Shown here one piece after another: positions 1 through 64,000 of a stretch of 64,000 nucleotides of DNA; the first letter of the stretch is position 1; each line of letters opens with the position of its first letter. The stretch lies in contig CP126204.1 in NCBI GenBank assembly GCA_030272155.1, forward strand, positions 2,533,501 to 2,597,500, in the 5' to 3' direction. The stretch is from Tetradesmus obliquus (Eukaryota > Chlorophyta > Chlorophyceae > Sphaeropleales > Scenedesmaceae). The translations under genes were made by a program, and so were the position numbers. The notes under the pieces were generated by a model that saw nothing but the letters and a program-made list of their open reading frames with translations, ran no database searches and was not told where the DNA came from.

Positions 1-1019
1 TGCTGTACTGCTGTAGCTTCAACAAAAATGCAGGTGAAGCCGGACAACTGATCGACCGATATAAGAGACCCTGAATTGGTTGTAACAAAGACCCGTCCGA
101 AGTGGCGGCATCTCAACTGAGTAATCAACAGAGGTGATGACGTCAGACGGAGTTTTCGTCACGACTTGAATGATGTGCGGGTGGAAGTGGACCTGTACGT
201 CTGGTAAAGTGTTCCAAATCAGGTGTGCATGACGATGCAAGAGGCACTGGCACGCCAGCTGCGCATGTACAAAACCATGGACAGTATCAGCAGTTCCAGA
301 TCACGTGCAACGGACACGCGACAGTTCTTGCTCATCAGTTGATTACATGAAGCTTGCTCACAGCACATGCGCCATGTTGAAGCTGAAATTAGCCAGCAAT
401 GCAGGGCAAGTTGCATGAAGTATGCCGCCGGCCCAGAGTGCTTCAAGCACTGCTAGTAGCAGTGCCATGCATGGCATATGCCATGGCCCCATGCTGGCGC
501 CACACCAATTGTTGCAACTTTTCAATGAAACGAACATTTCGACCCGCGAAGATGAGCTTGACACGCATTCGATTTAAAATGCCCTTCTGATAAAGTCCTC
601 GCAAGTCTTCTCTTTGTGAATCTTGAATAATCGTGCGATTGCGCATTCGTGTTTAAGGTTTCAGCCCAGGGTTGTCTTGCAACTGTCCACTGCGCTGTGC
701 GACAAGTTCTGTGCGGATCACGCACTGGCAGAGCTCAAGCACAGTGCTTGGATGCCTCGTGTGACTCATGCACTACTGCAGCCAGCAGCTGCTTCGGGGC
801 ATGCACTGGCTAGCTTTCAAAGCTAGCTTGTAAGTTACAAGCTTCCTGCTGCGCTCGGCGCCGGCTAATGAGACACACTCAAGCATACAACCGCCGGCAT
901 GCAGTCGCCAGAGCACGATCCATACAGCTGACCGCCTACAGGAGGTACAACAGCTACTCGAGGCTGCAGGCAAAACACACTGCTGCCAGGGCCATGGACG
1001 ATGTAAAACACCATAAACC
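1..1019. other. No supported gene
   Basis: I see no convincing coding region here. The open frames are short, overlap each other on both strands and lack recognisable motifs. The stretch may be the 5' portion of the LINE remnant that follows or flanking sequence; I cannot place a boundary. Confidence 0.4.
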
Positions 1020-1625
1020 ATGCATTGGGAGCAATACACTGTATGCCTCGCTCCATGCACAAGCGTCCAATGGGGTGCAACTGCATGGCCTGGTATCGCT
1101 GAGGCCAAGAGAGAACCGGACGACTCAGTCTGCAGTGCAGACAATGAAAATGTGCCACAAAACACCCTGCCCCGTCTAGACGAGAGGGCTCTGGATTCGC
1201 CAGTAGCTCACAAGCGCCGCGTGTGGCGCGCAAAACGCAGTGGGCAGGAACATCACCAACCGGATGGCCAGGATAAGGTGTATGCCACCGAACCCGCTGA
1301 CGCAAAGACGTGCAAGCGCACGGTCCCACACAACCACACAACTTGCAGCCATGTGCAAGGGTGCAATCCCAAAAATACAACACAGTCGACGCATGGGCCA
1401 ACCAACACACCGGCACACCCTCTCAGCAACAGAGGCGGCACCAAGAAGTATTCAACAACACAACACCGGAAGCGCGTCTGGGTGCGCCCTGAGGCTGTCA
1501 TTGTCAAGGAGCACCAAGGCGTGCAACACAAAGCATATGTAGAGCCACAGGTCGAGCTGCAATGTGGTGCACATGCGTTGCATGTACTCCTGGGTAAGGC
1601 GGTCACTAGCCTACGAACGAGGTAA
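1020..1625 (+). pseudogene. LINE fragment with Josephin/OTU-like cysteine protease motif
   Basis: An open frame of about 200 codons, Pro/Thr/His-rich, ends with residues reading EPQVELQCGAHALHVLLG (about 1545-1598). A Gln a few residues before Cys-x-x-His-x-Leu-x-x-Leu-Leu matches the catalytic Q...C block of Josephin-type cysteine proteases (ataxin-3 has E-K-Q...L-C-A-Q-H-C-L-N-N-L-L). Only the first catalytic block is present; the downstream His/Asn blocks are not visible before the frame closes. Its position just 5' of an RNase H tail on the same strand suggests it belonged to the same LINE polyprotein. The first Met is not reliable as a start. Confidence 0.45.
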
Positions 1626-1636
1626 CTATACGACGA

Positions 1637-1683
1637 CCTAGTACGTACTAGGTACGTATACGTACTACTGCCTTGCGCAAGGC
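1637..1683. repeat. Three consecutive perfect palindromes at the LINE internal junction
   Basis: CCTAGTACGTACTAGG (1637-1652), GTACGTATACGTAC (1652-1665) and GCCTTGCGCAAGGC (1670-1683) are each perfect inverted repeats, packed into 47 bases. They lie exactly between the protease-like fragment and the RNase H fragment, where the reverse transcriptase should be. They could be a deletion scar or hairpin-forming filler DNA. Confidence 0.85.
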
Positions 1684-2943
1684 AACGACCCGGCCTCAAG
1701 ACATGCGGGAGCACAGGCATCTGACGCTGATACAAGATATAGTAAGCCGTACTACAGACTCTATATACACAGTCCACTTTTGGAAGGTGAAAAGCCACAT
1801 TGGCATAGTTGGAAACGAAATAGCCGATGCAACGGCAGTAGCCGTCTCCAAAGGGGTGGACCAGGATGACGGCGTGACTAACGACGAATACAAAGATCCA
1901 AGCAACAACATGCATGACATGTACTGGCTCTACACCGAGGCGGAGGCGCCAACCAGGAAAGCAGCGGAGTCTATCGCGGTCATGGCCGCTATGGGGGGTG
2001 CGGAGGACAACCAACCAAACACGATCCTTGTCCCGGAACCAAACATGAAAGAGTCTTTAAAGGCCCGCATCCACAACATGTGCAAGCTGGGGCAATCCAA
2101 CACCACACAGTGTATCACGCAAGTTGGGAGAGAATGGCTGACAAAATCGACCATCGGTATAGTCACCTGTTCATGACCAGCACAACTGTGGCCAGTCACC
2201 TCAGGAAGCTAGTGCTGCAGTACAGATATGGGTTACTTCCGACCTACAAGCTTCTGAAACGGTAAAAAAAGTCCGACATTCACCTCTGCCCCTTGTACGG
2301 ACAGGAAGACGGAGGACATCACGCGCTGAGCGGGTGCGCAAAACTGCTGAGAAAAGCCACGCTGCGACATAACAACGCCGGCTCACTTATCGTGGAAGCC
2401 ATATACATGGGAGAGAAAGGACACCAGCTCATAGCTGCGGATGTAGGACTCAACAAGCGAAGGAGATCTGAAGGCAAGGAAACCTTGGAGGTGACGCGAA
2501 CCATTCCAGCAACGGCGCTACCGGCGAACATACCCAAAAAGGTCAGACAGAAACTACAAAAACAAAGCATACCAGACGCGTTTCTCTACAATTCTAATCG
2601 CAAGGCCCGTCGTCGCGAATATACTGTTGTGGAAATCAAGTACTGCAGGGACACCAAGCCTGAGGACCAAGAAGCGAGAGCCATTCAGCAGCACAGGAAC
2701 CTAGTAGAAAATCTCCAGAAGTATGACCCGGGGGCGGACGTGAAGCACTGCGTTCTCCTGCTGGGAGTTGGCGGCGCGATCTACAAGGACGTTGGCAAGC
2801 AATTATCAGAAAGTCTCGGCGTGAAAGGACATTCTCTTGATAGTCTGCTCCGACGACTTCACTTTAAGTCAGTAGAAGCAGTGGGAGACATGTGGAATAA
2901 ACCGGCGCGCTCTACTGCAGCACAAGCTTGGCACCAAGCCTAA
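1673..2943 (+). pseudogene. LINE C-terminal region: RNase H tail, zinc knuckle, PD-(D/E)xK endonuclease
   Basis: The frame opening at 1673 contains VHFWKVKSHIGIVGNEIAD (about 1771-1827), the last conserved block of RNase H (the 'SH-GI-GNE-AD' motif with the final catalytic Asp). Around 2080-2110 the reading shifts by one frame, and in the new frame a TAA occurs at 2263-2265. Downstream comes CPLYGQEDGGHHALSGC (about 2284-2334), a CCHC knuckle in which the second Cys is Tyr. Then follow PDAF (about 2572) and VVEIKY (about 2626), matching a PD...(E)xK nuclease core, and a coding tail to 2943. Frame change, stop and Cys-to-Tyr show the copy is dead. RNase H followed by a zinc knuckle and nuclease is known in RLE-type and Dualen-type LINEs. 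Confidence 0.75.
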
Positions 2944-3190
2944 GGTTACAGGGTTAAAACGCCTCTGCCATGGTTTCACCCCACACCACAGAACCACAGT
3001 CAAAAGGAAGAAGTGACAATACCTAATGGCCCCACGGGTACCTTGCTGAACCCTAGGGATCAGTGAGGATGGTAGGAGGTGTGAAGGCGCATGGGGTATC
3101 CTCATCGTCACACACACATGTGTTACGGGAGGGTGTACACCCTCCCTTAACTTACGCGGGTGGCGAGTTTTAACACACCACGCGTAGCTC

Positions 3191-3206
3191 ATTCATTCAT
3201 TCATTC
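3191..3206 (+). repeat. (ATTC)4 tail marking the LINE 3' end
   Basis: Four copies of ATTC follow about 240 bases of 3' untranslated sequence after the endonuclease frame. Short tandem 3' tails are common in LINEs that do not use poly(A). Confidence 0.65.
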
Positions 3207-3536
3207 AGTCAACAGACAGCACTGCTGCACGTTGCTGTGTAGTGTTTGCACCCAACGGCTTTGCAAACATGCAACGTGCTCACAATCGGTGCAGTAGCTG
3301 GGCGACAACTCTCCAAGATTCCTGGTTACCTCATGCAACCATCTTGCAAAATCACACATCATGCGGGCTCACCACACCAAACAAGAATGCTGTGGCTGCC
3401 TACAGTGCAGGCACCATTGTAGACCATGTTGCAGTGTGTCCAATTGCAGACGCTGCATAGGCAGTCCAATCCCTATGTCAATCGTCGCAAGCATGAGAAC
3501 ATGCTCAGCTGCGTGACGACTGCCATGGCTTAGGAT
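3207..3536. other. Intergenic, no gene seen
   Basis: Short frames only. It is the 3' flank of the minus-strand repeat-protein gene ending at 3537; no clear reverse-complement TGTAA signal was found close to the stop. Confidence 0.5.
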
Positions 3537-5766
3537 TTATGTCTGCATGATGCCCCACAAACCTGAACACAGCTGCTGCTGCTCTGCTGCCTGCAGCAGC
3601 TGCCGCCCCTTGGGGCTGCGCCTCAGCTGCTGCACACCAGGAGGCCTGCAGAAGAAACGTATGTTGCTATCACTGTTCTGCATGTCCGCCTGCAGCAGCT
3701 GCACCAAGCAGTCGCTGTTTAGCTTCTGTGCAGCTGGCAAGGCACATAAGGCACCCACTCCACCCTGACCTCGCCTCACAGCAGCCTGCAGCAGCTGCGC
3801 CAACACCTCGCTACTTATTTCCTTTGCAGCTGGCAGCCCACACACATCCTGCACACCTATCAATCGGTCGTTAGCAACAGCTGTGCGCAGCAGATGCACC
3901 ACTGTATCCGTTCTGAGCTGCTGCGCACCTGGCAGGGTGCACAAGTGCTGGCACAACTGGGGCACACTCCCCACATGCTGCTGCTGCACAGCTGCCAGCA
4001 GCAGCGGCCCCACCACTCCGCTACCTAGCTGCCCAGCAGCAGGCAGCTTGCTTAGGGCATCAATCCAGCCACTGCTACCAAGCTGCACCGCAGCCTGCAG
4101 CAGCCGTGCCACCTCATTACTAGTCACCTGGAAAGCTGCTGGGAGTAACAACAGCTGCATCATGCAATCGTCGTTTGATAGTTCGTTAGCTGCTCCTGCA
4201 TCTTCACTGCTGATCTTTGGTGGATCCCGGCTCTGCTGCACTGCCAGCCGCAACAAGCCAAACATTTCACTGCTGCTGAGCTGCTGCGCTGCCGGCAGCG
4301 AGCACAGGAACATCACGCTGACGCCGCTGCCCTGCTGCAGTGCTGCCTGCTGCAGCTGAGCCACCACCTCGTGTGTGATCTGCTGTGCTGGCAGGGCCTC
4401 GCATGCAACGGCGACCAGCTCAGTATCATGCTGCAGGATGCTTGCTGTGATGATGTCTGCAAGTGTGTCGCTGCTGATCTGCGCTGCTGCAGGCGTCCTC
4501 ATTAGCTCTGCAGCAAAACCACGATCATGGGTATGCTGCGGGCCAGATTCCAGCGCATGCAGAATCAGCCGGGCCACTGCATCAGCGCTGAGTGTCTGTA
4601 CTGCTGCTGGCCACTCATCAAGCAGCGCGGTGCAGGTGTCCTCATGACAGCTGATCAAATGCTTGAAAATCTTCTCAAGCGTGTGAGGGTCCACAGCTTC
4701 TTCTACCCCTGGCTGGCTGGCCAAGCTCTCTATCACTGATGCATGCTGCCGCAGCGCTGCTGTGACTAGAATCCTGCAAACAGCTTCTGGCTCCAAGTCG
4801 CTGAAATGTGCGCTGCGCTGGATGAACACTAGGCGGTCGATGGCTGCTGCGGCTACACCTTGGCTGCTGCAGTTCACTGCAATCTGCAGGATGTCAGCGG
4901 TGTCTGTTGGGTCCAGGTGGCTGGGTGACATGGCGTCCTGCAAGCCAGCAGTGGTAGAAAATGTTCAAATACTTTGCTGTGACAACACGACAAGTGACAG
5001 CTGCAGCAGTGGCGCTGATACTATCAGCTGGTGACCAGCTGTCAAACGGAGACAGCAGCAGCAGTGGCTTTGCAGCTTGCAGGCATCAAGGCAAAAAGGG
5101 CAGGCAATTGCCAGCATGCGGCAGCTGTACATCTCTACTAGCATTGTACTGCCAGTTCAGCAACCCAGCAGGCGCCTGCGCCGCGGATGGAGGCAGTACT
5201 TACTCACTTCAGCTTTAGCAGAAAGAATACACAACAGTAGCATCACTGTCAACCATGCTCACCAGTGCCCCGCCTGCGATTTCACCACAGCAGACGGCCA
5301 CGGCAGTGGCTGGCACGTCAGTCTGCACCCCCAGCTGCTGCTGCACCTGCACCCACACCTCCACGCCTGGCACCATGCTGCAGGCTGCTGCTAGCAGCTG
5401 CTGGTAAGTGACATTCACACCAGCTGCTACCAGCTGCAAGGCCCAGCGATGTGATAAGTCTGGTAGGCGCACCAGCTGCTCTGACACAGATGCTGCTGCT
5501 ACTGCAGCACGAGCTGCTTGCAGGAGCCACAGCAATGCCTGCAGGTGCTGCTCCTGCTCTACACCGCCAGCAAAAGCCGTGGCCTGCTGTAGTGCGGGTT
5601 GCAGGAAGCTTTGCACATCCCGGCGTGCGATGGTGATGCACGTGTCGTTGAGCTGCGTGCTGCTGGCAGCAACTCGGGCCAGGCCTGCTACTCCAAGGTG
5701 GCTGCTGCAGCTTGAAAGCAGCTCAAACACGTTGATGGAATCACCTTTGTCATCAGATGCATGCAT
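3537..5766 (-). CDS. Helical-repeat protein, paralogue B (function unknown)
   Basis: Two exons, 5766-5263 and 4937-3537, joined in phase 0 by a GTGAGC donor and a TTGCAG acceptor, give about 634 residues. The start is the ATG at 5766 (MHASDDKGDSINVFELLSSC); an upstream TTG is not a likely start. Residues 10-50 (FELLSSC...LGVAGLARVAASS) look like an F-box-like or short helical cap. Exon 2 is a chain of repeats of roughly 33-36 residues around the pattern LPAAxQLSSxxVxxLLxAAV, predicting paired amphipathic helices of ARM/HEAT or PPR-like style. No catalytic motif is seen. The paralogue at 6777-8724 shares exon structure, splice phase and the block AAACSMVP-VEVWVQVQQQLG, so the pair arose by tandem duplication. 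A role as protein-binding scaffold, perhaps an F-box-type adaptor, is inference only. Confidence 0.75.
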
Positions 5767-6776
5767 AGCTGCCCTCAATCAGTGTCAATCTGCAAGTGGA
5801 GCCAACCCGCAGAGTTTGGTTCCAAGGTACGATCGGCAGCGGCAAATGGTTGCGTAAGCCCATTCACGATGGTGAAAGCTGGAACAAATATGCGAGACAC
5901 GCTATGGTTTGGCGCCTGCCATGAGTCAACGCGTGCGAAGTGTTCAGATTACTCGATACCAGAAGGTCGAGGTGAAGGTCGGACTATTATGCCGCTGTGC
6001 ACTGCACTGGGGGGGAATTCCTGGCGCAGCATGTTCAAAGCTAATCCTGCAAACCCTTAGCAAGGATTGGCTTACCATGTCCTGTGCATCCCTGCACTCG
6101 GCGGCTGCTTTAGTCCACCATGGCAGTACTGCGTGTGCACGCATGCGCATATGCACAGCTGCTGAGTGATACAGCTGCTTCACCCCATAAGCTGCTGCTG
6201 CTAGTAGCAGCCACTAATTGGCACTAGAAACATGCCAACCTGAACAGCCAGGTTGTCCGGAACGCACATGTAACGTATGAAAAGCATCTGAGGCCATCTG
6301 ACAACATCTAAAAGTGCATACAGCATGCATGATGCACTGCGTTTTTAGCTCTCATACCATCTCAACTCACACACCACATCATCTCAGCTCAACTCAACTC
6401 AACTCAAAGCTCCAAAGCCATACCCATACATACCAAATATCTCTTTCAGCTCTCATACCAAATATCTCTTACTGTAAGCCACCTAAGCCTCACACAAGTC
6501 CTATACAAATGTGATGCAGGTGCGTTTGCAGTAGCACAAGACATCAAGGTCGCCAAGCACATGAAGTTGTATGACTTTCAACTCTTGGAAGGCTCCAACA
6601 CCATGCAATGAACAAGCAACAGCTATGTACGACTATGCCGGGCATATGTGCTGAAACATCGAGGGTGACCTCCTCAACAAGCAGCAGCTCTGCAACAGGC
6701 CATCAACACCAGCTGCCACAACTTATTGTGAACGCATGTAATCAACACCTAGCTGGCTGCTGGCTTTGAACAAATT
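5767..6776. other. Intergenic between the paralogues; holds one copy of a dispersed repeat
   Basis: No gene supported. Around 6355-6475 there is a low-complexity CTCAA-rich stretch followed by CATACCCATACATACC and two copies of CATACCAAATATCTCTT. A diverged reverse-complement version occurs near 58855-58950. The 5' regulatory region of paralogue B should lie just above 5766. Confidence 0.5.
6355..6480 (+). repeat. Dispersed repeat copy 1 (CTCAA-rich, ATACCAAATATCTCTT)
   Basis: A run of CTCAA units leads into CATACCCATACATACC and then AAATATCTCTT, the last part repeated once after about 25 bases. A similar order of motifs is found on the opposite strand at 58855-58950, 52 kb away. It may be a SINE, a MITE end or a degenerate mini-satellite; the element type is not identified. 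Confidence 0.45.
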
Positions 6777-8724
6777 TCAAGAGTGTGCCCAGTGGGCACC
6801 TGGCAGCTTCCACAGCTGCTGCATGCAGAGCACGCTGCCCTGGTGCCTAGCCGCCTGCTTCAGCCCATCTACAGTGCCGCTGCTGAGCTGCCCTGCTGCT
6901 GGCAGCGCACACAACGCGCCAACGCACCTAGGGCTGCCGTGCGCGACAGCTCCCTGCAGCAGCTGTGCCACGGTGTCACTAGCAAGCTGCGCTGCTGCTG
7001 GCAGCTGACACAACGCTGCAGTGCATGTGTCACCATCGTCATCGTTGCATGGGCTGTGCTCCACCGCAACTGCCAGCAGCTGTGCCAGGTCACCGCTGCT
7101 GAGCTGCTGTGCGCCCGGCAGTATGCACAGCGAGCTCGTGAAGTACCATGCGTTGCTGTTGTGCTTCACAGCCGCCAGCAGCAGTTGTAGCACAGCCTTG
7201 CTGTCAAGCTGCTTTGCTGGCAGCTGCTCGGTTGCGTAGTTGCCATGCGTCATACGCAACACCACCAGGCAGGCGTCTTGCTGCATTGCAGCGTGCAGGA
7301 TCTTCACAGATGCACTGCTAGTCATTCGTGCTGCTGCTGGCATTCGGAACAAATGGTCTGCATATCCATCAGCACGATGCGGGCCATTGCCTGGCGCAAT
7401 TGCTGCCAGCAGCAGCCGCGCAATCACATGATGATTGAACTGCCTGAAAGCCGCATTAATCACGTTCCACAACAGCATTGCGCATAGGGCATCATGACGG
7501 GCCAGGTGTGTAAGCACGGCTTCCGCTGTAGATACATCCATGTGCTGCCGCATTGGTAACATAGCAAAGCTCCGCACTGCTGCGGCGTGCTGCCGCACGG
7601 CTGCTGTTACAAGTATGCTTCGCACGGCAGCCGTCTGCAGCTCTGCTGGTGCCATGTTGGCAACGGATGCAGCTGTCGCTGTTTCGCAGCTGCTGCAGTT
7701 CATTGCCAGTTGCAGGATGTCTAACGTTGGCCCAGGCTCAAACGGCTGCGCGGCCTGCAGGTATCAGCAGCACCAGCAGCAAGAGTCACAACTCACGTAC
7801 TGGTTTGGCACAGTAAAGAAAGCCTCAAGCTGTGTGAGATGGCGCGTTCACATCACATGGCTATGCCTTACTTCCAGCGCTATGCCGTCAGCGCCACAGG
7901 GCTATGCGGCCAACACCCATGTGCAATCCTGCAGTAAACTTGACGGCTGTCCCCAACTCAGCAAGACAGCTACAGCGCTGCCGATTGGTTACAAAACTTG
8001 CCACTATGACTTTTGATAAGCTAGCTGGCTCTTGGCCTATCTCACAGCATGCACTCACTGCCAGCTGCATGAGCTTGCTGCTCAGGCTGTGCACTGTAAT
8101 TATCTGTGGTATGCATGGTAGCGCTGCAGCAACACCGCTAACAGCATGCGTGTGCACGTGCACGTGCCTGACAGTTACAACACTGCAGCTCACCCAGTCG
8201 TGTATTGCCTCAAGGTCCCTACAACAGACGGCCACAGCAGCTGCCGGCATATCTGTCTGTACCCCCAGCTGCTGCTGCACCTGCACCCACACCTCCACGC
8301 GTGGCACCATGCTGCAGGCTGCTGCCAGCAGCTGCGCATACGTGATGCGCACACCAGCTGTCAGCAGCTGCAGTGCCCATTCTGGCTTGACTGCTGGCAG
8401 GTGAACCAATAGCTCTGACACACCTGCTGCTGCTGTTTAAGCTCCTGCTTCTGCTGGCGCTGACTTCAGCAGCCACAGCACTGCTTGCATGTGCTGCTCC
8501 TTCAACTTGTCTTCAGCAGCACCTGCAGCTGCTTGCTTTACGGCGTCTAGCACCAGGCTCTTGGCATCACGGAGGATGATGGTGACACACATCAGCCCAA
8601 GGTGCTTGCTGCTAGCAGCAACACGGGCCAGACCCTGCGCACCGAGCTTTGAGCTACAGCAAGATAGCAGGTCAAATATGTAAGCTTCATCGTAATGATG
8701 CTCGCACTCCTGCATCGCTGCCAT
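6777..8724 (-). pseudogene. Helical-repeat protein, paralogue A, with in-frame stop
   Basis: Exons 8724-8194 and 7754-6777 join in phase 0 (GTGAGC donor, CTGCAG acceptor), exactly as in paralogue B. Without the stop the product would be about 502 residues. The start is the ATG at 8724 (MAAMQECEHHYDEAYIFDLL). At 8439-8437 the frame meets TAA (codon 96), between ...PAEAGA and TAAAGVSELLVHLP; the frame continues unchanged afterwards and aligns well with paralogue B. So there is a single nonsense codon in an otherwise intact gene. It could be a recent pseudogene, a polymorphism, a sequencing error, or a gene with a short product. Exon 2 carries the same LPAAxQLSSxxVxQLL repeats but fewer of them than B. 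Confidence 0.7.
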
Positions 8725-9312
8725 AGGGCGACCCCAGTGCCGTAGCTGACAGGCTTGGCCGGTGATTGCAGAAGGCGGATACGTTGGTCACGAAGACGTG
8801 TGGATCATGTCTAAATTGAACGCCGACAAACATGGCGACATGTCGCGTATCCTGGACCGTCAACATGGGCAGCCAGACCACAGGCCAAAAGTGACACGTA
8901 CGATTGGGCTCAGCCGATTTGGCTGTCGTGTTGGTGTTGTCTGAACAGCTGTCACGGACAACAATCCAAAGAACAAATCGCACTGGACAGCTTGGCTGAG
9001 CCCGAACGTACACAGCACTTGTGGGCCTGCCTCTGAAGATGGGCAGTCATAAAGATGGTGTGGTCAGCACCTGAGCTACGCGCGCACAGGAAGCAGGCAA
9101 TCTGTAGCAAGCTGCATACCACAGACTGATATTCGACAGCAGCCCGCAGCCAGACAGACACTCAACACCTGTCTGATGGACGCCAACCGACGGCGGCCGC
9201 GCCGCGCGGCGCCGCACGGCGCCGCACATGCGTTGCTGTTTTGACTGCCAATGGCCAGCCACCCATGCCATGTGAAAGTCGGATACCAAACATAAACAGC
9301 AATCTTCTGCAG
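8725..9312. other. Intergenic between paralogue A and MSH5
   Basis: No coding region supported. It must hold the promoter of paralogue A and the 3' end of MSH5. At about 9186-9226 there is a CpG-dense run of overlapping palindromes (GCGGCCGC, GCCGCGCGGC and CGGCGCCG twice), unlike the surrounding composition. Confidence 0.5.
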
Positions 9313-12300
9313 CTAGCTAGCCGCGGCCTCCACAGCCATCATTGCAGCCAGCAGCCGCACCACTGCCGCCTCATCACTCAGCTCCACAGCAGCCAGCTGC
9401 TGCACCAGCTGCCAGTACTGCTCATCACGCTGCTGCAGCTGCGGCAGCGCCAGCCGGCTGACTGGCTGGCCAGCCTGCTGCAGCGACAGCACGTCTGACG
9501 CGCGCACCAGCACTGCCCTGTCCACGCCACACATGCGCGCGCAGTTGAGCTGCGGCAGCAAGAGCAGCAGGTAGCAAGCACAGGCAGCACGTTGTATATT
9601 TGAAAGGGGTCGACTGCGCTCCTGTCATCATGCAGAGCTGGGTGCTGTAGTCAGCAGGTCTGTGCTAATCATCACCTGAACAGGAGCTGAGCCAGAAACC
9701 TCCAGCTGGACAAGCATTTCCAGCAAGCCAACCAACAGCAAGCAAGAGCCTGTCTTGTGCCCACCCACTGCTTCCAGGCCTCCAAGCGCAACACTGCAGC
9801 ACGCATATGCTGTGCCCTGCAGCATCAGACTTGTAAATTGCTTATGCTCACTCACCCCATAGCTAGCAGCCACCTTCCCTTGCACCAGCTTGTACAGAAA
9901 CACATGCTCCTCATCAATACCAGCAGCAGCAGCGTCCTTCCGCTCCTCCTTGTCCACACCCCTTACTGCTGCTGCTGCTGCCTCATCCTCCCCGCTGCTG
10001 CGCCCAGCCACCAGCACCTGCATCGTGCAGAGCTGCAGCTGCGGGTGTGGCGACAGCACCTCAGGCCCCAGAAGCTCCACAAAGTGAGTGCAGGCCAGCA
10101 GCATAGGTGGCACCGGCTGCGCTGTGTAGTGCTGCAGGATGGATGCCAGCAGGCCCACCCCGTCTGAGGTGAGGGTGCCTTTGCCAAACTCGTCTAGCAG
10201 CACCAGGGAACGGCTGGTGGCCCTGTGCAGGATGGTGGAGACCTGCAGCAGTGTCCAAAGCAGGCAGCAGAGCACTGTGATGGGGTGCTGCACGCTACCC
10301 AGACATCTCACGGTTGACCAGCGGACGGCGCATGCAGTCGTGGCAACATGTGGGGCAGCTGGGGTGGAATCGTTGGCAGCGACACAGCAGCGGTGCGGCA
10401 ACTTGCACTAATTGATCCTGCCCCGCCACGACAACACATACAGAGCAACTGTGCAAATGTGTATTGCAAAGAGGAGCAGTCTGTCGAAACAGCCTGCACT
10501 CATACACACGTGGCCCAGGCCTGCCATGAATATGCTGGCATCCTGCTGCACGTCCCCTGCACTGTCCCGCTGGATTTAGTAACACGATTTGCAGCAGCCT
10601 GTTGCTAGCTTGTCTGTTATATGTATGATTATGACGCGCCTGGCCCAGGTCTGCCATGAAGCTGTTGGCATGCTGTGCTATCACTCGCTACGCTGCTGGA
10701 TTACATGACAACATTGCCTTTGCACTGCTGGCGGCAGCCTGTTGCTGGCCTGTCATCTCATCTGCGTCCGGTCTGCCATGAAGCTGCTGGCGTGCTGCGC
10801 CGCTGCCCGCCATGCTGCTGGATAACACAGCCAACACAGCCATTGCACTGCTGGCGGTAGACTGTTGCTGGCCAGTCCTCTCACCTGGCCCAGGTCTGCC
10901 ATGAAGCTGCTGGCTGACTTACAAACATCAGTACTTGCTTTCTTTAGAGGCGTGTTACGCATATCAGCCGGCACATGCTCTTACCTGGCTCAGGTCTGCC
11001 ATGAAGCTGCTGGCATGCTGTGCCACCGCCTCCAAGCTGCAGCAGGGCAGCCGTGTGAGGATGCGGTCGCGCAGCCCGACTATGGCGCGCTGCGCTGGCA
11101 CGAAGCTGCCCACATGCGCCAGGTACACCAGCAGCGCCACCTGCATAGTGCAACACAATTTGAACAAAGCAGTGTGAGGATGCGGTTGCGCAGCCCCACT
11201 ATGGCGCACTGCGGTGGCACAAAGCTGCCCACATGCGCCAGGTACACCATCAGGGCGACCTGCAGTTGCATAATGACACCAGCATGCCAACAAACCCTCG
11301 TGTCAAACCAGCATGTCAGCTGTGGTCAAGTGTCACAAGGCGCTGTGCTTTCATACCTGCAAAGCGCGCGTGCACGGATGCAAAGCAGTCGAAGGGCAGA
11401 AGTTGGAACAGGAAGGCAGAATTTAGCAGAGGCCCTTTGCCAGTGATGCATTGACATGCAGCTGTGCTGGTTGCGGTTCCCGTTCAAAGTGGAAAGGTTG
11501 CAGTATAGCAGTACCGAGGCTCCCAAACAACCCACCTGCTTCATGTACACAGACTTGCCAGATGCATTAGGCCCTGTGATGAGTATCATGCGGGGCCCTG
11601 CTGCCTCACTGCCTTGCTGCTGCTGCTGCTCTGCTGCTGTTGTTTCTGCTGCCGGCATGCCTAAGCAAGTATCGTTTGGGATGAAGCGCCCGTCTGTCAG
11701 CAGCTCAGTCAGAGGGTGGCGCCCTGTTTGGTGGCAGCAGCAGCAGCAAGCATAGCAGGCGGCAGGCTTCAGCTGCTGCATCAAGCCGCTGACACCAGTA
11801 CTACCTGGCTGCTGGCGCTACTAGCATACATGCAGCACTGCACAACTGTTGACAGCACTGAGCAGACCGTCCACTTTCCGCACAGGACTTCAGCACACGC
11901 TTCTGTTTGCTGATGCCCCACCTCCTTCGATCAGCAGTACATCGTCAGTCGTCAGCGTGGGCCGCACGTATCCCAGTTCCCTCGCTGCTGCAGCGAAGCT
12001 GGCCAGGCAGTCCAGCTCAGCCACTGCTGCCGCTGCTGCTGCCAGGCAGGGACCAAACTCCAGCAGGCGCTTGATGAGCTCCGTGCAGATGCTGGTCTGC
12101 AAGCGTGCAGCAACGCAAAGAACCAATGCATCACGCTGAATGATATGCACAACAGGGTAGTGAGTGAGATCCACAGCAGTCCACCATCCTTGAACACTTG
12201 ACAGTGCTGAGCTCAGAGAGATCTGCATGTCAGGTGTATCTCACCAAAGGCGGCGTGCATTACTACTGCGTGTATTGATGTGTCTGCATACCCATTACTA

Positions 12301-15300
12301 CTGCGTGTATTGCTGTGTCTGCCTGAGCGCAAGACTTCAACATCGGACTCATCGGCCTCATCTGTCATGAACGTGGGGGCGCATAAACTCTCTGGTCAAG
12401 CGGCGAGGCAACTTGCACAGCAGGCAACCCACCTCCAGGTCCTGTATCTTGTGCTGCAGGTCCCCGTATTGGCTGTTGAGCTGCTGCGTGCACTCGCAGT
12501 AGTAGTAGGCGCAGCTGCCATCGCCTGCCTGCCCTCCCATGTCAGCACCTGCAGCAGCACAGCAGCAGCAGCAGCTATGTGGTCAATCCACAGGTGCCTC
12601 GGTGCTGCTTAGCGCGTCTCCACCAGATACAGCCAGTTGCTGGCTATGCTGCGTTTTTTGTCAAACACCATGATGCAGCTTGTCAGCTAGCTGCAGACCC
12701 TGATGCACAGCAACAGGCGAGTGCTACACAGCAGATGCCTAGCGCGCATGGCAACAGCAAGCGCGCCTGCCGCTGCTGCTGCTGCCGCCGGCCCCTCATC
12801 CCTCATGCATGCCAATCGGAACAGCCAGAACTGCGCGAGCAACCCTAGTAAACGCCCACCTGCCGCCGCTGCTGCTGCCCCCGGCCCCTCATCCCCCATG
12901 AAGGCTAGGTCATAGTCAGGCAGCAGCTCCAGCAGCTCCTCAGCCAGCCGGCCCCCAGTCACACACATGGTGAAGCCCACCTGCACGGCACAGGGCGTAC
13001 AGCTGTACAGCTGAATGCGTGAACACCCACCTACAAGTTGCACACTCATATGAGCAGCTCTAAATCCTCCTCAGCCAGCCGCCTGCCAGTCACACACATG
13101 GGTGCTTTGTTATATGCTTTGATTCCATCGAGACACACAGAATGCAGAGTTGCAGCTTTTGATGCTCGGCGGTGATTGTCTTGGTGTGCACAGAGTTGAA
13201 GGGCAGCAAACCCTTGGCGTTGAACAGGCGAATAAGTACGCAACACAGCAAAAGCTGCATGGCATGCAGCGCCCACCTGAGATGTACACGATTGAGCACA
13301 GCTGACTGCAGATGCTGTACAGCACTGTGAGGCCATACACGTCTCAGCCACCGCTAACGTGTCAGTAAATACAGCGCAAGGGTTCGCACCTGAGGAATGT
13401 ACACCATTGACCACAGCTGGCTGCTGTAGCGGCGCGCAACCTGCGCTGGCACGCGCTGCAGCTGAGACTCCACCACCTGCAGCAGCACAAGAGTAGCACT
13501 GTCCCGCGGCATTAACATGGACCCCCATGTAGCCATGCTGGCACAGCTGATGCACACATTGCGCACACATGAATTGCAGTGCAACGCACTGCCTACAGCG
13601 CCGAGTCAGCCATGTACAAGCGTGGCCGGCCCAGGCTAGATGCTGCGCAATGCAAATGCAGCATGCCACGACAACCCTCGCACCTGTGTCAGCAGCTCCG
13701 GCAGTGCTGCATGTGTGGCCTTCAGCTGGTCCAGTGCGTCACACACACCAGGCTGCACCAGGCAGCCATCAGCAGGCGGGCTGCTGAGGTCCAGCACATC
13801 ACCTATAAGTGTGCCACCTGTATGCAGCATAAAGCAAAGGTTTGCCAGTCAGCAGTCATTAAGCAAAGCGAGCAGACAGTTTGGTGGACAGCCAACGGCA
13901 GGCCGGCTGCTGAGGTCCAGCACGTCACCGATCAGCGTGCCACCTGTGCAGCATATAGAAGAAGCCCGCCAGTCGGCCCACCAGCCAGCAGGGTTACACA
14001 TATATGCAAACAGGCAAGGGAATGCATCACATGAACACCGCTAAGCAGCGTGACTTCTAGTTTTGGTATGCGCATGTCTTGTCGGCCACAAAGCGAGGAC
14101 TGGGGCATTCTCACACCCACACTCACATGCGGTGAGCTGGGGGCCAATTGCAGCCAGCAGCTTGAGGATGATGGCCAGCTTGTCCCAGGGGCTGGCTGCA
14201 GGCTGGTGGCGTGCCTGGAAGCTCGCGCCGCCACCAAACCCTGCAGCAGCGGCATCATCATCTTCTGGATCCAGCTGCAACCAAGGCTCCAGCCCATCCT
14301 GCAGCCACGAGGGGCAGGACGTGCACACAGTGTGCACGTTCAGTCTGGCAGGTGCAGGCAGCGGCTGCTGCTATGCTGATAGGCTGGGTGGCTGCTGCTG
14401 ACAACAGCTTTGGGTCTCTATTACCCATCACTAAGCACACACGCTAGCAGCTGCTAGCACAGGGCAAGTTGTACATCGTACATCCAGCTGTGGCAGAGCT
14501 GACGGGGTATGTACCACAACTCACCGCTGAGGCCCTGCCATTGCCTGCGCCACGTGGCCGCTGCGGCATGTAGCCGCCAGCTGCTGCCGTGCCCTCAGCG
14601 TCTCCTATCGCTGCTGCTTGTGCTGCAGCTGCGGGCGCCAGCGCTGCCACCATCTGCTGCAGCTGCATCAGCTGGTTGATGCTGTTCGCAAGCTGCTTGA
14701 AAGCTGTCAGCCTGGGCCGTGACTGGCTGAGGCGCAGCTGGGCCAGTAGGCGGGGCACATCCAGCACCTGTGACATGCACATGACAGTGTAACAGGAAAG
14801 CACGGGATGAGAAGTTTGGATGCTCCGAAAGTATTTGCTAGCCCTGCAGTCCTAGGGAACTACTGCTTGAAACAACAGAGAACGAGGGGCTGCTTCTGCA
14901 CGATACACGCGCAGCACCGTTTTGCTGCAGTTGATGAAGCTTAAAAACTGTATGTGCTATTGCAGCAACTGTGTTGTGGCATGCTTGCCAGCCCACCTGC
15001 TTCATCACTGCCCGCAGCGCATCGTTGGTGCTGGGGGCCTCCAGCAGCAGCTCAATCGTGTCGTGCCTGTCTGCCAGCACCTCCAGCTGCACCACCGGCC
15101 GCAGGAACCACTGCCGCAGCAGCCGCTTGCCCTGAAGGCAGGCAGCATCGGAACTCGGCAGTCACACACAGCAGCAGTATGCACGACAATATGAACAACC
15201 ACTGTCGCAGCAGCCGTTCGCCCTGCAGGGTGGCGCACGTGCAAAAACAGCTGACAAGACATCAGGGAGAAGGGCTTCAACTCTGCGGCAGCTGGTGAGA

Positions 15301-17456
15301 TGAGTGCGGCTTGCAGGACGCTGGCTGTAATGCTGGAGGCCGCCAGTGTGCATGCACAGAAGTTGAAGGATGCGTCGTACCGCATGGCTGCCACAAGCTG
15401 AACTTGCTGAGCCACGGCTGCAAATATCTACAACCGTATAGTGCTGTCATTCGAGGACATGCATAGCAAACCAAACTACAGCGCACCATGCCAGTCACGC
15501 AGCGCTGCAGCAGGCCGTACACGCTTGCTCCCTCTTTGCTGCTGCCTATGCCCATGGCACTGGGATGCTCCTCTTCCTTGAACACGTCCAGCGCTGACAA
15601 GCTGGGGCCGTCTATGAGCAAATGCCTGCAAGCACAAACCACACAAGACAACGTGACTGGTGGCCTGCTGCAACTATGCATATGATCTAGGCCCAAGTAC
15701 AGCGTGTACAAGTGCTGCATTGTCAGGATATGCTGCCCACATGCACAGCAGAACGCAGGCAGCTGCAGCAGTATTGGCAAAAAGCGAATCCGATTGCGCC
15801 ATCCCAGACACTTGACGCACAAACACAGCAGAGTCGTGCAGCAACTGGGCGATAAGATATCATTCTTGTGCAGCAGCAGCATCAAGCTCACCCCTCCAGC
15901 TTCATCTCTGTCAGCTTGTCCACCAGCAGCATGCCTTCCCCGCCACCCGCATCTTCTTGCTGCATGCACACAGGCAGCAAGGTACATTACCATGCCAACG
16001 GCGGTGACTTGGCAAGCCGGCGATGCAGCATTTGCACATCCAGTTGGTTTGAAGACGCTTGATGCACAATTCCCGCGCACGTGCTTGCAGGACCGACACA
16101 GGCGAGTGGTGTCATTCACGACACAAGTATGCTTCAAGCCAACAACAGCAGCTTTTGCAGCGCAAAGTTGCTTTGTTGCCGCTTGCACAAACCACTGGCT
16201 TGCAGTAGGGTGCATGCCCGCACCTGCACTTGCAGCAGCACTGCCACTAGTGCTCCCAGAGCTGCAACCTGCTGCTGAGCTGCCAGGTCAATCAGGTCAG
16301 CTGTTGATGCCATGGTGCTGCTGCCTTGATGCCCTGCCCTGCCCGCAGCGCCTGCTGCATGCAATTGGAGCTGCTGCTGGTTATATTGGTTGCCGCTGTG
16401 CTCTCTCACGGCCACGGCTGCAAGCATTTTCAGCGCCTGGGTTGCATACATAGCAGCAGAGGTAGCAGAAGCAATACATGAGGGCGAACTGTGCTTGAAA
16501 GACAATAGCATCGTACGGATGCGTCATCATGCAATGCAATCACGAGCGGGTGTTCGTATCTTTGGTAGCCGTGCTGCAAAGCAAGGTGTACAAATGTCAC
16601 CAACATGCCAGCTACGCTCCATGCACATGCTTAGCTGCAGCGACTTGCAGGAAACCGTCCTGCAACCACATGTTCATGGCAGCCGCCCAGAGGCTATACA
16701 TACACACCCCTCACCCTGTCATATGTGAACATGCTGGGCCGCTGCAGCTGCACGACCACCTCTGCATCTCCCTCAATGCCATCACCGGCAAGTGCTGCTG
16801 CTCCTGCAGCTGCAGCAGCTGGCGCCTTGGCTGCCGCAAGCAGGTCTGCCTCTGCTGTTGCTGGCAGCACGATGACCTGTGGGTTGACTTGCAGCTTGAC
16901 GTACTGCAGCATCTGATAGGCGCATGCGCCTTTACTGTCATCTGGCACTTGCATGACAGACAGCTGCGAAGCGGCAGTTGCAGCAGCAGGCAGCAGCAGC
17001 GAAGTCAGCACAGCAGAGCAATGCAATATCGATTGCATCTACGGCAGCTGTGTTGATCTGTGCAACTCCTGAGCTTTGTCTTATGGCGGTGGTGTGCTGT
17101 CTGTCAGGTCATCATCCATCCTGCAAGTGCTGCGCATGCCAGCCAGATGTTACGCACCTCATTGCTCAGCCTGTCATACGCTGCCAGCCCAAGTTGGCCT
17201 GCCTTGTAGCAGCACGCTAGCCAGCGGCATCCTGGCAGCGGCTCAGCACTTTCTTCTGCCTTCTGCTCGTCTTCCTGCAGCTGATCAACGCTCGCTGCTG
17301 GTCCTGCTGCTGGTGGCAGGGCAGGACCAGCCAGCCAGCCATTCTGCTGTTTGTGCCGCTGCTGCTGCGCTAACGGTGTCACACAGCCAGTAGTGGTGAG
17401 TGGTCTTGCAGGTGCTGCCCTGATTGGGTTAGTTGAAGCATCCAAATTGTCTGTGC
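9313..17456 (-). CDS. MSH5: MSH5, meiotic MutS homologue (5' end unresolved)
   Basis: MSH5 pairs with MSH4 as a sliding clamp on Holliday-junction intermediates and promotes meiotic crossovers. Seventeen exons keep phase: 17456-17158, 16963-16715, 16436-16224, 15959-15892, 15625-15487, 15131-14997, 14767-14525, 14298-14127, 13817-13684, 13476-13390, 12980-12860, 12548-12433, 12096-11922, 11723-11536, 11140-10985, 10242-9856, 9549-9313. Key blocks: connector start AGQLGLAAYD, Walker A ITGPNASGKS (exon 14), the VGSFVPA segment (exon 15), and Walker B SLVLLDEFGKGT (exon 16), whose LLDEFGKGT form is diagnostic of MSH5. The C-terminus (DRAVLVRASDVLSL) matches the MSH5 end. About 1,038 codons are seen against about 830 in human; Ala/Gln-rich inserts account for the excess. 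Exon 1 has an acceptor but no in-frame ATG, so a further 5' exon is missing. Introns carry many partial exon copies. Confidence 0.9.
10510..10914 (-). repeat. Four donor-side echoes of MSH5 exon 15
   Basis: Downstream of exon 15 (ends 10985 with QHASSFMADLSQ then GTAAGA) the same tail recurs at 10914-10885 (SASSFMADLGQ, then GTGAGA), about 10803-10762 (QHASSFMADRTQ, then ATGAGA), about 10677-10640 (HANSFMADLGQ, then GCGCGT) and about 10545-10510 (ending before ACGTGT). Spacing is about 100-130 bp. The donor dinucleotide degrades with distance. Confidence 0.85.
11165..11259 (-). repeat. Acceptor-side echo of MSH5 exon 15
   Basis: Upstream of exon 15, after CTGCAG, the sequence reads VALMVYLAHVGSFVPPQCAI and on to RNRILTLL, a near-copy of the exon's 5' half (VALLVYLAHVGSFVPAQRAI). 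It stops before the exon tail and has no donor. Confidence 0.85.
12775..13101 (-). repeat. Echoes on both sides of MSH5 exon 11
   Basis: Exon 11 itself is 12980-12860. Upstream (13101-13050) is a head copy reading MCVTGRRLAEEDLELL; downstream (about 12850-12775) is a tail copy reading MRDEGPAAAAAAAG followed by GCGCGC where the true exon has GTGGGC. The head copy has lost its acceptor context. Confidence 0.8.
13276..13331 (-). repeat. Donor-side echo of MSH5 exon 10
   Basis: The tail YSSQLWSMVYIPQ of exon 10 (13476-13390) recurs as YSICSQLCSIVYIS followed by a GTGGGC donor-like hexamer. Confidence 0.75.
13905..13949 (-). repeat. Acceptor-side echo of MSH5 exon 9
   Basis: Just upstream of exon 9 (13817-13684), after GCACAG, the sequence GTGGCACGCTGATCGGTGAC repeats the exon start GTGGCACACTTATAGGTGAT and continues through the LDLSS codons before diverging. 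Confidence 0.8.
15190..15227 (-). repeat. Acceptor-side echo of MSH5 exon 6
   Basis: After a CTGCAG the sequence codes GERLLRQWL, a copy of the exon 6 start GKRLLRQWF (exon 15131-14997), then diverges. Confidence 0.75.
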
Positions 17457-18350
17457 CTGCAGCAGCAGAAACAGATGTGCATAGGATGTGGCTGCTTGCT
17501 AGGGGGTGTGAGAGGCAGTGTCCGCATCACCGCGTTTGATAACTGTTCAGCAGACCTTCAAAGAACAGCCGTTGGCGCTGTGGTAACCTGCGAGCGTAGA
17601 AATCTGCCATGTTGGGGTTTCGGCACCTACTCCATACAGCAGCAGCGTGCAGAGGAGCTCAAGAGCCGTAGTGATGGTTTTGCTCTGTGAAGCTCTGGTA
17701 GATTACGGGAGTATGTAGTTGTGCATCTCCTTGTCGTACGCTGCCGGGCTGCTTTTCAAATAATGACGCTGTGACAATCAACGTGTTTCACGGCCACGAT
17801 GATCTGATGCCAAGGCAGTGGCACACGTTTTCGCGGAAGTTCAGTTGAGCTTGTTTCAGCTGTTCGCGAGCATCCGGCTGGTTCGTATCTGGCGTGCTGA
17901 TGTCCATCCTTAGACTGTCTTCATCTGTCCTTGTGGCGTCCCTGCCAGCTCGTGATTGAACCAGCACACCTGTCAGGCACAACTTCGGAGCTTAACAAAT
18001 CATGGAGCTGGGTGTTGCCGCCATGCACCTCGAGAGGCACCCCCAAAACGAGGTAAGCAGAGCATGCTACCAGTGGTAGCTGCTTGCTGCAGCAGAGGAT
18101 TTGGTGGCAACGTAAGACGACCAGCAGTATTCTGCTGTCGGCACAGCTGGGAACAAACGTCTACCATGTATGTGGAGGCTTCAGCTGCTCTGGCGGGTGG
18201 GATCGTTGCTGTGTGTCTTGATGTGCTTAGCAAAGTGCTGCCAGGACAGCCAGGAATGCCTTGCCAGGGTCCGTGGTGTTGCATTGATCACTTATATCAC
18301 AACGGCTGGACTCAGCAGCAGCCTTGTTGAAGCACACATTTCTAGGATCC
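17457..18350. other. Head-to-head region between MSH5 and the LRR gene
   Basis: Divergent 5' region. The missing first exon of MSH5 should be here on the minus strand; an ATG-led frame beginning MDISTPDTNQPDAREQLKQ (about 17907) looks coding-like but its phase does not fit exon 1 at 17456, so I did not join it. No plus-strand gene is supported before 18351. Confidence 0.45.
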
Positions 18351-20138
18351 ATGCTCAGGTCACAGTGTCCGCGTGTTGCCATACTGTACTGCACAACTCT
18401 GGCTGCCTATGCTCTGCGACTGCTGCATGCGTTTCAGGCACAAGAGGCAGCAGAGAGGGCTCTGCTGGCACTCTCCATTGCCATTGACCACCCAGCACTC
18501 AGCACAGACCCCCAAGTCCTGTGTGCTGCAGCGCAAGCATGCAAGGACTGGAGGGAAGCAGTGCAGCTGTGCGGCGTCTGCAACACAGCTGTAGTGCTGT
18601 GTTTGACGCCGCAGCTGGACCAGCTGCACAGCTTCAGGAGCTGGCTGCCCAGGCACGCCGCACTGATAAGGAGCTTGACAGTCAAAGGATCGCCTGCAGG
18701 CTGGTCAGATGCATGTCAAATCAAGGATGCTAAGAGACTATTGCAGCGAGCACTGCAGCAGACGACGGCCCAGCAAACAGGAGGTCACTCCACTGCAGCA
18801 GCACCAACAGCAACAGCTGCTGCTGTCTCGGATGCACCAGCAGCAGGAACAGACACAGCTTGCTTAAGCCTGCAGCAGCAGCAGCAGCCACAGCCACAGC
18901 AGCAGCAGCCACGGCAGCAGTCGCGACAGCATGGCCTGCGCTTGGCCAGCTTCTCATCGAACATCTGCAATGCACCTAGCCTGCTGGGTGCACTGCCAGC
19001 CCACAGCTTGCTGCAGCTGGAGCTAAGCACCTATGCCAAGAGTATTGATGGCAGTGCTCTGTCAGTAGCACTGGCACGGCTCAGCCAGCTGCAGCAGCTG
19101 AGTCTGACTGGCGCTCATCAAAAGGACCTGACAGGCAGCTGCCTGTATGGAATGGCACAGCTCAGGCAGCTGACATCGTTGACACTGTCAGGATACTGGG
19201 CTGACTTTGATCGGCCGCTGCAGCAGCTGCTGGCACAGCCGCTGCCGCTGCGCAGGCTGCAGCTAGACATATTCAGCCGCTTGCCAGCGTTGAACATGGC
19301 TGCAAATACCCAGTTGACGCACCTGGGCACTTTTTATTGCGGCGTAGATCAGCTAGGGCAGGGGTCCGTGCTGCCGCCGCAGCTGCGAAGCCTTGAGCTA
19401 GGTGTATGCAGACAGGCCTATACCTTGGAGGCAGCTGCATCTCTGCAGTGCTTGCAGCGCCTCAGCTGCTCCTTATTCTATGCAGCTGGCTGCCAACTGG
19501 AGCGCCTGGCGCAGCTATCTTCGCTGCAGCACCTGGATCTGGTGTACAGGAGTCATGCTCATGAGTCAGCACCAGTTTGGGCGCAGCTGCCGCTGCGCAG
19601 GTTGCAGCTGTGCAACCTCGAATTGCGGGACTCCCGGAGCTGGGCCGGCGAGCAAACAGCAGTGCTGTTCAGTGGTCTAGCAGCAGCAACTACGCTTACG
19701 AAATTGGAGATGGAAGGGTGGCCAGTACAGACGCAGCAAGGGGCTATGCAGGCAGGTGTTGCTGCATGCAGCAGCCTGGCGCGCCTGCAACAGCTGCAGC
19801 ATTTGTGCATTCAGCATGTTTCGCTCGTGCCTGGCGATGCGCTAGCTCTCACAGCCCTCAGCAACATCACCCACCTTGCCCTGCACAGGTGCAGTTGTGG
19901 TGTTGACGAGGGTGTAATAAAGGCGCTTGCATGCAGCTTGACAAACCTGCAGGATTTTCGGCTGCAGGCACATGCCAACATTACTAGCGCAGCCTGTCTG
20001 GCTTCTGTGGGGCATCTGATGCAGCTCACAAACTTGTTTCTGGGGGGCTGCCGTGATGCAGGTGCTGAGGCAGTGGCGCTGCTGAAAGTGCAGCTGCATA
20101 AGCTTCAACGCTGTGATATTATCCGCATGGGGTCGTGA
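18351..20138 (+). CDS. Leucine-rich-repeat protein, single exon
   Basis: An uninterrupted frame of about 595 residues from the ATG at 18351 to TGA. Residues about 30-120 (DPQVLCAAAQACKDWREAVQ ... WLPRHAALIRSLTVKG) form a helical, F-box-like head; a Gln/Ala-rich linker follows at about 130-200. From about 205 on there are irregular LRRs of the type LxxLxxLxLxG (for example LSQLQQLSLTGAHQKDLTGS, LRQLTSLTLSG, LQHLDLVYRS, LMQLTNLFLGGC), spaced 22-30 residues apart. This architecture fits F-box/LRR-type adaptor proteins that are strongly expanded in scenedesmacean algae, but I see no unambiguous F-box. No introns, unlike all neighbours. A TGTAA polyadenylation signal lies at 20437-20441. Confidence 0.8.
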   Translation: MLRSQCPRVAILYCTTLAAYALRLLHAFQAQEAAERALLALSIAIDHPALSTDPQVLCAAAQACKDWREAVQLCGVCNTAVVLCLTPQLDQLHSFRSWLPRHAALIRSLTVKGSPAGWSDACQIKDAKRLLQRALQQTTAQQTGGHSTAAAPTATAAAVSDAPAAGTDTACLSLQQQQQPQPQQQQPRQQSRQHGLRLASFSSNICNAPSLLGALPAHSLLQLELSTYAKSIDGSALSVALARLSQLQQLSLTGAHQKDLTGSCLYGMAQLRQLTSLTLSGYWADFDRPLQQLLAQPLPLRRLQLDIFSRLPALNMAANTQLTHLGTFYCGVDQLGQGSVLPPQLRSLELGVCRQAYTLEAAASLQCLQRLSCSLFYAAGCQLERLAQLSSLQHLDLVYRSHAHESAPVWAQLPLRRLQLCNLELRDSRSWAGEQTAVLFSGLAAATTLTKLEMEGWPVQTQQGAMQAGVAACSSLARLQQLQHLCIQHVSLVPGDALALTALSNITHLALHRCSCGVDEGVIKALACSLTNLQDFRLQAHANITSAACLASVGHLMQLTNLFLGGCRDAGAEAVALLKVQLHKLQRCDIIRMGS

Positions 20139-20654
20139 GTCTCGGCTGTCTTGCTGCTTTGGATGCCACAGCTAGTAGCTGGCTGGTGCATGACGCTTCT
20201 ACAGTGGGCCGCCCAGTGGTGGCAGTACCACTTCTGGAATGTTGCTGCATGCTCATATCATGTGGTTGGGTCAGGATACTTTGCATTGGATTGCTGCCGT
20301 GCATGGGTGTGTATAGCCCACAGCCACAGTGGCTGGGCTAGCCCCGGCATGTGGCTTCACCTGCACCAGGCGTGCAACACCTCATGAAGCGTGAACAGAC
20401 CAGGAAGTATGCACACTGCAATCACGTGCCTGTATGTGTAAGGACGCAGCTGGCATTGCTGTGTCTGGCATGTGGTTCGACCTTCTGTTGGGTTCAGGTG
20501 TCTGGCAGATGATGCAACTGCTGACAGCAGCCTGATTTGCAAGCAATGACTTTGCCTTGCTGCTGTGCTGCGCATTGTTATACTCCTGGAAGCTTAAATT
20601 GTACTTTCAATTGCTCCGGTTGTGATCTCGCTGCCCTGTACGCCACTAGCAATC
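20139..20654 (+). other. LRR gene 3' region and CGI121 promoter
   Basis: No gene seen. TGTAA at 20437-20441 is a good algal polyadenylation signal for the LRR gene. The remaining about 200 bases before 20655 must hold the CGI121 promoter. Confidence 0.5.
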
Positions 20655-22448
20655 ATGAGCACCGGCCCGCAGCCAGCTGTTTTGAAGTTTGAGACACATC
20701 CCAGCCGTACCCTTACGCTTTTGCTATTTAAAGACGTCACCAACGTCGAGTAAGACTATCACTGTTCACAAACGCTGTGCGAGGAAGCTGCCACAGCGTG
20801 CTCAGTACTTCACTTGCGTGGGCTGCAGGGATGTTCGCAGGCACATCACAGAAGCCAAGGATCCGGTGTTTTCGTTCCTCAACGCTGAAACGGTAATCTT
20901 AGGTCATGCTGCACACCTTAGAACGCAGCTGCAGCGCCCTGGTAGCAGCTTGCCCGTGCTGGAGCTGCTCCTGCTGCTGCTGTTGGCCCCAACCATCACC
21001 AGGCAACTCTGCCGCACTTCCACTTCATCCCACCTTCAATGTTGCAACTGCTGCTGTCTGCAGGTTTCTGATGTGTTCCCGTTGCACCTGGCTGGCCACA
21101 AGAGCCTCACCGCCCAGGCCAGTGGCAGCATGGTCACCAAGGGCTTGCACACAGAGCTGGCTTACAGCTTGTCAGGCACCAAGCATGTGAGGCATCAGGC
21201 TGCAAATCTTAGGGCTTTTGATGGGATATATATCATCACTGTTTGCAGGTCGTGTGAACTGGCGGCTGCAGCTGGCCTGTAGCAGCTGCAGCCATGCCAG
21301 CACACAGTTCGCTGTTCAGGAGGCATTGCTCCGCTGCCACAGCCCCCAAGGTTCTGGCAGCATCACACCATTATAGTCACAGCAACTGCTGTTTCCTCAG
21401 AGCTTCTTTGGATCTCAAGTTTTCCATCAGCACCTGTGAGCAGCGCAGGTGTCATTCAGGTGGCTTGTGTGCTGTCATACAGGCAGTGCTGTGCCCTCTC
21501 ACATCTGCAGGCAAATCTTGCTTATCCATATCTGCTTTACTGCTGTGCTGGCTTACTTCTGCTGTGCTGACCATGCACTACTGCAGATTGGCGAGTCACT
21601 GAAGCGCTTTGGTGCCACGGAGACCACCAAGCATCTGCTGGTGGCGCGCTTTGATGCGGCACCTGAGGATGTGAGCACACGGCAGCTGCTTTCAGCGGCA
21701 GCAGCAGCAGAAAGCAGCAGCAGCAGCATGCAGCAGCAGCAGCATGCAGCAGCAGCAGCAGCAGCAGCATGCAGCTGCGGCAGCAGCAGCATGCAGCTGC
21801 GGCAGCAGCAGCAGCTACACACTCAGCACCACATGTGTTCATGGCTCCAACGCCAGTTGATTTGCTGACGGCGTGTGCTGGCAACACACTTCAGCAGCTG
21901 CCAGCTGCACAGTGCATGCATCTGCTCCACTTGCTACTTTTTCGTTGTCCTGGTGCGTCTTGTGCATTTATAAGTCGCTGATTTTGTGCTGCCGATTGCT
22001 TTGTTGCAGGTGGCATTTGCTCAGCAGCTGGTGCAGGGGGAGCAAGTGGATGTTGAACAACTCAAGACGCTCGCCAACCATGAGCTCATAAGCAAGGTAA
22101 CAATCCATTAACTGCTATATCGTCTGGGGATGCACACTTGCTGATGTAGTCCAGTGCGGTGTTGACTTTGAGGGTGCCTGCCGTTGCATATGTCCAGTAA
22201 TCAATCTTCGTGGTTACTTATCAGGGCTGCCAACAATCCGAGTTACACAGCAGTTCTTGAAATACACAGTTTCAAACAAAGAAATTCGTTTTTCACGCTG
22301 CTGAATGCGTGCACTGAGCCGCTACCTGTTCTGCTGCTGCAATGCCTGCTGGTGCTCGCAGAACTACAAGGTCCCACCCGAGGAACTAAAGGCTAGCAGC
22401 ATGGCTGATGCTGTGGCCTGCCGCATCGCAAGCAGGGACGTGGTGTAA
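20655..22448 (+). CDS. CGI121: CGI121/TPRKB, KEOPS complex subunit
   Basis: CGI121 binds the Bud32/PRPK kinase and the tRNA 3' CCA end in the KEOPS (EKC) complex, which makes N6-threonylcarbamoyladenosine on ANN-decoding tRNAs. Six exons keep phase: 20655-20749, 20829-20892, 21064-21186, 21587-21670, 22010-22096, 22362-22448, giving 179 residues (human TPRKB 175). Visible family blocks: LTLLLFKDVTNVE near the N-terminus, a central GLHTELAYSLSGTKHIGESL with KRFGATE, the LLVARFD strand, and the C-terminal DAVACRIASRDVV. All donors are GT and all acceptors CAG. The ATG at 20655 is the only one that gives the conserved N-terminal strand. Intron 4 holds a run of AGC/TGC triplets but no exon echo. 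Confidence 0.93.
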
Positions 22449-22947
22449 CAAGCTGGCAGGATCATGGCTGCACTGTGCACGCAGTTTTCGCTCTAGGGTT
22501 TTGTGACGTCCGGCTTTGCGTACCAGCCTTCTGCTCAGGCAATGCATGCTCAGACGCACATGTACGGCTTTTAGTTAGGTGGTTTATCGAGCCGTATGCA
22601 GCCGTTGACAGAAGTCGACGCCGGCCTATGTACGTGTGCGTGGGCTGATGAAATCATGGGTCACTTGCATGTGTGGCTGTTACACGCCGAATTTCGGAAC
22701 AAAGGCAGTTTGATGATGGATGCAGTGATCAATCTTTGGTATCCCTGCGCGATTATACAGTCGCTGCCTGCAGCTGATTGTTTTTGCGCCAAAGCAGCTC
22801 GAGTTGTACAAGCTTGCTCGAATGATCAGCGGCGCCACCAGACGTTGCAGCACTCTCGGTCAAGCCCCAGCGAAACGTTTAATAGCCTCAACACGCCGCA
22901 GTGCCCTCCAGCCGTTCAGACCTGGGCAGCTGAGCAGCAGCAGCAAC
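22449..22947 (+). other. Intergenic, CGI121 to FAD-Rieske gene
   Basis: No coding signal trusted. TGTAA overlaps the CGI121 stop itself (22444-22448). The start of the FAD-Rieske gene follows at 22948. Confidence 0.5.
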
Positions 22948-24681
22948 ATGGCAGATATATCATCTGCATCAAGGCAGTCTGAGCTCAGGGAGCCACTGAA
23001 GCCTGCTGCTGCATTTGCTGAAGGAGCAGCAGCATACCCAGCCGGTGCCCCTGCAGGTGCGGCAGAGCTCTGTCAGCACATGTAGTACACACAGCCAGCC
23101 GATCCTGCACGGCGGCGGCAAGTCCTGCATGTGATGCTGCAGCACACACCGCAGCTCCTGGACAACAAGTGCATTGCATCACGTATGGTCGCTATTGATG
23201 TGCAAACCTGCTGCAGTGTACATGAAACCCAAGTCAGAAGGCCGTTCAGTGATTGTCTCTGTGCATTGCACATTGCTGGTGGAGCCAGCATCGATGCTGT
23301 TGACCTCACCCAGGCAGCACTGCAGTACCACTAGCCAGCAGTAGCACCTGAACTTCAGACAAGGCTTGTCTATGTTGCATGGTGTGTGCTGTGTCCTGCA
23401 TTGAACCTTGCAGGCCCTGCTGACGTGGCACATGAGGATGACGGCCCAATGCGCTTCAGGGGCAACGGGGGCGAGAGCACCACACGGCCACGCAGGGGAG
23501 TAGCAGTGCCAGGTGCGCTTGCTGCTGCTGCTGCTGCTGCTGCTGTTACGGCAGCAGCTAAATGCACAGCTTCATGTGCCGCAGTGACTGCAGCTGCACA
23601 CGCATCTGCATTGGCGCGCACTATCTGCCCATAATTCCTTCACGCAAGAACCTCAAAGTGCGCTGACACTGCGGCGTGTCTGCTGCTGCTGCTGCTTCTC
23701 AGGGCTTGCTGCCAACTGCTGGGGTCAGGATGAGCTCAAGCAGCGCTACCCGCAGCTGACCGAGGATGTGGATGCTGACGTGTGCATTGTGGGCGGGGGC
23801 ATCAGCGGGCTTACCACTGCCTACCTGCTGGCCAAAGCAGGTGAGTGGGTCAGGCTGTGGGTTGGTGTTGGCATGCGCATATGCCTGAAGACGTGGATGC
23901 TGACGTGTGCATTGTGGACAGAGGATTAACGCGCTCACCACTGCTTACCTGCTGGCAAAAGCAGGTGGGGTTCTGGCTGTGTTGTTGTGTGGGCTCGGCA
24001 GTGTGCCTCTGTGCAGTTGTACTCGCTTGACAGTGCAATGCAGCTGCTGCACGCGTGTGACATGTAGCCCAGACGCACTGCGTTGGTGGCACCAATAATG
24101 ATAGCATTGCAAATACCCCCGCCGCTGCCCTGCAGGCAAGCGTGTGGTGGTTCTTGAGTCCCGTCTGATCGGCTCAGGCCAGACCGGCTGCAGCCTGGGC
24201 GACACGACTCCCTGGCACACCAGCTGCAACTGACCTGATGCTGCTGCTGCTGCTGCTACTGCTGCTACTGCTGTCCTCCTGCAGGCAAGCGTGTGGCAGT
24301 TCTTAAGTCTCGTCTTATTGGCTCCGGCCAGACTGGCCGCAGCCTGGGTGACATGACGCCCTGGCACACCAACTGCAAAGAAACACTCTATCTGCCCCCT
24401 GCTGCTGCTGCTGCTGCTGCTCTTGTGCTGCAGGCAAGCGTGTTGTGGTGCTGGAGTCCCGCTTGATTGGCTCCGGCCAGACAGGTCGCAGCCTGGGTGA
24501 CATGACGCCCTGGCAAAACAGCCAACACCATGCAGCCGACCCCGCTGCCTCTGCTGCTGCTGCTGCTGCTGCTGCCCTGCAGGCAAGCGTGTGGTGGTTC
24601 TTGAGTCCCGTCTGATCGGCTCCGGCCAGACCGGCCGCAGCCTGGGTGACATGACGCCCTGGCACACCAGCTGCAACTGAC

Positions 24682-24723
<42 letters not shown>

Positions 24724-24854
24724 GTCCTCCTGCAGGCAAGCGTGTCGTAGTTTTTGAGTCTCGTCTGATTGGCTCTGGCCAGACTGGCCGCAGCCTTGGC
24801 GACATGACGCCCTGGCACACCAGCTGCGACCGACGCTGCTGCTGCTGCGACTGA

Positions 24855-24905
<51 letters not shown>

Positions 24906-27045
24906 CCTCCTGCAGGCAAGCGTGTCGTACTTCTTGAGTCTCGTCTTATTGGCTCTGGCCAGACCGGGCGCTCCCTGGGTGACATGACGCCCTGGCACAC
25001 TGGGCTGTTCAGCAGCCTGGAGCGCTGGACCAACAGGGAGCAGCGCCAGCAGGTGTGATGATCAAAAAGATGATGAGCTCATTCAAAAATAAACAACATG
25101 CATGAACAGATGAATGTATTGCATGCACCTGTTGTGCCTCACGGGGCTGTTCAGCAGCCTGGAGCGCTGGACCAACAGGTAGCAGCGCCAGCAGGTGTGG
25201 GGCGTAGGACAGTTATCGTTGACTCTGTGTTTTACAGACTCCTAAACTGATTGTTTCCCATTTAAATTGGAAATCGTTTTGATGCGTTGCGGCACACTGA
25301 GCTGTTCAGCAGCCTGGAGCGCTGGACCAACAGGGAGCAGCGCCAGCAGGTGTGGGCCAGGATGACATGATATTAGTTTAATCATGGATGTACGATGATC
25401 AACTGTTCAATGTATCCACTTCACCTGTTGTGCCTCATGAAGCTCATGAAGCTGTTTGGCAGCCTGGGGCGCTGGACCAGCAGGGAGCAGCGTCAGCAGG
25501 TGATATGGCGGGGGCTTAGGATGTAATGAACCAACCATTCCCCTTGCGTGGTGCGGTTGGAAGACATTCCCTGTGGCTTTGACCGGGTTCTTGCAGCTGG
25601 TCATGCCTCTCTCTGCCTGCACATCGCCACCACTGATGTCACGCGCCACCAACGCCCTCCCAGCATACAGCACATGCTTGACATGAAACCTTGCTGCGTG
25701 CACTCCTCCTTTTTGCTGCGCCTGATCATCGCATCGCCTGCAGGTGGCTGTCAGCAATGCAGAGGCCATCAACTTTGTGGAGTCTGTCGTTGAGTCAGAA
25801 GGCATCTCCTGCGGCTTCTCCTGCTGCCCCAACTTCCTGCTGGCTGCGTCTGCAATGGCAGTGCCTGGCGACGACAGGGACCCGCCACTCCCCAACGCCT
25901 TTTCATGCACTCAACATCCCGCATCACTGACCAACATCGCATGTTCACTGCCTATCTTTTCTTTGCCTTGCTGCCTGGTGCAGGTGGCTGTCAGCAATGC
26001 AGAGGCCATCAACTTTGTGGAGTCTGTTGTCGAGTCAGAAGGCATATCCTGCGGCTTCTCCCGCTGCCCCAACTTCCTGCTGGCGGCGCCTGCCGTGGCG
26101 GTGCCTGGCGACAGCAGGGACCCCCGGAGTGTGAGCAGCAGGAGCGGCGACGCCAGCGTGCGCGAGGGAGGTGCGTGTTTGCTCGGCTGGCGTGTTTGTT
26201 TGTTGCAGAGGCTAGCTGCTTTGTAATTTGACCAGTGGACGTAGACGTATAGGAGGGCAACAGACGGGTAGTGCTTGTCGAGGCTACTGGCATTTGATAT
26301 GGTTTGGGCTGTTGCAAGGACTGCACGTGCCAGTGGGCGGTGCCTGGGGACTTTTGCAGCGTGAGCACCAGGAGCGGTGATGCCAGTGTGCGCAAGCTTA
26401 AGGGAGGTGTGTGTGCCTGGCCGGCTGCCCTGGCAGATACTGCTTCATGCAGATCTGCAGTGAGCCAGCGGTTCACGTCTTTGCAGTCTTGCAAGCTTTG
26501 CCAGGAATGTTGAAAACCTGCTCGGAACAACGCCGGCACTGCGAACACGCCTTGTGACAATCGTGCAGTCATGTTTTTAACTCGACTTGCACCTGCCACT
26601 GCTGCTGCTGCGGCTCCCACTGCTGCTGCTGCTGCTGCTGCCGCAGAGCGTGTGCTGATGCAGGAGTATGAGGCCTCCAAGGTGGCAGGCCTGGACGTGA
26701 ACATGGTGCGCAATAACAACTGAGCAGTTGCATTGGCATTGATGTTGTTGAACGTGCACTTGCTACATCAAAGTGGCCGGCCTGGACGTGAACATGGTGC
26801 GCTGCAAGCTTGGTTTCACATGCAGGGTGCATCGCGGGAATGATGTAACTGCAGTGCTAGCCCAGCAAGGTGACAGCTGTAGCTGCATGCTCTTTTGCAA
26901 GTGGACGACATGGATTGAGAACAAGTCGGCAGAGGAGCTCCTGGCAGCTCCTGGCAGCTCCTGGCAGTAACGGCTGCCTGAAAAAGCAAACAAGCTGTGT
27001 GAACTCTGCAGCAGGGAGGCATGTTGTCAAGATTCTTTTCACACA

Positions 27046-27076
<31 letters not shown>

Positions 27077-27550
27077 TCAGGTTGAGCTGGACCGCAAGGC
27101 TGCTGGTGGTGGCAGGGCGCTGCAGCTGCCTGATGGCGCGGTGATGAACCCGCTGCTGTATGTGCAGGGCCTGGCTGCAGCTATTACAGGTGGGACAATA
27201 AACTGTATGAGCTTTGGTGGGCTACACATAACCTCAAGCATGATATTTGGGACATCCTACTGCTGCACATGCGGGGCCTGGAGGCAGCCCTCACAAGTAG
27301 GTTGAGCACACAGATGTCCAAGGTGTTTCTGAGGTTGACAAGCAGCTATCAGATAGTGTGCAAGAGCTGCAGGTAGTGAGCACCAGGTAGGTGGCTGCGC
27401 TACAGCTTGCTGACAGACACTACATGCATCTGCTGGTTCCTGCAGGCAACTATGGAGACATGATGTACAAGACCACCCGAATGCACAAGGCCAAGCCTTC
27501 TGCCACACCGTGACATCATCTCTGCAGCTGATTTGCATACAAAACGTATA

Positions 27551-27589
<39 letters not shown>

Positions 27590-28155
27590 ATGCAGGCAGG
27601 CAAGTACGGTGGCAGGATCTACGAGACCACGCGCATGCGCAAGGCCAACTCCTCTGCCACACCGTGACCACATCTCTGCAGCTGGCTTGAAAACATTCCA
27701 CACATGCTGCTGCTGCTGCTGCTGCATGCAGGCAAGTATGGAGGGAGGATCTACGAGACTACCCGCATGCGCAAGGCCAACCCCTCAGCACGCACACTTA
27801 CTACCATGGAGGGCCACACAGTGACAACACGCCAGGGCTATGTGCTGGCCACTGCCTCTCCAGTGACCAGCAGCATCCTGGACTCCGCACTGCATGTACT
27901 GGCGCTGCACGGCAAGCAGCATGTGCGCCGCAGGTGAGCACATTGCACTGGCTGTTTCACTTGCTTCGCCTGATTAACATTTCTAAGGGGTCGCTGTCAA
28001 GACCAGTGACAGGCTTTGGGTTGAGGAGTGCCACCAGGTTCAAGTGGTCGTTTTGTTTGTTAGCGTGGACGTGCAGTTCATTGGGCAGGGCTGCGTGCTG
28101 GCCAGCGCCTCTGCAGTGACCATCAGCATACTTGATTCTGCGCTACACGTGCAAG

Positions 28156-28198
<43 letters not shown>

Positions 28199-28280
28199 GC
28201 AGGTACGTGGTTGCCCTGAAGATCCTTAAGAACAGCAGCTACCAGCCGGGTGTGTACTACGGCATATCTCTGAGCCCCAG

Positions 28281-28317
<37 letters not shown>

Positions 28318-30279
28318 GCAGGTATGTGGTTGCCCTGAAGATCCAGCGGCTACCAGCCGGGTGTGTACTACGGCACACATCAGGATGCCAAGTGCTGCTG
28401 CTGCTGCTGCTGCTGCTGCTGCAGGTATGTGGTTGCTCTGAAGGTCCCCAAGAACAGCGGCTACCAGCCAGGTGTTTACTACGATGCAGGCGAGCCGCAG
28501 CACACTGCACTAATCACACCTGGCAAGGCCAGCACCAAGATGCGGGCTGGCTACCACGATCTGCTGCTGGTGTCAGGCGAGGCACACGACCAGGTGTGGT
28601 GTGTTGCAAACAATGCAGTTTTCAGAGCATTGAAGTTCAACAAGGAGCACGTGCATGTCAGTTGAAGCAGCATCTGATGACAGAAATTGAAGTGTGCATG
28701 AATTCAGCTACCCAGGCTAGCCTGTTGTGTTATTTTGATCATTTAAGTTCAATGCCAGCAGCACCATTCCCGTCAGGTGTCCTGCTGCTGCCACTGCTGC
28801 TCCTGCTGTAGCTGGTCTTCAAGGCTTTCTGCAGTGCTAATGATCTCGTTACTGCCGATGCTGCTGCTGCTGCTGCTGCTGCTGCCCTGGCTGCAGGGCA
28901 AGCGCCCCTCTCAGTACGGCCAGCCGCTGCAGCAGCTGGAGTCATGGGCCCGCACCCGCTGGCCTGCAGCAGGGGAGCGGCTGTACGCCTGGAGCTACAA
29001 CGTGAGTGCTGAGAGGGCAGCAGCAGCAGCAACAGCAGCAGCAGCGTTGCTGGGGTGGCCTGGTTTGCAGCATTGTATGGATTTGGCATGTATGAAGCGG
29101 CAAGTACAGCATGATGAACATAGGCCTTGAATGTTGCGTGCTCTGTACTTTGACCAGGTACAACGATCTGCCTGACATTTCAAACTTGTAGACGACATAC
29201 ACTGAGTATGGAGAGATGGGTGCATGCCCTTGCGGTGCCTGTGCAATGCAAGGACATGCAGCCATCTCACTGTATTTAGTTGCCTTGACGTAGTGCGTTG
29301 CATATTCTGATCACAGCAGTGGCAGCTCTCACATGCAGCTCTTGCAGCACATAGCACTGTTGGCTCTAGAGCTTATCTGGTCAGGAGTATTTTCGAACTC
29401 TGAGATGTTTTTTGCAGCTGCAGTTCTCTTGTCCCAACCTGCAGTCATCACACACAGCAAACAGCAACTGATGCATGTTGTTGCCTTGCGCAGTTTGTGA
29501 GCTAGGTTGGGGCTCCCCTTTGACCTTGTTGCCGTTGCTTGTTGTCATCATTGCATCTTTACTTGTGAGCTGGGTTGCACTTGTTCTTGCAGAAATGGGC
29601 TTGCCAGCAGGGGTGCCTCCTTCAAGAGCAGCTGCAACCCAGCTCATAATGCAGCTGCTGCAAGCAGTAGCCAATGCATAAATGTGCATGGCCAATGGCC
29701 CCGTCAAGAAAAGTGGTTGATTGTTTGATCAAAACTGACACCCAGGTATTTTTATTCCCTCCTTGCCCGCCATGCGTATTGTGACGTAAGCTTGGTGCAA
29801 TGCTTGAAGAGCTGTCTGTGCCTCAAACGGTTTCTGCAGTGAGATGTTTGCTGTATAGATTTGAGCTGTGGTTGCTGCCGCTGCCGTTGCTTGCAGTATT
29901 TCCAAACAGCTGAGGACCTGGGCCTGTATGGCAGCGACCCAACCATCACCACCACAAAGGACGTGTACGTGGCAACAGGTGAGGCGACATCAACCATGAT
30001 TGCTGCAGCTGCAAGTTCAGCTGATGCTTGGTGCAGCCAGATACGCTGCAACGTCAGCTGACGGGGAGCCAGAAGCTGTGTCCGTAGACAGTTGCCAAAT
30101 ACCAGCCTGATGGCTGCTGTTTCATGGTGTGCCACAGCCGCAGCAGGCACACCAGCAGCATTGTGTGTGAAATTGATGTTTGGTCGGTTTGACAATGCAG
30201 ATGCAGCAGTTGCACGGCAGTGCTGCCATTGCTGCAACTCCAGCTCTGCCTGCTGATCTGCTGATGTGTTGCGGCTACT

Positions 30280-30318
<39 letters not shown>

Positions 30319-32368
30319 GCCAGGCGACTGCGGGCGCATCATGACTGGTGGCACGCTGGGCGGCAACATCATTGCCAGCCAGATCCTGGGCTGGCCCGCT
30401 GCGCAGCTTTACAAGGACCTGTACAACCCCTCGTGAGTTTCATGATCTTTTCAACGTCCAGATGAACCTGATTTCTTGGCAAAAACAATACTCAACACCG
30501 TCATTGCCAGCCAGATCCTGGACTGGCCCTCTGTGCAGCTCCAACAAGACCTGTACAACCTGTTGTGAGCTTTTGCCCATCACTCTCTGCAGTGTCAGCT
30601 TCTTCTCTCAAACCCACATGTTTGTGCTGTTGCTCTGCTGCATCTACCTCCTCAACTGCTGACGTGTTGTATTACACAGGCTGTGGATTTGACATTACCC
30701 TGTCAGCACTCTCTCACTATGATCCTGCTTTGCATGTGGTTGCAGGCGCAAGCTGCGGGGCGGCATCCCAGGTCTTCCTGCCTGGTCTCCCCGCTACTTC
30801 AAGAACACCATCCAGAGCGCGCTGGACATGCTGCTGCCGCTGCCGCACTACGTGAGGGCAGCTGGTGACATTGAAAACCTTGCCAGGGGTGAAGGGGCCA
30901 TCATCAACAGTGGCCTGCGCAAGGTGAGAATGTAAAGGAGCACCAATCGCTGCTGGTTTTGGATGAACGCGTGGTTTACTTCTTTGGTTACTGGTCTGTT
31001 GTGTGATTGCTTATGTTATTGGAGTAAAGTTGAGCGTGCCAGATGCTGCCGCACTACGTGAAGGCAGCGGGTGGGATCGAGAACCTTGCACGGGGAGAGG
31101 GAGCCATCATCACCGGCGGCCTGCGCAAGGTGTTTTTTTTGGATGTCCTGAGATTTTCATTTGCAGCATTGTTGTTACTTTGCGGCTGCGGATCATCACT
31201 TGCATTCACATAGCAGTTGAAGCCCGCGTCGATGCTTCCAAGATGCTGAACAACAGGCTGCGCAACATGGAAGACCCGTCAGGATCGGTTTGTCGTGTGA
31301 GCGGCACACGCAGACCTGTGGTGCCAGCCCTGCTGTAGCATATGTTGCGGCAGCTGCTATGCTTGGCTAGTGCTGTCCACAGAGCTCTGCTTGTGGAGTA
31401 GTGCGTCGGCTGAAAGCCATGATGCATCATACCTGATGCAGCTGTGTTGCATGCTTCTTCTGATGGCATCATCGGTACAGCTTGCAACGCAGCTGCAGCA
31501 TGTGTGCACCAGGGCATAGCCCCAGCATGCAGGTCATGTGATATTACAATTCCCACACCAACACTCTCCCCGCACGCAAACAAATGCCACATGCATGCAC
31601 AGATGCATGTAGACCCACTGTGACGTGACAGCACATCTTGCGCCATGAGTTCATGGGGGCACTAGCTATCTTCTGTGTCCAGGAAGCAGCAGGTAGAGGT
31701 ATACCACATACGTATATACACGCACACTGTAGATGCTGCAGCTGCTTGGCGTGCGGTGAATCGTGGAACAGCTTGTTTTTATATTATATAAACTATATAT
31801 ATAGTCAAACAGCTAGGGATTGTGTACAGCCTGCTGAGCTCGTGCACCAGGCTATTGACTCTTCTGTGAATGTGTAATATGCAAGCCTGCAGCATGAGCC
31901 TCCAGCGCCTTGACTAGCAACAGAGGCATAGCTGAACTATGTGTGCCACGCTGCTGCTGCTGCTGGTGCCCTCAGGCACCTGACAGCGCACAACGATGAG
32001 TTGGGTCAGGTGCAGCGTTGCCATCTGCTGTACGCTTGCTGCCTGCCCCAAACTCTTGTTCTTGTTCGGTTGCGGGTACATTTGTGTTGTAACAAAAAAA
32101 CCCTGATGAAAGCGGCGTGCTTGGGCTTACTAACAGCCCTTTCATCTGCGCTGCACTGCTATCTTTCCTGCAGGTTGCTGTGTACAAGGATGACGCAGGT
32201 GAAGTCACGCGCATGAGCGGGCTGTGCCCTCACCTGGGCTGCCTGCTGCAGTGGAACCCCGAGGACAAGGAATGGAACTGCCCTTGCCACGGCTCATGCT
32301 TTGACAAGCAGGGAGCAAACATCTGCGGCCCGGCGACAATTGACATGACGCAGCTGAAGTCCAAGTAA
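22948..32368 (+). CDS. FAD-dependent oxidoreductase with C-terminal Rieske [2Fe-2S] domain
   Basis: Fourteen exons, all in phase, give 625 residues: 22948-23056, 23414-23512, 23703-23840, 24916-25052, 25984-26170, 26647-26705, 27081-27189, 27732-27933, 28425-28593, 28897-29001, 29897-29978, 30324-30432, 30746-30923, 32174-32368. Residues about 95-125 form the FAD-binding Rossmann start DVCIVGGGISGLTTAYLLAKAG, followed by GKRVVLLES with its Glu for the ribose. The middle has GAVMNPLLYVQGLAAAI and HDLLLVSGEAHD, blocks typical of glycine/D-amino-acid-oxidase-like enzymes. The last exon holds a Rieske cluster: CPHLGC and CPCHGS supply two Cys and two His. The family (DAO fold plus Rieske) is best known from bacteria; its substrate is unknown. 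No obvious transit peptide. Nine of 14 exons have partial copies in adjacent introns. Confidence 0.9.
23887..23964 (+). repeat. Donor-side echo of FAD-Rieske exon 3
   Basis: Downstream of exon 3 the tail GATGCTGACGTGTGCATTGT through CTGCTGGCAAAAGCAG recurs, with the GGGCATCAGC portion of the FAD motif disrupted, and is followed by GTGGGG where the true exon has GTGAGT. Confidence 0.85.
24136..24915 (+). repeat. Five acceptor-side echoes of FAD-Rieske exon 4 with CTG tracts
   Basis: Head copies of exon 4 start at 24136, 24295, 24434, 24583 and 24736, before the intact exon at 24916. Each begins after a CAG with GCAAGCGTGT, codes GKRVVVLESRLIGSGQTG and SLGDMTPW with small changes, then breaks off near CACCAGCTGCAACTGACC (or a variant) and runs into a new CTG tract ending in CAG. 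Spacing is 139-180 bp. None has a donor. Copy 1 would reach TGA soon after TPWHTSCN if it were used as an exon start. Confidence 0.95.
24854..24903 (+). repeat. (CTG)n tract before exon 4 acceptor
   Basis: About sixteen CTG units followed by TCCTCCTGCAG. Similar tracts precede the echoes of exon 4 and the acceptors of several other exons, replacing a normal polypyrimidine tract. Confidence 0.9.
25144..25499 (+). repeat. Three donor-side echoes of FAD-Rieske exon 4
   Basis: The tail CTGTTCAGCAGCCTGGAGCG through CGCCAGCAG recurs with ends at 25194, 25349 and 25499 (true exon end 25052), spaced 142-155 bp, each followed by a usable donor (GTGTGG, GTGTGG, GTGATA). The first has TAG in place of GAG. 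The spacers also share sequence (CACCTGTTGTGCCTCA occurs before copies 1 and 3), so the repeated unit includes intron DNA. Confidence 0.92.
25744..25890 (+). repeat. Acceptor-side echo of FAD-Rieske exon 5
   Basis: A nearly exact copy of the first about 145 bases of exon 5 (VAVSNAEAINFVESVVESEG and on to VPGDDRDP) lies 240 bp upstream, with the same CAG acceptor. It diverges before the exon tail and has no donor. Its very high identity to 25984-26130 suggests a recent duplication or conversion. Confidence 0.92.
26338..26405 (+). repeat. Donor-side echo of FAD-Rieske exon 5
   Basis: Tail copy GGTGCCTGGGGAC through AGCACCAGGAGCGGTGATGC, ending in GGGAG followed by GTGTGT. It matches the end of exon 5 (ends 26170 before GTGCGT). 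Confidence 0.85.
26768..26796 (+). repeat. Donor-side echo of FAD-Rieske exon 6
   Basis: AAAGTGGCCGGCCTGGACGT through GAACATG repeats the last 28 bases of exon 6 and keeps the same GTGCGC donor. Confidence 0.88.
27259..27297 (+). repeat. Weak donor-side echo of FAD-Rieske exon 7
   Basis: TGCTGCACATGCGGGGCCTG with the following GAGGCAGCCCTCACAAG resembles the exon 7 end (TGCTGTATGTGCAGGGCCTG, then GCTGCAGCTATTACAG). The donor position now reads TAGGTT. Confidence 0.55.
27446..27667 (+). repeat. Two acceptor-side echoes of FAD-Rieske exon 8
   Basis: Head copies at 27446 (NYGDMMYKTTRMHKAKPSAT) and 27600 (KYGGRIYETTRMRKANSSAT) precede the intact exon at 27732. Both break off at the same place (TCTGCCACACCGTGAC) and the second is preceded by about fifteen CTG units. 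Confidence 0.92.
28083..28150 (+). repeat. Internal/donor-side echo of FAD-Rieske exon 8
   Basis: Codes QGCVLASASAVTISILDSAL followed by HV, a copy of QGYVLATASPVTSSILDSAL from the last third of exon 8. It lacks the very end of the exon and a clear donor. Confidence 0.8.
28203..28390 (+). repeat. Two acceptor-side echoes of FAD-Rieske exon 9
   Basis: Head copies at 28203 (YVVALKILKNSSYQPGVYY) and 28322 (YVVALKI, then a small deletion) precede the intact exon at 28425. Each follows its own CTG tract and CCGCAG. Confidence 0.92.
30493..30564 (+). repeat. Donor-side echo of FAD-Rieske exon 12
   Basis: Codes VIASQILDWPSVQLQQDLYN, a copy of the exon 12 tail IIASQILGWPAAQLYKDLYN, followed by GTGAGC. 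Confidence 0.9.
31043..31129 (+). repeat. Donor-side echo of FAD-Rieske exon 13
   Basis: Codes MLPHYVKAAGGIENLARGEG then AIITGGLRK, matching the end of exon 13 (LPHYVRAAGDIENLARGEG, AIINSGLRK). The donor position reads GTGTTT. Confidence 0.9.
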
Positions 32369-33608
32369 AGGGCGCAGGGGTGGAGGTGTGGCTTGGGCTG
32401 CCTGCTGTGATAAAAGCTGCTGTGGAGGCGGCGCGGCTGAAAATGCCAGTCGCAGCTGTTAGCATGCTGCGCCACAGCATGCAGAACGTGTTGCTATGCA
32501 GGCGGCCGCTTGTACCCCGTGAGTGATGTTTGTATTGGGAATTTGCCGATGAACAGGCCAGACATGCATGCAGCTGCTGGTGGCACGGATGTGCACCAGC
32601 TGTTGAGGCTTACTTTTGTACAAGGTTGTGGCAGCAGAGGCTGAAGATTGGCGCGCAGAACTGTTTGTACCAAGAAAAGACCAGCTGAGCAAGCTGTCCA
32701 CGGGGTGTGGCGGGCTGACAAGTTTACTAGTGTTGTGCATTGTTGCACACAGTAGGGCAAGTTGCATGTTGAGTTGAGCGTTCTGCCACCATTTGGCGCG
32801 CACTGTGTACGTGTGCAGTTGCAGCGCACATGCTCTGGCCCTGGTGGTGACGGCACACCATTGCTATTAAGCATCGATGCTGAGCCTGAGGATGGAGGGT
32901 GATAGCTGGGTCCAAGTGGCTCTGCATTGCTGATTTTGCATGTGGCTAGCACTGTGCTAGGCTGCCCTTGCTCAAACTGGCATAGCTGCCAGTCAGGGTG
33001 GCTAGTTTGTTTGATACGCTGGGCATGTGAGATAGCAAACAGATGTGGTTGCGTGCTGTCCCTGGCATGGAGTCATGCTGCATGACAGCGCCTGCAGAAG
33101 GAGCCGCCAGCGGGGTTGCTTATGCATAGTTGTAAGGAGACACGAATGAAGCTGCAGAGGAGTAATACTCTAGTGCATTTTGTAACATGCGTTACTACAT
33201 GCACTTGCCACCTTTCTGTGGAGCCCAAGGTTTAAAGAAACAGGTGCCCACTGCAAGCCGGCTGCACAGCTGCGGAATGCACAACCTGAGCTTGATAACA
33301 TGCATTGCACACCGACGAGCAGCAGCTGAATATACTGCTTTGTAAATGATGCAACTGCATGCTGAGAAACGACAGGAAGGGAACCGCGTTCGACCTGCAA
33401 TTCAGCCAGCGATCCACACAAGCATGGGGCAAATGGATGCACCCCAGGCTGAGCTCACACACGAGCCCAGATGGCATGCATTTTGCCAGTGCAACCTTTG
33501 TGTAGCTGCAGAGATACCAATGGGTGTGACAGCTGCACATCAGCTAATCAGTCAATAGTCTACAAACACACAGCAGCACCATGCGCGTTGCAAACAGAAT
33601 GGTGCCTG
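32369..33608. other. Convergent 3' region of the FAD-Rieske and giant LRR genes
   Basis: No gene supported. TGTAA occurs at 33131-33135 on the plus strand and again near 33181 and 33341, possible polyadenylation signals of the FAD-Rieske gene. I found no clear signal for the minus-strand gene ending at 33609. Confidence 0.5.
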
Positions 33609-36600
33609 CTACTGGCCCCTCAGGCTGCGCAGGATCTCCTCTGTGCATCCCAGAAGCTCAGCTGCACCCACAGCCCCTCCACTGCTGCTTTGTGCTGCTG
33701 CTGCTGCCGCCGCATCACCAAATGTTTGGCGCTGCTGCACCAGCTCGAAGCTGCTGGCTGCAGCACTCTTTGCTGCTGCTGCTGCTGCTGACCCAAAGCA
33801 ACGTTGCTGCTGTTCACTCGCAGCTGCAACCTGGTCCTGCCCTTGAGCCTGCTGCAGGCCGAATGCACCTAGGCCTTGGCCCATGTCATTGGCGCTGCTG
33901 CTGCATTTGCTATCTTTCACTGCAGCCTTTCCATCGTCAGCCCCGCCAAAGCTTATGCTGTGTGCTGTTGCCCAGGCAAGGCTGCCAGGCAGGGTGCTGG
34001 CAACACCTCCTGCACTGCGGCTGGAATGCTGCTGCCACTGCTGCTGCTGCTGCTGCTGTTGCTGCGGTTGCTGCTGTTGTTGGAGTACAAATGATGTGAT
34101 AGGGAAGCTACCCCCAGCACTGCGCGCACCTTCTCCACCAACACCCATCAATCCAGCAGCAGCAAACCTGCCTTCCTGCTGCTGCAGCTGCTGCTGCAGG
34201 AGCAACGGCGCAGCGCCAGCTGTTACATTAGGCAGCGCCCCATTCAGTGCCAGTTGCAGCTGCAGCTCCTGCTGCTTGATGGTCCTGCGCTGCTGCTTGA
34301 TGATCGCCTTTGCCTGGGACCAGCCGCTGCGCATCGCAGCAACCTCAGCCAGCACCTGCGGCAGCACGACACAACAGCAGCAGCGACAGCCTCAGCAATT
34401 GATCCATGGCTGTTGTAAGGACACATAAGAAACACTGCTTGCTTCTCCTGCTGTAGCCAAGTGCAGTAGCCAAGTGCAGTAGCCAAGTGCCGCACCTTGT
34501 TCTGCTGGCTGGCCAGCCGCCCCTGCAGCGCTGCCAAGCTCCCCTGCAGCTGCTGCACTGCCTGGTCCTTCAGCGCCAGCTGCTCAGCCAGCCGCCCAGC
34601 CTCCAGGCCATGCTGCGCTGCAGCAGCCTCGCCAGCTGCCCGCTGCTCCTGCAGCTGCTGCTGCACGCCCTGCAGCTGCTGCTGCAGCTGCAGCACGGCG
34701 GCCTGCTCGCTGTGCAGCTGCTGCTGCGTGCGGAAGCGCTCCTTCTCTGCTGCGATTGCCTGCTGCGTGATGCTCATGTTCTGGTCACGCGTAGCATTGG
34801 TAGCAAATGCCAGCTGGCCCTGAGTTGAGTCCAAGCTCTGTTTCAGCGCATGAACTGCTTGGGTTTGCTGGTTGAGCTTGTCGCTGCACCTCCTGAGCTG
34901 CCCAGCCAGCTCCTTCGCCTGAGCCTTGCTGGCGGCCAGCTGCTGCTGCAGCTCAGCTTCCCGCGCCTCCTGCTGCTGCTGCCGCTGCTGCGCCTGCTGC
35001 AGCTGGTGCTCCAGCGACTGCTGCTTCAGCTGCTGCTCAAGCTGCTGCTGCGCCTGCTGCAGCTGCATCTGCTGCAACTGCTGGGTAGCCTCGTCAGCGC
35101 TGCTGGCTGCCTGGTCGAGCTGCTCCTGCATCACTGCTGCTGCTGCTTGGTGCTCCCTGGCAAGCACGGATAGCTGCTGTGTGTGGCTGCTGGATTGTTG
35201 CTCCAACTCCTGCTGTTGCTTCTGCACCACCTGCAGCAGGCATCCAATATGTGGTCATTTGCCGTTGCAGTGGAAAGTTAGGAACATCTTGTACCGACCT
35301 GCGTATGTTTGTTAAATGTGTGCAGGTGGTATAAATGAACCGCAGCATGCTTTTCAATGTCACATGTCCACGCACTGCTCAACCACTGCACCTTGTGCCA
35401 GAGCAGAGCTGCACATCAGTGTGCCTGCACATCCCACCAAACTCACCAGCTCTAAGCCAGACTTTCCGGCCAGCGCTGCTTCCAGCTGCTGCTGCAGATC
35501 TACAAGCTGCTGCTGCAGCTCCACCATGCCTGCCACCTGCTGCTGCTCTTGCTGCTCCTGCTGCTGCAGCGCAGCCAGCTGCTGCTGAGCCTGCTGCAGC
35601 TCTGTGGCTGCTGCAGCCTTGCTTTCCTGCAAGGCCCAGCACCGCCACTTCCCAAAGCAGCTCAACAAGAAGCCATGCTCCCGCCGCGCCTGCAGCTGTT
35701 GTACCCGCACATACCGCGAGTGTGCTGCGGTTGCTGCAGCAGACAGCCGCTGCCAGCGCAGTGCTACCCGCAGCATCAGCTGCTGCGACTCCTGACTGCG
35801 CTGTGCAGCACCCACTCGAGCCTCAACAATGCTTTGGCTCCATGCAGCCCAGCAGCTGCGCATCAGCTGCGTAGTGCAGAGCTGCTCTGCCTTTGCCAGC
35901 TGCTGCTTCTTATGGCTGCGCTGCTGCACGTTGCGCGCCAGCGCCTGCAGCACCTGCTGCAGCAGCCAGCGCTGCCGCTCCGCTGCCATGCCCTCTGCTG
36001 TGCTGCGAGCCGCAGCAGCACGGTGCGTCTGCAGCCACCATGCCTGTGTTACTCGCAGCAGCAGCACCTGCTGCTTCATGCGGCGGTGCTGCTGTGCAAG
36101 GTGCAGCAGCGCTGGCTCGTCAACGCCCTCCGGGTGCTGCTGCTCAAACTGTGCTTGCTGCACATACTGCTGCCATGCCGACCACGCTTTGCGCTTACAG
36201 AAGCGCTTGCAGTGGACTGAGGCAGCTGCCAGCCGCAGCTCCTGCTCATCCCTCACCTGCAGGCACAGGGCCAGAAGCAGCAGCCAGAGAAAAGTACAGG
36301 GTCAAGCAGCATTCTCACATACTGTGGCGCTTGACAGTTCGCACCAACTACAAAGAGCTTAGCAAAAGCAAGCACTGCACCAGCAAAGAAAGCACCAGTT
36401 GTGCACCAGCAAGCGCAACACAAAGTTTCCAGTGACTCACTGAAAGGCACTATCCACCTCCGCACAGCATGGCTTGCCCACCTGCAGCAGCTGCTGCCAC
36501 CTGTTCCACGCCTTCACCAGCAGCCAGCGCCGCCGCAGCTTCTGCGCCCGAGCGACACCTAGGAAGCTCATCTGAAGCTCCACAGGCACATTTGCCACAT

Positions 36601-37689
36601 TTGGCACCAAGCTGCTGCCAGCAGCAGCAGCAGCAGCAGCAGCACCTGCTGCTGCAGTAGGCCTGGTGGTGGTGTGGCCTGAGCTTAGGGAGTGCTGCCT
36701 GCTGAAACTTTCCTGCAAGCTGCCAGTGCTGAGGCTCAGGTGGCGGCTGGAACGCCTGCCAGCAGTGCTGAGCTGCTGCTGCTGCTGCTGCGGGCTGTGA
36801 TGTGGTTTGTCAGCAGCGCCGTGGTCAAACCATGCAGCTGACCTGGGGCTGTTGGCAGCTGACTGGCGAGATGCCCTTCGCAGCAGCGCTGCAGCATCCT
36901 CCACACCAGGTGCTGCTGCTGCTGCTCCTCGCATGGAGCTGCTGCCACGCTGCTGCTGCCAGCTTACTCTGGCACTGCTGGGCAGTGATGCCGCTGCTGC
37001 AACTGGTGTGTTGGCTGCTTCTGTCGTGCCCCAAGATGACAGCCTGGGGCTATGCTGCTGCTGCGTGATGCGAGGCGACATCGCTGCTAGTGCTGCTGCC
37101 TCAGCTTCAAGCACCATGCTCCTGCTGCTCTGCCTGCTAGGCTGGCTGAATGCCCTCTTGCCCTCAGCTACATCAGCCCAGGCAGCAGCCACTGCTGCAT
37201 CACTCGCTGAAAGCCTCTTGCTGCTGCCAGCAGCAGGTGCTAGCAGCGCACTGACTTCACTGTCACTGGATGAACCAGATGATGCAGCTCTTGCGGCAGA
37301 CTGCCTCTGCTGTTGCTGATGAGTGGAGCTCCTAGACAGCACTGGGCTCAGCCTTGCTGACAGTGACCGCAAGCTGCCCTGCTGGCTGCCAGATTTGGGG
37401 CTCAGCGCAGAGATGGCTGCATCTAGGGCAGCAGCAGCTGCTGCTGCAGGCGATGGGGCATGTGAGGAGCCGCCCTGTTGCTGTTGCTGGCTGCAAGAAG
37501 GCAGCTCAACAGACAGGGACAGCGACTTGGATCGCTGCGCTGCTTGCCGCTGCTGTTTCAAAGCAGCGCTGCTGCTGCTCCAGCTCCTCGACAGCTGCCC
37601 AGCACCCAACTCACTGCAGCCGCCACCTCTGCCTGCGTTACTCGCAGGAGTGCTGCACCTGTTGCCGCTGCTTCTGCCTGCACACGCTG

Positions 37690-37720
<31 letters not shown>

Positions 37721-40700
37721 TTGCTGCTCCGCCTCTGAGCAAGAGGATGGTGATGATGGCAGCTGCACACCCAGTTGCCGTGCTTGCTGTGCGTAGAAGC
37801 CCCAGTGGGACAGCACGCGGCGGCAGCTGCGAGCAGCCCAGTGGCTGATGGCGGTGTTGTTCTGAGCCACTGCCAGCCTGCATGCACAAACAACAACACG
37901 CATGCATTGTTGTTCTGCTGCAGTTGGATGCTCACATGCAATCGAGAGCGTACATGTCACGTGGTGAGCCTGCTAGCGGTCTGTGCAGGTGGAGCACAGT
38001 CCTGGTGCAGTGCTGTTACAGTACATGAGCTGCATTTTGCATTGCAAGCAGCACCCACATCGCGCAGGTTTGGCTGCAACACGCGCAATGTTAGTTGTTC
38101 CTCACTGTATCAGTCAAGGGCACCGCAGGTCCATGCTCACCGTTGCATCCACACCAGCTGCAGCCATGCTGTCATCACTGCACGCCTCTGCAGCCGCTGC
38201 CGCCTCAGCTGCAGCACCTGCAGCTGCCGCTGCTGCACAGCAGCAGCCTTCCATGACCTCACAGCCCGCCGCTGCATGGCGCGCTGGCACTGCTGGCTGG
38301 CTTGCAGTTTCACAGCACGCCATGCTGCCGCTGCCCCTGCAGCTTCCCTGAAATGCCCAAGGATGCGGCGGCACAGGCTGGCTTTTGCCAGTGCCTCTGC
38401 TGCTGCTTGGCGTGCTTGCTGCGCCTCCTGAGCGGTTAGCTGTGCCCGCACCTACGACAGCAATCATCACCAAGCAGGCACTAAGCAAGCAATCAACAAG
38501 CAAAAAGCAGTGTTGACACGGCTGCTGCCCTTTCCTGCTGTGCCACCTTTGCTGCTATACAATACCCCTTGAAGTCGTGCCGTCTCTCACCTGCTCGACT
38601 TGTTCTCGAAGCTGCTGGTTCTGCTGCGCCTGCTGCTCTGCCAGGCCTCCAGTCTCGTGCAGCATCTGCTCAGTGGCCTGCAAGCTGGCTTGGGTTTGCT
38701 GCAGGGCTGCCTCCAGCTGCTCGCTCAAAACAGCCTGCAGCACAGCACAGTGCGACAAGAGCATATTTCTCACAAGCGTGCCCGCCAGTGCTCTTACACT
38801 TATGCAGTACAGCTGAGAACAGACCATAGCATTGGCAGGTCTGACATGCACGCCTCGAATAACAGCAAAGCACGTATCCCAAGGATGTGCAGCCCCTCAT
38901 CAGTCCATATCATACCTGGTGCTGCAGCTGCTCCACCTGGCCTCTCCCAAGCTCTAGCTCCTTTTCAAGTGCAGCCTTCTCCACAGCCAAGGCCACCAGC
39001 CGGTCCTGCAGCTCAGCTAGCAGCGCAGCCCTGCGCTCGCCCGGCGAAGCAGGCCTGCCAGCACCCAGAGCCGCTGCTGCCTCACTGCTTGGCCGTAGCA
39101 CAGCTGGCCCCGCCTCTGCAGCGGCAGTTGCTGCTGGGGCGACATTTGTGCTTGGCAGTCTGCCCGAGCTGCTGCCATCCGCTGCTGCTGCAGCAACAGC
39201 TGCAGCCACGGCTGCGGTGGCTGCGGCGGCGCTGTTGCGGCCTGCGTGTGACGCATGCTGCAGTGGAGATGCTGACGGCAGCACAACTCCAGCCAGCTGC
39301 CGCGCCAGCAGCCCTCCAGCATCACCTGTCAGGCTGCTGGACCTGCGGCCAGGAGATTGCACTGGACTAGCTACTATGCCAGCTGTCCCGTCAGCAACTG
39401 CTGTCCCTCCTCCTGCTGCTGTTTGTAATGATGTGTTTGGTCCTTGCACAGATGCGCTGCCAGGCGTCCACGTGGCAGCTTCATTTGCTTGTACCGATGC
39501 CCTTCCAGCAGCGACAACACTGTCCCTTCCTGGGCTGTCTGCCGCAGCAAGCACTGGCTGCAATGCAGCGAGCAAAGCAGCAGGCAGCCGCATCAGCTCT
39601 GCAGAAGTCGGCGCGCTGCTGCTGTCAGTTGCTTTGGTGCCAGCTGTTGACTGGGCTGCTGTAGATGCTGCAGCGGCTGCAGCAGCTGCAGCAGCAGCGG
39701 CATGCAGATCCAGCGCAACCCCAGCTGCTGCTGCAGCAGGCGCTGACGCATGCCCAAGCGATGCTGTCCCTGCACTTCCAGTGAAGGGGCTACCAGCCGT
39801 AGATGCTGCAGCTGTAGATGCAGCTGCAACAGCAGCAGCAACTGCGGCAGCAGTCTGTGGATCCAGCCCAGCCAGAGCCTGCTTGAACAGCGCCTGCTGA
39901 TACATTGCTGCATGACCTATTGAACCAGGGGCACTGCTGCCTGCCGGAGTGCTGCCAATAGTTGAAGGAGCAGCACTCGAGCTGAGCGCTGCAGTAGAAG
40001 AGCCTGCTACAGCAGCTGTCCTTGAGCTAGGTGCTGCTGACGGCAAGTTGGCGATCATTGAGACACCACTGAGTGATGACTCAGCGCTGCGCACCCTGCG
40101 CAGTGCTGCTGCTGCTGCAGCTGCTGCTGCGTCACCCTGCTGCTGCGACATAGGCGGTGCCGGCGCAAGAGCCAACTGCTGCTGCTGCTGTTGCTGACCG
40201 CCTGCGGCCAGCTGCTGCTGCAACTGTTGGAGTTGCCCTTGCTGCAGCTGCTGCAGCAGCTGGCCCATGATCTGCTGCTGCGGCTGCAGGTTCCAATCAT
40301 CTAGTGTGAGCCTCTTCGCGCCAGCCGGCCCAGGCCCAAGCGGGCTGCTGCTGCCTGTTACTGAGCACGCGGCAATAGAAGAGTCTGGCCCAGGCAGTAG
40401 AGCAACATCAGCTGGCTGCTGCTGCAACAGCACCAGCTGCTGTTCCGTCTGCTGCTGCTGCTCCTGCTGAGCAGTGGCAAGGGCTGGCAGATCTGCAGTG
40501 GCCTGCTGCTGCTGCTGTTGTTGCTGCAGTGCTGCAGCCAGCCTGCTGATCCCTGCGCCCTGCAGATCCATGGAGCTGGACACTGCCACCGACTGGAACA
40601 GCCGCTGCCGCAGTGGGCTCAGATCCACGCTGCTGACAGTGCTGCTGGGCCTGCTGCCATCACGGCTTCTGTTTCCATGTGTGCCAGGGCTGGCACCAGC

Positions 40701-43700
40701 ACAGAAGCTTGGGCTGGGCACCTCAGGTATCACTTGAAGAGTGCGGCTTACACCCATGACCCCTGCCTCGGGATGCTCTGCTGCTGCTATCACTGATGGC
40801 TGTGCAGCAGCAGCGCCAGCAGCAGCAGCGCCTGCTTGACCTGTGAGGCTGTTTCTAGGGCTGTCTGCTAACAGCGCAGCAGGTGAAGCTGCTTTCCTGG
40901 GTGATACAGCAGGCCGCGGCTCTGGTGGTGCAGCTGCGTGGCTGCCAGCGGCCGTTGCACCCTGCAAAGGCAGCACCTCTTCCGACTCGTCAGCACTGCT
41001 GAGCAGTGACCATAGCAGTTGCTGATGCTGCTGGGCTGCCTGGTACTGCTCTTGTAGCTGCTGCTGCTGCTGCTGCTGCATATCAACAGCAGCTGCTGCT
41101 GGTGTTGCTCCTTGGCAGCTCTCAGGAGATGATGCCACAGAGCCACCCACAGCAAAGCTGAACTCCTCGCCTGCGGCAGCAAGTGTGCCGCTGCCCTGGA
41201 CCTGTTGCGCTGAGGCCGCTGTCCCCACATGCTGTTGCTGATACACCAGACCTTGTGCTGCAGCTGAGCCATTGAAATGACAGCTGCCACCTTCCCACGC
41301 TGCTTGCTGCGCCAGTGAAATGCTGCTACCGCCAGCAGCAGCTGCTGTTCCCTGTGCGAGTGGCCGCTCCACACCGTAAGGGCTGTAGAAAGCACACGAG
41401 CCTGGCACCTCTTGGACAGCAAACAGCTGCCTCGCTGTCGACTCTGCTGCTGCCACCATGGCGCTGACGTCAATTTCAGCAGCATCATGTTCTTCCTCCT
41501 CCTCTGCTATGGCTGTAGCAGCAAGTCCGCCGCCAGCCGCACCACCAGCAGCAGCAAGAGCAGCAGCCATTGCACCTGGTACCATCTGTAGCTGGCCGTC
41601 TGCTGACACCCGTGCACTGCCAGGCGCCAGTGAGTTGACAGTGTAGAAGGAGGAGTCCTCTGTGTTGGGTGAACCAGAGCCACTGGTACACCCAGGCTGT
41701 TGTTGCGCTGCAAACTCCTGCTGCTGCTGCCATGCTGCCTGCAGTGCTGCCTCCAGGCTCTGGGCTGCTGGCATCCCTGGCTGCTGCTGCTGCTGCTGCT
41801 GCAGATCTGCCAGCTCCTGCTCGCTGCTGCTCAAGAACGCCGCGGACCTGTTAGCAGCACCAGCTGCTGTCGCAGCAGGCTTGGCAGCGCTGCTGCAGCT
41901 GCTGGCAGCACAGGCAGCAGCCAGGTTGGCTGCAGCTACAGCTTGAGAGTCACCCCTGCCCAGTCCATCCTGCCGTAACGCTGCTGCTGCTGCAATGGGC
42001 GACTCTGGACGCGAGCCGCTGCTGCCAATTGGTGTAAACCTTTCGATGCGTTCATACATCATACCTGTCTCTGACAGGTGGGTGAGGTCCTCCGGCAGCT
42101 GCAACATAGAGCCTGAGAGTGACCTGCGTACACCCTGCTGCTGCTGCTGCTGCTGCTGCCGCACTGGTGAGTTGGGCACTGACCGCGCCCCTGCGACTTG
42201 CTGTTGCTGCTGCTGCTCAGACCAAGCGAAGTGCGCAGCTGTGTCGACATGACTTGGTGGTGTGCTGCGGCTGCCGCTGCTGTGCTGCCCCATAGCTGCT
42301 GCATCTGCTGACAGCCTGCCAGGAGAGGAGAAGGGCAGCACCAGCCCTGGCGATGCTGGCCCTGCAAATGCTGCTGCTTGTGGTTGTGCTGGTAGCATCC
42401 CTGTGGCCAGCAGCACCTCTTCGCCTGGCATGGTCTCTGTAGAGTCACCAGAGTCCTCTGCTGCTGGCGCTGCTGCAGGCTCCGGCGCAGCCACGGCGAT
42501 GTATGGTGCATGCATTTCAGGCTGCTGTTGCTGGATCCAGCCCTGCTGCTGCTGCTCAGAAGAGCCAGGCCAAGGCCATGGTGACACCTGCTGCTGCTGC
42601 TGCTGCTGTGCAGTGACCATGGCAGCACTCTTCAACAGCCGCTGCGCTGTAGGACTCGGCGGCTGACCGGGCGAGCCCCCAGCGCTGTTGGGGCTGCGGG
42701 CACCTTGCTGAGCGTGCGGATCTGACCAAGCCAGCTGCTCATCCTGCCCAAGCTGCTGCTGCTGCTGCTGCTGAAGAGGAAAAGGCAGTGGCCTGCCAGG
42801 AGCCCCGTCGCCTGCCAGTGCCCCTGCAGAAGCCTCTCCTGCAATGATTGCTGGCGCGCGCACGTGGCTGGGGCTGCCGTGACTCCTCTGCTGCTTTGCT
42901 GCTGTTTTGATAGCTCCCAGCTTGCTGCCAGTAGGCTGCGCAGCATCCAGGCTGGCGCCAGCAGCAGCTTGAGCAGGAGCTGCTAGCGGAGACTGCTTTG
43001 GTGGCCGTAGCCTGAGTGAACCTGAGTCTGAAGACCTCTTTGGAGGCTTGCCGTACTGCCGTGCTTCAGGCTGCTGCTGCTGCTTGGTGCGCCTCTGCTG
43101 TTCAGGCGAAGGCGGAAAGGACGGCAGCTGCTGTTCTTGCAGTGCCATATGAAGCCGCTGCTGCTGCTGTAGCTGCTGCTGATCTATGATATACTGTGCT
43201 TGCTGCTGTTGCGGTGATGGCATTGGCTGCTGCTGCTGGACTTGCTGGGTGTGCTGCTGCTGTTGTGATGATACATGCTGCTGCTGCTGGCCTTGCTGCT
43301 GTTGCAACATCAGCAACTGCTGCTGCTGCTCCTGCTCCTGTTTCTGCTGTTGCTGAGCCAGCAGCTGCTGCTGGTACTGCTGCTGCAGCTGTGCCTGCAT
43401 CATCTGACTTGACTGCTGCTGCTGCTGCTGCTGCTGCGCTGCCTGCGCCTGCAGCATGTACTGCTGGGGGCTTGCAGGCATGCTGTTGCTGAGGTTGCCG
43501 CCGTCATCTAGCACCATCTGTGCCCTGCTGGCCAGCACCCCAGCCAGCTCCAGAGCAGCATCCCGCAAGTCCACAATGAGGCCCTCCCTGGTGACGCATG
43601 GCCGAGCAGCAGCACGAAGGGCGTGTTACTGTACACAAGTTGCCAGTGGGAAGCATTGCAAAGAACAAAGTTACCACAGCAGCACCGAGATGTTCACGCA

Positions 43701-46050
43701 CCCACACCAATCTACACAGTATGCCCAGTCCAGTTTGATCATTGCAGCAAGCACTGCCCTGCGCTCTGTGCTGCTGTATTGGATGCTGATGTTTTACCTC
43801 TCATTTGCCATCTGCTGCTCAGCGTCCTCCTGCTGCTCCAGCTCAAGCTTGCTGAGGCTGCCTGGTGCCCTGCCGCGTGTGAGCGTCACCACCAGCCGTG
43901 CTGCTTCATCGTGCAGCACGTTGACCAGCTCCACCAGCTGGATGATGGTACGCTGCTGCGCCAGCATCACCTGCAAAGGCATGTGTGTTGATCAACAGCA
44001 TTTTGTAAATGAAAACAATCCGACTGCCGCTGCGCCAACCTATGGCGCCAGGCTGACGTCACGCTGTATCCCTGATGCAGGCGCTGGTGCGTAGCAAGCA
44101 TCAGGTCGTGTGCAGCTGTTGCGTATGCGCCGCCCTACCAGCCACTGACCCAGGCAACAGAAAGAGTGTGGCCCTGGCACCTCATCTTTTTAAACCCACA
44201 GCGAGCTCACCTGTGAGAATGCTGCATCCCAAGCCTGCAGCGCTGGCAGCTGAGCAGGTCCTTTGAGCTGGATGGCCGCATGCTGCAGCTGCCGGTGCAC
44301 CCGCACCACTTCCCGCGTGAGGGCATCATCAATAATGCGGCGGTCCTGCAAGCACGACAGCAGCGGCAGGCCAAGCAGCAACATCATGCAGGTATCCGGA
44401 AGGCCACACAATCTGAAATGCAGCATACATGATGTGGTGCTGTGCACACGACATGCTCGAGGCAGGTGCACAGCAAACGCCTCGCACATGCTGCAGATCA
44501 GCCTACACTCTGCAACAGTGATGCAAGCAGTGCCACCAGCATGCGTGCACTTCCTCACCGCTTGTGACAGCCCTCCCTCGTAGTCCCACAGCTTGAGGAA
44601 CTTGAGCAGGTCCAGGGGGATGGCACTAGGCAGGATGGACCTGGCAAGGACACTGGAGGAGCCAAACAGCGTGCGGCGCAGCTCCGTGTGCAGCTGCAGC
44701 AGCTCTGCTGTGCGCGCCTGCATGCATCAAAGACAATACTGTTGCAGTGGGGTGCCCGTCCACTGCTCTGCTGCTGTTGCTGCCGCCTTGGCACCTTTGT
44801 AGCTGCACGCAAGCACCAGCATCACTGCAGTCAGCTGCACATCTATTGCAGCTGACATGTTGCACAAAACAGCGGTAGTTGCTGCTGTTGCTCACTCACC
44901 AGCTTGTGCACCATGCATGCATTGCTCAGCATGACAGCCATGCATGCTGCCTCCTGCTTGAGTGCTGCCCCCGCGCGCTGCCTGTCCTGGCCGCTGATGC
45001 CCTGGCCATCCAGCATCTGCAGCCGCGGTAGCAGCTGCATCAGCTTGTTGCGGTAGTTTGGCAGGCACGCGAGCGGGTTGCGCTCAAAGCTGGCCACCTG
45101 CAAACGTAAAGAGTGTAAAGCCGGTGGTGAACACACCAACAGTGCACTTGCAGCTGTACGGTGGCAAAGATGCAGGAAACGTTGCGCATCTTTGCTCAGC
45201 ATGGTATGTGGACTCAGCCAAGTTGTGTGCGTTCCAGGAACACATTCAGCAGCATGTTGTCTTTGTAGCTTGCATGCGAACAGCCACTGCTGACAGTGCG
45301 GTCATCTGAAGTGGCACTTCCTGGGCATCACCTGCAAGTTTGGGCATGCCTCCAGCACTTGCAGCTGCTCAATGTCTTCCAGCAGGTTGTCTGAGGCTGA
45401 CAGCACACGCAGGAATGGGAACTGCTGGATTCCTGCAAGGCTGCGCAGCGAGTTGCGGCTGAGGTAGACGACTTCTGCGCTGTGGTACTGCTCTGGCAGC
45501 TCGTCAATGTGCGTGAGGTAGCGCTCCACACATGCCACCTGCAGGAGGCAGCAGTTGTGCAGCATTGCTTGCGAGGTGCGCAGCTGCATGGTGGTACAGC
45601 AACTGCCACATGGTTTGTGGGCTGCATACTGAGAGCAGCAATCAGAGGACGCGAGTTCTGCTGCAAAGCGGTCACATGCCGCTGTCTGCCGTAAGGTAAG
45701 CAGTTGTTGATACTAGCCGCTCCACCGTCATGCTGGTGACACAGCCAAACATCCACAGCAGAAGGCAAGCAGTAAATGCACCGCACAGCAACAACCACGC
45801 CACAGTGACTGGATTCAAGGTGTCCCGTTGCATCACACCCTGCATGTGTTACCTTGAAGCTGTCAAACATCTGTGGGGTCTGCGCCAGCACTGATGACAG
45901 CAGCACTGGCTTTGCAGGGTGGTTGCCACTAAGCCTAGCAGCCTGTCCTGACTTGCTGCCCCTTTTCTGCTTGGCCAGGTGGTGCAGTTTAGCATTTCTG
46001 GCTTTGGCAAAGCCACGCTGCTCATCATTGTGGCCTGCCTGCTGCTGCAT
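33609..46050 (-). CDS. Giant LRR / coiled-coil / Sfi1-like protein, probable basal-body component
   Basis: Thirteen exons in phase: 46050-45853, 45538-45332, 45097-44900, 44717-44559, 44345-44211, 43970-43798, 43587-38916, 38734-38591, 38451-38141, 37877-36482, 36256-35447, 35230-34496, 34355-33609; about 3,294 residues. Exons 2-3 hold SDS22-like LRRs (AEVVYLSRNSLRSLAGIQQF, RVLSASDNLLEDIEQLQVLE) and an LRR-cap-like NYRNKLMQLLPRLQMLDGQ. Exon 7 (4.7 kb) is a disordered Gln/Ala/Ser-rich region. Exons 8, 11 and 12 are long coiled coils. Exons 9-11 carry Trp-centred helical repeats (WSAWQQYVQQ, VKAWNRWQQLLQ, CFGKWRCWAL, MTAWLQLVW) of the kind in Sfi1/centrin-binding proteins. LRR plus coiled coil recalls VFL1/LRRCC1 centriolar proteins. 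The basal-body role is inferred from architecture only. Start: ATG at 46050 (MQQQAGHNDEQRGFAKARNA). Confidence 0.82.
34452..34490. repeat. Three tandem 13-bp units beside a splice donor
   Basis: TAGCCAAGTGCAG occurs three times in a row (last unit diverging) in the intron just after exon 12 of the minus-strand giant gene. Confidence 0.8.
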
Positions 46051-46683
46051 CGCACTTGGCCTATCTGTGAAACTGTCTCAACAGCCCTGCTGTCTGCACA
46101 TGCGCCTGCTCAGTGCATGACTGCACCGCAGCGGCTGCTCCTCTGTGTCACCGTGTACAATACGCAGTTGGTGCCGTTTTTTCATCATTTGTGCCATTGT
46201 TGGAGCAGTCAGGGATCGGGTTCTTCTCCGGTTGTGAGCTGTGGTCACTGTAACAGCTTGCCCGGAACAACATCCATCTAATCGTATCAAGCATAACCGT
46301 TTCAGAACAGAACATTCACGTTCAACGACGCAGCTGTAAACGGTTTGACTTACTGTGGACCGTTATATGACACGCGATGCATTGCAAGACATACACCAAG
46401 GCTTCTGCGGATTCTGAGATCATGGAACATCCATCTTTCAACTTTTACGGTTATCCGTGCCGTACCGTTAGTTGATCACGGTCATGGTGGTAGCAGCAGC
46501 AGTACTCACTGAACGGGATGAGTGACCTGCCTGCACTGCACGCGAGAGCCACCAAGCTAATATTGGCACTTCGAGCAGGTCTAGGAAGGCTTGAAACTGT
46601 AGAGGTATGAAGGAGCCAGGCAGTAGATTAAATCCAGTACACAACCTAGAAGCTGCCTGGAGAGCAGCTGTTAGCTTACCACA
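46051..46683. promoter_or_regulatory. Shared divergent promoter region, giant LRR gene / membrin
   Basis: The two start codons face away from each other with 633 bases between. No recognisable core promoter element was picked out by eye. The stretch contains several short AT-richer segments (46300-46470). Confidence 0.5.
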
Positions 46684-48758
46684 ATGCCACTGCTTCTGCA
46701 GCATGGAGAAGGGCCAGGAGACCCAGCAGCATTGGCGCGGGACCTGCAGCAGAAGCTTGCAGAGCTGCAGGTGTGCGAAGGACAGCACTCTACACAGCAG
46801 TTGTTGCGGTTGGCTGTCGCTGGGGCTGCCCTGCATGCAATCGTTGTGTTGTGAGAGGGACCTGCCTTGCACTCCAATATGTGTGCAATTCAAGTTGATG
46901 GCTGTGAGGGTGGAAGGCATGGCTGACCTGGTGTCTGTGCCTGCAGAGAATCAGCAGAGAGCTAGACAGCTCGTGGCGCATGGCGCTGGTGCGGCAGCAG
47001 ACAGCAAAGCACGACGTATGGAAGAGGCAAGTGCAGAACCGGCTCTGCAACAGCAGTGTCAGCGGCAGTTACAGCAGCCTGCACATTGCTACAGGGCGCT
47101 GGCATTGTCAGGCAGTCTCTGTTCGCCGTCATGGCTGCGTTAGCATTTGCAGCTACAGCCTGGCAGGTGCTGTGCCAGCACTTGCGCGCAGATGATGAGC
47201 TAGTTCCACGAACCACAAGCTGTTTTCGGCATCAGTAGTTGCGGCTGTGTGGACGTGGCGCTTGCTGATCGGCCAAGGCATTGCCTGTGCAGCAACAGCA
47301 GCTCCAGCAGCAGCAAGTGCATGTCAAGTGCAGGGACTTGCAGCAAGCAGGGCTGCCATTACACACGATATTGTGTCTCAGTGCAGCTTGTACCCCTGCC
47401 TGATGCCTTGCAGGAAAGTGGAGCAAGTATCGGATGAAGCAGACTTCTTGCGGCAGTCGCTGGACCGGTTTGGCGGGCGGTGCGTGCGCAGCAGACAGCA
47501 CAGCACGCCCACTTTGCAGCACCACGGCAGCAGCAGCGGTGCAAGCACACAACAGCAAAGCAGCATAGCAGACGTATAGGCCAGCGCTGTTGTATTCCTG
47601 CTCATCAGCAATGTTTGTGAGGGTTGTATCAACACACATTGTGCAAAGCAACACACCGCCGCAGCAGCGTCAGTCCAGGTAGAAGGATTGCTGGGATCCT
47701 GCGTGTCCCGTGCCGCTGCAAAAGGCGCTGCTCATGCACATGCTGTGTTGTATGCTCTCCTGCAGGCAAGTCGCGCGGCAGCGGGAGGCAGCAGACAGAG
47801 AGGAGCTGCTCGCGCGAGCAGAGATGGGCCGGCAGATCAAGGATGCAATGGATGAAGAGGCAGCAGTGATGGGCCATGTCACACGCTCGCGGCGCATGAT
47901 GTCTGAGATGTTTGAGCAGGGTGGCAGCATCCTCGCAAACATGTCGCAGAACCGGGAACGCATCAAGGTAGGTTTTGAAGGCAGCCAGGCGGCACGAATG
48001 CATAGCTGTTGCTGGGCGTTGGCAGCAGCGGCCACAGCAGCAGCGGGTGGTTGCAGTCTTGCTGAAACAGCTGTGCAGTGCTGGAAGCAGCTGCAAAACC
48101 GCAAGTACAGCACTAATGAATATCCGAGCAGCTCTGCATGTGGACGATGGCCTTCATCGCCTGTGTTTGGCTGCTTATTACCATGGTCTTGCTGGGATGG
48201 ATGCAGCGGGCACAGAAGAAGATGCCTGACGTGCTGAACAGAGTAGGCACGTGCAAACTCTAGTCAGTTGTTGAATCTCATTGCCTGCGTTGCCTGCTTG
48301 ATTCTATGAGTGCAGCGGGCGCAGAAGAAGATGCTGGACGTGCTCAACAGTGTGGGCATGGGCGAGAGCGTGCTGCGCATGATTGAGCGGCGGCACAAGG
48401 CAGACGTGTACCTGGCACTAGGCGGCATGGTGAGTGCACAAGCGCGCCAGCAGTATGGTATACCATACAAAAGGATAAAGTGCTTGGTGATGATCCTGCA
48501 GATTAGGCGTGGTGTGCACTTAAGCAGGTGTCGCGTGTCTCTGCTGCATCAGGCATGTGCAGTTTGATCGCCAGCAGAAGCTTTTGCAATGGTCGGCCAC
48601 AAATCGCGGCCATCTCAACGGGTAACGCACGCACGGCAGCAGCTGCTGATGCCAGGCTCTACTGTAGTGCATTCACAAAATTAGGACTCATGCATGAACT
48701 ACAGTGCACACTGCCATCTAAGGTGGCCATGAATAAAACATTTCACTGACTGGTTGTG

Positions 48759-48805
<47 letters not shown>

Positions 48806-48881
48806 GTTTGCTCGCATATGCCTGCTGCAGGGCACCATAGGCCTGCTGACATTTGGGCTGATCTGGTGGCGATGGTTCTAG
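46684..48881 (+). CDS. MEMB1: Membrin (GOSR2/MEMB1/Bos1), Golgi Qb-SNARE
   Basis: Membrin is the Qb-SNARE for ER-Golgi and intra-Golgi fusion. Six exons in phase give 199 residues (human 212): 46684-46770, 46947-47026, 47414-47479, 47766-47967, 48316-48429, 48831-48881. The N-terminal helix contains LARDLQQKLAELQ; exons 2-4 code a helical region with VEQVSDEADFLRQSLDRF and a run RQREAADREELLARAE. Exon 5, AQKKMLDVLNSVGMGESVLR, is the SNARE-motif end with family match (human [20 protein letters not shown]). The last exon is a C-terminal anchor, GTIGLLTFGLIWWRWF. Intron 2 has a GC donor (AG|GCAAGT at 47027) that alone keeps the phase. An echo of exon 5 lies at 48207. The symbol is by family, not by direct match. 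Confidence 0.9.
47027..47413 (+). other. GC-AG intron in membrin
   Basis: Exon 2 ends TGGAAGAG and the intron begins GCAAGT, the classical strong consensus for GC donors, ending TTGCAG at 47413. Only this junction restores AGG AAA GTG GAG (RKVE) in frame with exon 3; the nearby GTGCAG option breaks the frame. Confidence 0.8.
48207..48250 (+). repeat. Acceptor-side echo of membrin exon 5
   Basis: After ATGCAG, CGGGCACAGAAGAAGATGCC and the following bases repeat the exon 5 start (CGGGCGCAGAAGAAGATGCT), 109 bp upstream of it, then diverge. No donor. Confidence 0.9.
48762..48802 (+). repeat. (CTG)n tract before the last membrin acceptor
   Basis: About fourteen CTG units in the last intron, 30 bases before the CTGCAG acceptor of exon 6. 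Confidence 0.9.
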
Positions 48882-49701
48882 CTGTGCTGCTGAGCTGCAA
48901 AGGCAGCGCTAGCATAGAGCTGCACTGTTCTGGTTCATCTTGTGGTGGCAGTTTGCTTGCATCATGATGTACATACCTGGTGCTGCTGCAACATGCAGCC
49001 CGTTGAGCAAGCAACTTACTTGTGTTTTTTTTTGAGGGCACAGCACGCATTGAATGATGCACGTGCTGCGTACAAAGCGACTTTAGATGGCCTGCCGGCA
49101 TGCAGCCCCGGGCCCAGGGCCCTGTCCGGAGTATGCTGGAAGCGGCATGTATCCTTGATGATGGCTAGTGCACGCCACTTAGTCAGGGTCGACGTTTTTG
49201 GTCAAACGTGGTGCTTCTGTGTTGAACTTTGCCCATTCAAAGCTGTTGGCTTGAGCTGCTAAGCACTACCTGAAGATCTCCACTCAGTGGAGATCCTGCA
49301 GCAGGCAAACTGCTGCCATCAAGGCCTGTCGGCAGCACGCTGCCCTGAGCTCGGGAATACGTGCATCGTGTTGCTGTGTCTCAGCACGTGGGGCTATGCG
49401 CGCCGACGGCTGACAAACAAGGTCGCGTAGCAGTGGCTTCTTGCGACTTCCTTGGAAGTTCTGTCAGCAAACCCTAATAAGCAGGTCACGCTTGTAGGTC
49501 ACACTGCCCTTCGGTGTGATTCAGCTCAACATTACATGTGTGTCTTTTGACTGCTTTCCACCTTTCCAGCACGCTCGGCTCACAAGAGGCTTTCAATCGT
49601 GAAATTCTGCAGTCACGAACATCCCTGCCTCTGCTTACACGGACTCTGTTGCGTGTATTATTACGTGTACGTTTTTGTTAAAGCCAGGTGCGCAGGGCGC
49701 C
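48882..49701 (+). other. Intergenic, membrin to C2-domain gene
   Basis: No gene supported. Must hold the membrin 3' end and the promoter of the C2-domain gene. A short perfect inverted repeat ATCTCCACTCAGTGGAGAT sits at about 49276-49294. Confidence 0.5.
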
Positions 49702-51412
49702 ATGAGGAAACTGAGCTTAGCAGGTGCGGTCACTCGGCATCAGCCAGCATCTTCCCGGCTGTGCCTTACGTATGCGTGCATACTAGCTATCTTCGTGTTC
49801 CAAACAAACATACTTTAAGGTCACCCATGCATGTGCTTTCTTGTGTCTCCTGCAACTTTGCTACTGCTGAAGTCGCTGCTGCTGCTACTGCTGCTGCTGC
49901 TACTGCTGCTGCTGCCATGCAGTGCTAAAAGCCCATAGGCTTAGGAACACAGCTGCCTTTGGATCCAAGCAGAACGTCTACCTGAAATTAGTGGCCGGAA
50001 CTGCTGTGAAGACATCTGTTGTGGTTCCAGGTGCGCTGTCAGCAGCAGCAGCGCCGCGCTGCAATGGCATTGCAACTCACTCCAGCCTGACCTACATTGA
50101 AGTATGCATGCGCCTCAGCCCCGCAACAGTTGTGGCATTTGGGCATGGTTTGTAATGGCTGGCTCAAGCTTCAGCTTCCACTAGTAACACTATGCATGCA
50201 GCCAGCACTTGGGCCAGTGACTCTGCAACCACATGGCATGGTGATGATGCATGCATATGATACGCTTACAAAGTAATGCGGTAATGCTGCACCATGTCAC
50301 ATATATAGATGTGTGGCTGTCCCTGTTGGTGATGGTGTGTCTGCAGATGCCGGCACAGATTGTGCTCTTGGCGAGATCTTCAGCCTTGACCTGCCACCAG
50401 GCGTTGACTCAGTCAACATTGAGGTCATCTCAAAACACAACCTGACAGGTGAGGCAGTTGACACGAGATGCAGGCAGCTGCGCTGTTTGGGTTTGAAGCA
50501 CCCTGCCATGTGCATTGACTGCTGAGCGCAACATGTGTACCTGTTGATACGCTGCGCGGCATGGTGGCCTAGATAAACACAGAAGCTCTGCATTGCACAC
50601 AATGCATGCAACTCTGTGCTTGCCGCCACCAGACTGCAGTGCCCTGCATGCACTCATCGTGTGTTACCAGCCTCGGATTGAGTATCGATTTCCTCCTGTT
50701 ATATGCTTCCCTCCAGATAGCTGCTGCATGCACATCGCATGCACTGATGTGCCATAATGGCAGCCTGACATCATCTAGTACACATGTGCTGCATTCGCAG
50801 GTGATGAGCTCATAGGCACAGCCACGCTGTCGCTGGAGCAAATCCAGGAGTCAAACGGGGATGTCATCCGTGCACCTGTCATGTCCAAGAAAGGCATGGC
50901 AGGGGAGCTGGAAGTCACCGCAAGTGTGGCAGATGCAGCAGCAGCAGTGTCTGCATCACAAGCAGCTACAAAGGTGAGCATAGTTGATGTTGATGTTGAT
51001 ATTGATTATTATTAATTCTACTATCAGGTGTGCAAAGCTGAGCTGGAGGTCACTGCCAGTGTAGCAGATGGAGCAGCAGCAGTGTCTGCACAGCAAGCAG
51101 CAGCAAAGGTGGGCATACTTGATCTATTGGGTTCATATGTACGCGGTCATGATGCAGGGAACTGTTTCAAAAAGACCACGGTCCAGTGAATGCTCAACAG
51201 TGACGTTGCGCACTGACAGCAACAAGCAGCTAGTGACAGCAAGATAAATTGAATGGTACACTCAACAGCTTGCACATCGTTGCAACACCAAGTCCAACAA
51301 AAATTGTGTGTTTGTCCTGCTGTGTCTGCTGCTGCATGCAGTCTCCCTACCCTGCGGCAGCTCCTGCAGGGCCGTACCCCAACAGCAGCAGCCCTTACGG
51401 CAGCCCCTACCC

Positions 51413-51451
<39 letters not shown>

Positions 51452-51577
51452 AGGCATGGGTCCACCTGGCCCTGCTACCTACCCTCCAATCGGCGCCATG
51501 CAGCCAATGCAGCAGCAGCAGCAGCCGTACCCAGCAGCAGCAGCAGGATACGCGCAGCCTGCCGCTGGTCCCTACCC

Positions 51578-51615
<38 letters not shown>

Positions 51616-51735
51616 GGCGGCAGCCGATGGGTCCTTACCCCAGCCCATACCCCCCACAGCAGCAGCAGCAGCCGGGGTATGGCCAGCCTCCGGGTGGCTA
51701 CCCTGGGGGTTACCCCCCTGCTGCTCCTTACCCAC

Positions 51736-51771
<36 letters not shown>

Positions 51772-52280
51772 CTTATAACATTCCACCTGGCTACCCGCAG
51801 CCAGCAGGGACGCAGCTGCCACTGGTACAGCAGCAGCAGCAGCAGCAGCCACAGCAGCAGATGGCACCTAGCACTGGTGCCGGCCGGGGCAGCGGTATGA
51901 TGGGGACTGCACTGGCGGCAGGGGCCGGTGCCTTGGGTGGTGCTGTGATTGGCGGTGCCGTTTCAAATGCCATGTTTGGCGGTCATCACGGCGGCTGGGG
52001 CGGCGGCGGCGGCTGGGGCGGGGGCGGCGGTTACGGCGGCGGCTACGGCGGCGGCTACGGCGGCGGCGACACCGTCTTTGTTGAAAATAACACATATGTG
52101 ACAAATAACACGACGCAGGATTACAGCTCGGTGGCGGATGTGAATGGTGGCGTGGGCGGGGATTGGGTGGCTATGGACAATGCAGGCGGTGGCGGTGACT
52201 GGGTTGATATGGATAATGGTGGCGGAGGGGACTTTGGGGGTGGAGGCTTTGATGACTTTGGGGGTGGGGGAGACTGGTAG
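49702..52280 (+). CDS. C2-domain protein with Pro/Gln- and Gly-rich tail (SRC2-like)
   Basis: Exons in phase: 49702-49723, 49923-50030, 50347-50448, 50801-50973, 51342-52280; an extra in-phase duplicate exon at 51028-51108 may also be used. The first three and a half exons form a C2 domain: MRKLSLAVLKAHRL, YLKLVAGTAVKTSVVVPD, GEIFSLDLPPGVDSVNIEVI, then DELIGTATLSLEQI. C2 domains bind membranes, often with Ca2+; the acidic loop residues are not all evident. The last exon is low-complexity: SPYPAAAP, poly-Gln blocks, YPP-type repeats, then a small-residue segment ALAAGAGALGGAVIGGAV and Gly/Trp/Tyr-rich and acidic GGGGDWVDMDNGGGGD repeats. Plant SRC2/A3-type stress proteins have the same order. 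The 22-base first exon is inferred from phase and the C2 first strand. Confidence 0.8.
51028..51108 (+). repeat. In-phase duplicate exon (donor-side echo) in the C2-domain gene
   Basis: Codes AELEVTASVADGAAAVSAQQ then AAAK, a copy of the exon 4 tail GELEVTASVADAAAAVSASQ, AATK. It has an acceptor (TATCAG), a donor (GTGGGC), 81 bases and phase 0 on both sides, so it could be spliced in without breaking the frame. Most other echoes cannot. Confidence 0.85.
51415..51450 (+). repeat. (CAG)n coding poly-Gln
   Basis: Twelve CAG units coding Gln in the C2-domain gene; a second run occurs at 51579-51613. Confidence 0.9.
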
Positions 52281-53137
52281 CCGGGATAGGGCCTGCCCGA
52301 GCCTGAACTTGGAGCATAAGTGTACAGTCTTGCCTTTGTGCGGTATTGCGCTGTGCTGTACAGTATTCACCGGCTAGTGTCTTCGCCGCCAGGCAGGACG
52401 TTTGCTTTATGAAACTAGTGTCTGATTTTGACTAATACTTTGGGAGCTTGACACATATACATGGCAGGTGTACAGCATAATGTGAAGCCGTCACTTGGGC
52501 AAAGCCATTGTTAGTGGTGCCCCGTCAAGGGCGGATGCCAGACGCAGCACCTCCCATGCATGGATGGTGTGATCATTGATTGGTAGCTGTGAGAGCTGTC
52601 ATTATGAATACAAGAATTAACCAATGAACTCCGTCTTGTTATCACCATTTCTGACCGGGTTTGATGCATCAGCACCTGATGCCCTGCCAGGGGCAGATCT
52701 GAGGTGCAGCCAGCAGCCATGGTGGCCTTTCGGGGGACCACTTCTTGCCATGTGAGTGCGCATTATGTTGCATGATGCTTATGCTTGTAATGAATGCAAT
52801 TCGGCAACTTTCTTTATATGGCAGACCGCTGTGGTTTGGGGCTTGGAGCGTACAGGGTGTACGTACTGTGCAACTTCTAGAAGAGTTGCAGGATACGTGT
52901 GTATATATTGCCTGCTGGCTGCTGTAAGGTTACTGCTTGCAGTCGCACATGAGATCATCATGACAACAGTGTTGCAACGATGCAATAGTACTGGCCGTTG
53001 AGTTAGCAGCAACCGCCAAGCTCTCCAGCAGTTGAAGTACGTCCCTCCCTGGCAACAAAAACAGCTCTCGGGCAACGCACCTACTTGCAGTTTACAGCTG
53101 ACTCAGCCCAATTCACAACCAACCCAACCATGTCCCG
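52281..53137. other. Convergent 3' region
   Basis: No gene supported. TGTAA at about 52787 and 52924 could end the C2-domain transcript. The minus-strand NFKBIL1-like echoes begin at 53138. Confidence 0.5.
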
Positions 53138-53500
53138 CTATGCCGTCTTCAGTGCCGTCAGCTGCTGCGCCACCGCCTGCACCCCCGCCAGCACCACCTC
53201 CCTCTCCCCTGGCACTAACCGCCTACCAAACCTCGCCCCAAACTTTTTGGGGTGCCAGTGCATGAGCTCCTTACGCAGCGCCAGCCTCATTGCATCAGGC
53301 CCTGAGGCACCTGGTGCCGGCATCTGTCTATATCTGGCTGCCAAATAGTTTTGCCACTTGCAAGGACACATTTTGCAACGCGCCATGTTTCAGCTATGCC
53401 GTCTTCAGTGCCGTCAGCTGCTGTGCTTATCTGCTTATCTGGATGCCAGCGCATGAGCTCCTTACGCAGGGCCAGCCTCATTGCATCAGGCCCCGAGGCA
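53138..53500 (-). repeat. Two extra copies of the NFKBIL1-like last exon
   Basis: Downstream of the true terminal exon (53966-53580) there are two tail copies. The near one (about 53500-53390) has lost its centre after ELMRWHPDK but keeps the start GASGPDAMRLALRKELMRW and part of the end. The far one (about 53312-53138) is complete and in frame to a TAG, but WHPDKFG reads WHPKKFG. Both lie beyond the TGTAA signal (53578-53574) that follows the true stop. Confidence 0.9.
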
Positions 53501-53579
53501 CCTGGTGGCGGCTGCCATGTCTAAGCCAGGCTAAATCCACTCTCGCAATACACACATTTTGCAACGCGCCATGTTACAG

Positions 53580-53828
53580 CTATGCCGTCTTCAGTGCCGT
53601 CAGCTGCTGCGCCACTGCCTGCACCCCCGCCAACACTGCCTCCTTCTCCCCTGGCACTAACCGCCCACCAAACCTTGCCCCAAACTTATCTGGATGCCAG
53701 CGCATGAGCTCCTTACGCAGCGCCAGCCGCATTGCATCAGGTCCTGATGCACCCCCAAACAGCAGGCTGCGCAGCTGCTGCGGATCCAACTGGATCTCCC
53801 TATGAGCTATTTGGAGCTGAGGCCCCCG

Positions 53829-53862
<34 letters not shown>

Positions 53863-54939
53863 GGCGGCCAGGGGATGTCTGCATAGCCTATGGGCTTGTG
53901 CTTGGGCCATGCGTCGAGTGCTGCCCACTTGGCTTCGTATGCTGCGCGTCTGTTGGGTGCAGCGGCCTGGCAGCAGCAGGGCGCATGTGGCACAGGGCAA
54001 GCAGAGCAGGTGCAGGGTAGCAAAAGCAGGATGTAAGAGCTTGCAGGAGACACACAGCAGGAGGGACAAGCATGGCAGAAGGCAGCAGCACAAAAAGGCC
54101 AGCAGAGTCGATGAGGATGCATAACTAAGGAGGCAATACGTGTCTCAAACCAGATGGCCTGAGCGCGATTAATGTCGTGTTACTAGAGCCGTTGCTTGGA
54201 GAGCGCAGCTGTGACAGCAGTCATGACATGACAGCAATCCTCGCATGACAGCAGACATCGCATGATCATGCTGTCTGAACCTCCGCAGCTCACCTGCTCA
54301 ATCTGCTGCATCATCGCTGCTCTCCAGTTGGAGTCCTTGGATTGCTCCTCCATAGACGCCAAACCTTGAACCCAAACCCCAAACCACAAACCCTGGGCTG
54401 AACCTATACCAACCCACCTGCTCGATCTGCTGCATCATCGCAGCTCTCCAGTTACTGTCCTTGGCTTGCTCCTCCCTCAAAATCCTGGCAGACTCTGCTG
54501 CTGCTACTTCAGCCTTGCGCTGGCGCTCTTTTGCTGCTGCATCCCGCTCTTCAGCGCCCCTGCCAAAGCCAGCGAAGCCTGACCGGCCGCCTAAGCGTGC
54601 GGCTGCAGCAGCGGCAGCAGCAGCAGCCACCTTACGGCCGTGGTCCTGCAAACAGCAGCAGCAGCGCAGGTACAGCAGGAAAGGTGGAAAACAGTGCCTG
54701 ACTAGCTTCTCATAGTGTGCTTGTGCTGACAGAGCATCACACATGCAAACTACGTGTGACACACACCCTGCAGCTGATAAACAGGACTCAGTAATGCCTT
54801 GCACAGCAGCCCATGCGGTTGGTGTGGAAGCACCTCCATTGCTAGCAGAAGAGGAATCGAGCAGCTTTGTAGCTGCCTGCAAGCCCCACCTGCATGTCTT
54901 GCCACAGCCTGTCCGCCCATGCTTCATCATCATCCTCGT

Positions 54940-54977
<38 letters not shown>

Positions 54978-57518
54978 CCACCCCCACTAGCTGGCTGGCC
55001 ATACTGCGCAGCAGCAGCAGCAGCAGCAGCAGTGCCACCCCACCCTGCACCAGACAGACTGCAGCAGTAGCAGCAGTGGCAGCAGAAGCGCAATGAGTGT
55101 GCGGCTATGCCGTGTATGCACGTGCATTGTCACTTCACAACGGTTGTTGCGATTGTGTGATTCGACTGACGCCACCAGCAGTGATTTTAAGCAGGAGCTG
55201 TGCGATGGTGCTGAGCTTGCAGGAGCGTTCACCCTTGTGTCCAATACACATTGCTGAGCCAGCACCTGGTCGCCTAAGCCCTGAAGAGCATCTATCACAA
55301 AGAAATCTTGCCGAACATAACATCAAAATGACGCACCCGCCCCAGCCTCCTTCATCATCACTCATCTCCTCCGCAAGCCGAGCCCTCCAACCATCGTCAT
55401 CATCTCCAGCAGCACCACCACCAGCAGCAGCAGCACCAGCAGCACCGGCTTCAGCCAGTCCTCTGCTGCCAGTACCCAGGCTGCTGTCGCTGCCGCTGCC
55501 GCTGTGTGCGGCAGCGTGTGGCAGGGGAGAGCCTTCCTGCTGGTTGTGCCGCTGCATGATCTGCTGAATGGTGAGGCCTGCATGGTTGGTGGCAGACAGG
55601 TCAACTGGCTGTTCTGCCCCCTGCGGCGCAGCAGCAGCAGCAGCGAGTGTAAGCAGCTGTTCCTTTTAGTTTGATGTACTTGCAAATATCACAGCACCAA
55701 GTGCGAGGGGTCTCGCAATGCCCGTGGTCTGCAGAACACAGGAGACAAAATATATTCACCACATGATTAACAGACTCAGCAGCAGCAGCAGCAGCAACAG
55801 CAGCGGATTACTGCAGCGCACCTGTTTGAGCTCTGACAGTGCCAGCCAGTGGCCATGCATTGCAGCCAGGTGCCCGGGTGTGTTGCTGGCAGAGAAAACA
55901 TCAAGCACGTGATAAACGTAAACATAACACAAACATACTCAGCACCAGCAGCAGCAGCAGGTTCCTGCAGCGCACCTGTATGAGCTCTGACAGTGCCAGC
56001 CAGTGGCCATGCATTGCAGCCAGGTGCCGGGGTGTGTTGCCAGCAGAGAAAACATTAAGCACGAGATAACGTAAAGTTGATGCAACCACACTCAGCACCA
56101 GCACCACCAGCAGCAGCAGCAGCAGGTCATGCAGCGCACCTGTATGAGCTCTGACAGTGCCAGCCAGTGGCCATGCATGGCAGCCAGGTGCCCGGGTGTG
56201 TTGCCAGCAGAGAAAACATCAAGCACGAGATAACGTAAAGTTGATGCAACCACACTCAGCACCAGCACCACCACCAGCAGCAGCAGCAGCAGGTCATGCA
56301 GCTCACCTGTATGAGCTCTGACAGTGCCAGCCAGTGGCCATGCATGGCAGCCAGGTGCCCGGGTGTGTTGCCAGCAGCATCCTGGGCAGATGGATCGGCA
56401 TGGCGCCTGCAGGACAACCAGCGGCGCATGCACGGCATGAGTGAGTTAGTATCGCGATTGGCTGGAACGATGCAAATCACGACATTGGCATGTAATCCTT
56501 TTACCATCTCCGGCTAAAGCCCAGCCATAAGAACAGGAAACAAAATCCTGCTGCTGGCGGCCATCACTGGCACTCCTGTGAGGTGCACCTTCCACCCAGG
56601 GTACCTGCTGTATACAAGATACTTGGCCACCTGGTTAAAACAAGAAGACTGTTTGAAGGCAGCAGAAGCCAGGCGTTGACGCAGTCCTGATGAATCACTG
56701 CATTGCTTGATCAACCACTTTTGGGCCCAGGCTGGGCGTCACAGCCCAGCAGAAGAGTGACCTGAGCAGCACGTCTTGAGGAAGCGGACAGCGCCCGATT
56801 GGCAGCAACCTGAATCATAATATGGGCGAAACGGCCAAAATACACCGCGACGCGGGCTTTGGCCTGCATCTATCACGCGCGTTCGAACGACACTGACTTG
56901 CCATCGCTTGCCATATCGACTGCGTGTTGTCTTCAGACCACGTCGATGCACGAGACAGCAAGTAAAGTTACGGTGATTGTTTGCCTGGTGTCGTGGGCTT
57001 GCCTTTGCTCAGGTGGGCGGGGCAGGGGATCGCTGCAGCACCGTAGCATCGAGACAAGTCCACCGCCTGATCCAGAACGATTCTTAACATAAACAATTTC
57101 CCAACATACAGTAATATAGTATGTTAATGCTTTTATAACACCACGTCAGCATGCATGTCGAACCAAAATTGGTCTGGTTCGTACATGAGCTCAGCCCGGT
57201 GCTAAGTGCAACACAGTACTGTTTCCTCCTCTCTGCAGCCATGCACCAAGCATTATACCTCGAACATAGAAAACCGCGAGCTGACGACTTCAAGCCTATG
57301 TGCTATGTGCTGGCACTCAACTTGACAGCTGCCGTGTACTGCCTGCCACTTGTGTCTGCCTCCCCACAGACTGTGCTGCAGATACTCATCTGGGATCCAG
57401 AAGCCTGCTGCAGGCACACCAGGCAACTGTGCTGCAGCTGTCTACCCACGATGTGCTGCAAACAGCAGGAACTGTGGCCACGCAAGGACCCCAGGCTGTG
57501 CAGGCAGAAGAACTGCCT

Positions 57519-57557
<39 letters not shown>

Positions 57558-60444
57558 GACCCATCTGCTGTACATCGCTACAGCCCCAGGAGACGCACAT
57601 CTGCCCCACTCAGCAACCAAGCAGCACCAACCATGCGGCTGAACCGCTCGTCCATGTTTGTGGAGCCTCCTGCGCCTAGCGTTGCTGCACCTGCACACAC
57701 AGGCCACAACGGCCATGAGAAGGCTGGAAATGGTGGATTTGATGGCAATCGGCTGCTCAGCAGGCCTGTGAGGCTCAGCTTGGCAGAGGCAGAGCAGCAG
57801 GTGATGCAGCCCAGTGCATTAGTGTCCCACAGGTGTGCACATGAGCATGGCCGTTTGCCCACACTGTTGCTGATTTGATTGTGGTTGAGGCTGTCTTGGT
57901 TACCGTGCTTTGTTGTCTAGAAGGTGCACTTTGCAGTGCGCAAGGAGACATGTTCAATTGCAGTCTTGCAGAGTTTGGCGCGGCAAGTCAAGGATACTAT
58001 TGAGGCGATGCATGTTCAGCTGTGCAGTTGTCAATTTAGTTCTACAGGGTTGATTGCTCTGTTGGAAGGATATGCATTGTTGAATTGATACGCATGAGTA
58101 GCCCCTCATCAAATGGTTGCAGCACAACAGTTGAGTCAGCGCAATGGCAGCACAGCATGCTGTTTCACACACAGCATAGCGCACGCAAATGCTTAGTGCA
58201 TTGCTTGCTGTGCGTGGTTTGCAGCACAGTAGGTATGCACGCAATACACTATGGTTGGCGGTCATTGCAAGCATACAACACACGGTTTGGGTTTTGACAA
58301 GCATCAAATGCTGAATAGACACACGCGAACAGCCCCTGTTGAACTGCATGTGCTGAATTGCATGCAATGTATGGGACGAGGTGCATAGGGCAGGGCAGCA
58401 CGCGCATATGGGGCAGGGGAGCATTCTGTGGGCTGCGTAAGTGTGCAAATCAGCTGCCTACTGCCACCAGGGTGGGGCACTGCATGATGATACGACTTGT
58501 TTGAACATTACTTATGTACTTGTACATTTGTGTGCTCCATCATATGCTTCCGACTTTCAGCAGTGTCAGCTGTTGTGGCAGCTGGTGGCAAGAACGCACC
58601 AAGCAATCATCACCTGCACTTGTGATGTTAGCTGAACTGGGCATGAAACCCTCACACTTGAACAGAGATCGACATGAATACAGACCATGAGCTGCTGGAT
58701 TGAGGATTAGCGCTGCCCTGCTACAAGCACATGTTGCTAGTTGTACATTGTGGACTGTTGTTTGTGTCACATTATAGCAGCACCATTGCACTGTGCACTG
58801 GTGCGTCCCATCCCTTGCAGGATGCGTCATTTACTGGATATATCAATCTATTACCTGCCTTGAAATGGTATATATAAGAGATATTTTGTATATGGATGGG
58901 TGTGGGTTGTGAGCTGTGAGTTGAGATGTGAGTTGAAGTGTGGGTTCCTGAAGTCCATTGTTTGGCAAGCAAGCTACATAGTGATGCCTACGGTGCGCCA
59001 GCAGACCATGGCTGTGCATACATGGTGCTGAGAATGTGTTGAACTGTTAGAACAGAACCCTGCGTGCGTTGCTGATCTGCGGTGTTGCAACAGTCACCAC
59101 ATAATGGTGCTGCTCATCACCATTTACCTTGGTTCTTTGAAACACAGGAACTATTTAAATCCGTGTATTTTCTTTTTCATGATGCCAATATGCGATGCAC
59201 ATTTTTGCAATGTGTGCAGGCCATGTCCCCTGCTTCCTGCAATGCATGTGTCAGAGGCAATTCTGTGGCGGTGCAGCACAAGACTGGACCGTCTTACTGT
59301 CTAATCGTATGTTCGGAGAGATCAACGCGACTGCTGCATTAGTACTGATCTACGGGTGCAAAGCACAAGGCTGCAATGAGCTGTTTCGTAGAGTTTAATG
59401 CTGCCACTGTGCTTTGCCACCGCTGCTGGGTGTTTGCACATCCACAGCTGCTGATGAATGCCCGGGGCTTGGCTTTCTTGTGGTTTGGTTGCTGTCTGCA
59501 ATGTGGCTGCGCAAGCAACTGTGCCGTTGCAGGCAGTTGCATGAGGTGTTCCAAAGAAGTTGTCTGATGGGAAAGCATTGCTACGCAGCTCCCAATCAAT
59601 ACTTACCTACGTCAGGATGCCAGTCATGCTGCTGCATGCTCATAGTCTGGCAACGTGCACGCTTTGACCGGCAAGCGTACACCATCTACCAGATGCTGGG
59701 TGTAGTAGGCAGGCGGGAATTGCGTTGCCTGTGTTCCTGCAAGCTGCACTGGCTGCTCATCCACTGCTGTCACTCCAGTACTTGTAACAACCACACATGC
59801 CATGACTGTGATGTTGCTGCTGCTGCTGCTGTTGCTGGTGGTTGCAAACAACAGTTGGCTTCCTTAGACAGCTGTTGCCAAGCAACGGCAGTGCTTGGTT
59901 GCATGATGATACTGATTATTTTCAACATGAGTAAGACATGTTGTGACAAACCCCACTCAGCTGCCGACCTACGACAAGAAAAGCATATATTGATTTAGTA
60001 GTACACAGTACTGGCCACACTGCTCACCTCAGCAGCAGGCCGACGACATCAGCGTGACCATGCCTGCAGGCCTGTTTGAGGGTTCATGCGGTGCAGATCA
60101 GTTGCACAACGGAAACAGAGTCAGCTGATTTTGTTGAGATAACACTTTTTAAGGTTTATGAGTGACTTGCATGTTTAATGGTGGTACATAATGCATTGAC
60201 TAGCCGCATAGGTGGCTGCAGCGGCTGTAGTGCACCCGCTGCCGGCTGTACACACCTGGTGAAGGCCGGTGTTTCCACTGTCAGGGTCCTTGTAGTTGAC
60301 AAGCGCAGGAGCAGCTGCAAGTGCTGCTCTTATCCTTCTTGCTTTGCCCAGTGCTGCATATTTCAGCAGCTTTGGACCATCCACTGGCTCAGCAGAATGC
60401 CTGCGCTTTGGCTTTTGCTTCTTCTTGCTGCTGTGTTTGCCCAT
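53580..60444 (-). CDS. NFKBIL1-like ankyrin protein
   Basis: Human NFKBIL1 (IkappaBL) is a nuclear ankyrin protein linked to splicing control. Exons: 60444-60256, an unseen exon, 56406-56307, 55620-55337, 55058-54890, 54645-54418, 53966-53580. Exon 1 codes MGKHSSKKKQKPKRRHSAEP, LLKYAALGKARRIRAALAAA and GNTGLHQ, a Lys/Arg-rich start and the first ankyrin half. The next seen exon continues DPSAQDAAGNTPGHLAAMHG. Then come an acidic DDDDGWRARLAEEM block, DEAWADRLWQDMQ (compare human FSAWSDRLAREH), an Ala/Arg-rich coiled region, and the C-terminal domain: ADIPWP, MRLALRKELMRWHPDKFGAR, VQAVAQQLTALKTA, matching human DVPWP...VRWHPDRF...ALSQALN. Exon 1 ends in phase 0 and exon 3 needs two bases, so at least one short exon is missing. 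Stop at 53580; TGTAA follows it directly. Confidence 0.82.
54293..54357 (-). repeat. Donor-side echo of the NFKBIL1-like penultimate exon
   Basis: EEQSKDSNWRAAMMQQIEQ followed by GTGAGC repeats the true exon end EEQAKDSNWRAAMMQQIEQ (54418, GTGGGT). It lies in the following intron. Confidence 0.92.
55821..56218 (-). repeat. Three donor-side echoes of the NFKBIL1-like ankyrin exon
   Basis: Tail copies of NTPGHLAAMHGHWLALSELI end at 56140, 55976 and 55821, each followed by GTGCGC (true exon end 56307 uses GTGAGC). Spacing is 155-167 bp. All share the same left flank (TTATCTCGTGCTTGATGTTT or close variants) and AGC tracts, so the unit contains intron DNA. The true exon alone has the DPSAQDAAG start. 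Confidence 0.95.
56946..58088 (+). CDS. Unrecognised small protein, nested opposite the NFKBIL1-like intron
   Basis: Two exons look coding: 57370-57800 and 57921-58088, joined in phase 0. They read CAADTHLGSRSLLQAHQATV, VLQLSTHDVLQTAGTVATQG, a poly-Ala run from CAG units, SPRRRTSAPLSNQAAPTMRL, SRPVRLSLAEAEQQ, then KVHFAVRKETCSIAVLQSLA and RQVKDTIEAM to a TGA. The product would be about 200 residues. Phase asks for one base before 57370; ATGCACGAGACAGCAA at 56946-56961, followed by GTAAAG, would supply a start, but this link is a guess. No domain recognised. The gene sits on the plus strand between the first and later exons of the minus-strand NFKBIL1-like gene, so it is nested if both models hold. 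Confidence 0.45.
58089..60255. other. Large intronic/intergenic stretch with a dispersed repeat
   Basis: No gene supported on either strand, although a missing small exon of the NFKBIL1-like gene may be here. A plus-strand fragment around 59640-59720 (VWQRARFDRQAYTIYQMLG) looks coding-like but has no context. At 58855-58950 lies the second copy of the repeat seen at 6355-6480. Confidence 0.4.
58855..58950 (-). repeat. Dispersed repeat copy 2
   Basis: Read on the minus strand: CTCAACTCACATCTCAACTC, then CCCACACCCATCCATATAC, then AAAATATCTCTTATATATAC. The same order of motifs occurs on the plus strand at 6355-6480. The region is locally AT-rich. Confidence 0.45.
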
Positions 60445-61045
60445 GGCTGGGTACAAGGGCCAAATTCACTTCAGAAGCCATTTGGCATAAAGTAGGTGTT
60501 TGTACGAGAAACAAGCAGTTGATCAGGGCCCGACCGGCAAGACAACAACACTCACTCAGCAACACTGCTGCTGGGCGCGAACAGCTGCAGGGGTGCACGC
60601 AGCTGCCTGTGCCGTTTGCCTTTGAATTAGGAGGTAACAGGCACTTACCTTGTCATATCACCAACGTGCTATGTGCTACTACTGAAGCCCTGCACCCTGG
60701 TCAGTTGTTGGTTCGCTGTCGTCATCAAGAGCACGTGCAGCGCATCCCGCCACACGTAAAACAGTTTCATTGCGTTTTCTCGCGTTCATCAAAATACATT
60801 TGTGTACGTAGCGTTCACCTGAGCCCCTATCTGCTCATTGTATTCATCAACGTAGCATCGCCTGTGCGGCCTTTCCAGCATCAAAAACGCAATGTCTAGC
60901 TTATAGCTAGACTCTCACGCAGGCAGAATGCCAGCAGAGTCTCTACTCAGTAGTGCACAGCCCAGCAAAAGTCTCACACAAGCAGCAAGCCCGTTCGGCA
61001 GCAGGGAGTCTCGGTACATAGCTCAAGGCAGCCTAAGTCAATCTC
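60445..61045. promoter_or_regulatory. Divergent promoter region, NFKBIL1-like / RSH
   Basis: 601 bases between head-to-head start codons. No core element identified by eye. Confidence 0.5.
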
Positions 61046-62666
61046 ATGATGGTGTACAACGTGCAGCTGAGCTCTAGCCCTTCTTCTGCTGCATGGGCAT
61101 CCAGCCCCCCAGCGAAGAGTCCTAGCCTGCCCATCGCGCGCAGACTCAGCAAGAGCTTGCCGTTGGGTGCACAGGATGCGGCTCCAGAAGTGCAGCGGCG
61201 CACGAGTAACGATGCAGTGGGCAGTCGCAGCAAGTTCTCGTTCTCGCACAGTTTCAGCAAGCCAAGCAACACGCCAGCTGCATCTATGGCCTCTGGCAGT
61301 GTGACTTCGTTTGCGAAGCCTCCTGCAGGGCCCAGCGCGTGCGCCAAGGTGCAGGTCGGGTTTGCACCCAGCCTGGCAGTCCCCAGCGATGCTGGTGCAG
61401 CCAGTGGCCTAGCGTCTCCCGGCAGGAGGGCTACAAAGTCCAGTCTACTCAGCAGGGCGCTGCTGGACACGCCGACCATCAGCAGCGAGTTGTATGGAGC
61501 GGCAGCGCCAACGCGGGCCTTCTCGGTGAGTGCTCGCACGTGTCGCTGTCGGAAGGGCTGATCAAGCACTGGTTGTGCTTGATCAAGGTTGATTGAGTTA
61601 TGGAGGCCTGCTCTGACCCTCTGTGTGCTGTTTGCAGGCCCTGCAGGTGCTGCCAATGCCTGATGCCACTGAGGCAGTAGACATGGCCCCACTGCTGAAG
61701 CTTCAGGTGCGCAGGCAGACCCAGATGGCCATGTGCCCATGTTGTTGTATATAGCAGCAGCGCCTTTGGCTTGCATGAGCGTTGTATGCTTGTACTGCTA
61801 CACTGCTTGCGCCGCAACACTGACTGCAGCAGGACACAGCATCAGCACGTGCAGCCTCAAGTCTGCAGCTCATTGCTGGGCAGCAGCTGGTGTGTTCCAG
61901 GGTATGTGTACATAAACAATCTTAAAACACCGCTGCAGTTGTGACACGCTGCACCAGCCAACTTTCATTTTCCCATCCCTGCATCCGCCGTGCTTGCACT
62001 GTATGCTTGCAGGAGCTGCACTCCGTGTTCCGCGCCAGCAACGTGACAGCAGCATACGCACTCGCAGCGCGCGCGCACGCCGGCCAGACGCGCAAGAGCG
62101 GCGAGAGCGTGCTGGCGCACTGCTGCGCCACCGCGCTGATCCTGGCAGAGCTCGGGCTGCCAGAGGATGCAGTCGCAGCAGGCCTGCTGCACGACGTGCT
62201 CTGTGACACGCCCATGCAGCAGTGGCAGCTGGAGCAGGTGCTGCCAGCGTCTGTTGTCTCGCTGGTGTCCAAGGTCTCGCAGCTGAACCAGCTGAGCCAG
62301 GCGTACCGCGACAACACGCACAGCCTGGAGGCGGAGGCCATGCTGGACATGCTCACAGGCATGGATGATGTAACGGCGCTGCTGATCAAGCTGGCGGACC
62401 GCCTGCACAACATGCGCACCATCGGCGCGCTGCCGCGTTGCAAGCAGGTGAGCGATCAATGGCTAGGCATGGGCTGTGTGTCAGCCTGCCGCATGTCATT
62501 CGCTGTTGAATAGGATCCAGGGACAGAAAGTGAGCAGCAAGGCCAGCAGTAGGGATGTGCTCCATGCTTGTGACGGTCTGCGTTGACAAAAGTGCACTCC
62601 AGCTATTCAGCACCTACGCGGGGCATTCCAGCTTTTCACTAACCTGCACTTGTCGCTTGCCTCTTC

Positions 62667-62701
<35 letters not shown>

Positions 62702-64000
62702 AGGTGCGCATGGCCAGCGAGACGCTGGATGTGTTTGCTGTGCTTGCCAACCGCCTGGGTGCCTGGGCCATCAAGGCAGAGCTGGAAGACCTATCCTTCA
62801 AAACCCTCAACCCTGAGGAGTACCAGATGGTGGCAGATGCCGTCGCAGCGCGCGCAGCAACAGCAGCAGCAGGCGCTGAGGATGGCAGCGGCAGCAGCCC
62901 TGGCAGCCTCGCATCTGGCATCGACGAGCTCACAGCAGCACTTTCAGCAGCAGGCCTGCAGGTGGTGGATGTTTCTGGCAGGGTGAAGAACGTGTACGGG
63001 GTGTGGAAGAAGGTCCAGAAGGCGCTGCGCGGCGGCACCCGCAACAGAGGCAGCGCAGCCGAGGCCGCAGCGGCAGTCAGCGCAGCAGGCGGCCTCAGCA
63101 GCGGCAGCAGCAGCGACGGCGAGGAGCTGGCGTCGTCGCCGCTGTCGCCGGCTGCTGCTGCTGCCGCCAGCGGCATCGGCTGCGCCAGCAGCGAGCAGCG
63201 TGCAGCGGAGCTGCGGGAGGCTGTGAACCGCGTGTATGACATCCAGGCGCTGCGCGTGGTGGTGCCGCACAAGCATGACTGCTATGCGGCGATGCGCGTG
63301 GTGCAGGACCTGTGGACGGCGCTGCCGGGGCGCCTTAAGGACTACATCAGGCAGCGCAAGGCCAACGGGTACCAGGTGAGAGCCGGGGACGAGCGTGGGT
63401 GCTGTGTTGGTGTGCAGTTTGGCTTGTCAGTGCCCAGAGCACGTGCTGATAGTCTTGTCTGCTTGGCATCTTACAGTGTTCTCGCTGATTGCAGTTGCAT
63501 GGTGGCAGCAGTAGCAGGAGCATGGCAACTAAGCACCTGCTGCACAGCTGCAATGGACAGAGTGCTGGCTCCCAGTGTCCGCTTTCACACATCTGTCCGC
63601 ACTGGCGACCCTGCTGCGTGCCGCACTGCCTTTACTTACTTGATTCTGTTCCTGCTCCTTTCCCTGTTCCTGCAGTCGCTGCACCTCACGGTGCGTGACG
63701 GCCGCGGCCAGCCGCTGGAGGTGCAGATCCGCACGCCCAAGATGCACTACATCGCCGAGTACGGCTTCGCCGCGCACTGGCGCTACAAGGAGCGCCTCGG
63801 GCGGCAGGACCTGTGGCTTGACCGGCTGGTGCAGTGGAAGAAATGGGTTGCCAGTGAGAAGCTGGGCATCGTGGACAGGAAGCTGCGGCCCTCTGGCAGC
63901 CCTGGCGCAGCGGGAGGGGATGCGGCGCTTGCAGGACTGGCAACACGGCTAGGGCTAGAGGCGGGCGCAGGAGGGGATGTGTCGGCATCGCTGCCAGTTG
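61046..64000 (+). CDS. RSH: RelA/SpoT homologue (RSH), 3' part outside the window
   Basis: RSH enzymes make and break (p)ppGpp; plant and algal forms act in the chloroplast. Exons in phase: 61046-61525, 61638-61706, 62013-62447, 62704-63375, 63676-64000 (continues). The first about 160 residues are Ser/Ala/Pro-rich with a plastid-targeting look. Exon 3 is the HD hydrolase domain: AGQTRKSGESVLAH (metal His), GLLHDVLCDT (HD), and LIKLADRLHNMRT (Asp). Exon 4 opens with ETLDVFAVLANRLG and ends with synthetase blocks GRVKNVYGVWKK, YDIQALRVVV and PGRLKDYIRQRKANGYQ; exon 5 has SLHLTVRDG, PLEVQIRT and AEYGFAAHWRYKE. The synthetase core looks complete. In the HD motif the canonical HDxxED reads HDVLCD (Glu to Cys). 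Sequence order fits the RSH2/3 group best. TGS/ACT or EF-hand tails cannot be judged. Confidence 0.92.
61559..61585 (+). repeat. Perfect hairpin in RSH intron 1
   Basis: TGATCAAGCAC, a 5-base loop TGGTT, and GTGCTTGATCA form a perfect 11-bp stem 33 bases after the intron 1 donor. Confidence 0.85.
62667..62700 (+). repeat. (CTG)n tract directly before RSH exon 4
   Basis: About eleven CTG units run straight into the TAG acceptor of exon 4 (exon starts 62704). Confidence 0.88.

Follow-up and report, generated by a model that had tools for sequence, protein, structure and literature searches.

Polar copies of exon edges in the neighbouring introns of Tetradesmus obliquus genes

Internal gene duplication, in the form of partial duplications within genes, was reportedly described as ubiquitous by Gao and Lynch in 2009. 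A further described system is intron gain by tandem genomic duplication, in which, according to the accessible part of a review (PMC3443670, on Hellsten 2011), an AGGT-bearing exon segment becomes both ends of a new intron. For Tetradesmus obliquus, the accessible part of another source gives a GC content of 57% and a mean intron length of 462 bp, the other four algae tabulated there having means of 230-302 bp (PMC5966456). Among the literature matches listed, none describes exon-edge copies in neighbouring introns.

The window analysed here is a whole stretch of 64,000 nt of T. obliquus contig CP126204.1 (GCA_030272155.1), positions 2,533,501 to 2,597,500. Comparison sets beyond it comprised 30 DEAD-box loci and 12 sampled genome stretches, nine of them non-satellite; several DEAD loci overlap each other, so array and pair counts are partly non-independent. 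Self-comparison of the window bore out the observation of an earlier note on this DNA that partial exon copies lie in adjacent introns of five genes, namely an MSH5-like (- strand), a FAD-Rieske (+), a membrin-like SNARE (+), a C2-domain (+) and an ankyrin/NFKBIL1-like gene (-). Pfam profiles above cut-off in these genes are MutS_V, DAO, Rieske and V-SNARE_C, and the C2 match and the ankyrin match (on the window's own reading) fall just under it. We take the first gene to be MSH5, Pfam supporting only MutS domain V. The names membrin and NFKBIL1 are labels from the earlier note. Heads (acceptor plus exon start) and tails (exon end plus donor) are distributed as follows.

10639..10914, - strand: MSH5-like tail copies in the intron downstream of exon 10985-11140
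near 10530, - strand: extra weak tail-side copy of an MSH5-like exon, visible in translation only
10985..11140, - strand: intact MSH5-like exon (..QHASSFMADLSQ, then V); first intron base 10984
11168..11264, - strand: head copy upstream of exon 10985-11140; 91% identical, period 119
13889..13977, - strand: MSH5-like head copy upstream of the exon with start 13817, period 126
23876..23994, + strand: FAD-Rieske tail copy with donor 23965; the source exon lies upstream and has its donor at 23841
24129..24820, + strand: five FAD-Rieske head copies, CAG acceptor and 84 bp of coding sequence, close variants of KRVVVLESRLIGSGQTGRSLGDMTPWH
24136, 24285, 24434, 24583 and 24736, + strand: exon starts in the FAD-Rieske head copies; intact exon start 24916
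25140..25502, + strand: FAD-Rieske tail copies behind the 24916 exon, whose intact donor is 25053
25195 and 25350, + strand: donors of FAD-Rieske tail copies; the third copy ends at 25502
25739..25883, + strand: FAD-Rieske head copy, 92% identity over 145 bp to exon 25979-26123; flanks unlike
26769..26802, + strand: FAD-Rieske short tail copy of 26678-26711
27442..27657, + strand: FAD-Rieske head copies upstream of the exon with start 27732 (..AGKYGGRIYETTRMRKANPS..)
28163..28372, + strand: FAD-Rieske heads with CTG tract, CAG and YVVALK.., lying upstream of their intact exon (start ~28422); pair 28203/28322 is tail by automatic typing, head by eye
30501..30572, + strand: FAD-Rieske copy of exon end 30369-30440, period 132; head by automatic typing, tail by eye from translation
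31045..31132, + strand: FAD-Rieske tail copy of 30839-30926, period 206
48202..48249, + strand: membrin-like SNARE head copy upstream of exon 48311-48358
51040..51123, + strand: tail copy in the C2-domain gene, its source 50905-50988 lying upstream; donor positions 50974 (source) and 51109 (copy)
53128..53753, - strand: copies of the last NFKBIL1-like coding exon (DAMRLALRKELMRWHPDK..), one including the stop codon; breaks the head-tail rule
54291..54351, - strand: NFKBIL1-like tail copy, source 54415-54475; the intron begins at 54417 in the intact version and at 54293 in the copy
55771..56262, - strand: three NFKBIL1-like tails downstream of the ankyrin-like exon 56263-56377, in contiguous units of 154-167 bp; each has a donor and NTPGHLAAMHGHWLALSELIQ or a close variant of it

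The pattern of exon-edge copies is real and extends beyond the window. The 37 window pairs less than 3 kb apart are made up of 35 direct pairs and two self-palindromes, with no other inverted pair. Across 44 partly overlapping sequences, 221 direct pairs vs one inverted lie at most 400 bp apart, as plain tandem duplication predicts. Direct local arrays occur in 23 of the 30 DEAD-box loci and in seven of the nine non-satellite stretches; none was seen in L046, in L047 or in the other 7/30 DEAD loci. Array spacing is 90-160 bp in 78 of 97 arrays over all sets and 91-154 bp in 15 of 18 window arrays, and 76 of 88 chains hold two copies only. The earlier note put the spacing at 100-180 bp; its statement that the copies include intron sequence applies clearly to a minority only (8/72 pairs). 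Arrays of 60-300 bp spacing take up about a tenth (9789/90000 bases) of the non-satellite sequence sampled, and introns do grow by units of roughly 120 bp.

Reading frames and head or tail types were assigned with a codon score trained on 49 exons, annotated genes not being the source, and polarity was called from the codon-scored flanks, by best flank or from strong calls only. At least three junction rows (28203/28322, 30379/30511 and L044 3211/3339) were mis-typed by this automatic scoring. The rule stated earlier, that upstream copies carry the exon's 5' part and acceptor and downstream copies its 3' part and donor, is obeyed by 13/17 window pairs by best flank and 6/7 by strong calls. With all sets pooled, the figures are 100/116 and 59/61; the window exception is the last NFKBIL1-like exon, at 53.1-53.75 kb. 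A profile-only check, in which copies with clearly overlapping model positions were read by eye from match tables, gave four copies for PF00133 (one tail and three heads, one head being nearly the whole match) and three heads for PF00225 at C2:7430899-7431399, all obeying the rule. No clear overlapping copies were present among 43 PF00122 matches, and the ambiguous profile pairs C15:1330053, C6:3346986 and C5:4052966 were put aside. Since the message is unchanged only if the copy lies outward of the intact border, polarity is forced by geometry. It matches the prediction of border-spanning duplication with one intact exon surviving, the copies that geometry permits presumably being those that persist.

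Comparison of the intron sides offers a more critical view of how the copies arose. For codon counts 72 of 103 copies were kept, the others having an unclear frame, an exon part <25 bp or a place in L029/L031; these two (in-frame coding repeats) and the satellite-like L033, L037 and L041 were left out of some counts. Among the 72 framed exon-copy pairs from window and genome, intron sides are clearly homologous in 8, intermediate in 17 and unlike in 47 (class B), although plain tandem duplication predicts a whole unit, intron included, that is alike. The exon parts of these 47 pairs are nevertheless ~92% identical, which argues that the majority are not plain tandem duplicates. A similar contrast is displayed by the L040 paralogue pair, with exons 89-92% identical ungapped and introns unalignable. 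In near class-B pairs, exon-part and spacer lengths are inversely related (r = -0.62, n = 26), and the period averages 129 (sd 16.5), a tightness to which the 160 bp cut contributes. Decay from class A into class B receives mixed indications. Some breaks are sharp, 6-26 bp into the intron, with the exon part 92-100% identical, which speaks against it; weak residual likeness between some spacers (by eye) speaks for it, and a rank test slightly so (mean rank 0.45 over 74 non-significant pairs vs 0.525 if unrelated).

Differences between exon and copy are mainly synonymous. The pN/pS ratio is 0.19 over the 72 pairs (class B 95% interval 0.14-0.26), vs 0.31-0.57 in simulations of copies that were dead from the outset, so an unused copy evolving neutrally does not describe them. 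Class-A pairs give 0.30, with an interval of 0.13-0.53 that overlaps class B, where ~0.4 is expected if dead. At 3-6% divergence, exon-copy pairs give 0.33 and copy-copy pairs a dead-like 0.99 (11 non-independent pairs); the remaining copy-copy bins lie at 0.23-0.32 rather than 1. The first L040 copy and the first, diverged L042 copy were omitted from the copy-copy values, and the latter also from the comparison of multi-copy arrays. Arrays of 5-7 copies contain several deep lineages (pS up to 0.58), and some three-copy arrays show three distinct intron contexts by eye. Third-position G+C is steady (GC3 0.813 vs 0.819), and third-position changes are balanced (76/69). Pairs lacking any synonymous difference make up 13% of the 47 in class B, vs 30-52% when continuous births are simulated with visibility assumed to 17% divergence. 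A constant supply of new duplications, as had been suggested, is not upheld by these values, the shortage of young pairs arguing against a constantly running process. A common-age test (dispersion 1.03-1.33) seemed to speak against exponential ages and became indecisive once detection limits were modelled.

The splice sites of the copies are well preserved, and the spare sites foreseen by the earlier note do exist and look intact by sequence. Class-B copy donors have G at +5 in 32/35, and 15/18 donors with changed letters still match the consensus. Acceptor AG is retained in 29/30 copies of five arrays (by eye; the anchors used to find units include CAG) and in 35/46 rows of the junction table, and AG-keeping acceptors have pyrimidine tracts like those of real acceptors (0.61 vs 0.46 elsewhere). 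Surprisingly, the appearance of the copies is closer to that of working exon edges than to that of decaying remnants. Use of the copy site would keep the frame without a stop in only 6/64 pairs, which makes present use at the protein level appear unlikely; periods are divisible by three in 20/64. The FAD head copies have no GT donor immediately behind them, so that acceptor, donor and frame are not kept together as in an alternative exon, the units of L040, L042 and L043 being possible exceptions.

A search of 36 spacers against 314 kb, with the first six matches considered for each, returned self, the own array or an overlapping locus alone for 35; the remaining spacer, which spans an exon copy, gave matches to the DEAD motif of L010 and L028. 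The single sequence family inserted across many genes that introners imply is thus not seen. An introner or transposon with a long target duplication was rejected because the spacers form no repeated family and because the head-copy spacer holds a working acceptor, unexpected of a random insert. A genome-wide search with two units found no locus besides their own, by which a paralogue was rejected as the source, and none of three probed stretches yielded a second locus. AGGT supplying both ends of a new intron was absent by eye from the FAD and L035 units, the two arrays viewed.

The explanation given in the earlier note, that short border-crossing tandem duplications constantly arise, here taken together with neutral decay of the outer copy as intron sequence, holds for the local, direct and polar arrangement and is not supported for the shared intron part, the junk-like decay and the constant births. 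Contiguous arrays with homologous intron parts do exist (the NFKBIL1-like units, L012, L021), the eight clearly homologous pairs fit, and overhang breaks are known to yield small tandem duplications, as the accessible part of PMC8355091 describes. The low pN/pS, the predominance of unlike intron sides, the scarcity of young pairs and the splice consensus kept despite changed letters make this explanation quite unlikely. The chief technical rival is a mosaic assembly of diverged haplotypes, in which two haplotypes are joined at an exon common to both, so that the overlap is present twice and an intron overhang of one haplotype lies between. Such an artefact would produce polarity, an overlap confined to the exon, intron contexts that differ yet are authentic, and synonymous differences, and agrees with the prevalence of two-copy chains and with the copy-free genes. 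We consider it unlikely, given the absence of N from the window and the 12 sampled stretches, contigs of 4.5-11.1 Mb (those with size displayed), the 5-7-copy arrays with several lineages, the three contexts seen by eye in some arrays and the three probed stretches without a second locus.

Two further readings invoke function. Judged from sequence, the copied edges might serve at present as alternative or unproductive splice sites, maintained by direct selection. The retained acceptors, their real-like tracts and the consensus donors would suit this, but open frames are rare, 20/64 periods are divisible by three, FAD heads lack a donor directly behind, codons would be unprotected by selection for unproductive splicing, and copy-copy pairs at 3-6% look neutral; we regard such use as very unlikely. 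Alternatively, exchange between exon and copy (conversion or unit loss) may often turn a copy into the working edge, so that selection acts second-hand. This would account for codon and splice-site constraint on untranslated copies and for free drift of the spacers. By reasoning rather than a population model, exchange frequent enough to matter to selection would also erase synonymous differences unless diversity were extreme, but pS stands at ~0.2 to 0.38; we hold this reading to be highly improbable.

We tentatively favour, at somewhat less than an even chance, the joining of working exon edges by misaligned recombination between diverged partners. The sequence shows the spacing, the direction and polarity, the unlike intron sides, the bias towards synonymous changes and the intact splice consensus, and we infer the identity of the partners and the repair step. 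The copies would be direct local duplications across exon borders rather than plain decaying tandem duplicates, each deriving from a working exon edge and having fallen out of use at a late stage. Recombination or break repair would start inside the conserved exon, pass into an intron in which the two partners are unlike (the partner being a different allele or lineage, at times the same one) and be completed ~100-160 bp out of register. The product would be an exon edge followed by ~75 bp from the end of one intron, then the same exon edge a second time, leading into the other intron. Contiguous arrays would result from same-partner events and copies whose intron sides differ from other-partner events, and units would multiply through subsequent unequal exchange inside arrays. 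Against this misaligned exchange stand the partners it requires, ~0.2 apart at synonymous sites and so above ordinary alleles, the second lineage not being seen, the deep lineages of 5-7-copy arrays, which exceed what two partners give, the three intron contexts of some arrays, the pN/pS of 0.23-0.32 in the remaining copy-copy bins and of 0.33 in exon-copy pairs at 3-6%, and the reliance on codon-scored frames with mis-typed rows; the class-A pN/pS, 0.30 where ~0.4 is predicted, does not separate the models. It is also conceivable, if rather unlikely, that exon edges are interchangeable multi-copy cassettes whose working edge switches by recombination over evolutionary time. Introns would then keep functional exon borders in reserve, and sequence removed by splicing in any given cell would still be exposed to selection on codons and splice sites.

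If the copying is what it appears to be, one process with a roughly fixed step (~120 bp) feeds intron growth genome-wide, and introns gain a large supply of intact splice sites and exon edges. If misaligned exchange between diverged lineages left the copies, its history can be read from them; should they be an artefact, every exon border in the gene models of such assemblies needs checking. Either way, annotation or family searches that take the copies for exons go wrong here.

The copies share with the internal duplications that Gao and Lynch reportedly described in 2009 that they are partial and in-gene, and differ in that most of the gene loci examined carry arrays (23/30 DEAD), mostly of one spacing and with coding-like divergence. 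Tandemly duplicated mutually exclusive exons likewise present consecutive coding copies with splice sites, and the L040, L042 and L043 units resemble such complete small exons by eye; in contrast, the FAD and L035 arrays are exon heads only, with no consistent donor behind. Small tandem duplications at overhang breaks are similarly direct, short and templated by the broken site itself, but as described in the accessible part of PMC8355091 they are copies of one stretch, whereas 47/72 pairs here have no common intron part. As in intron gain by tandem genomic duplication, judged by the accessible part of PMC3443670, a direct local in-gene duplication alters exon-intron structure and provides a second set of splice sites; here, in contrast, an exon edge is copied into an existing intron and the source exon remains whole.

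Self-comparison of the window (C14:2533501-2597500; G+C about 57%, no N; the genome comprises 104.66 Mb in 17 contigs) returned 37 pairs less than 3 kb apart, 35 direct and 2 self-palindromes, plus 2 further direct pairs. It confirms the partial exon copies that an earlier note had described in introns of the MSH5, FAD-Rieske, membrin, C2-domain and NFKBIL1-like genes, and other genes carry such pairs too. Pfam matches in the window lie above the cut-offs for MutS domain V, FAD-dependent oxidoreductase, Rieske domain and SNARE, and just below them for C2 and ankyrin. Long CTG/CAG tracts are present at window positions 24129-24904, 28156-28483, 34943-35083 and elsewhere, partly directly upstream of acceptors and within repeat units, and may be a factor that favors duplication.

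Arrays, that is, groups of direct local copies, were surveyed in this one genome over about 314 kb, overlaps included. At least one array occurs in 23 of 30 loci around DEAD-box exons, picked blind to copies and partly overlapping one another. Twelve arbitrary 10-kb stretches were also sampled, three of which (L033, L037 and L041) were set aside as satellite-like. Arrays with 60-300 bp spacing occur in seven of the other nine, occupying 9789 of 90,000 bases, and cover 6222 of the 64,000 bases of the window, not every array in either set being shown to be an exon edge. Among four aminoacyl-tRNA synthetase genes searched, two hold 13 (L044) and 7 (L045) arrays, and none were found in the other two (L046 and L047). 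Per array, the smallest spacing falls in the 90-160 bp range for 78 of 97 (L033 excluded). Pairs within 400 bp are direct in 221 cases versus one inverted (44 sequences). Other repeats seen in the survey are:

C2:4500001-4510000 (L033, G+C 48%) and C4:5505899-5510000 (L037), arrays of satellite-like appearance that contain inverted pieces, the unit measuring about 312-336 bp
C10:3000001-3010000 (L041), a 3682-bp unit in head-to-tail repeats at 100% identity
C2:8540325-8547084 (L017 and L018), two parts of DEAD-box genes that lie 3.6 kb from each other and match at 100% along 2082 bp, owing either to a very recent tandem duplication or to duplication in the assembly
C14:2870743-2875614 (L029/L031), a DEAD-box gene whose open frame of 837 residues contains 168-bp repeats that look coding

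For every non-contiguous pair, all four flanks were given a coding score; the codon table behind it had been trained on 49 exons. The polarity rule was taken as kept when the best coding flank lay left of the first copy (a tail, exon end plus donor, downstream of the exon) or right of the second (a head, acceptor plus exon start, upstream); a script assigned the copy types, with at least three rows wrongly typed as judged by eye. At loci of known strand, the best flank keeps the rule in 70 of 79 pairs, and with a clear margin in 46 of 46 (30 tails, 16 heads). When the window and the sampled stretches are added, their strand being chosen by score, these values become 100 of 116 and 59 of 61, which upholds the rule as first proposed. 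The two clear exceptions lie at 53.1-53.4 kb of the window and in the sampled stretch L042. Geometry alone predicts this rule for border-spanning duplicates, so that polarity picks out no single mechanism.

Many pairs share a 40-145 bp exon edge at 92-98% identity, the similarity stopping no more than about 26 bp from the splice junction. Across 103 copies, the median length of the shared stretch is 49 bp on the exon side and 6 bp on the intron side, and past it the flanks of 79 non-contiguous pairs are mostly at chance level. The earlier claim that copies include intron sequence holds for contiguous arrays with common intron parts (the NFKBIL1-like gene and loci L012 and L021), not for most pairs. 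Comparison of 36 spacers revealed no repeated family; by eye, spacers of some three-copy arrays resemble distant relatives. In near pairs with unlike intron sides (160 bp or less), the spacer averages 78 bp, and exon part and spacer length are inversely related around a 129 bp period (r = -0.62, n = 26), a relation strengthened by this cut.

The junction table shows AG kept in 35 of 46 head copies. The pyrimidine share before these acceptors resembles that of real acceptors, themselves selected for pyrimidine content (0.61 and 0.62), versus 0.46 at other YAG sites. In tail pairs with unlike introns, position +5 of the copy is G in 32 of 35, and of 18 copy donors that differ in letters +3 to +5, 15 still fit the consensus, GT itself being a precondition. 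Differences of this kind are those between two working donors, unlike the decay of a dead one. Of 64 pairs, only 6 would retain a stop-free frame if spliced at the copy's site, and 20 have a period divisible by three, so that use at the protein level is at present unlikely. By eye, units at L042 (C11:2007516-2008175), L040 (C8:2002497-2003260) and L043 (C12:2002937-2003637) resemble complete small exons of about 60-68 bp, with an acceptor, a donor-like GTGCGC, GTGAAG or GTGGGC, and 50-70 bp introns between them; possibly they are real repeated or alternative exons.

The exon part of the copies displays divergence of coding-sequence type. In the 72 exon-copy pairs whose frame is clear, codon positions 1, 2 and 3 carry 59, 53 and 190 differences; single-change codons comprise 170 synonymous versus 78 non-synonymous and 2 stops, with 25 further multi-change codons. 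The resulting pN/pS is 0.19, whereas copies dead since birth, simulated on the same sequences, give means of 0.38-0.46 (range 0.31-0.57). With rising divergence, exon-copy pN/pS runs 0.03 (below 3%; 14 pairs, 12 synonymous changes and 1 non-synonymous), 0.33 (3-6%), 0.16, 0.23 and 0.20, and copy-copy pN/pS 0.32 (2 pairs), 0.99 (3-6%, 11 pairs), 0.29, 0.23 and 0.26, pairs of one array not being independent. At third positions, exons have a G+C of 0.813 and copies one of 0.819; 76 changes there lead towards G+C and 69 away from it. Among the copies of five arrays, pN/pS is 0.15, 0.18, 0.21, 0.40 and 0.45 at pS 0.24-0.38; six pooled arrays hold 448.5 synonymous of 929 changes versus 245.5 expected with the same substitution types, counted pairwise and hence not independently. 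The NFKBIL1-like array by itself looks neutral (4 synonymous, 9 non-synonymous changes). At L035 (C9:2000130-2000912), with six heads of an exon of ABC-transporter-like appearance, serine codons AGC, AGT and TCA occur at one site in different copies and the peptide there is kept; the exon piece has no Pfam match.

Two paralogous stretches 7.6 kb apart in L040, both assumed to be working genes, served as a yardstick. Their exons align gap-free at 89.4% (397 bp) and 91.7% (181 bp) identity, the aligned stretches stop about at the splice sites as seen by eye, and their introns give no alignment at E 1e-5. By analogy, exon-copy pairs with unlike intron sides look like two genes compared, reduced to one exon edge.

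Every copy seems to derive from a working exon edge. The suggestion that short tandem duplications constantly arise fits poorly with the pairs with unlike intron sides: their mean pS is 0.219 and 13% lack a synonymous difference, versus 0.07-0.13 and 30-52% in simulations of continuous birth with births seen up to 17% divergence. We tentatively favor, at somewhat below even confidence, copies from working exon edges joined by out-of-register recombination or repair, partly between diverged partners. Such an event would start inside the exon, continue into non-matching intron and close out of register. It would thereby join one partner's upstream sequence to another's downstream sequence with one exon edge as overlap, yielding both observed forms, and a contiguous unit where the same partner lies on both sides.

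This recombination or repair is the simplest mechanism on offer, but the partners it requires would have to differ by about 0.2 at synonymous sites, and some arrays hold more than two lineages. Collapse of diverged haplotypes during assembly would leave an identical scar; we regard such an artefact as the main technical rival, less probable than the recombination reading.

Intron gain by tandem genomic duplication was reportedly described by Hellsten in 2011, and internal gene duplication by Gao and Lynch in 2009. Among the matches listed by our literature search, none describes polar exon-edge arrays. The nearest published ideas are those two, intron gain through tandem genomic duplication and duplication inside genes (PMC3443670), and small tandem duplications are known to arise from breaks with overhangs (PMC8355091).
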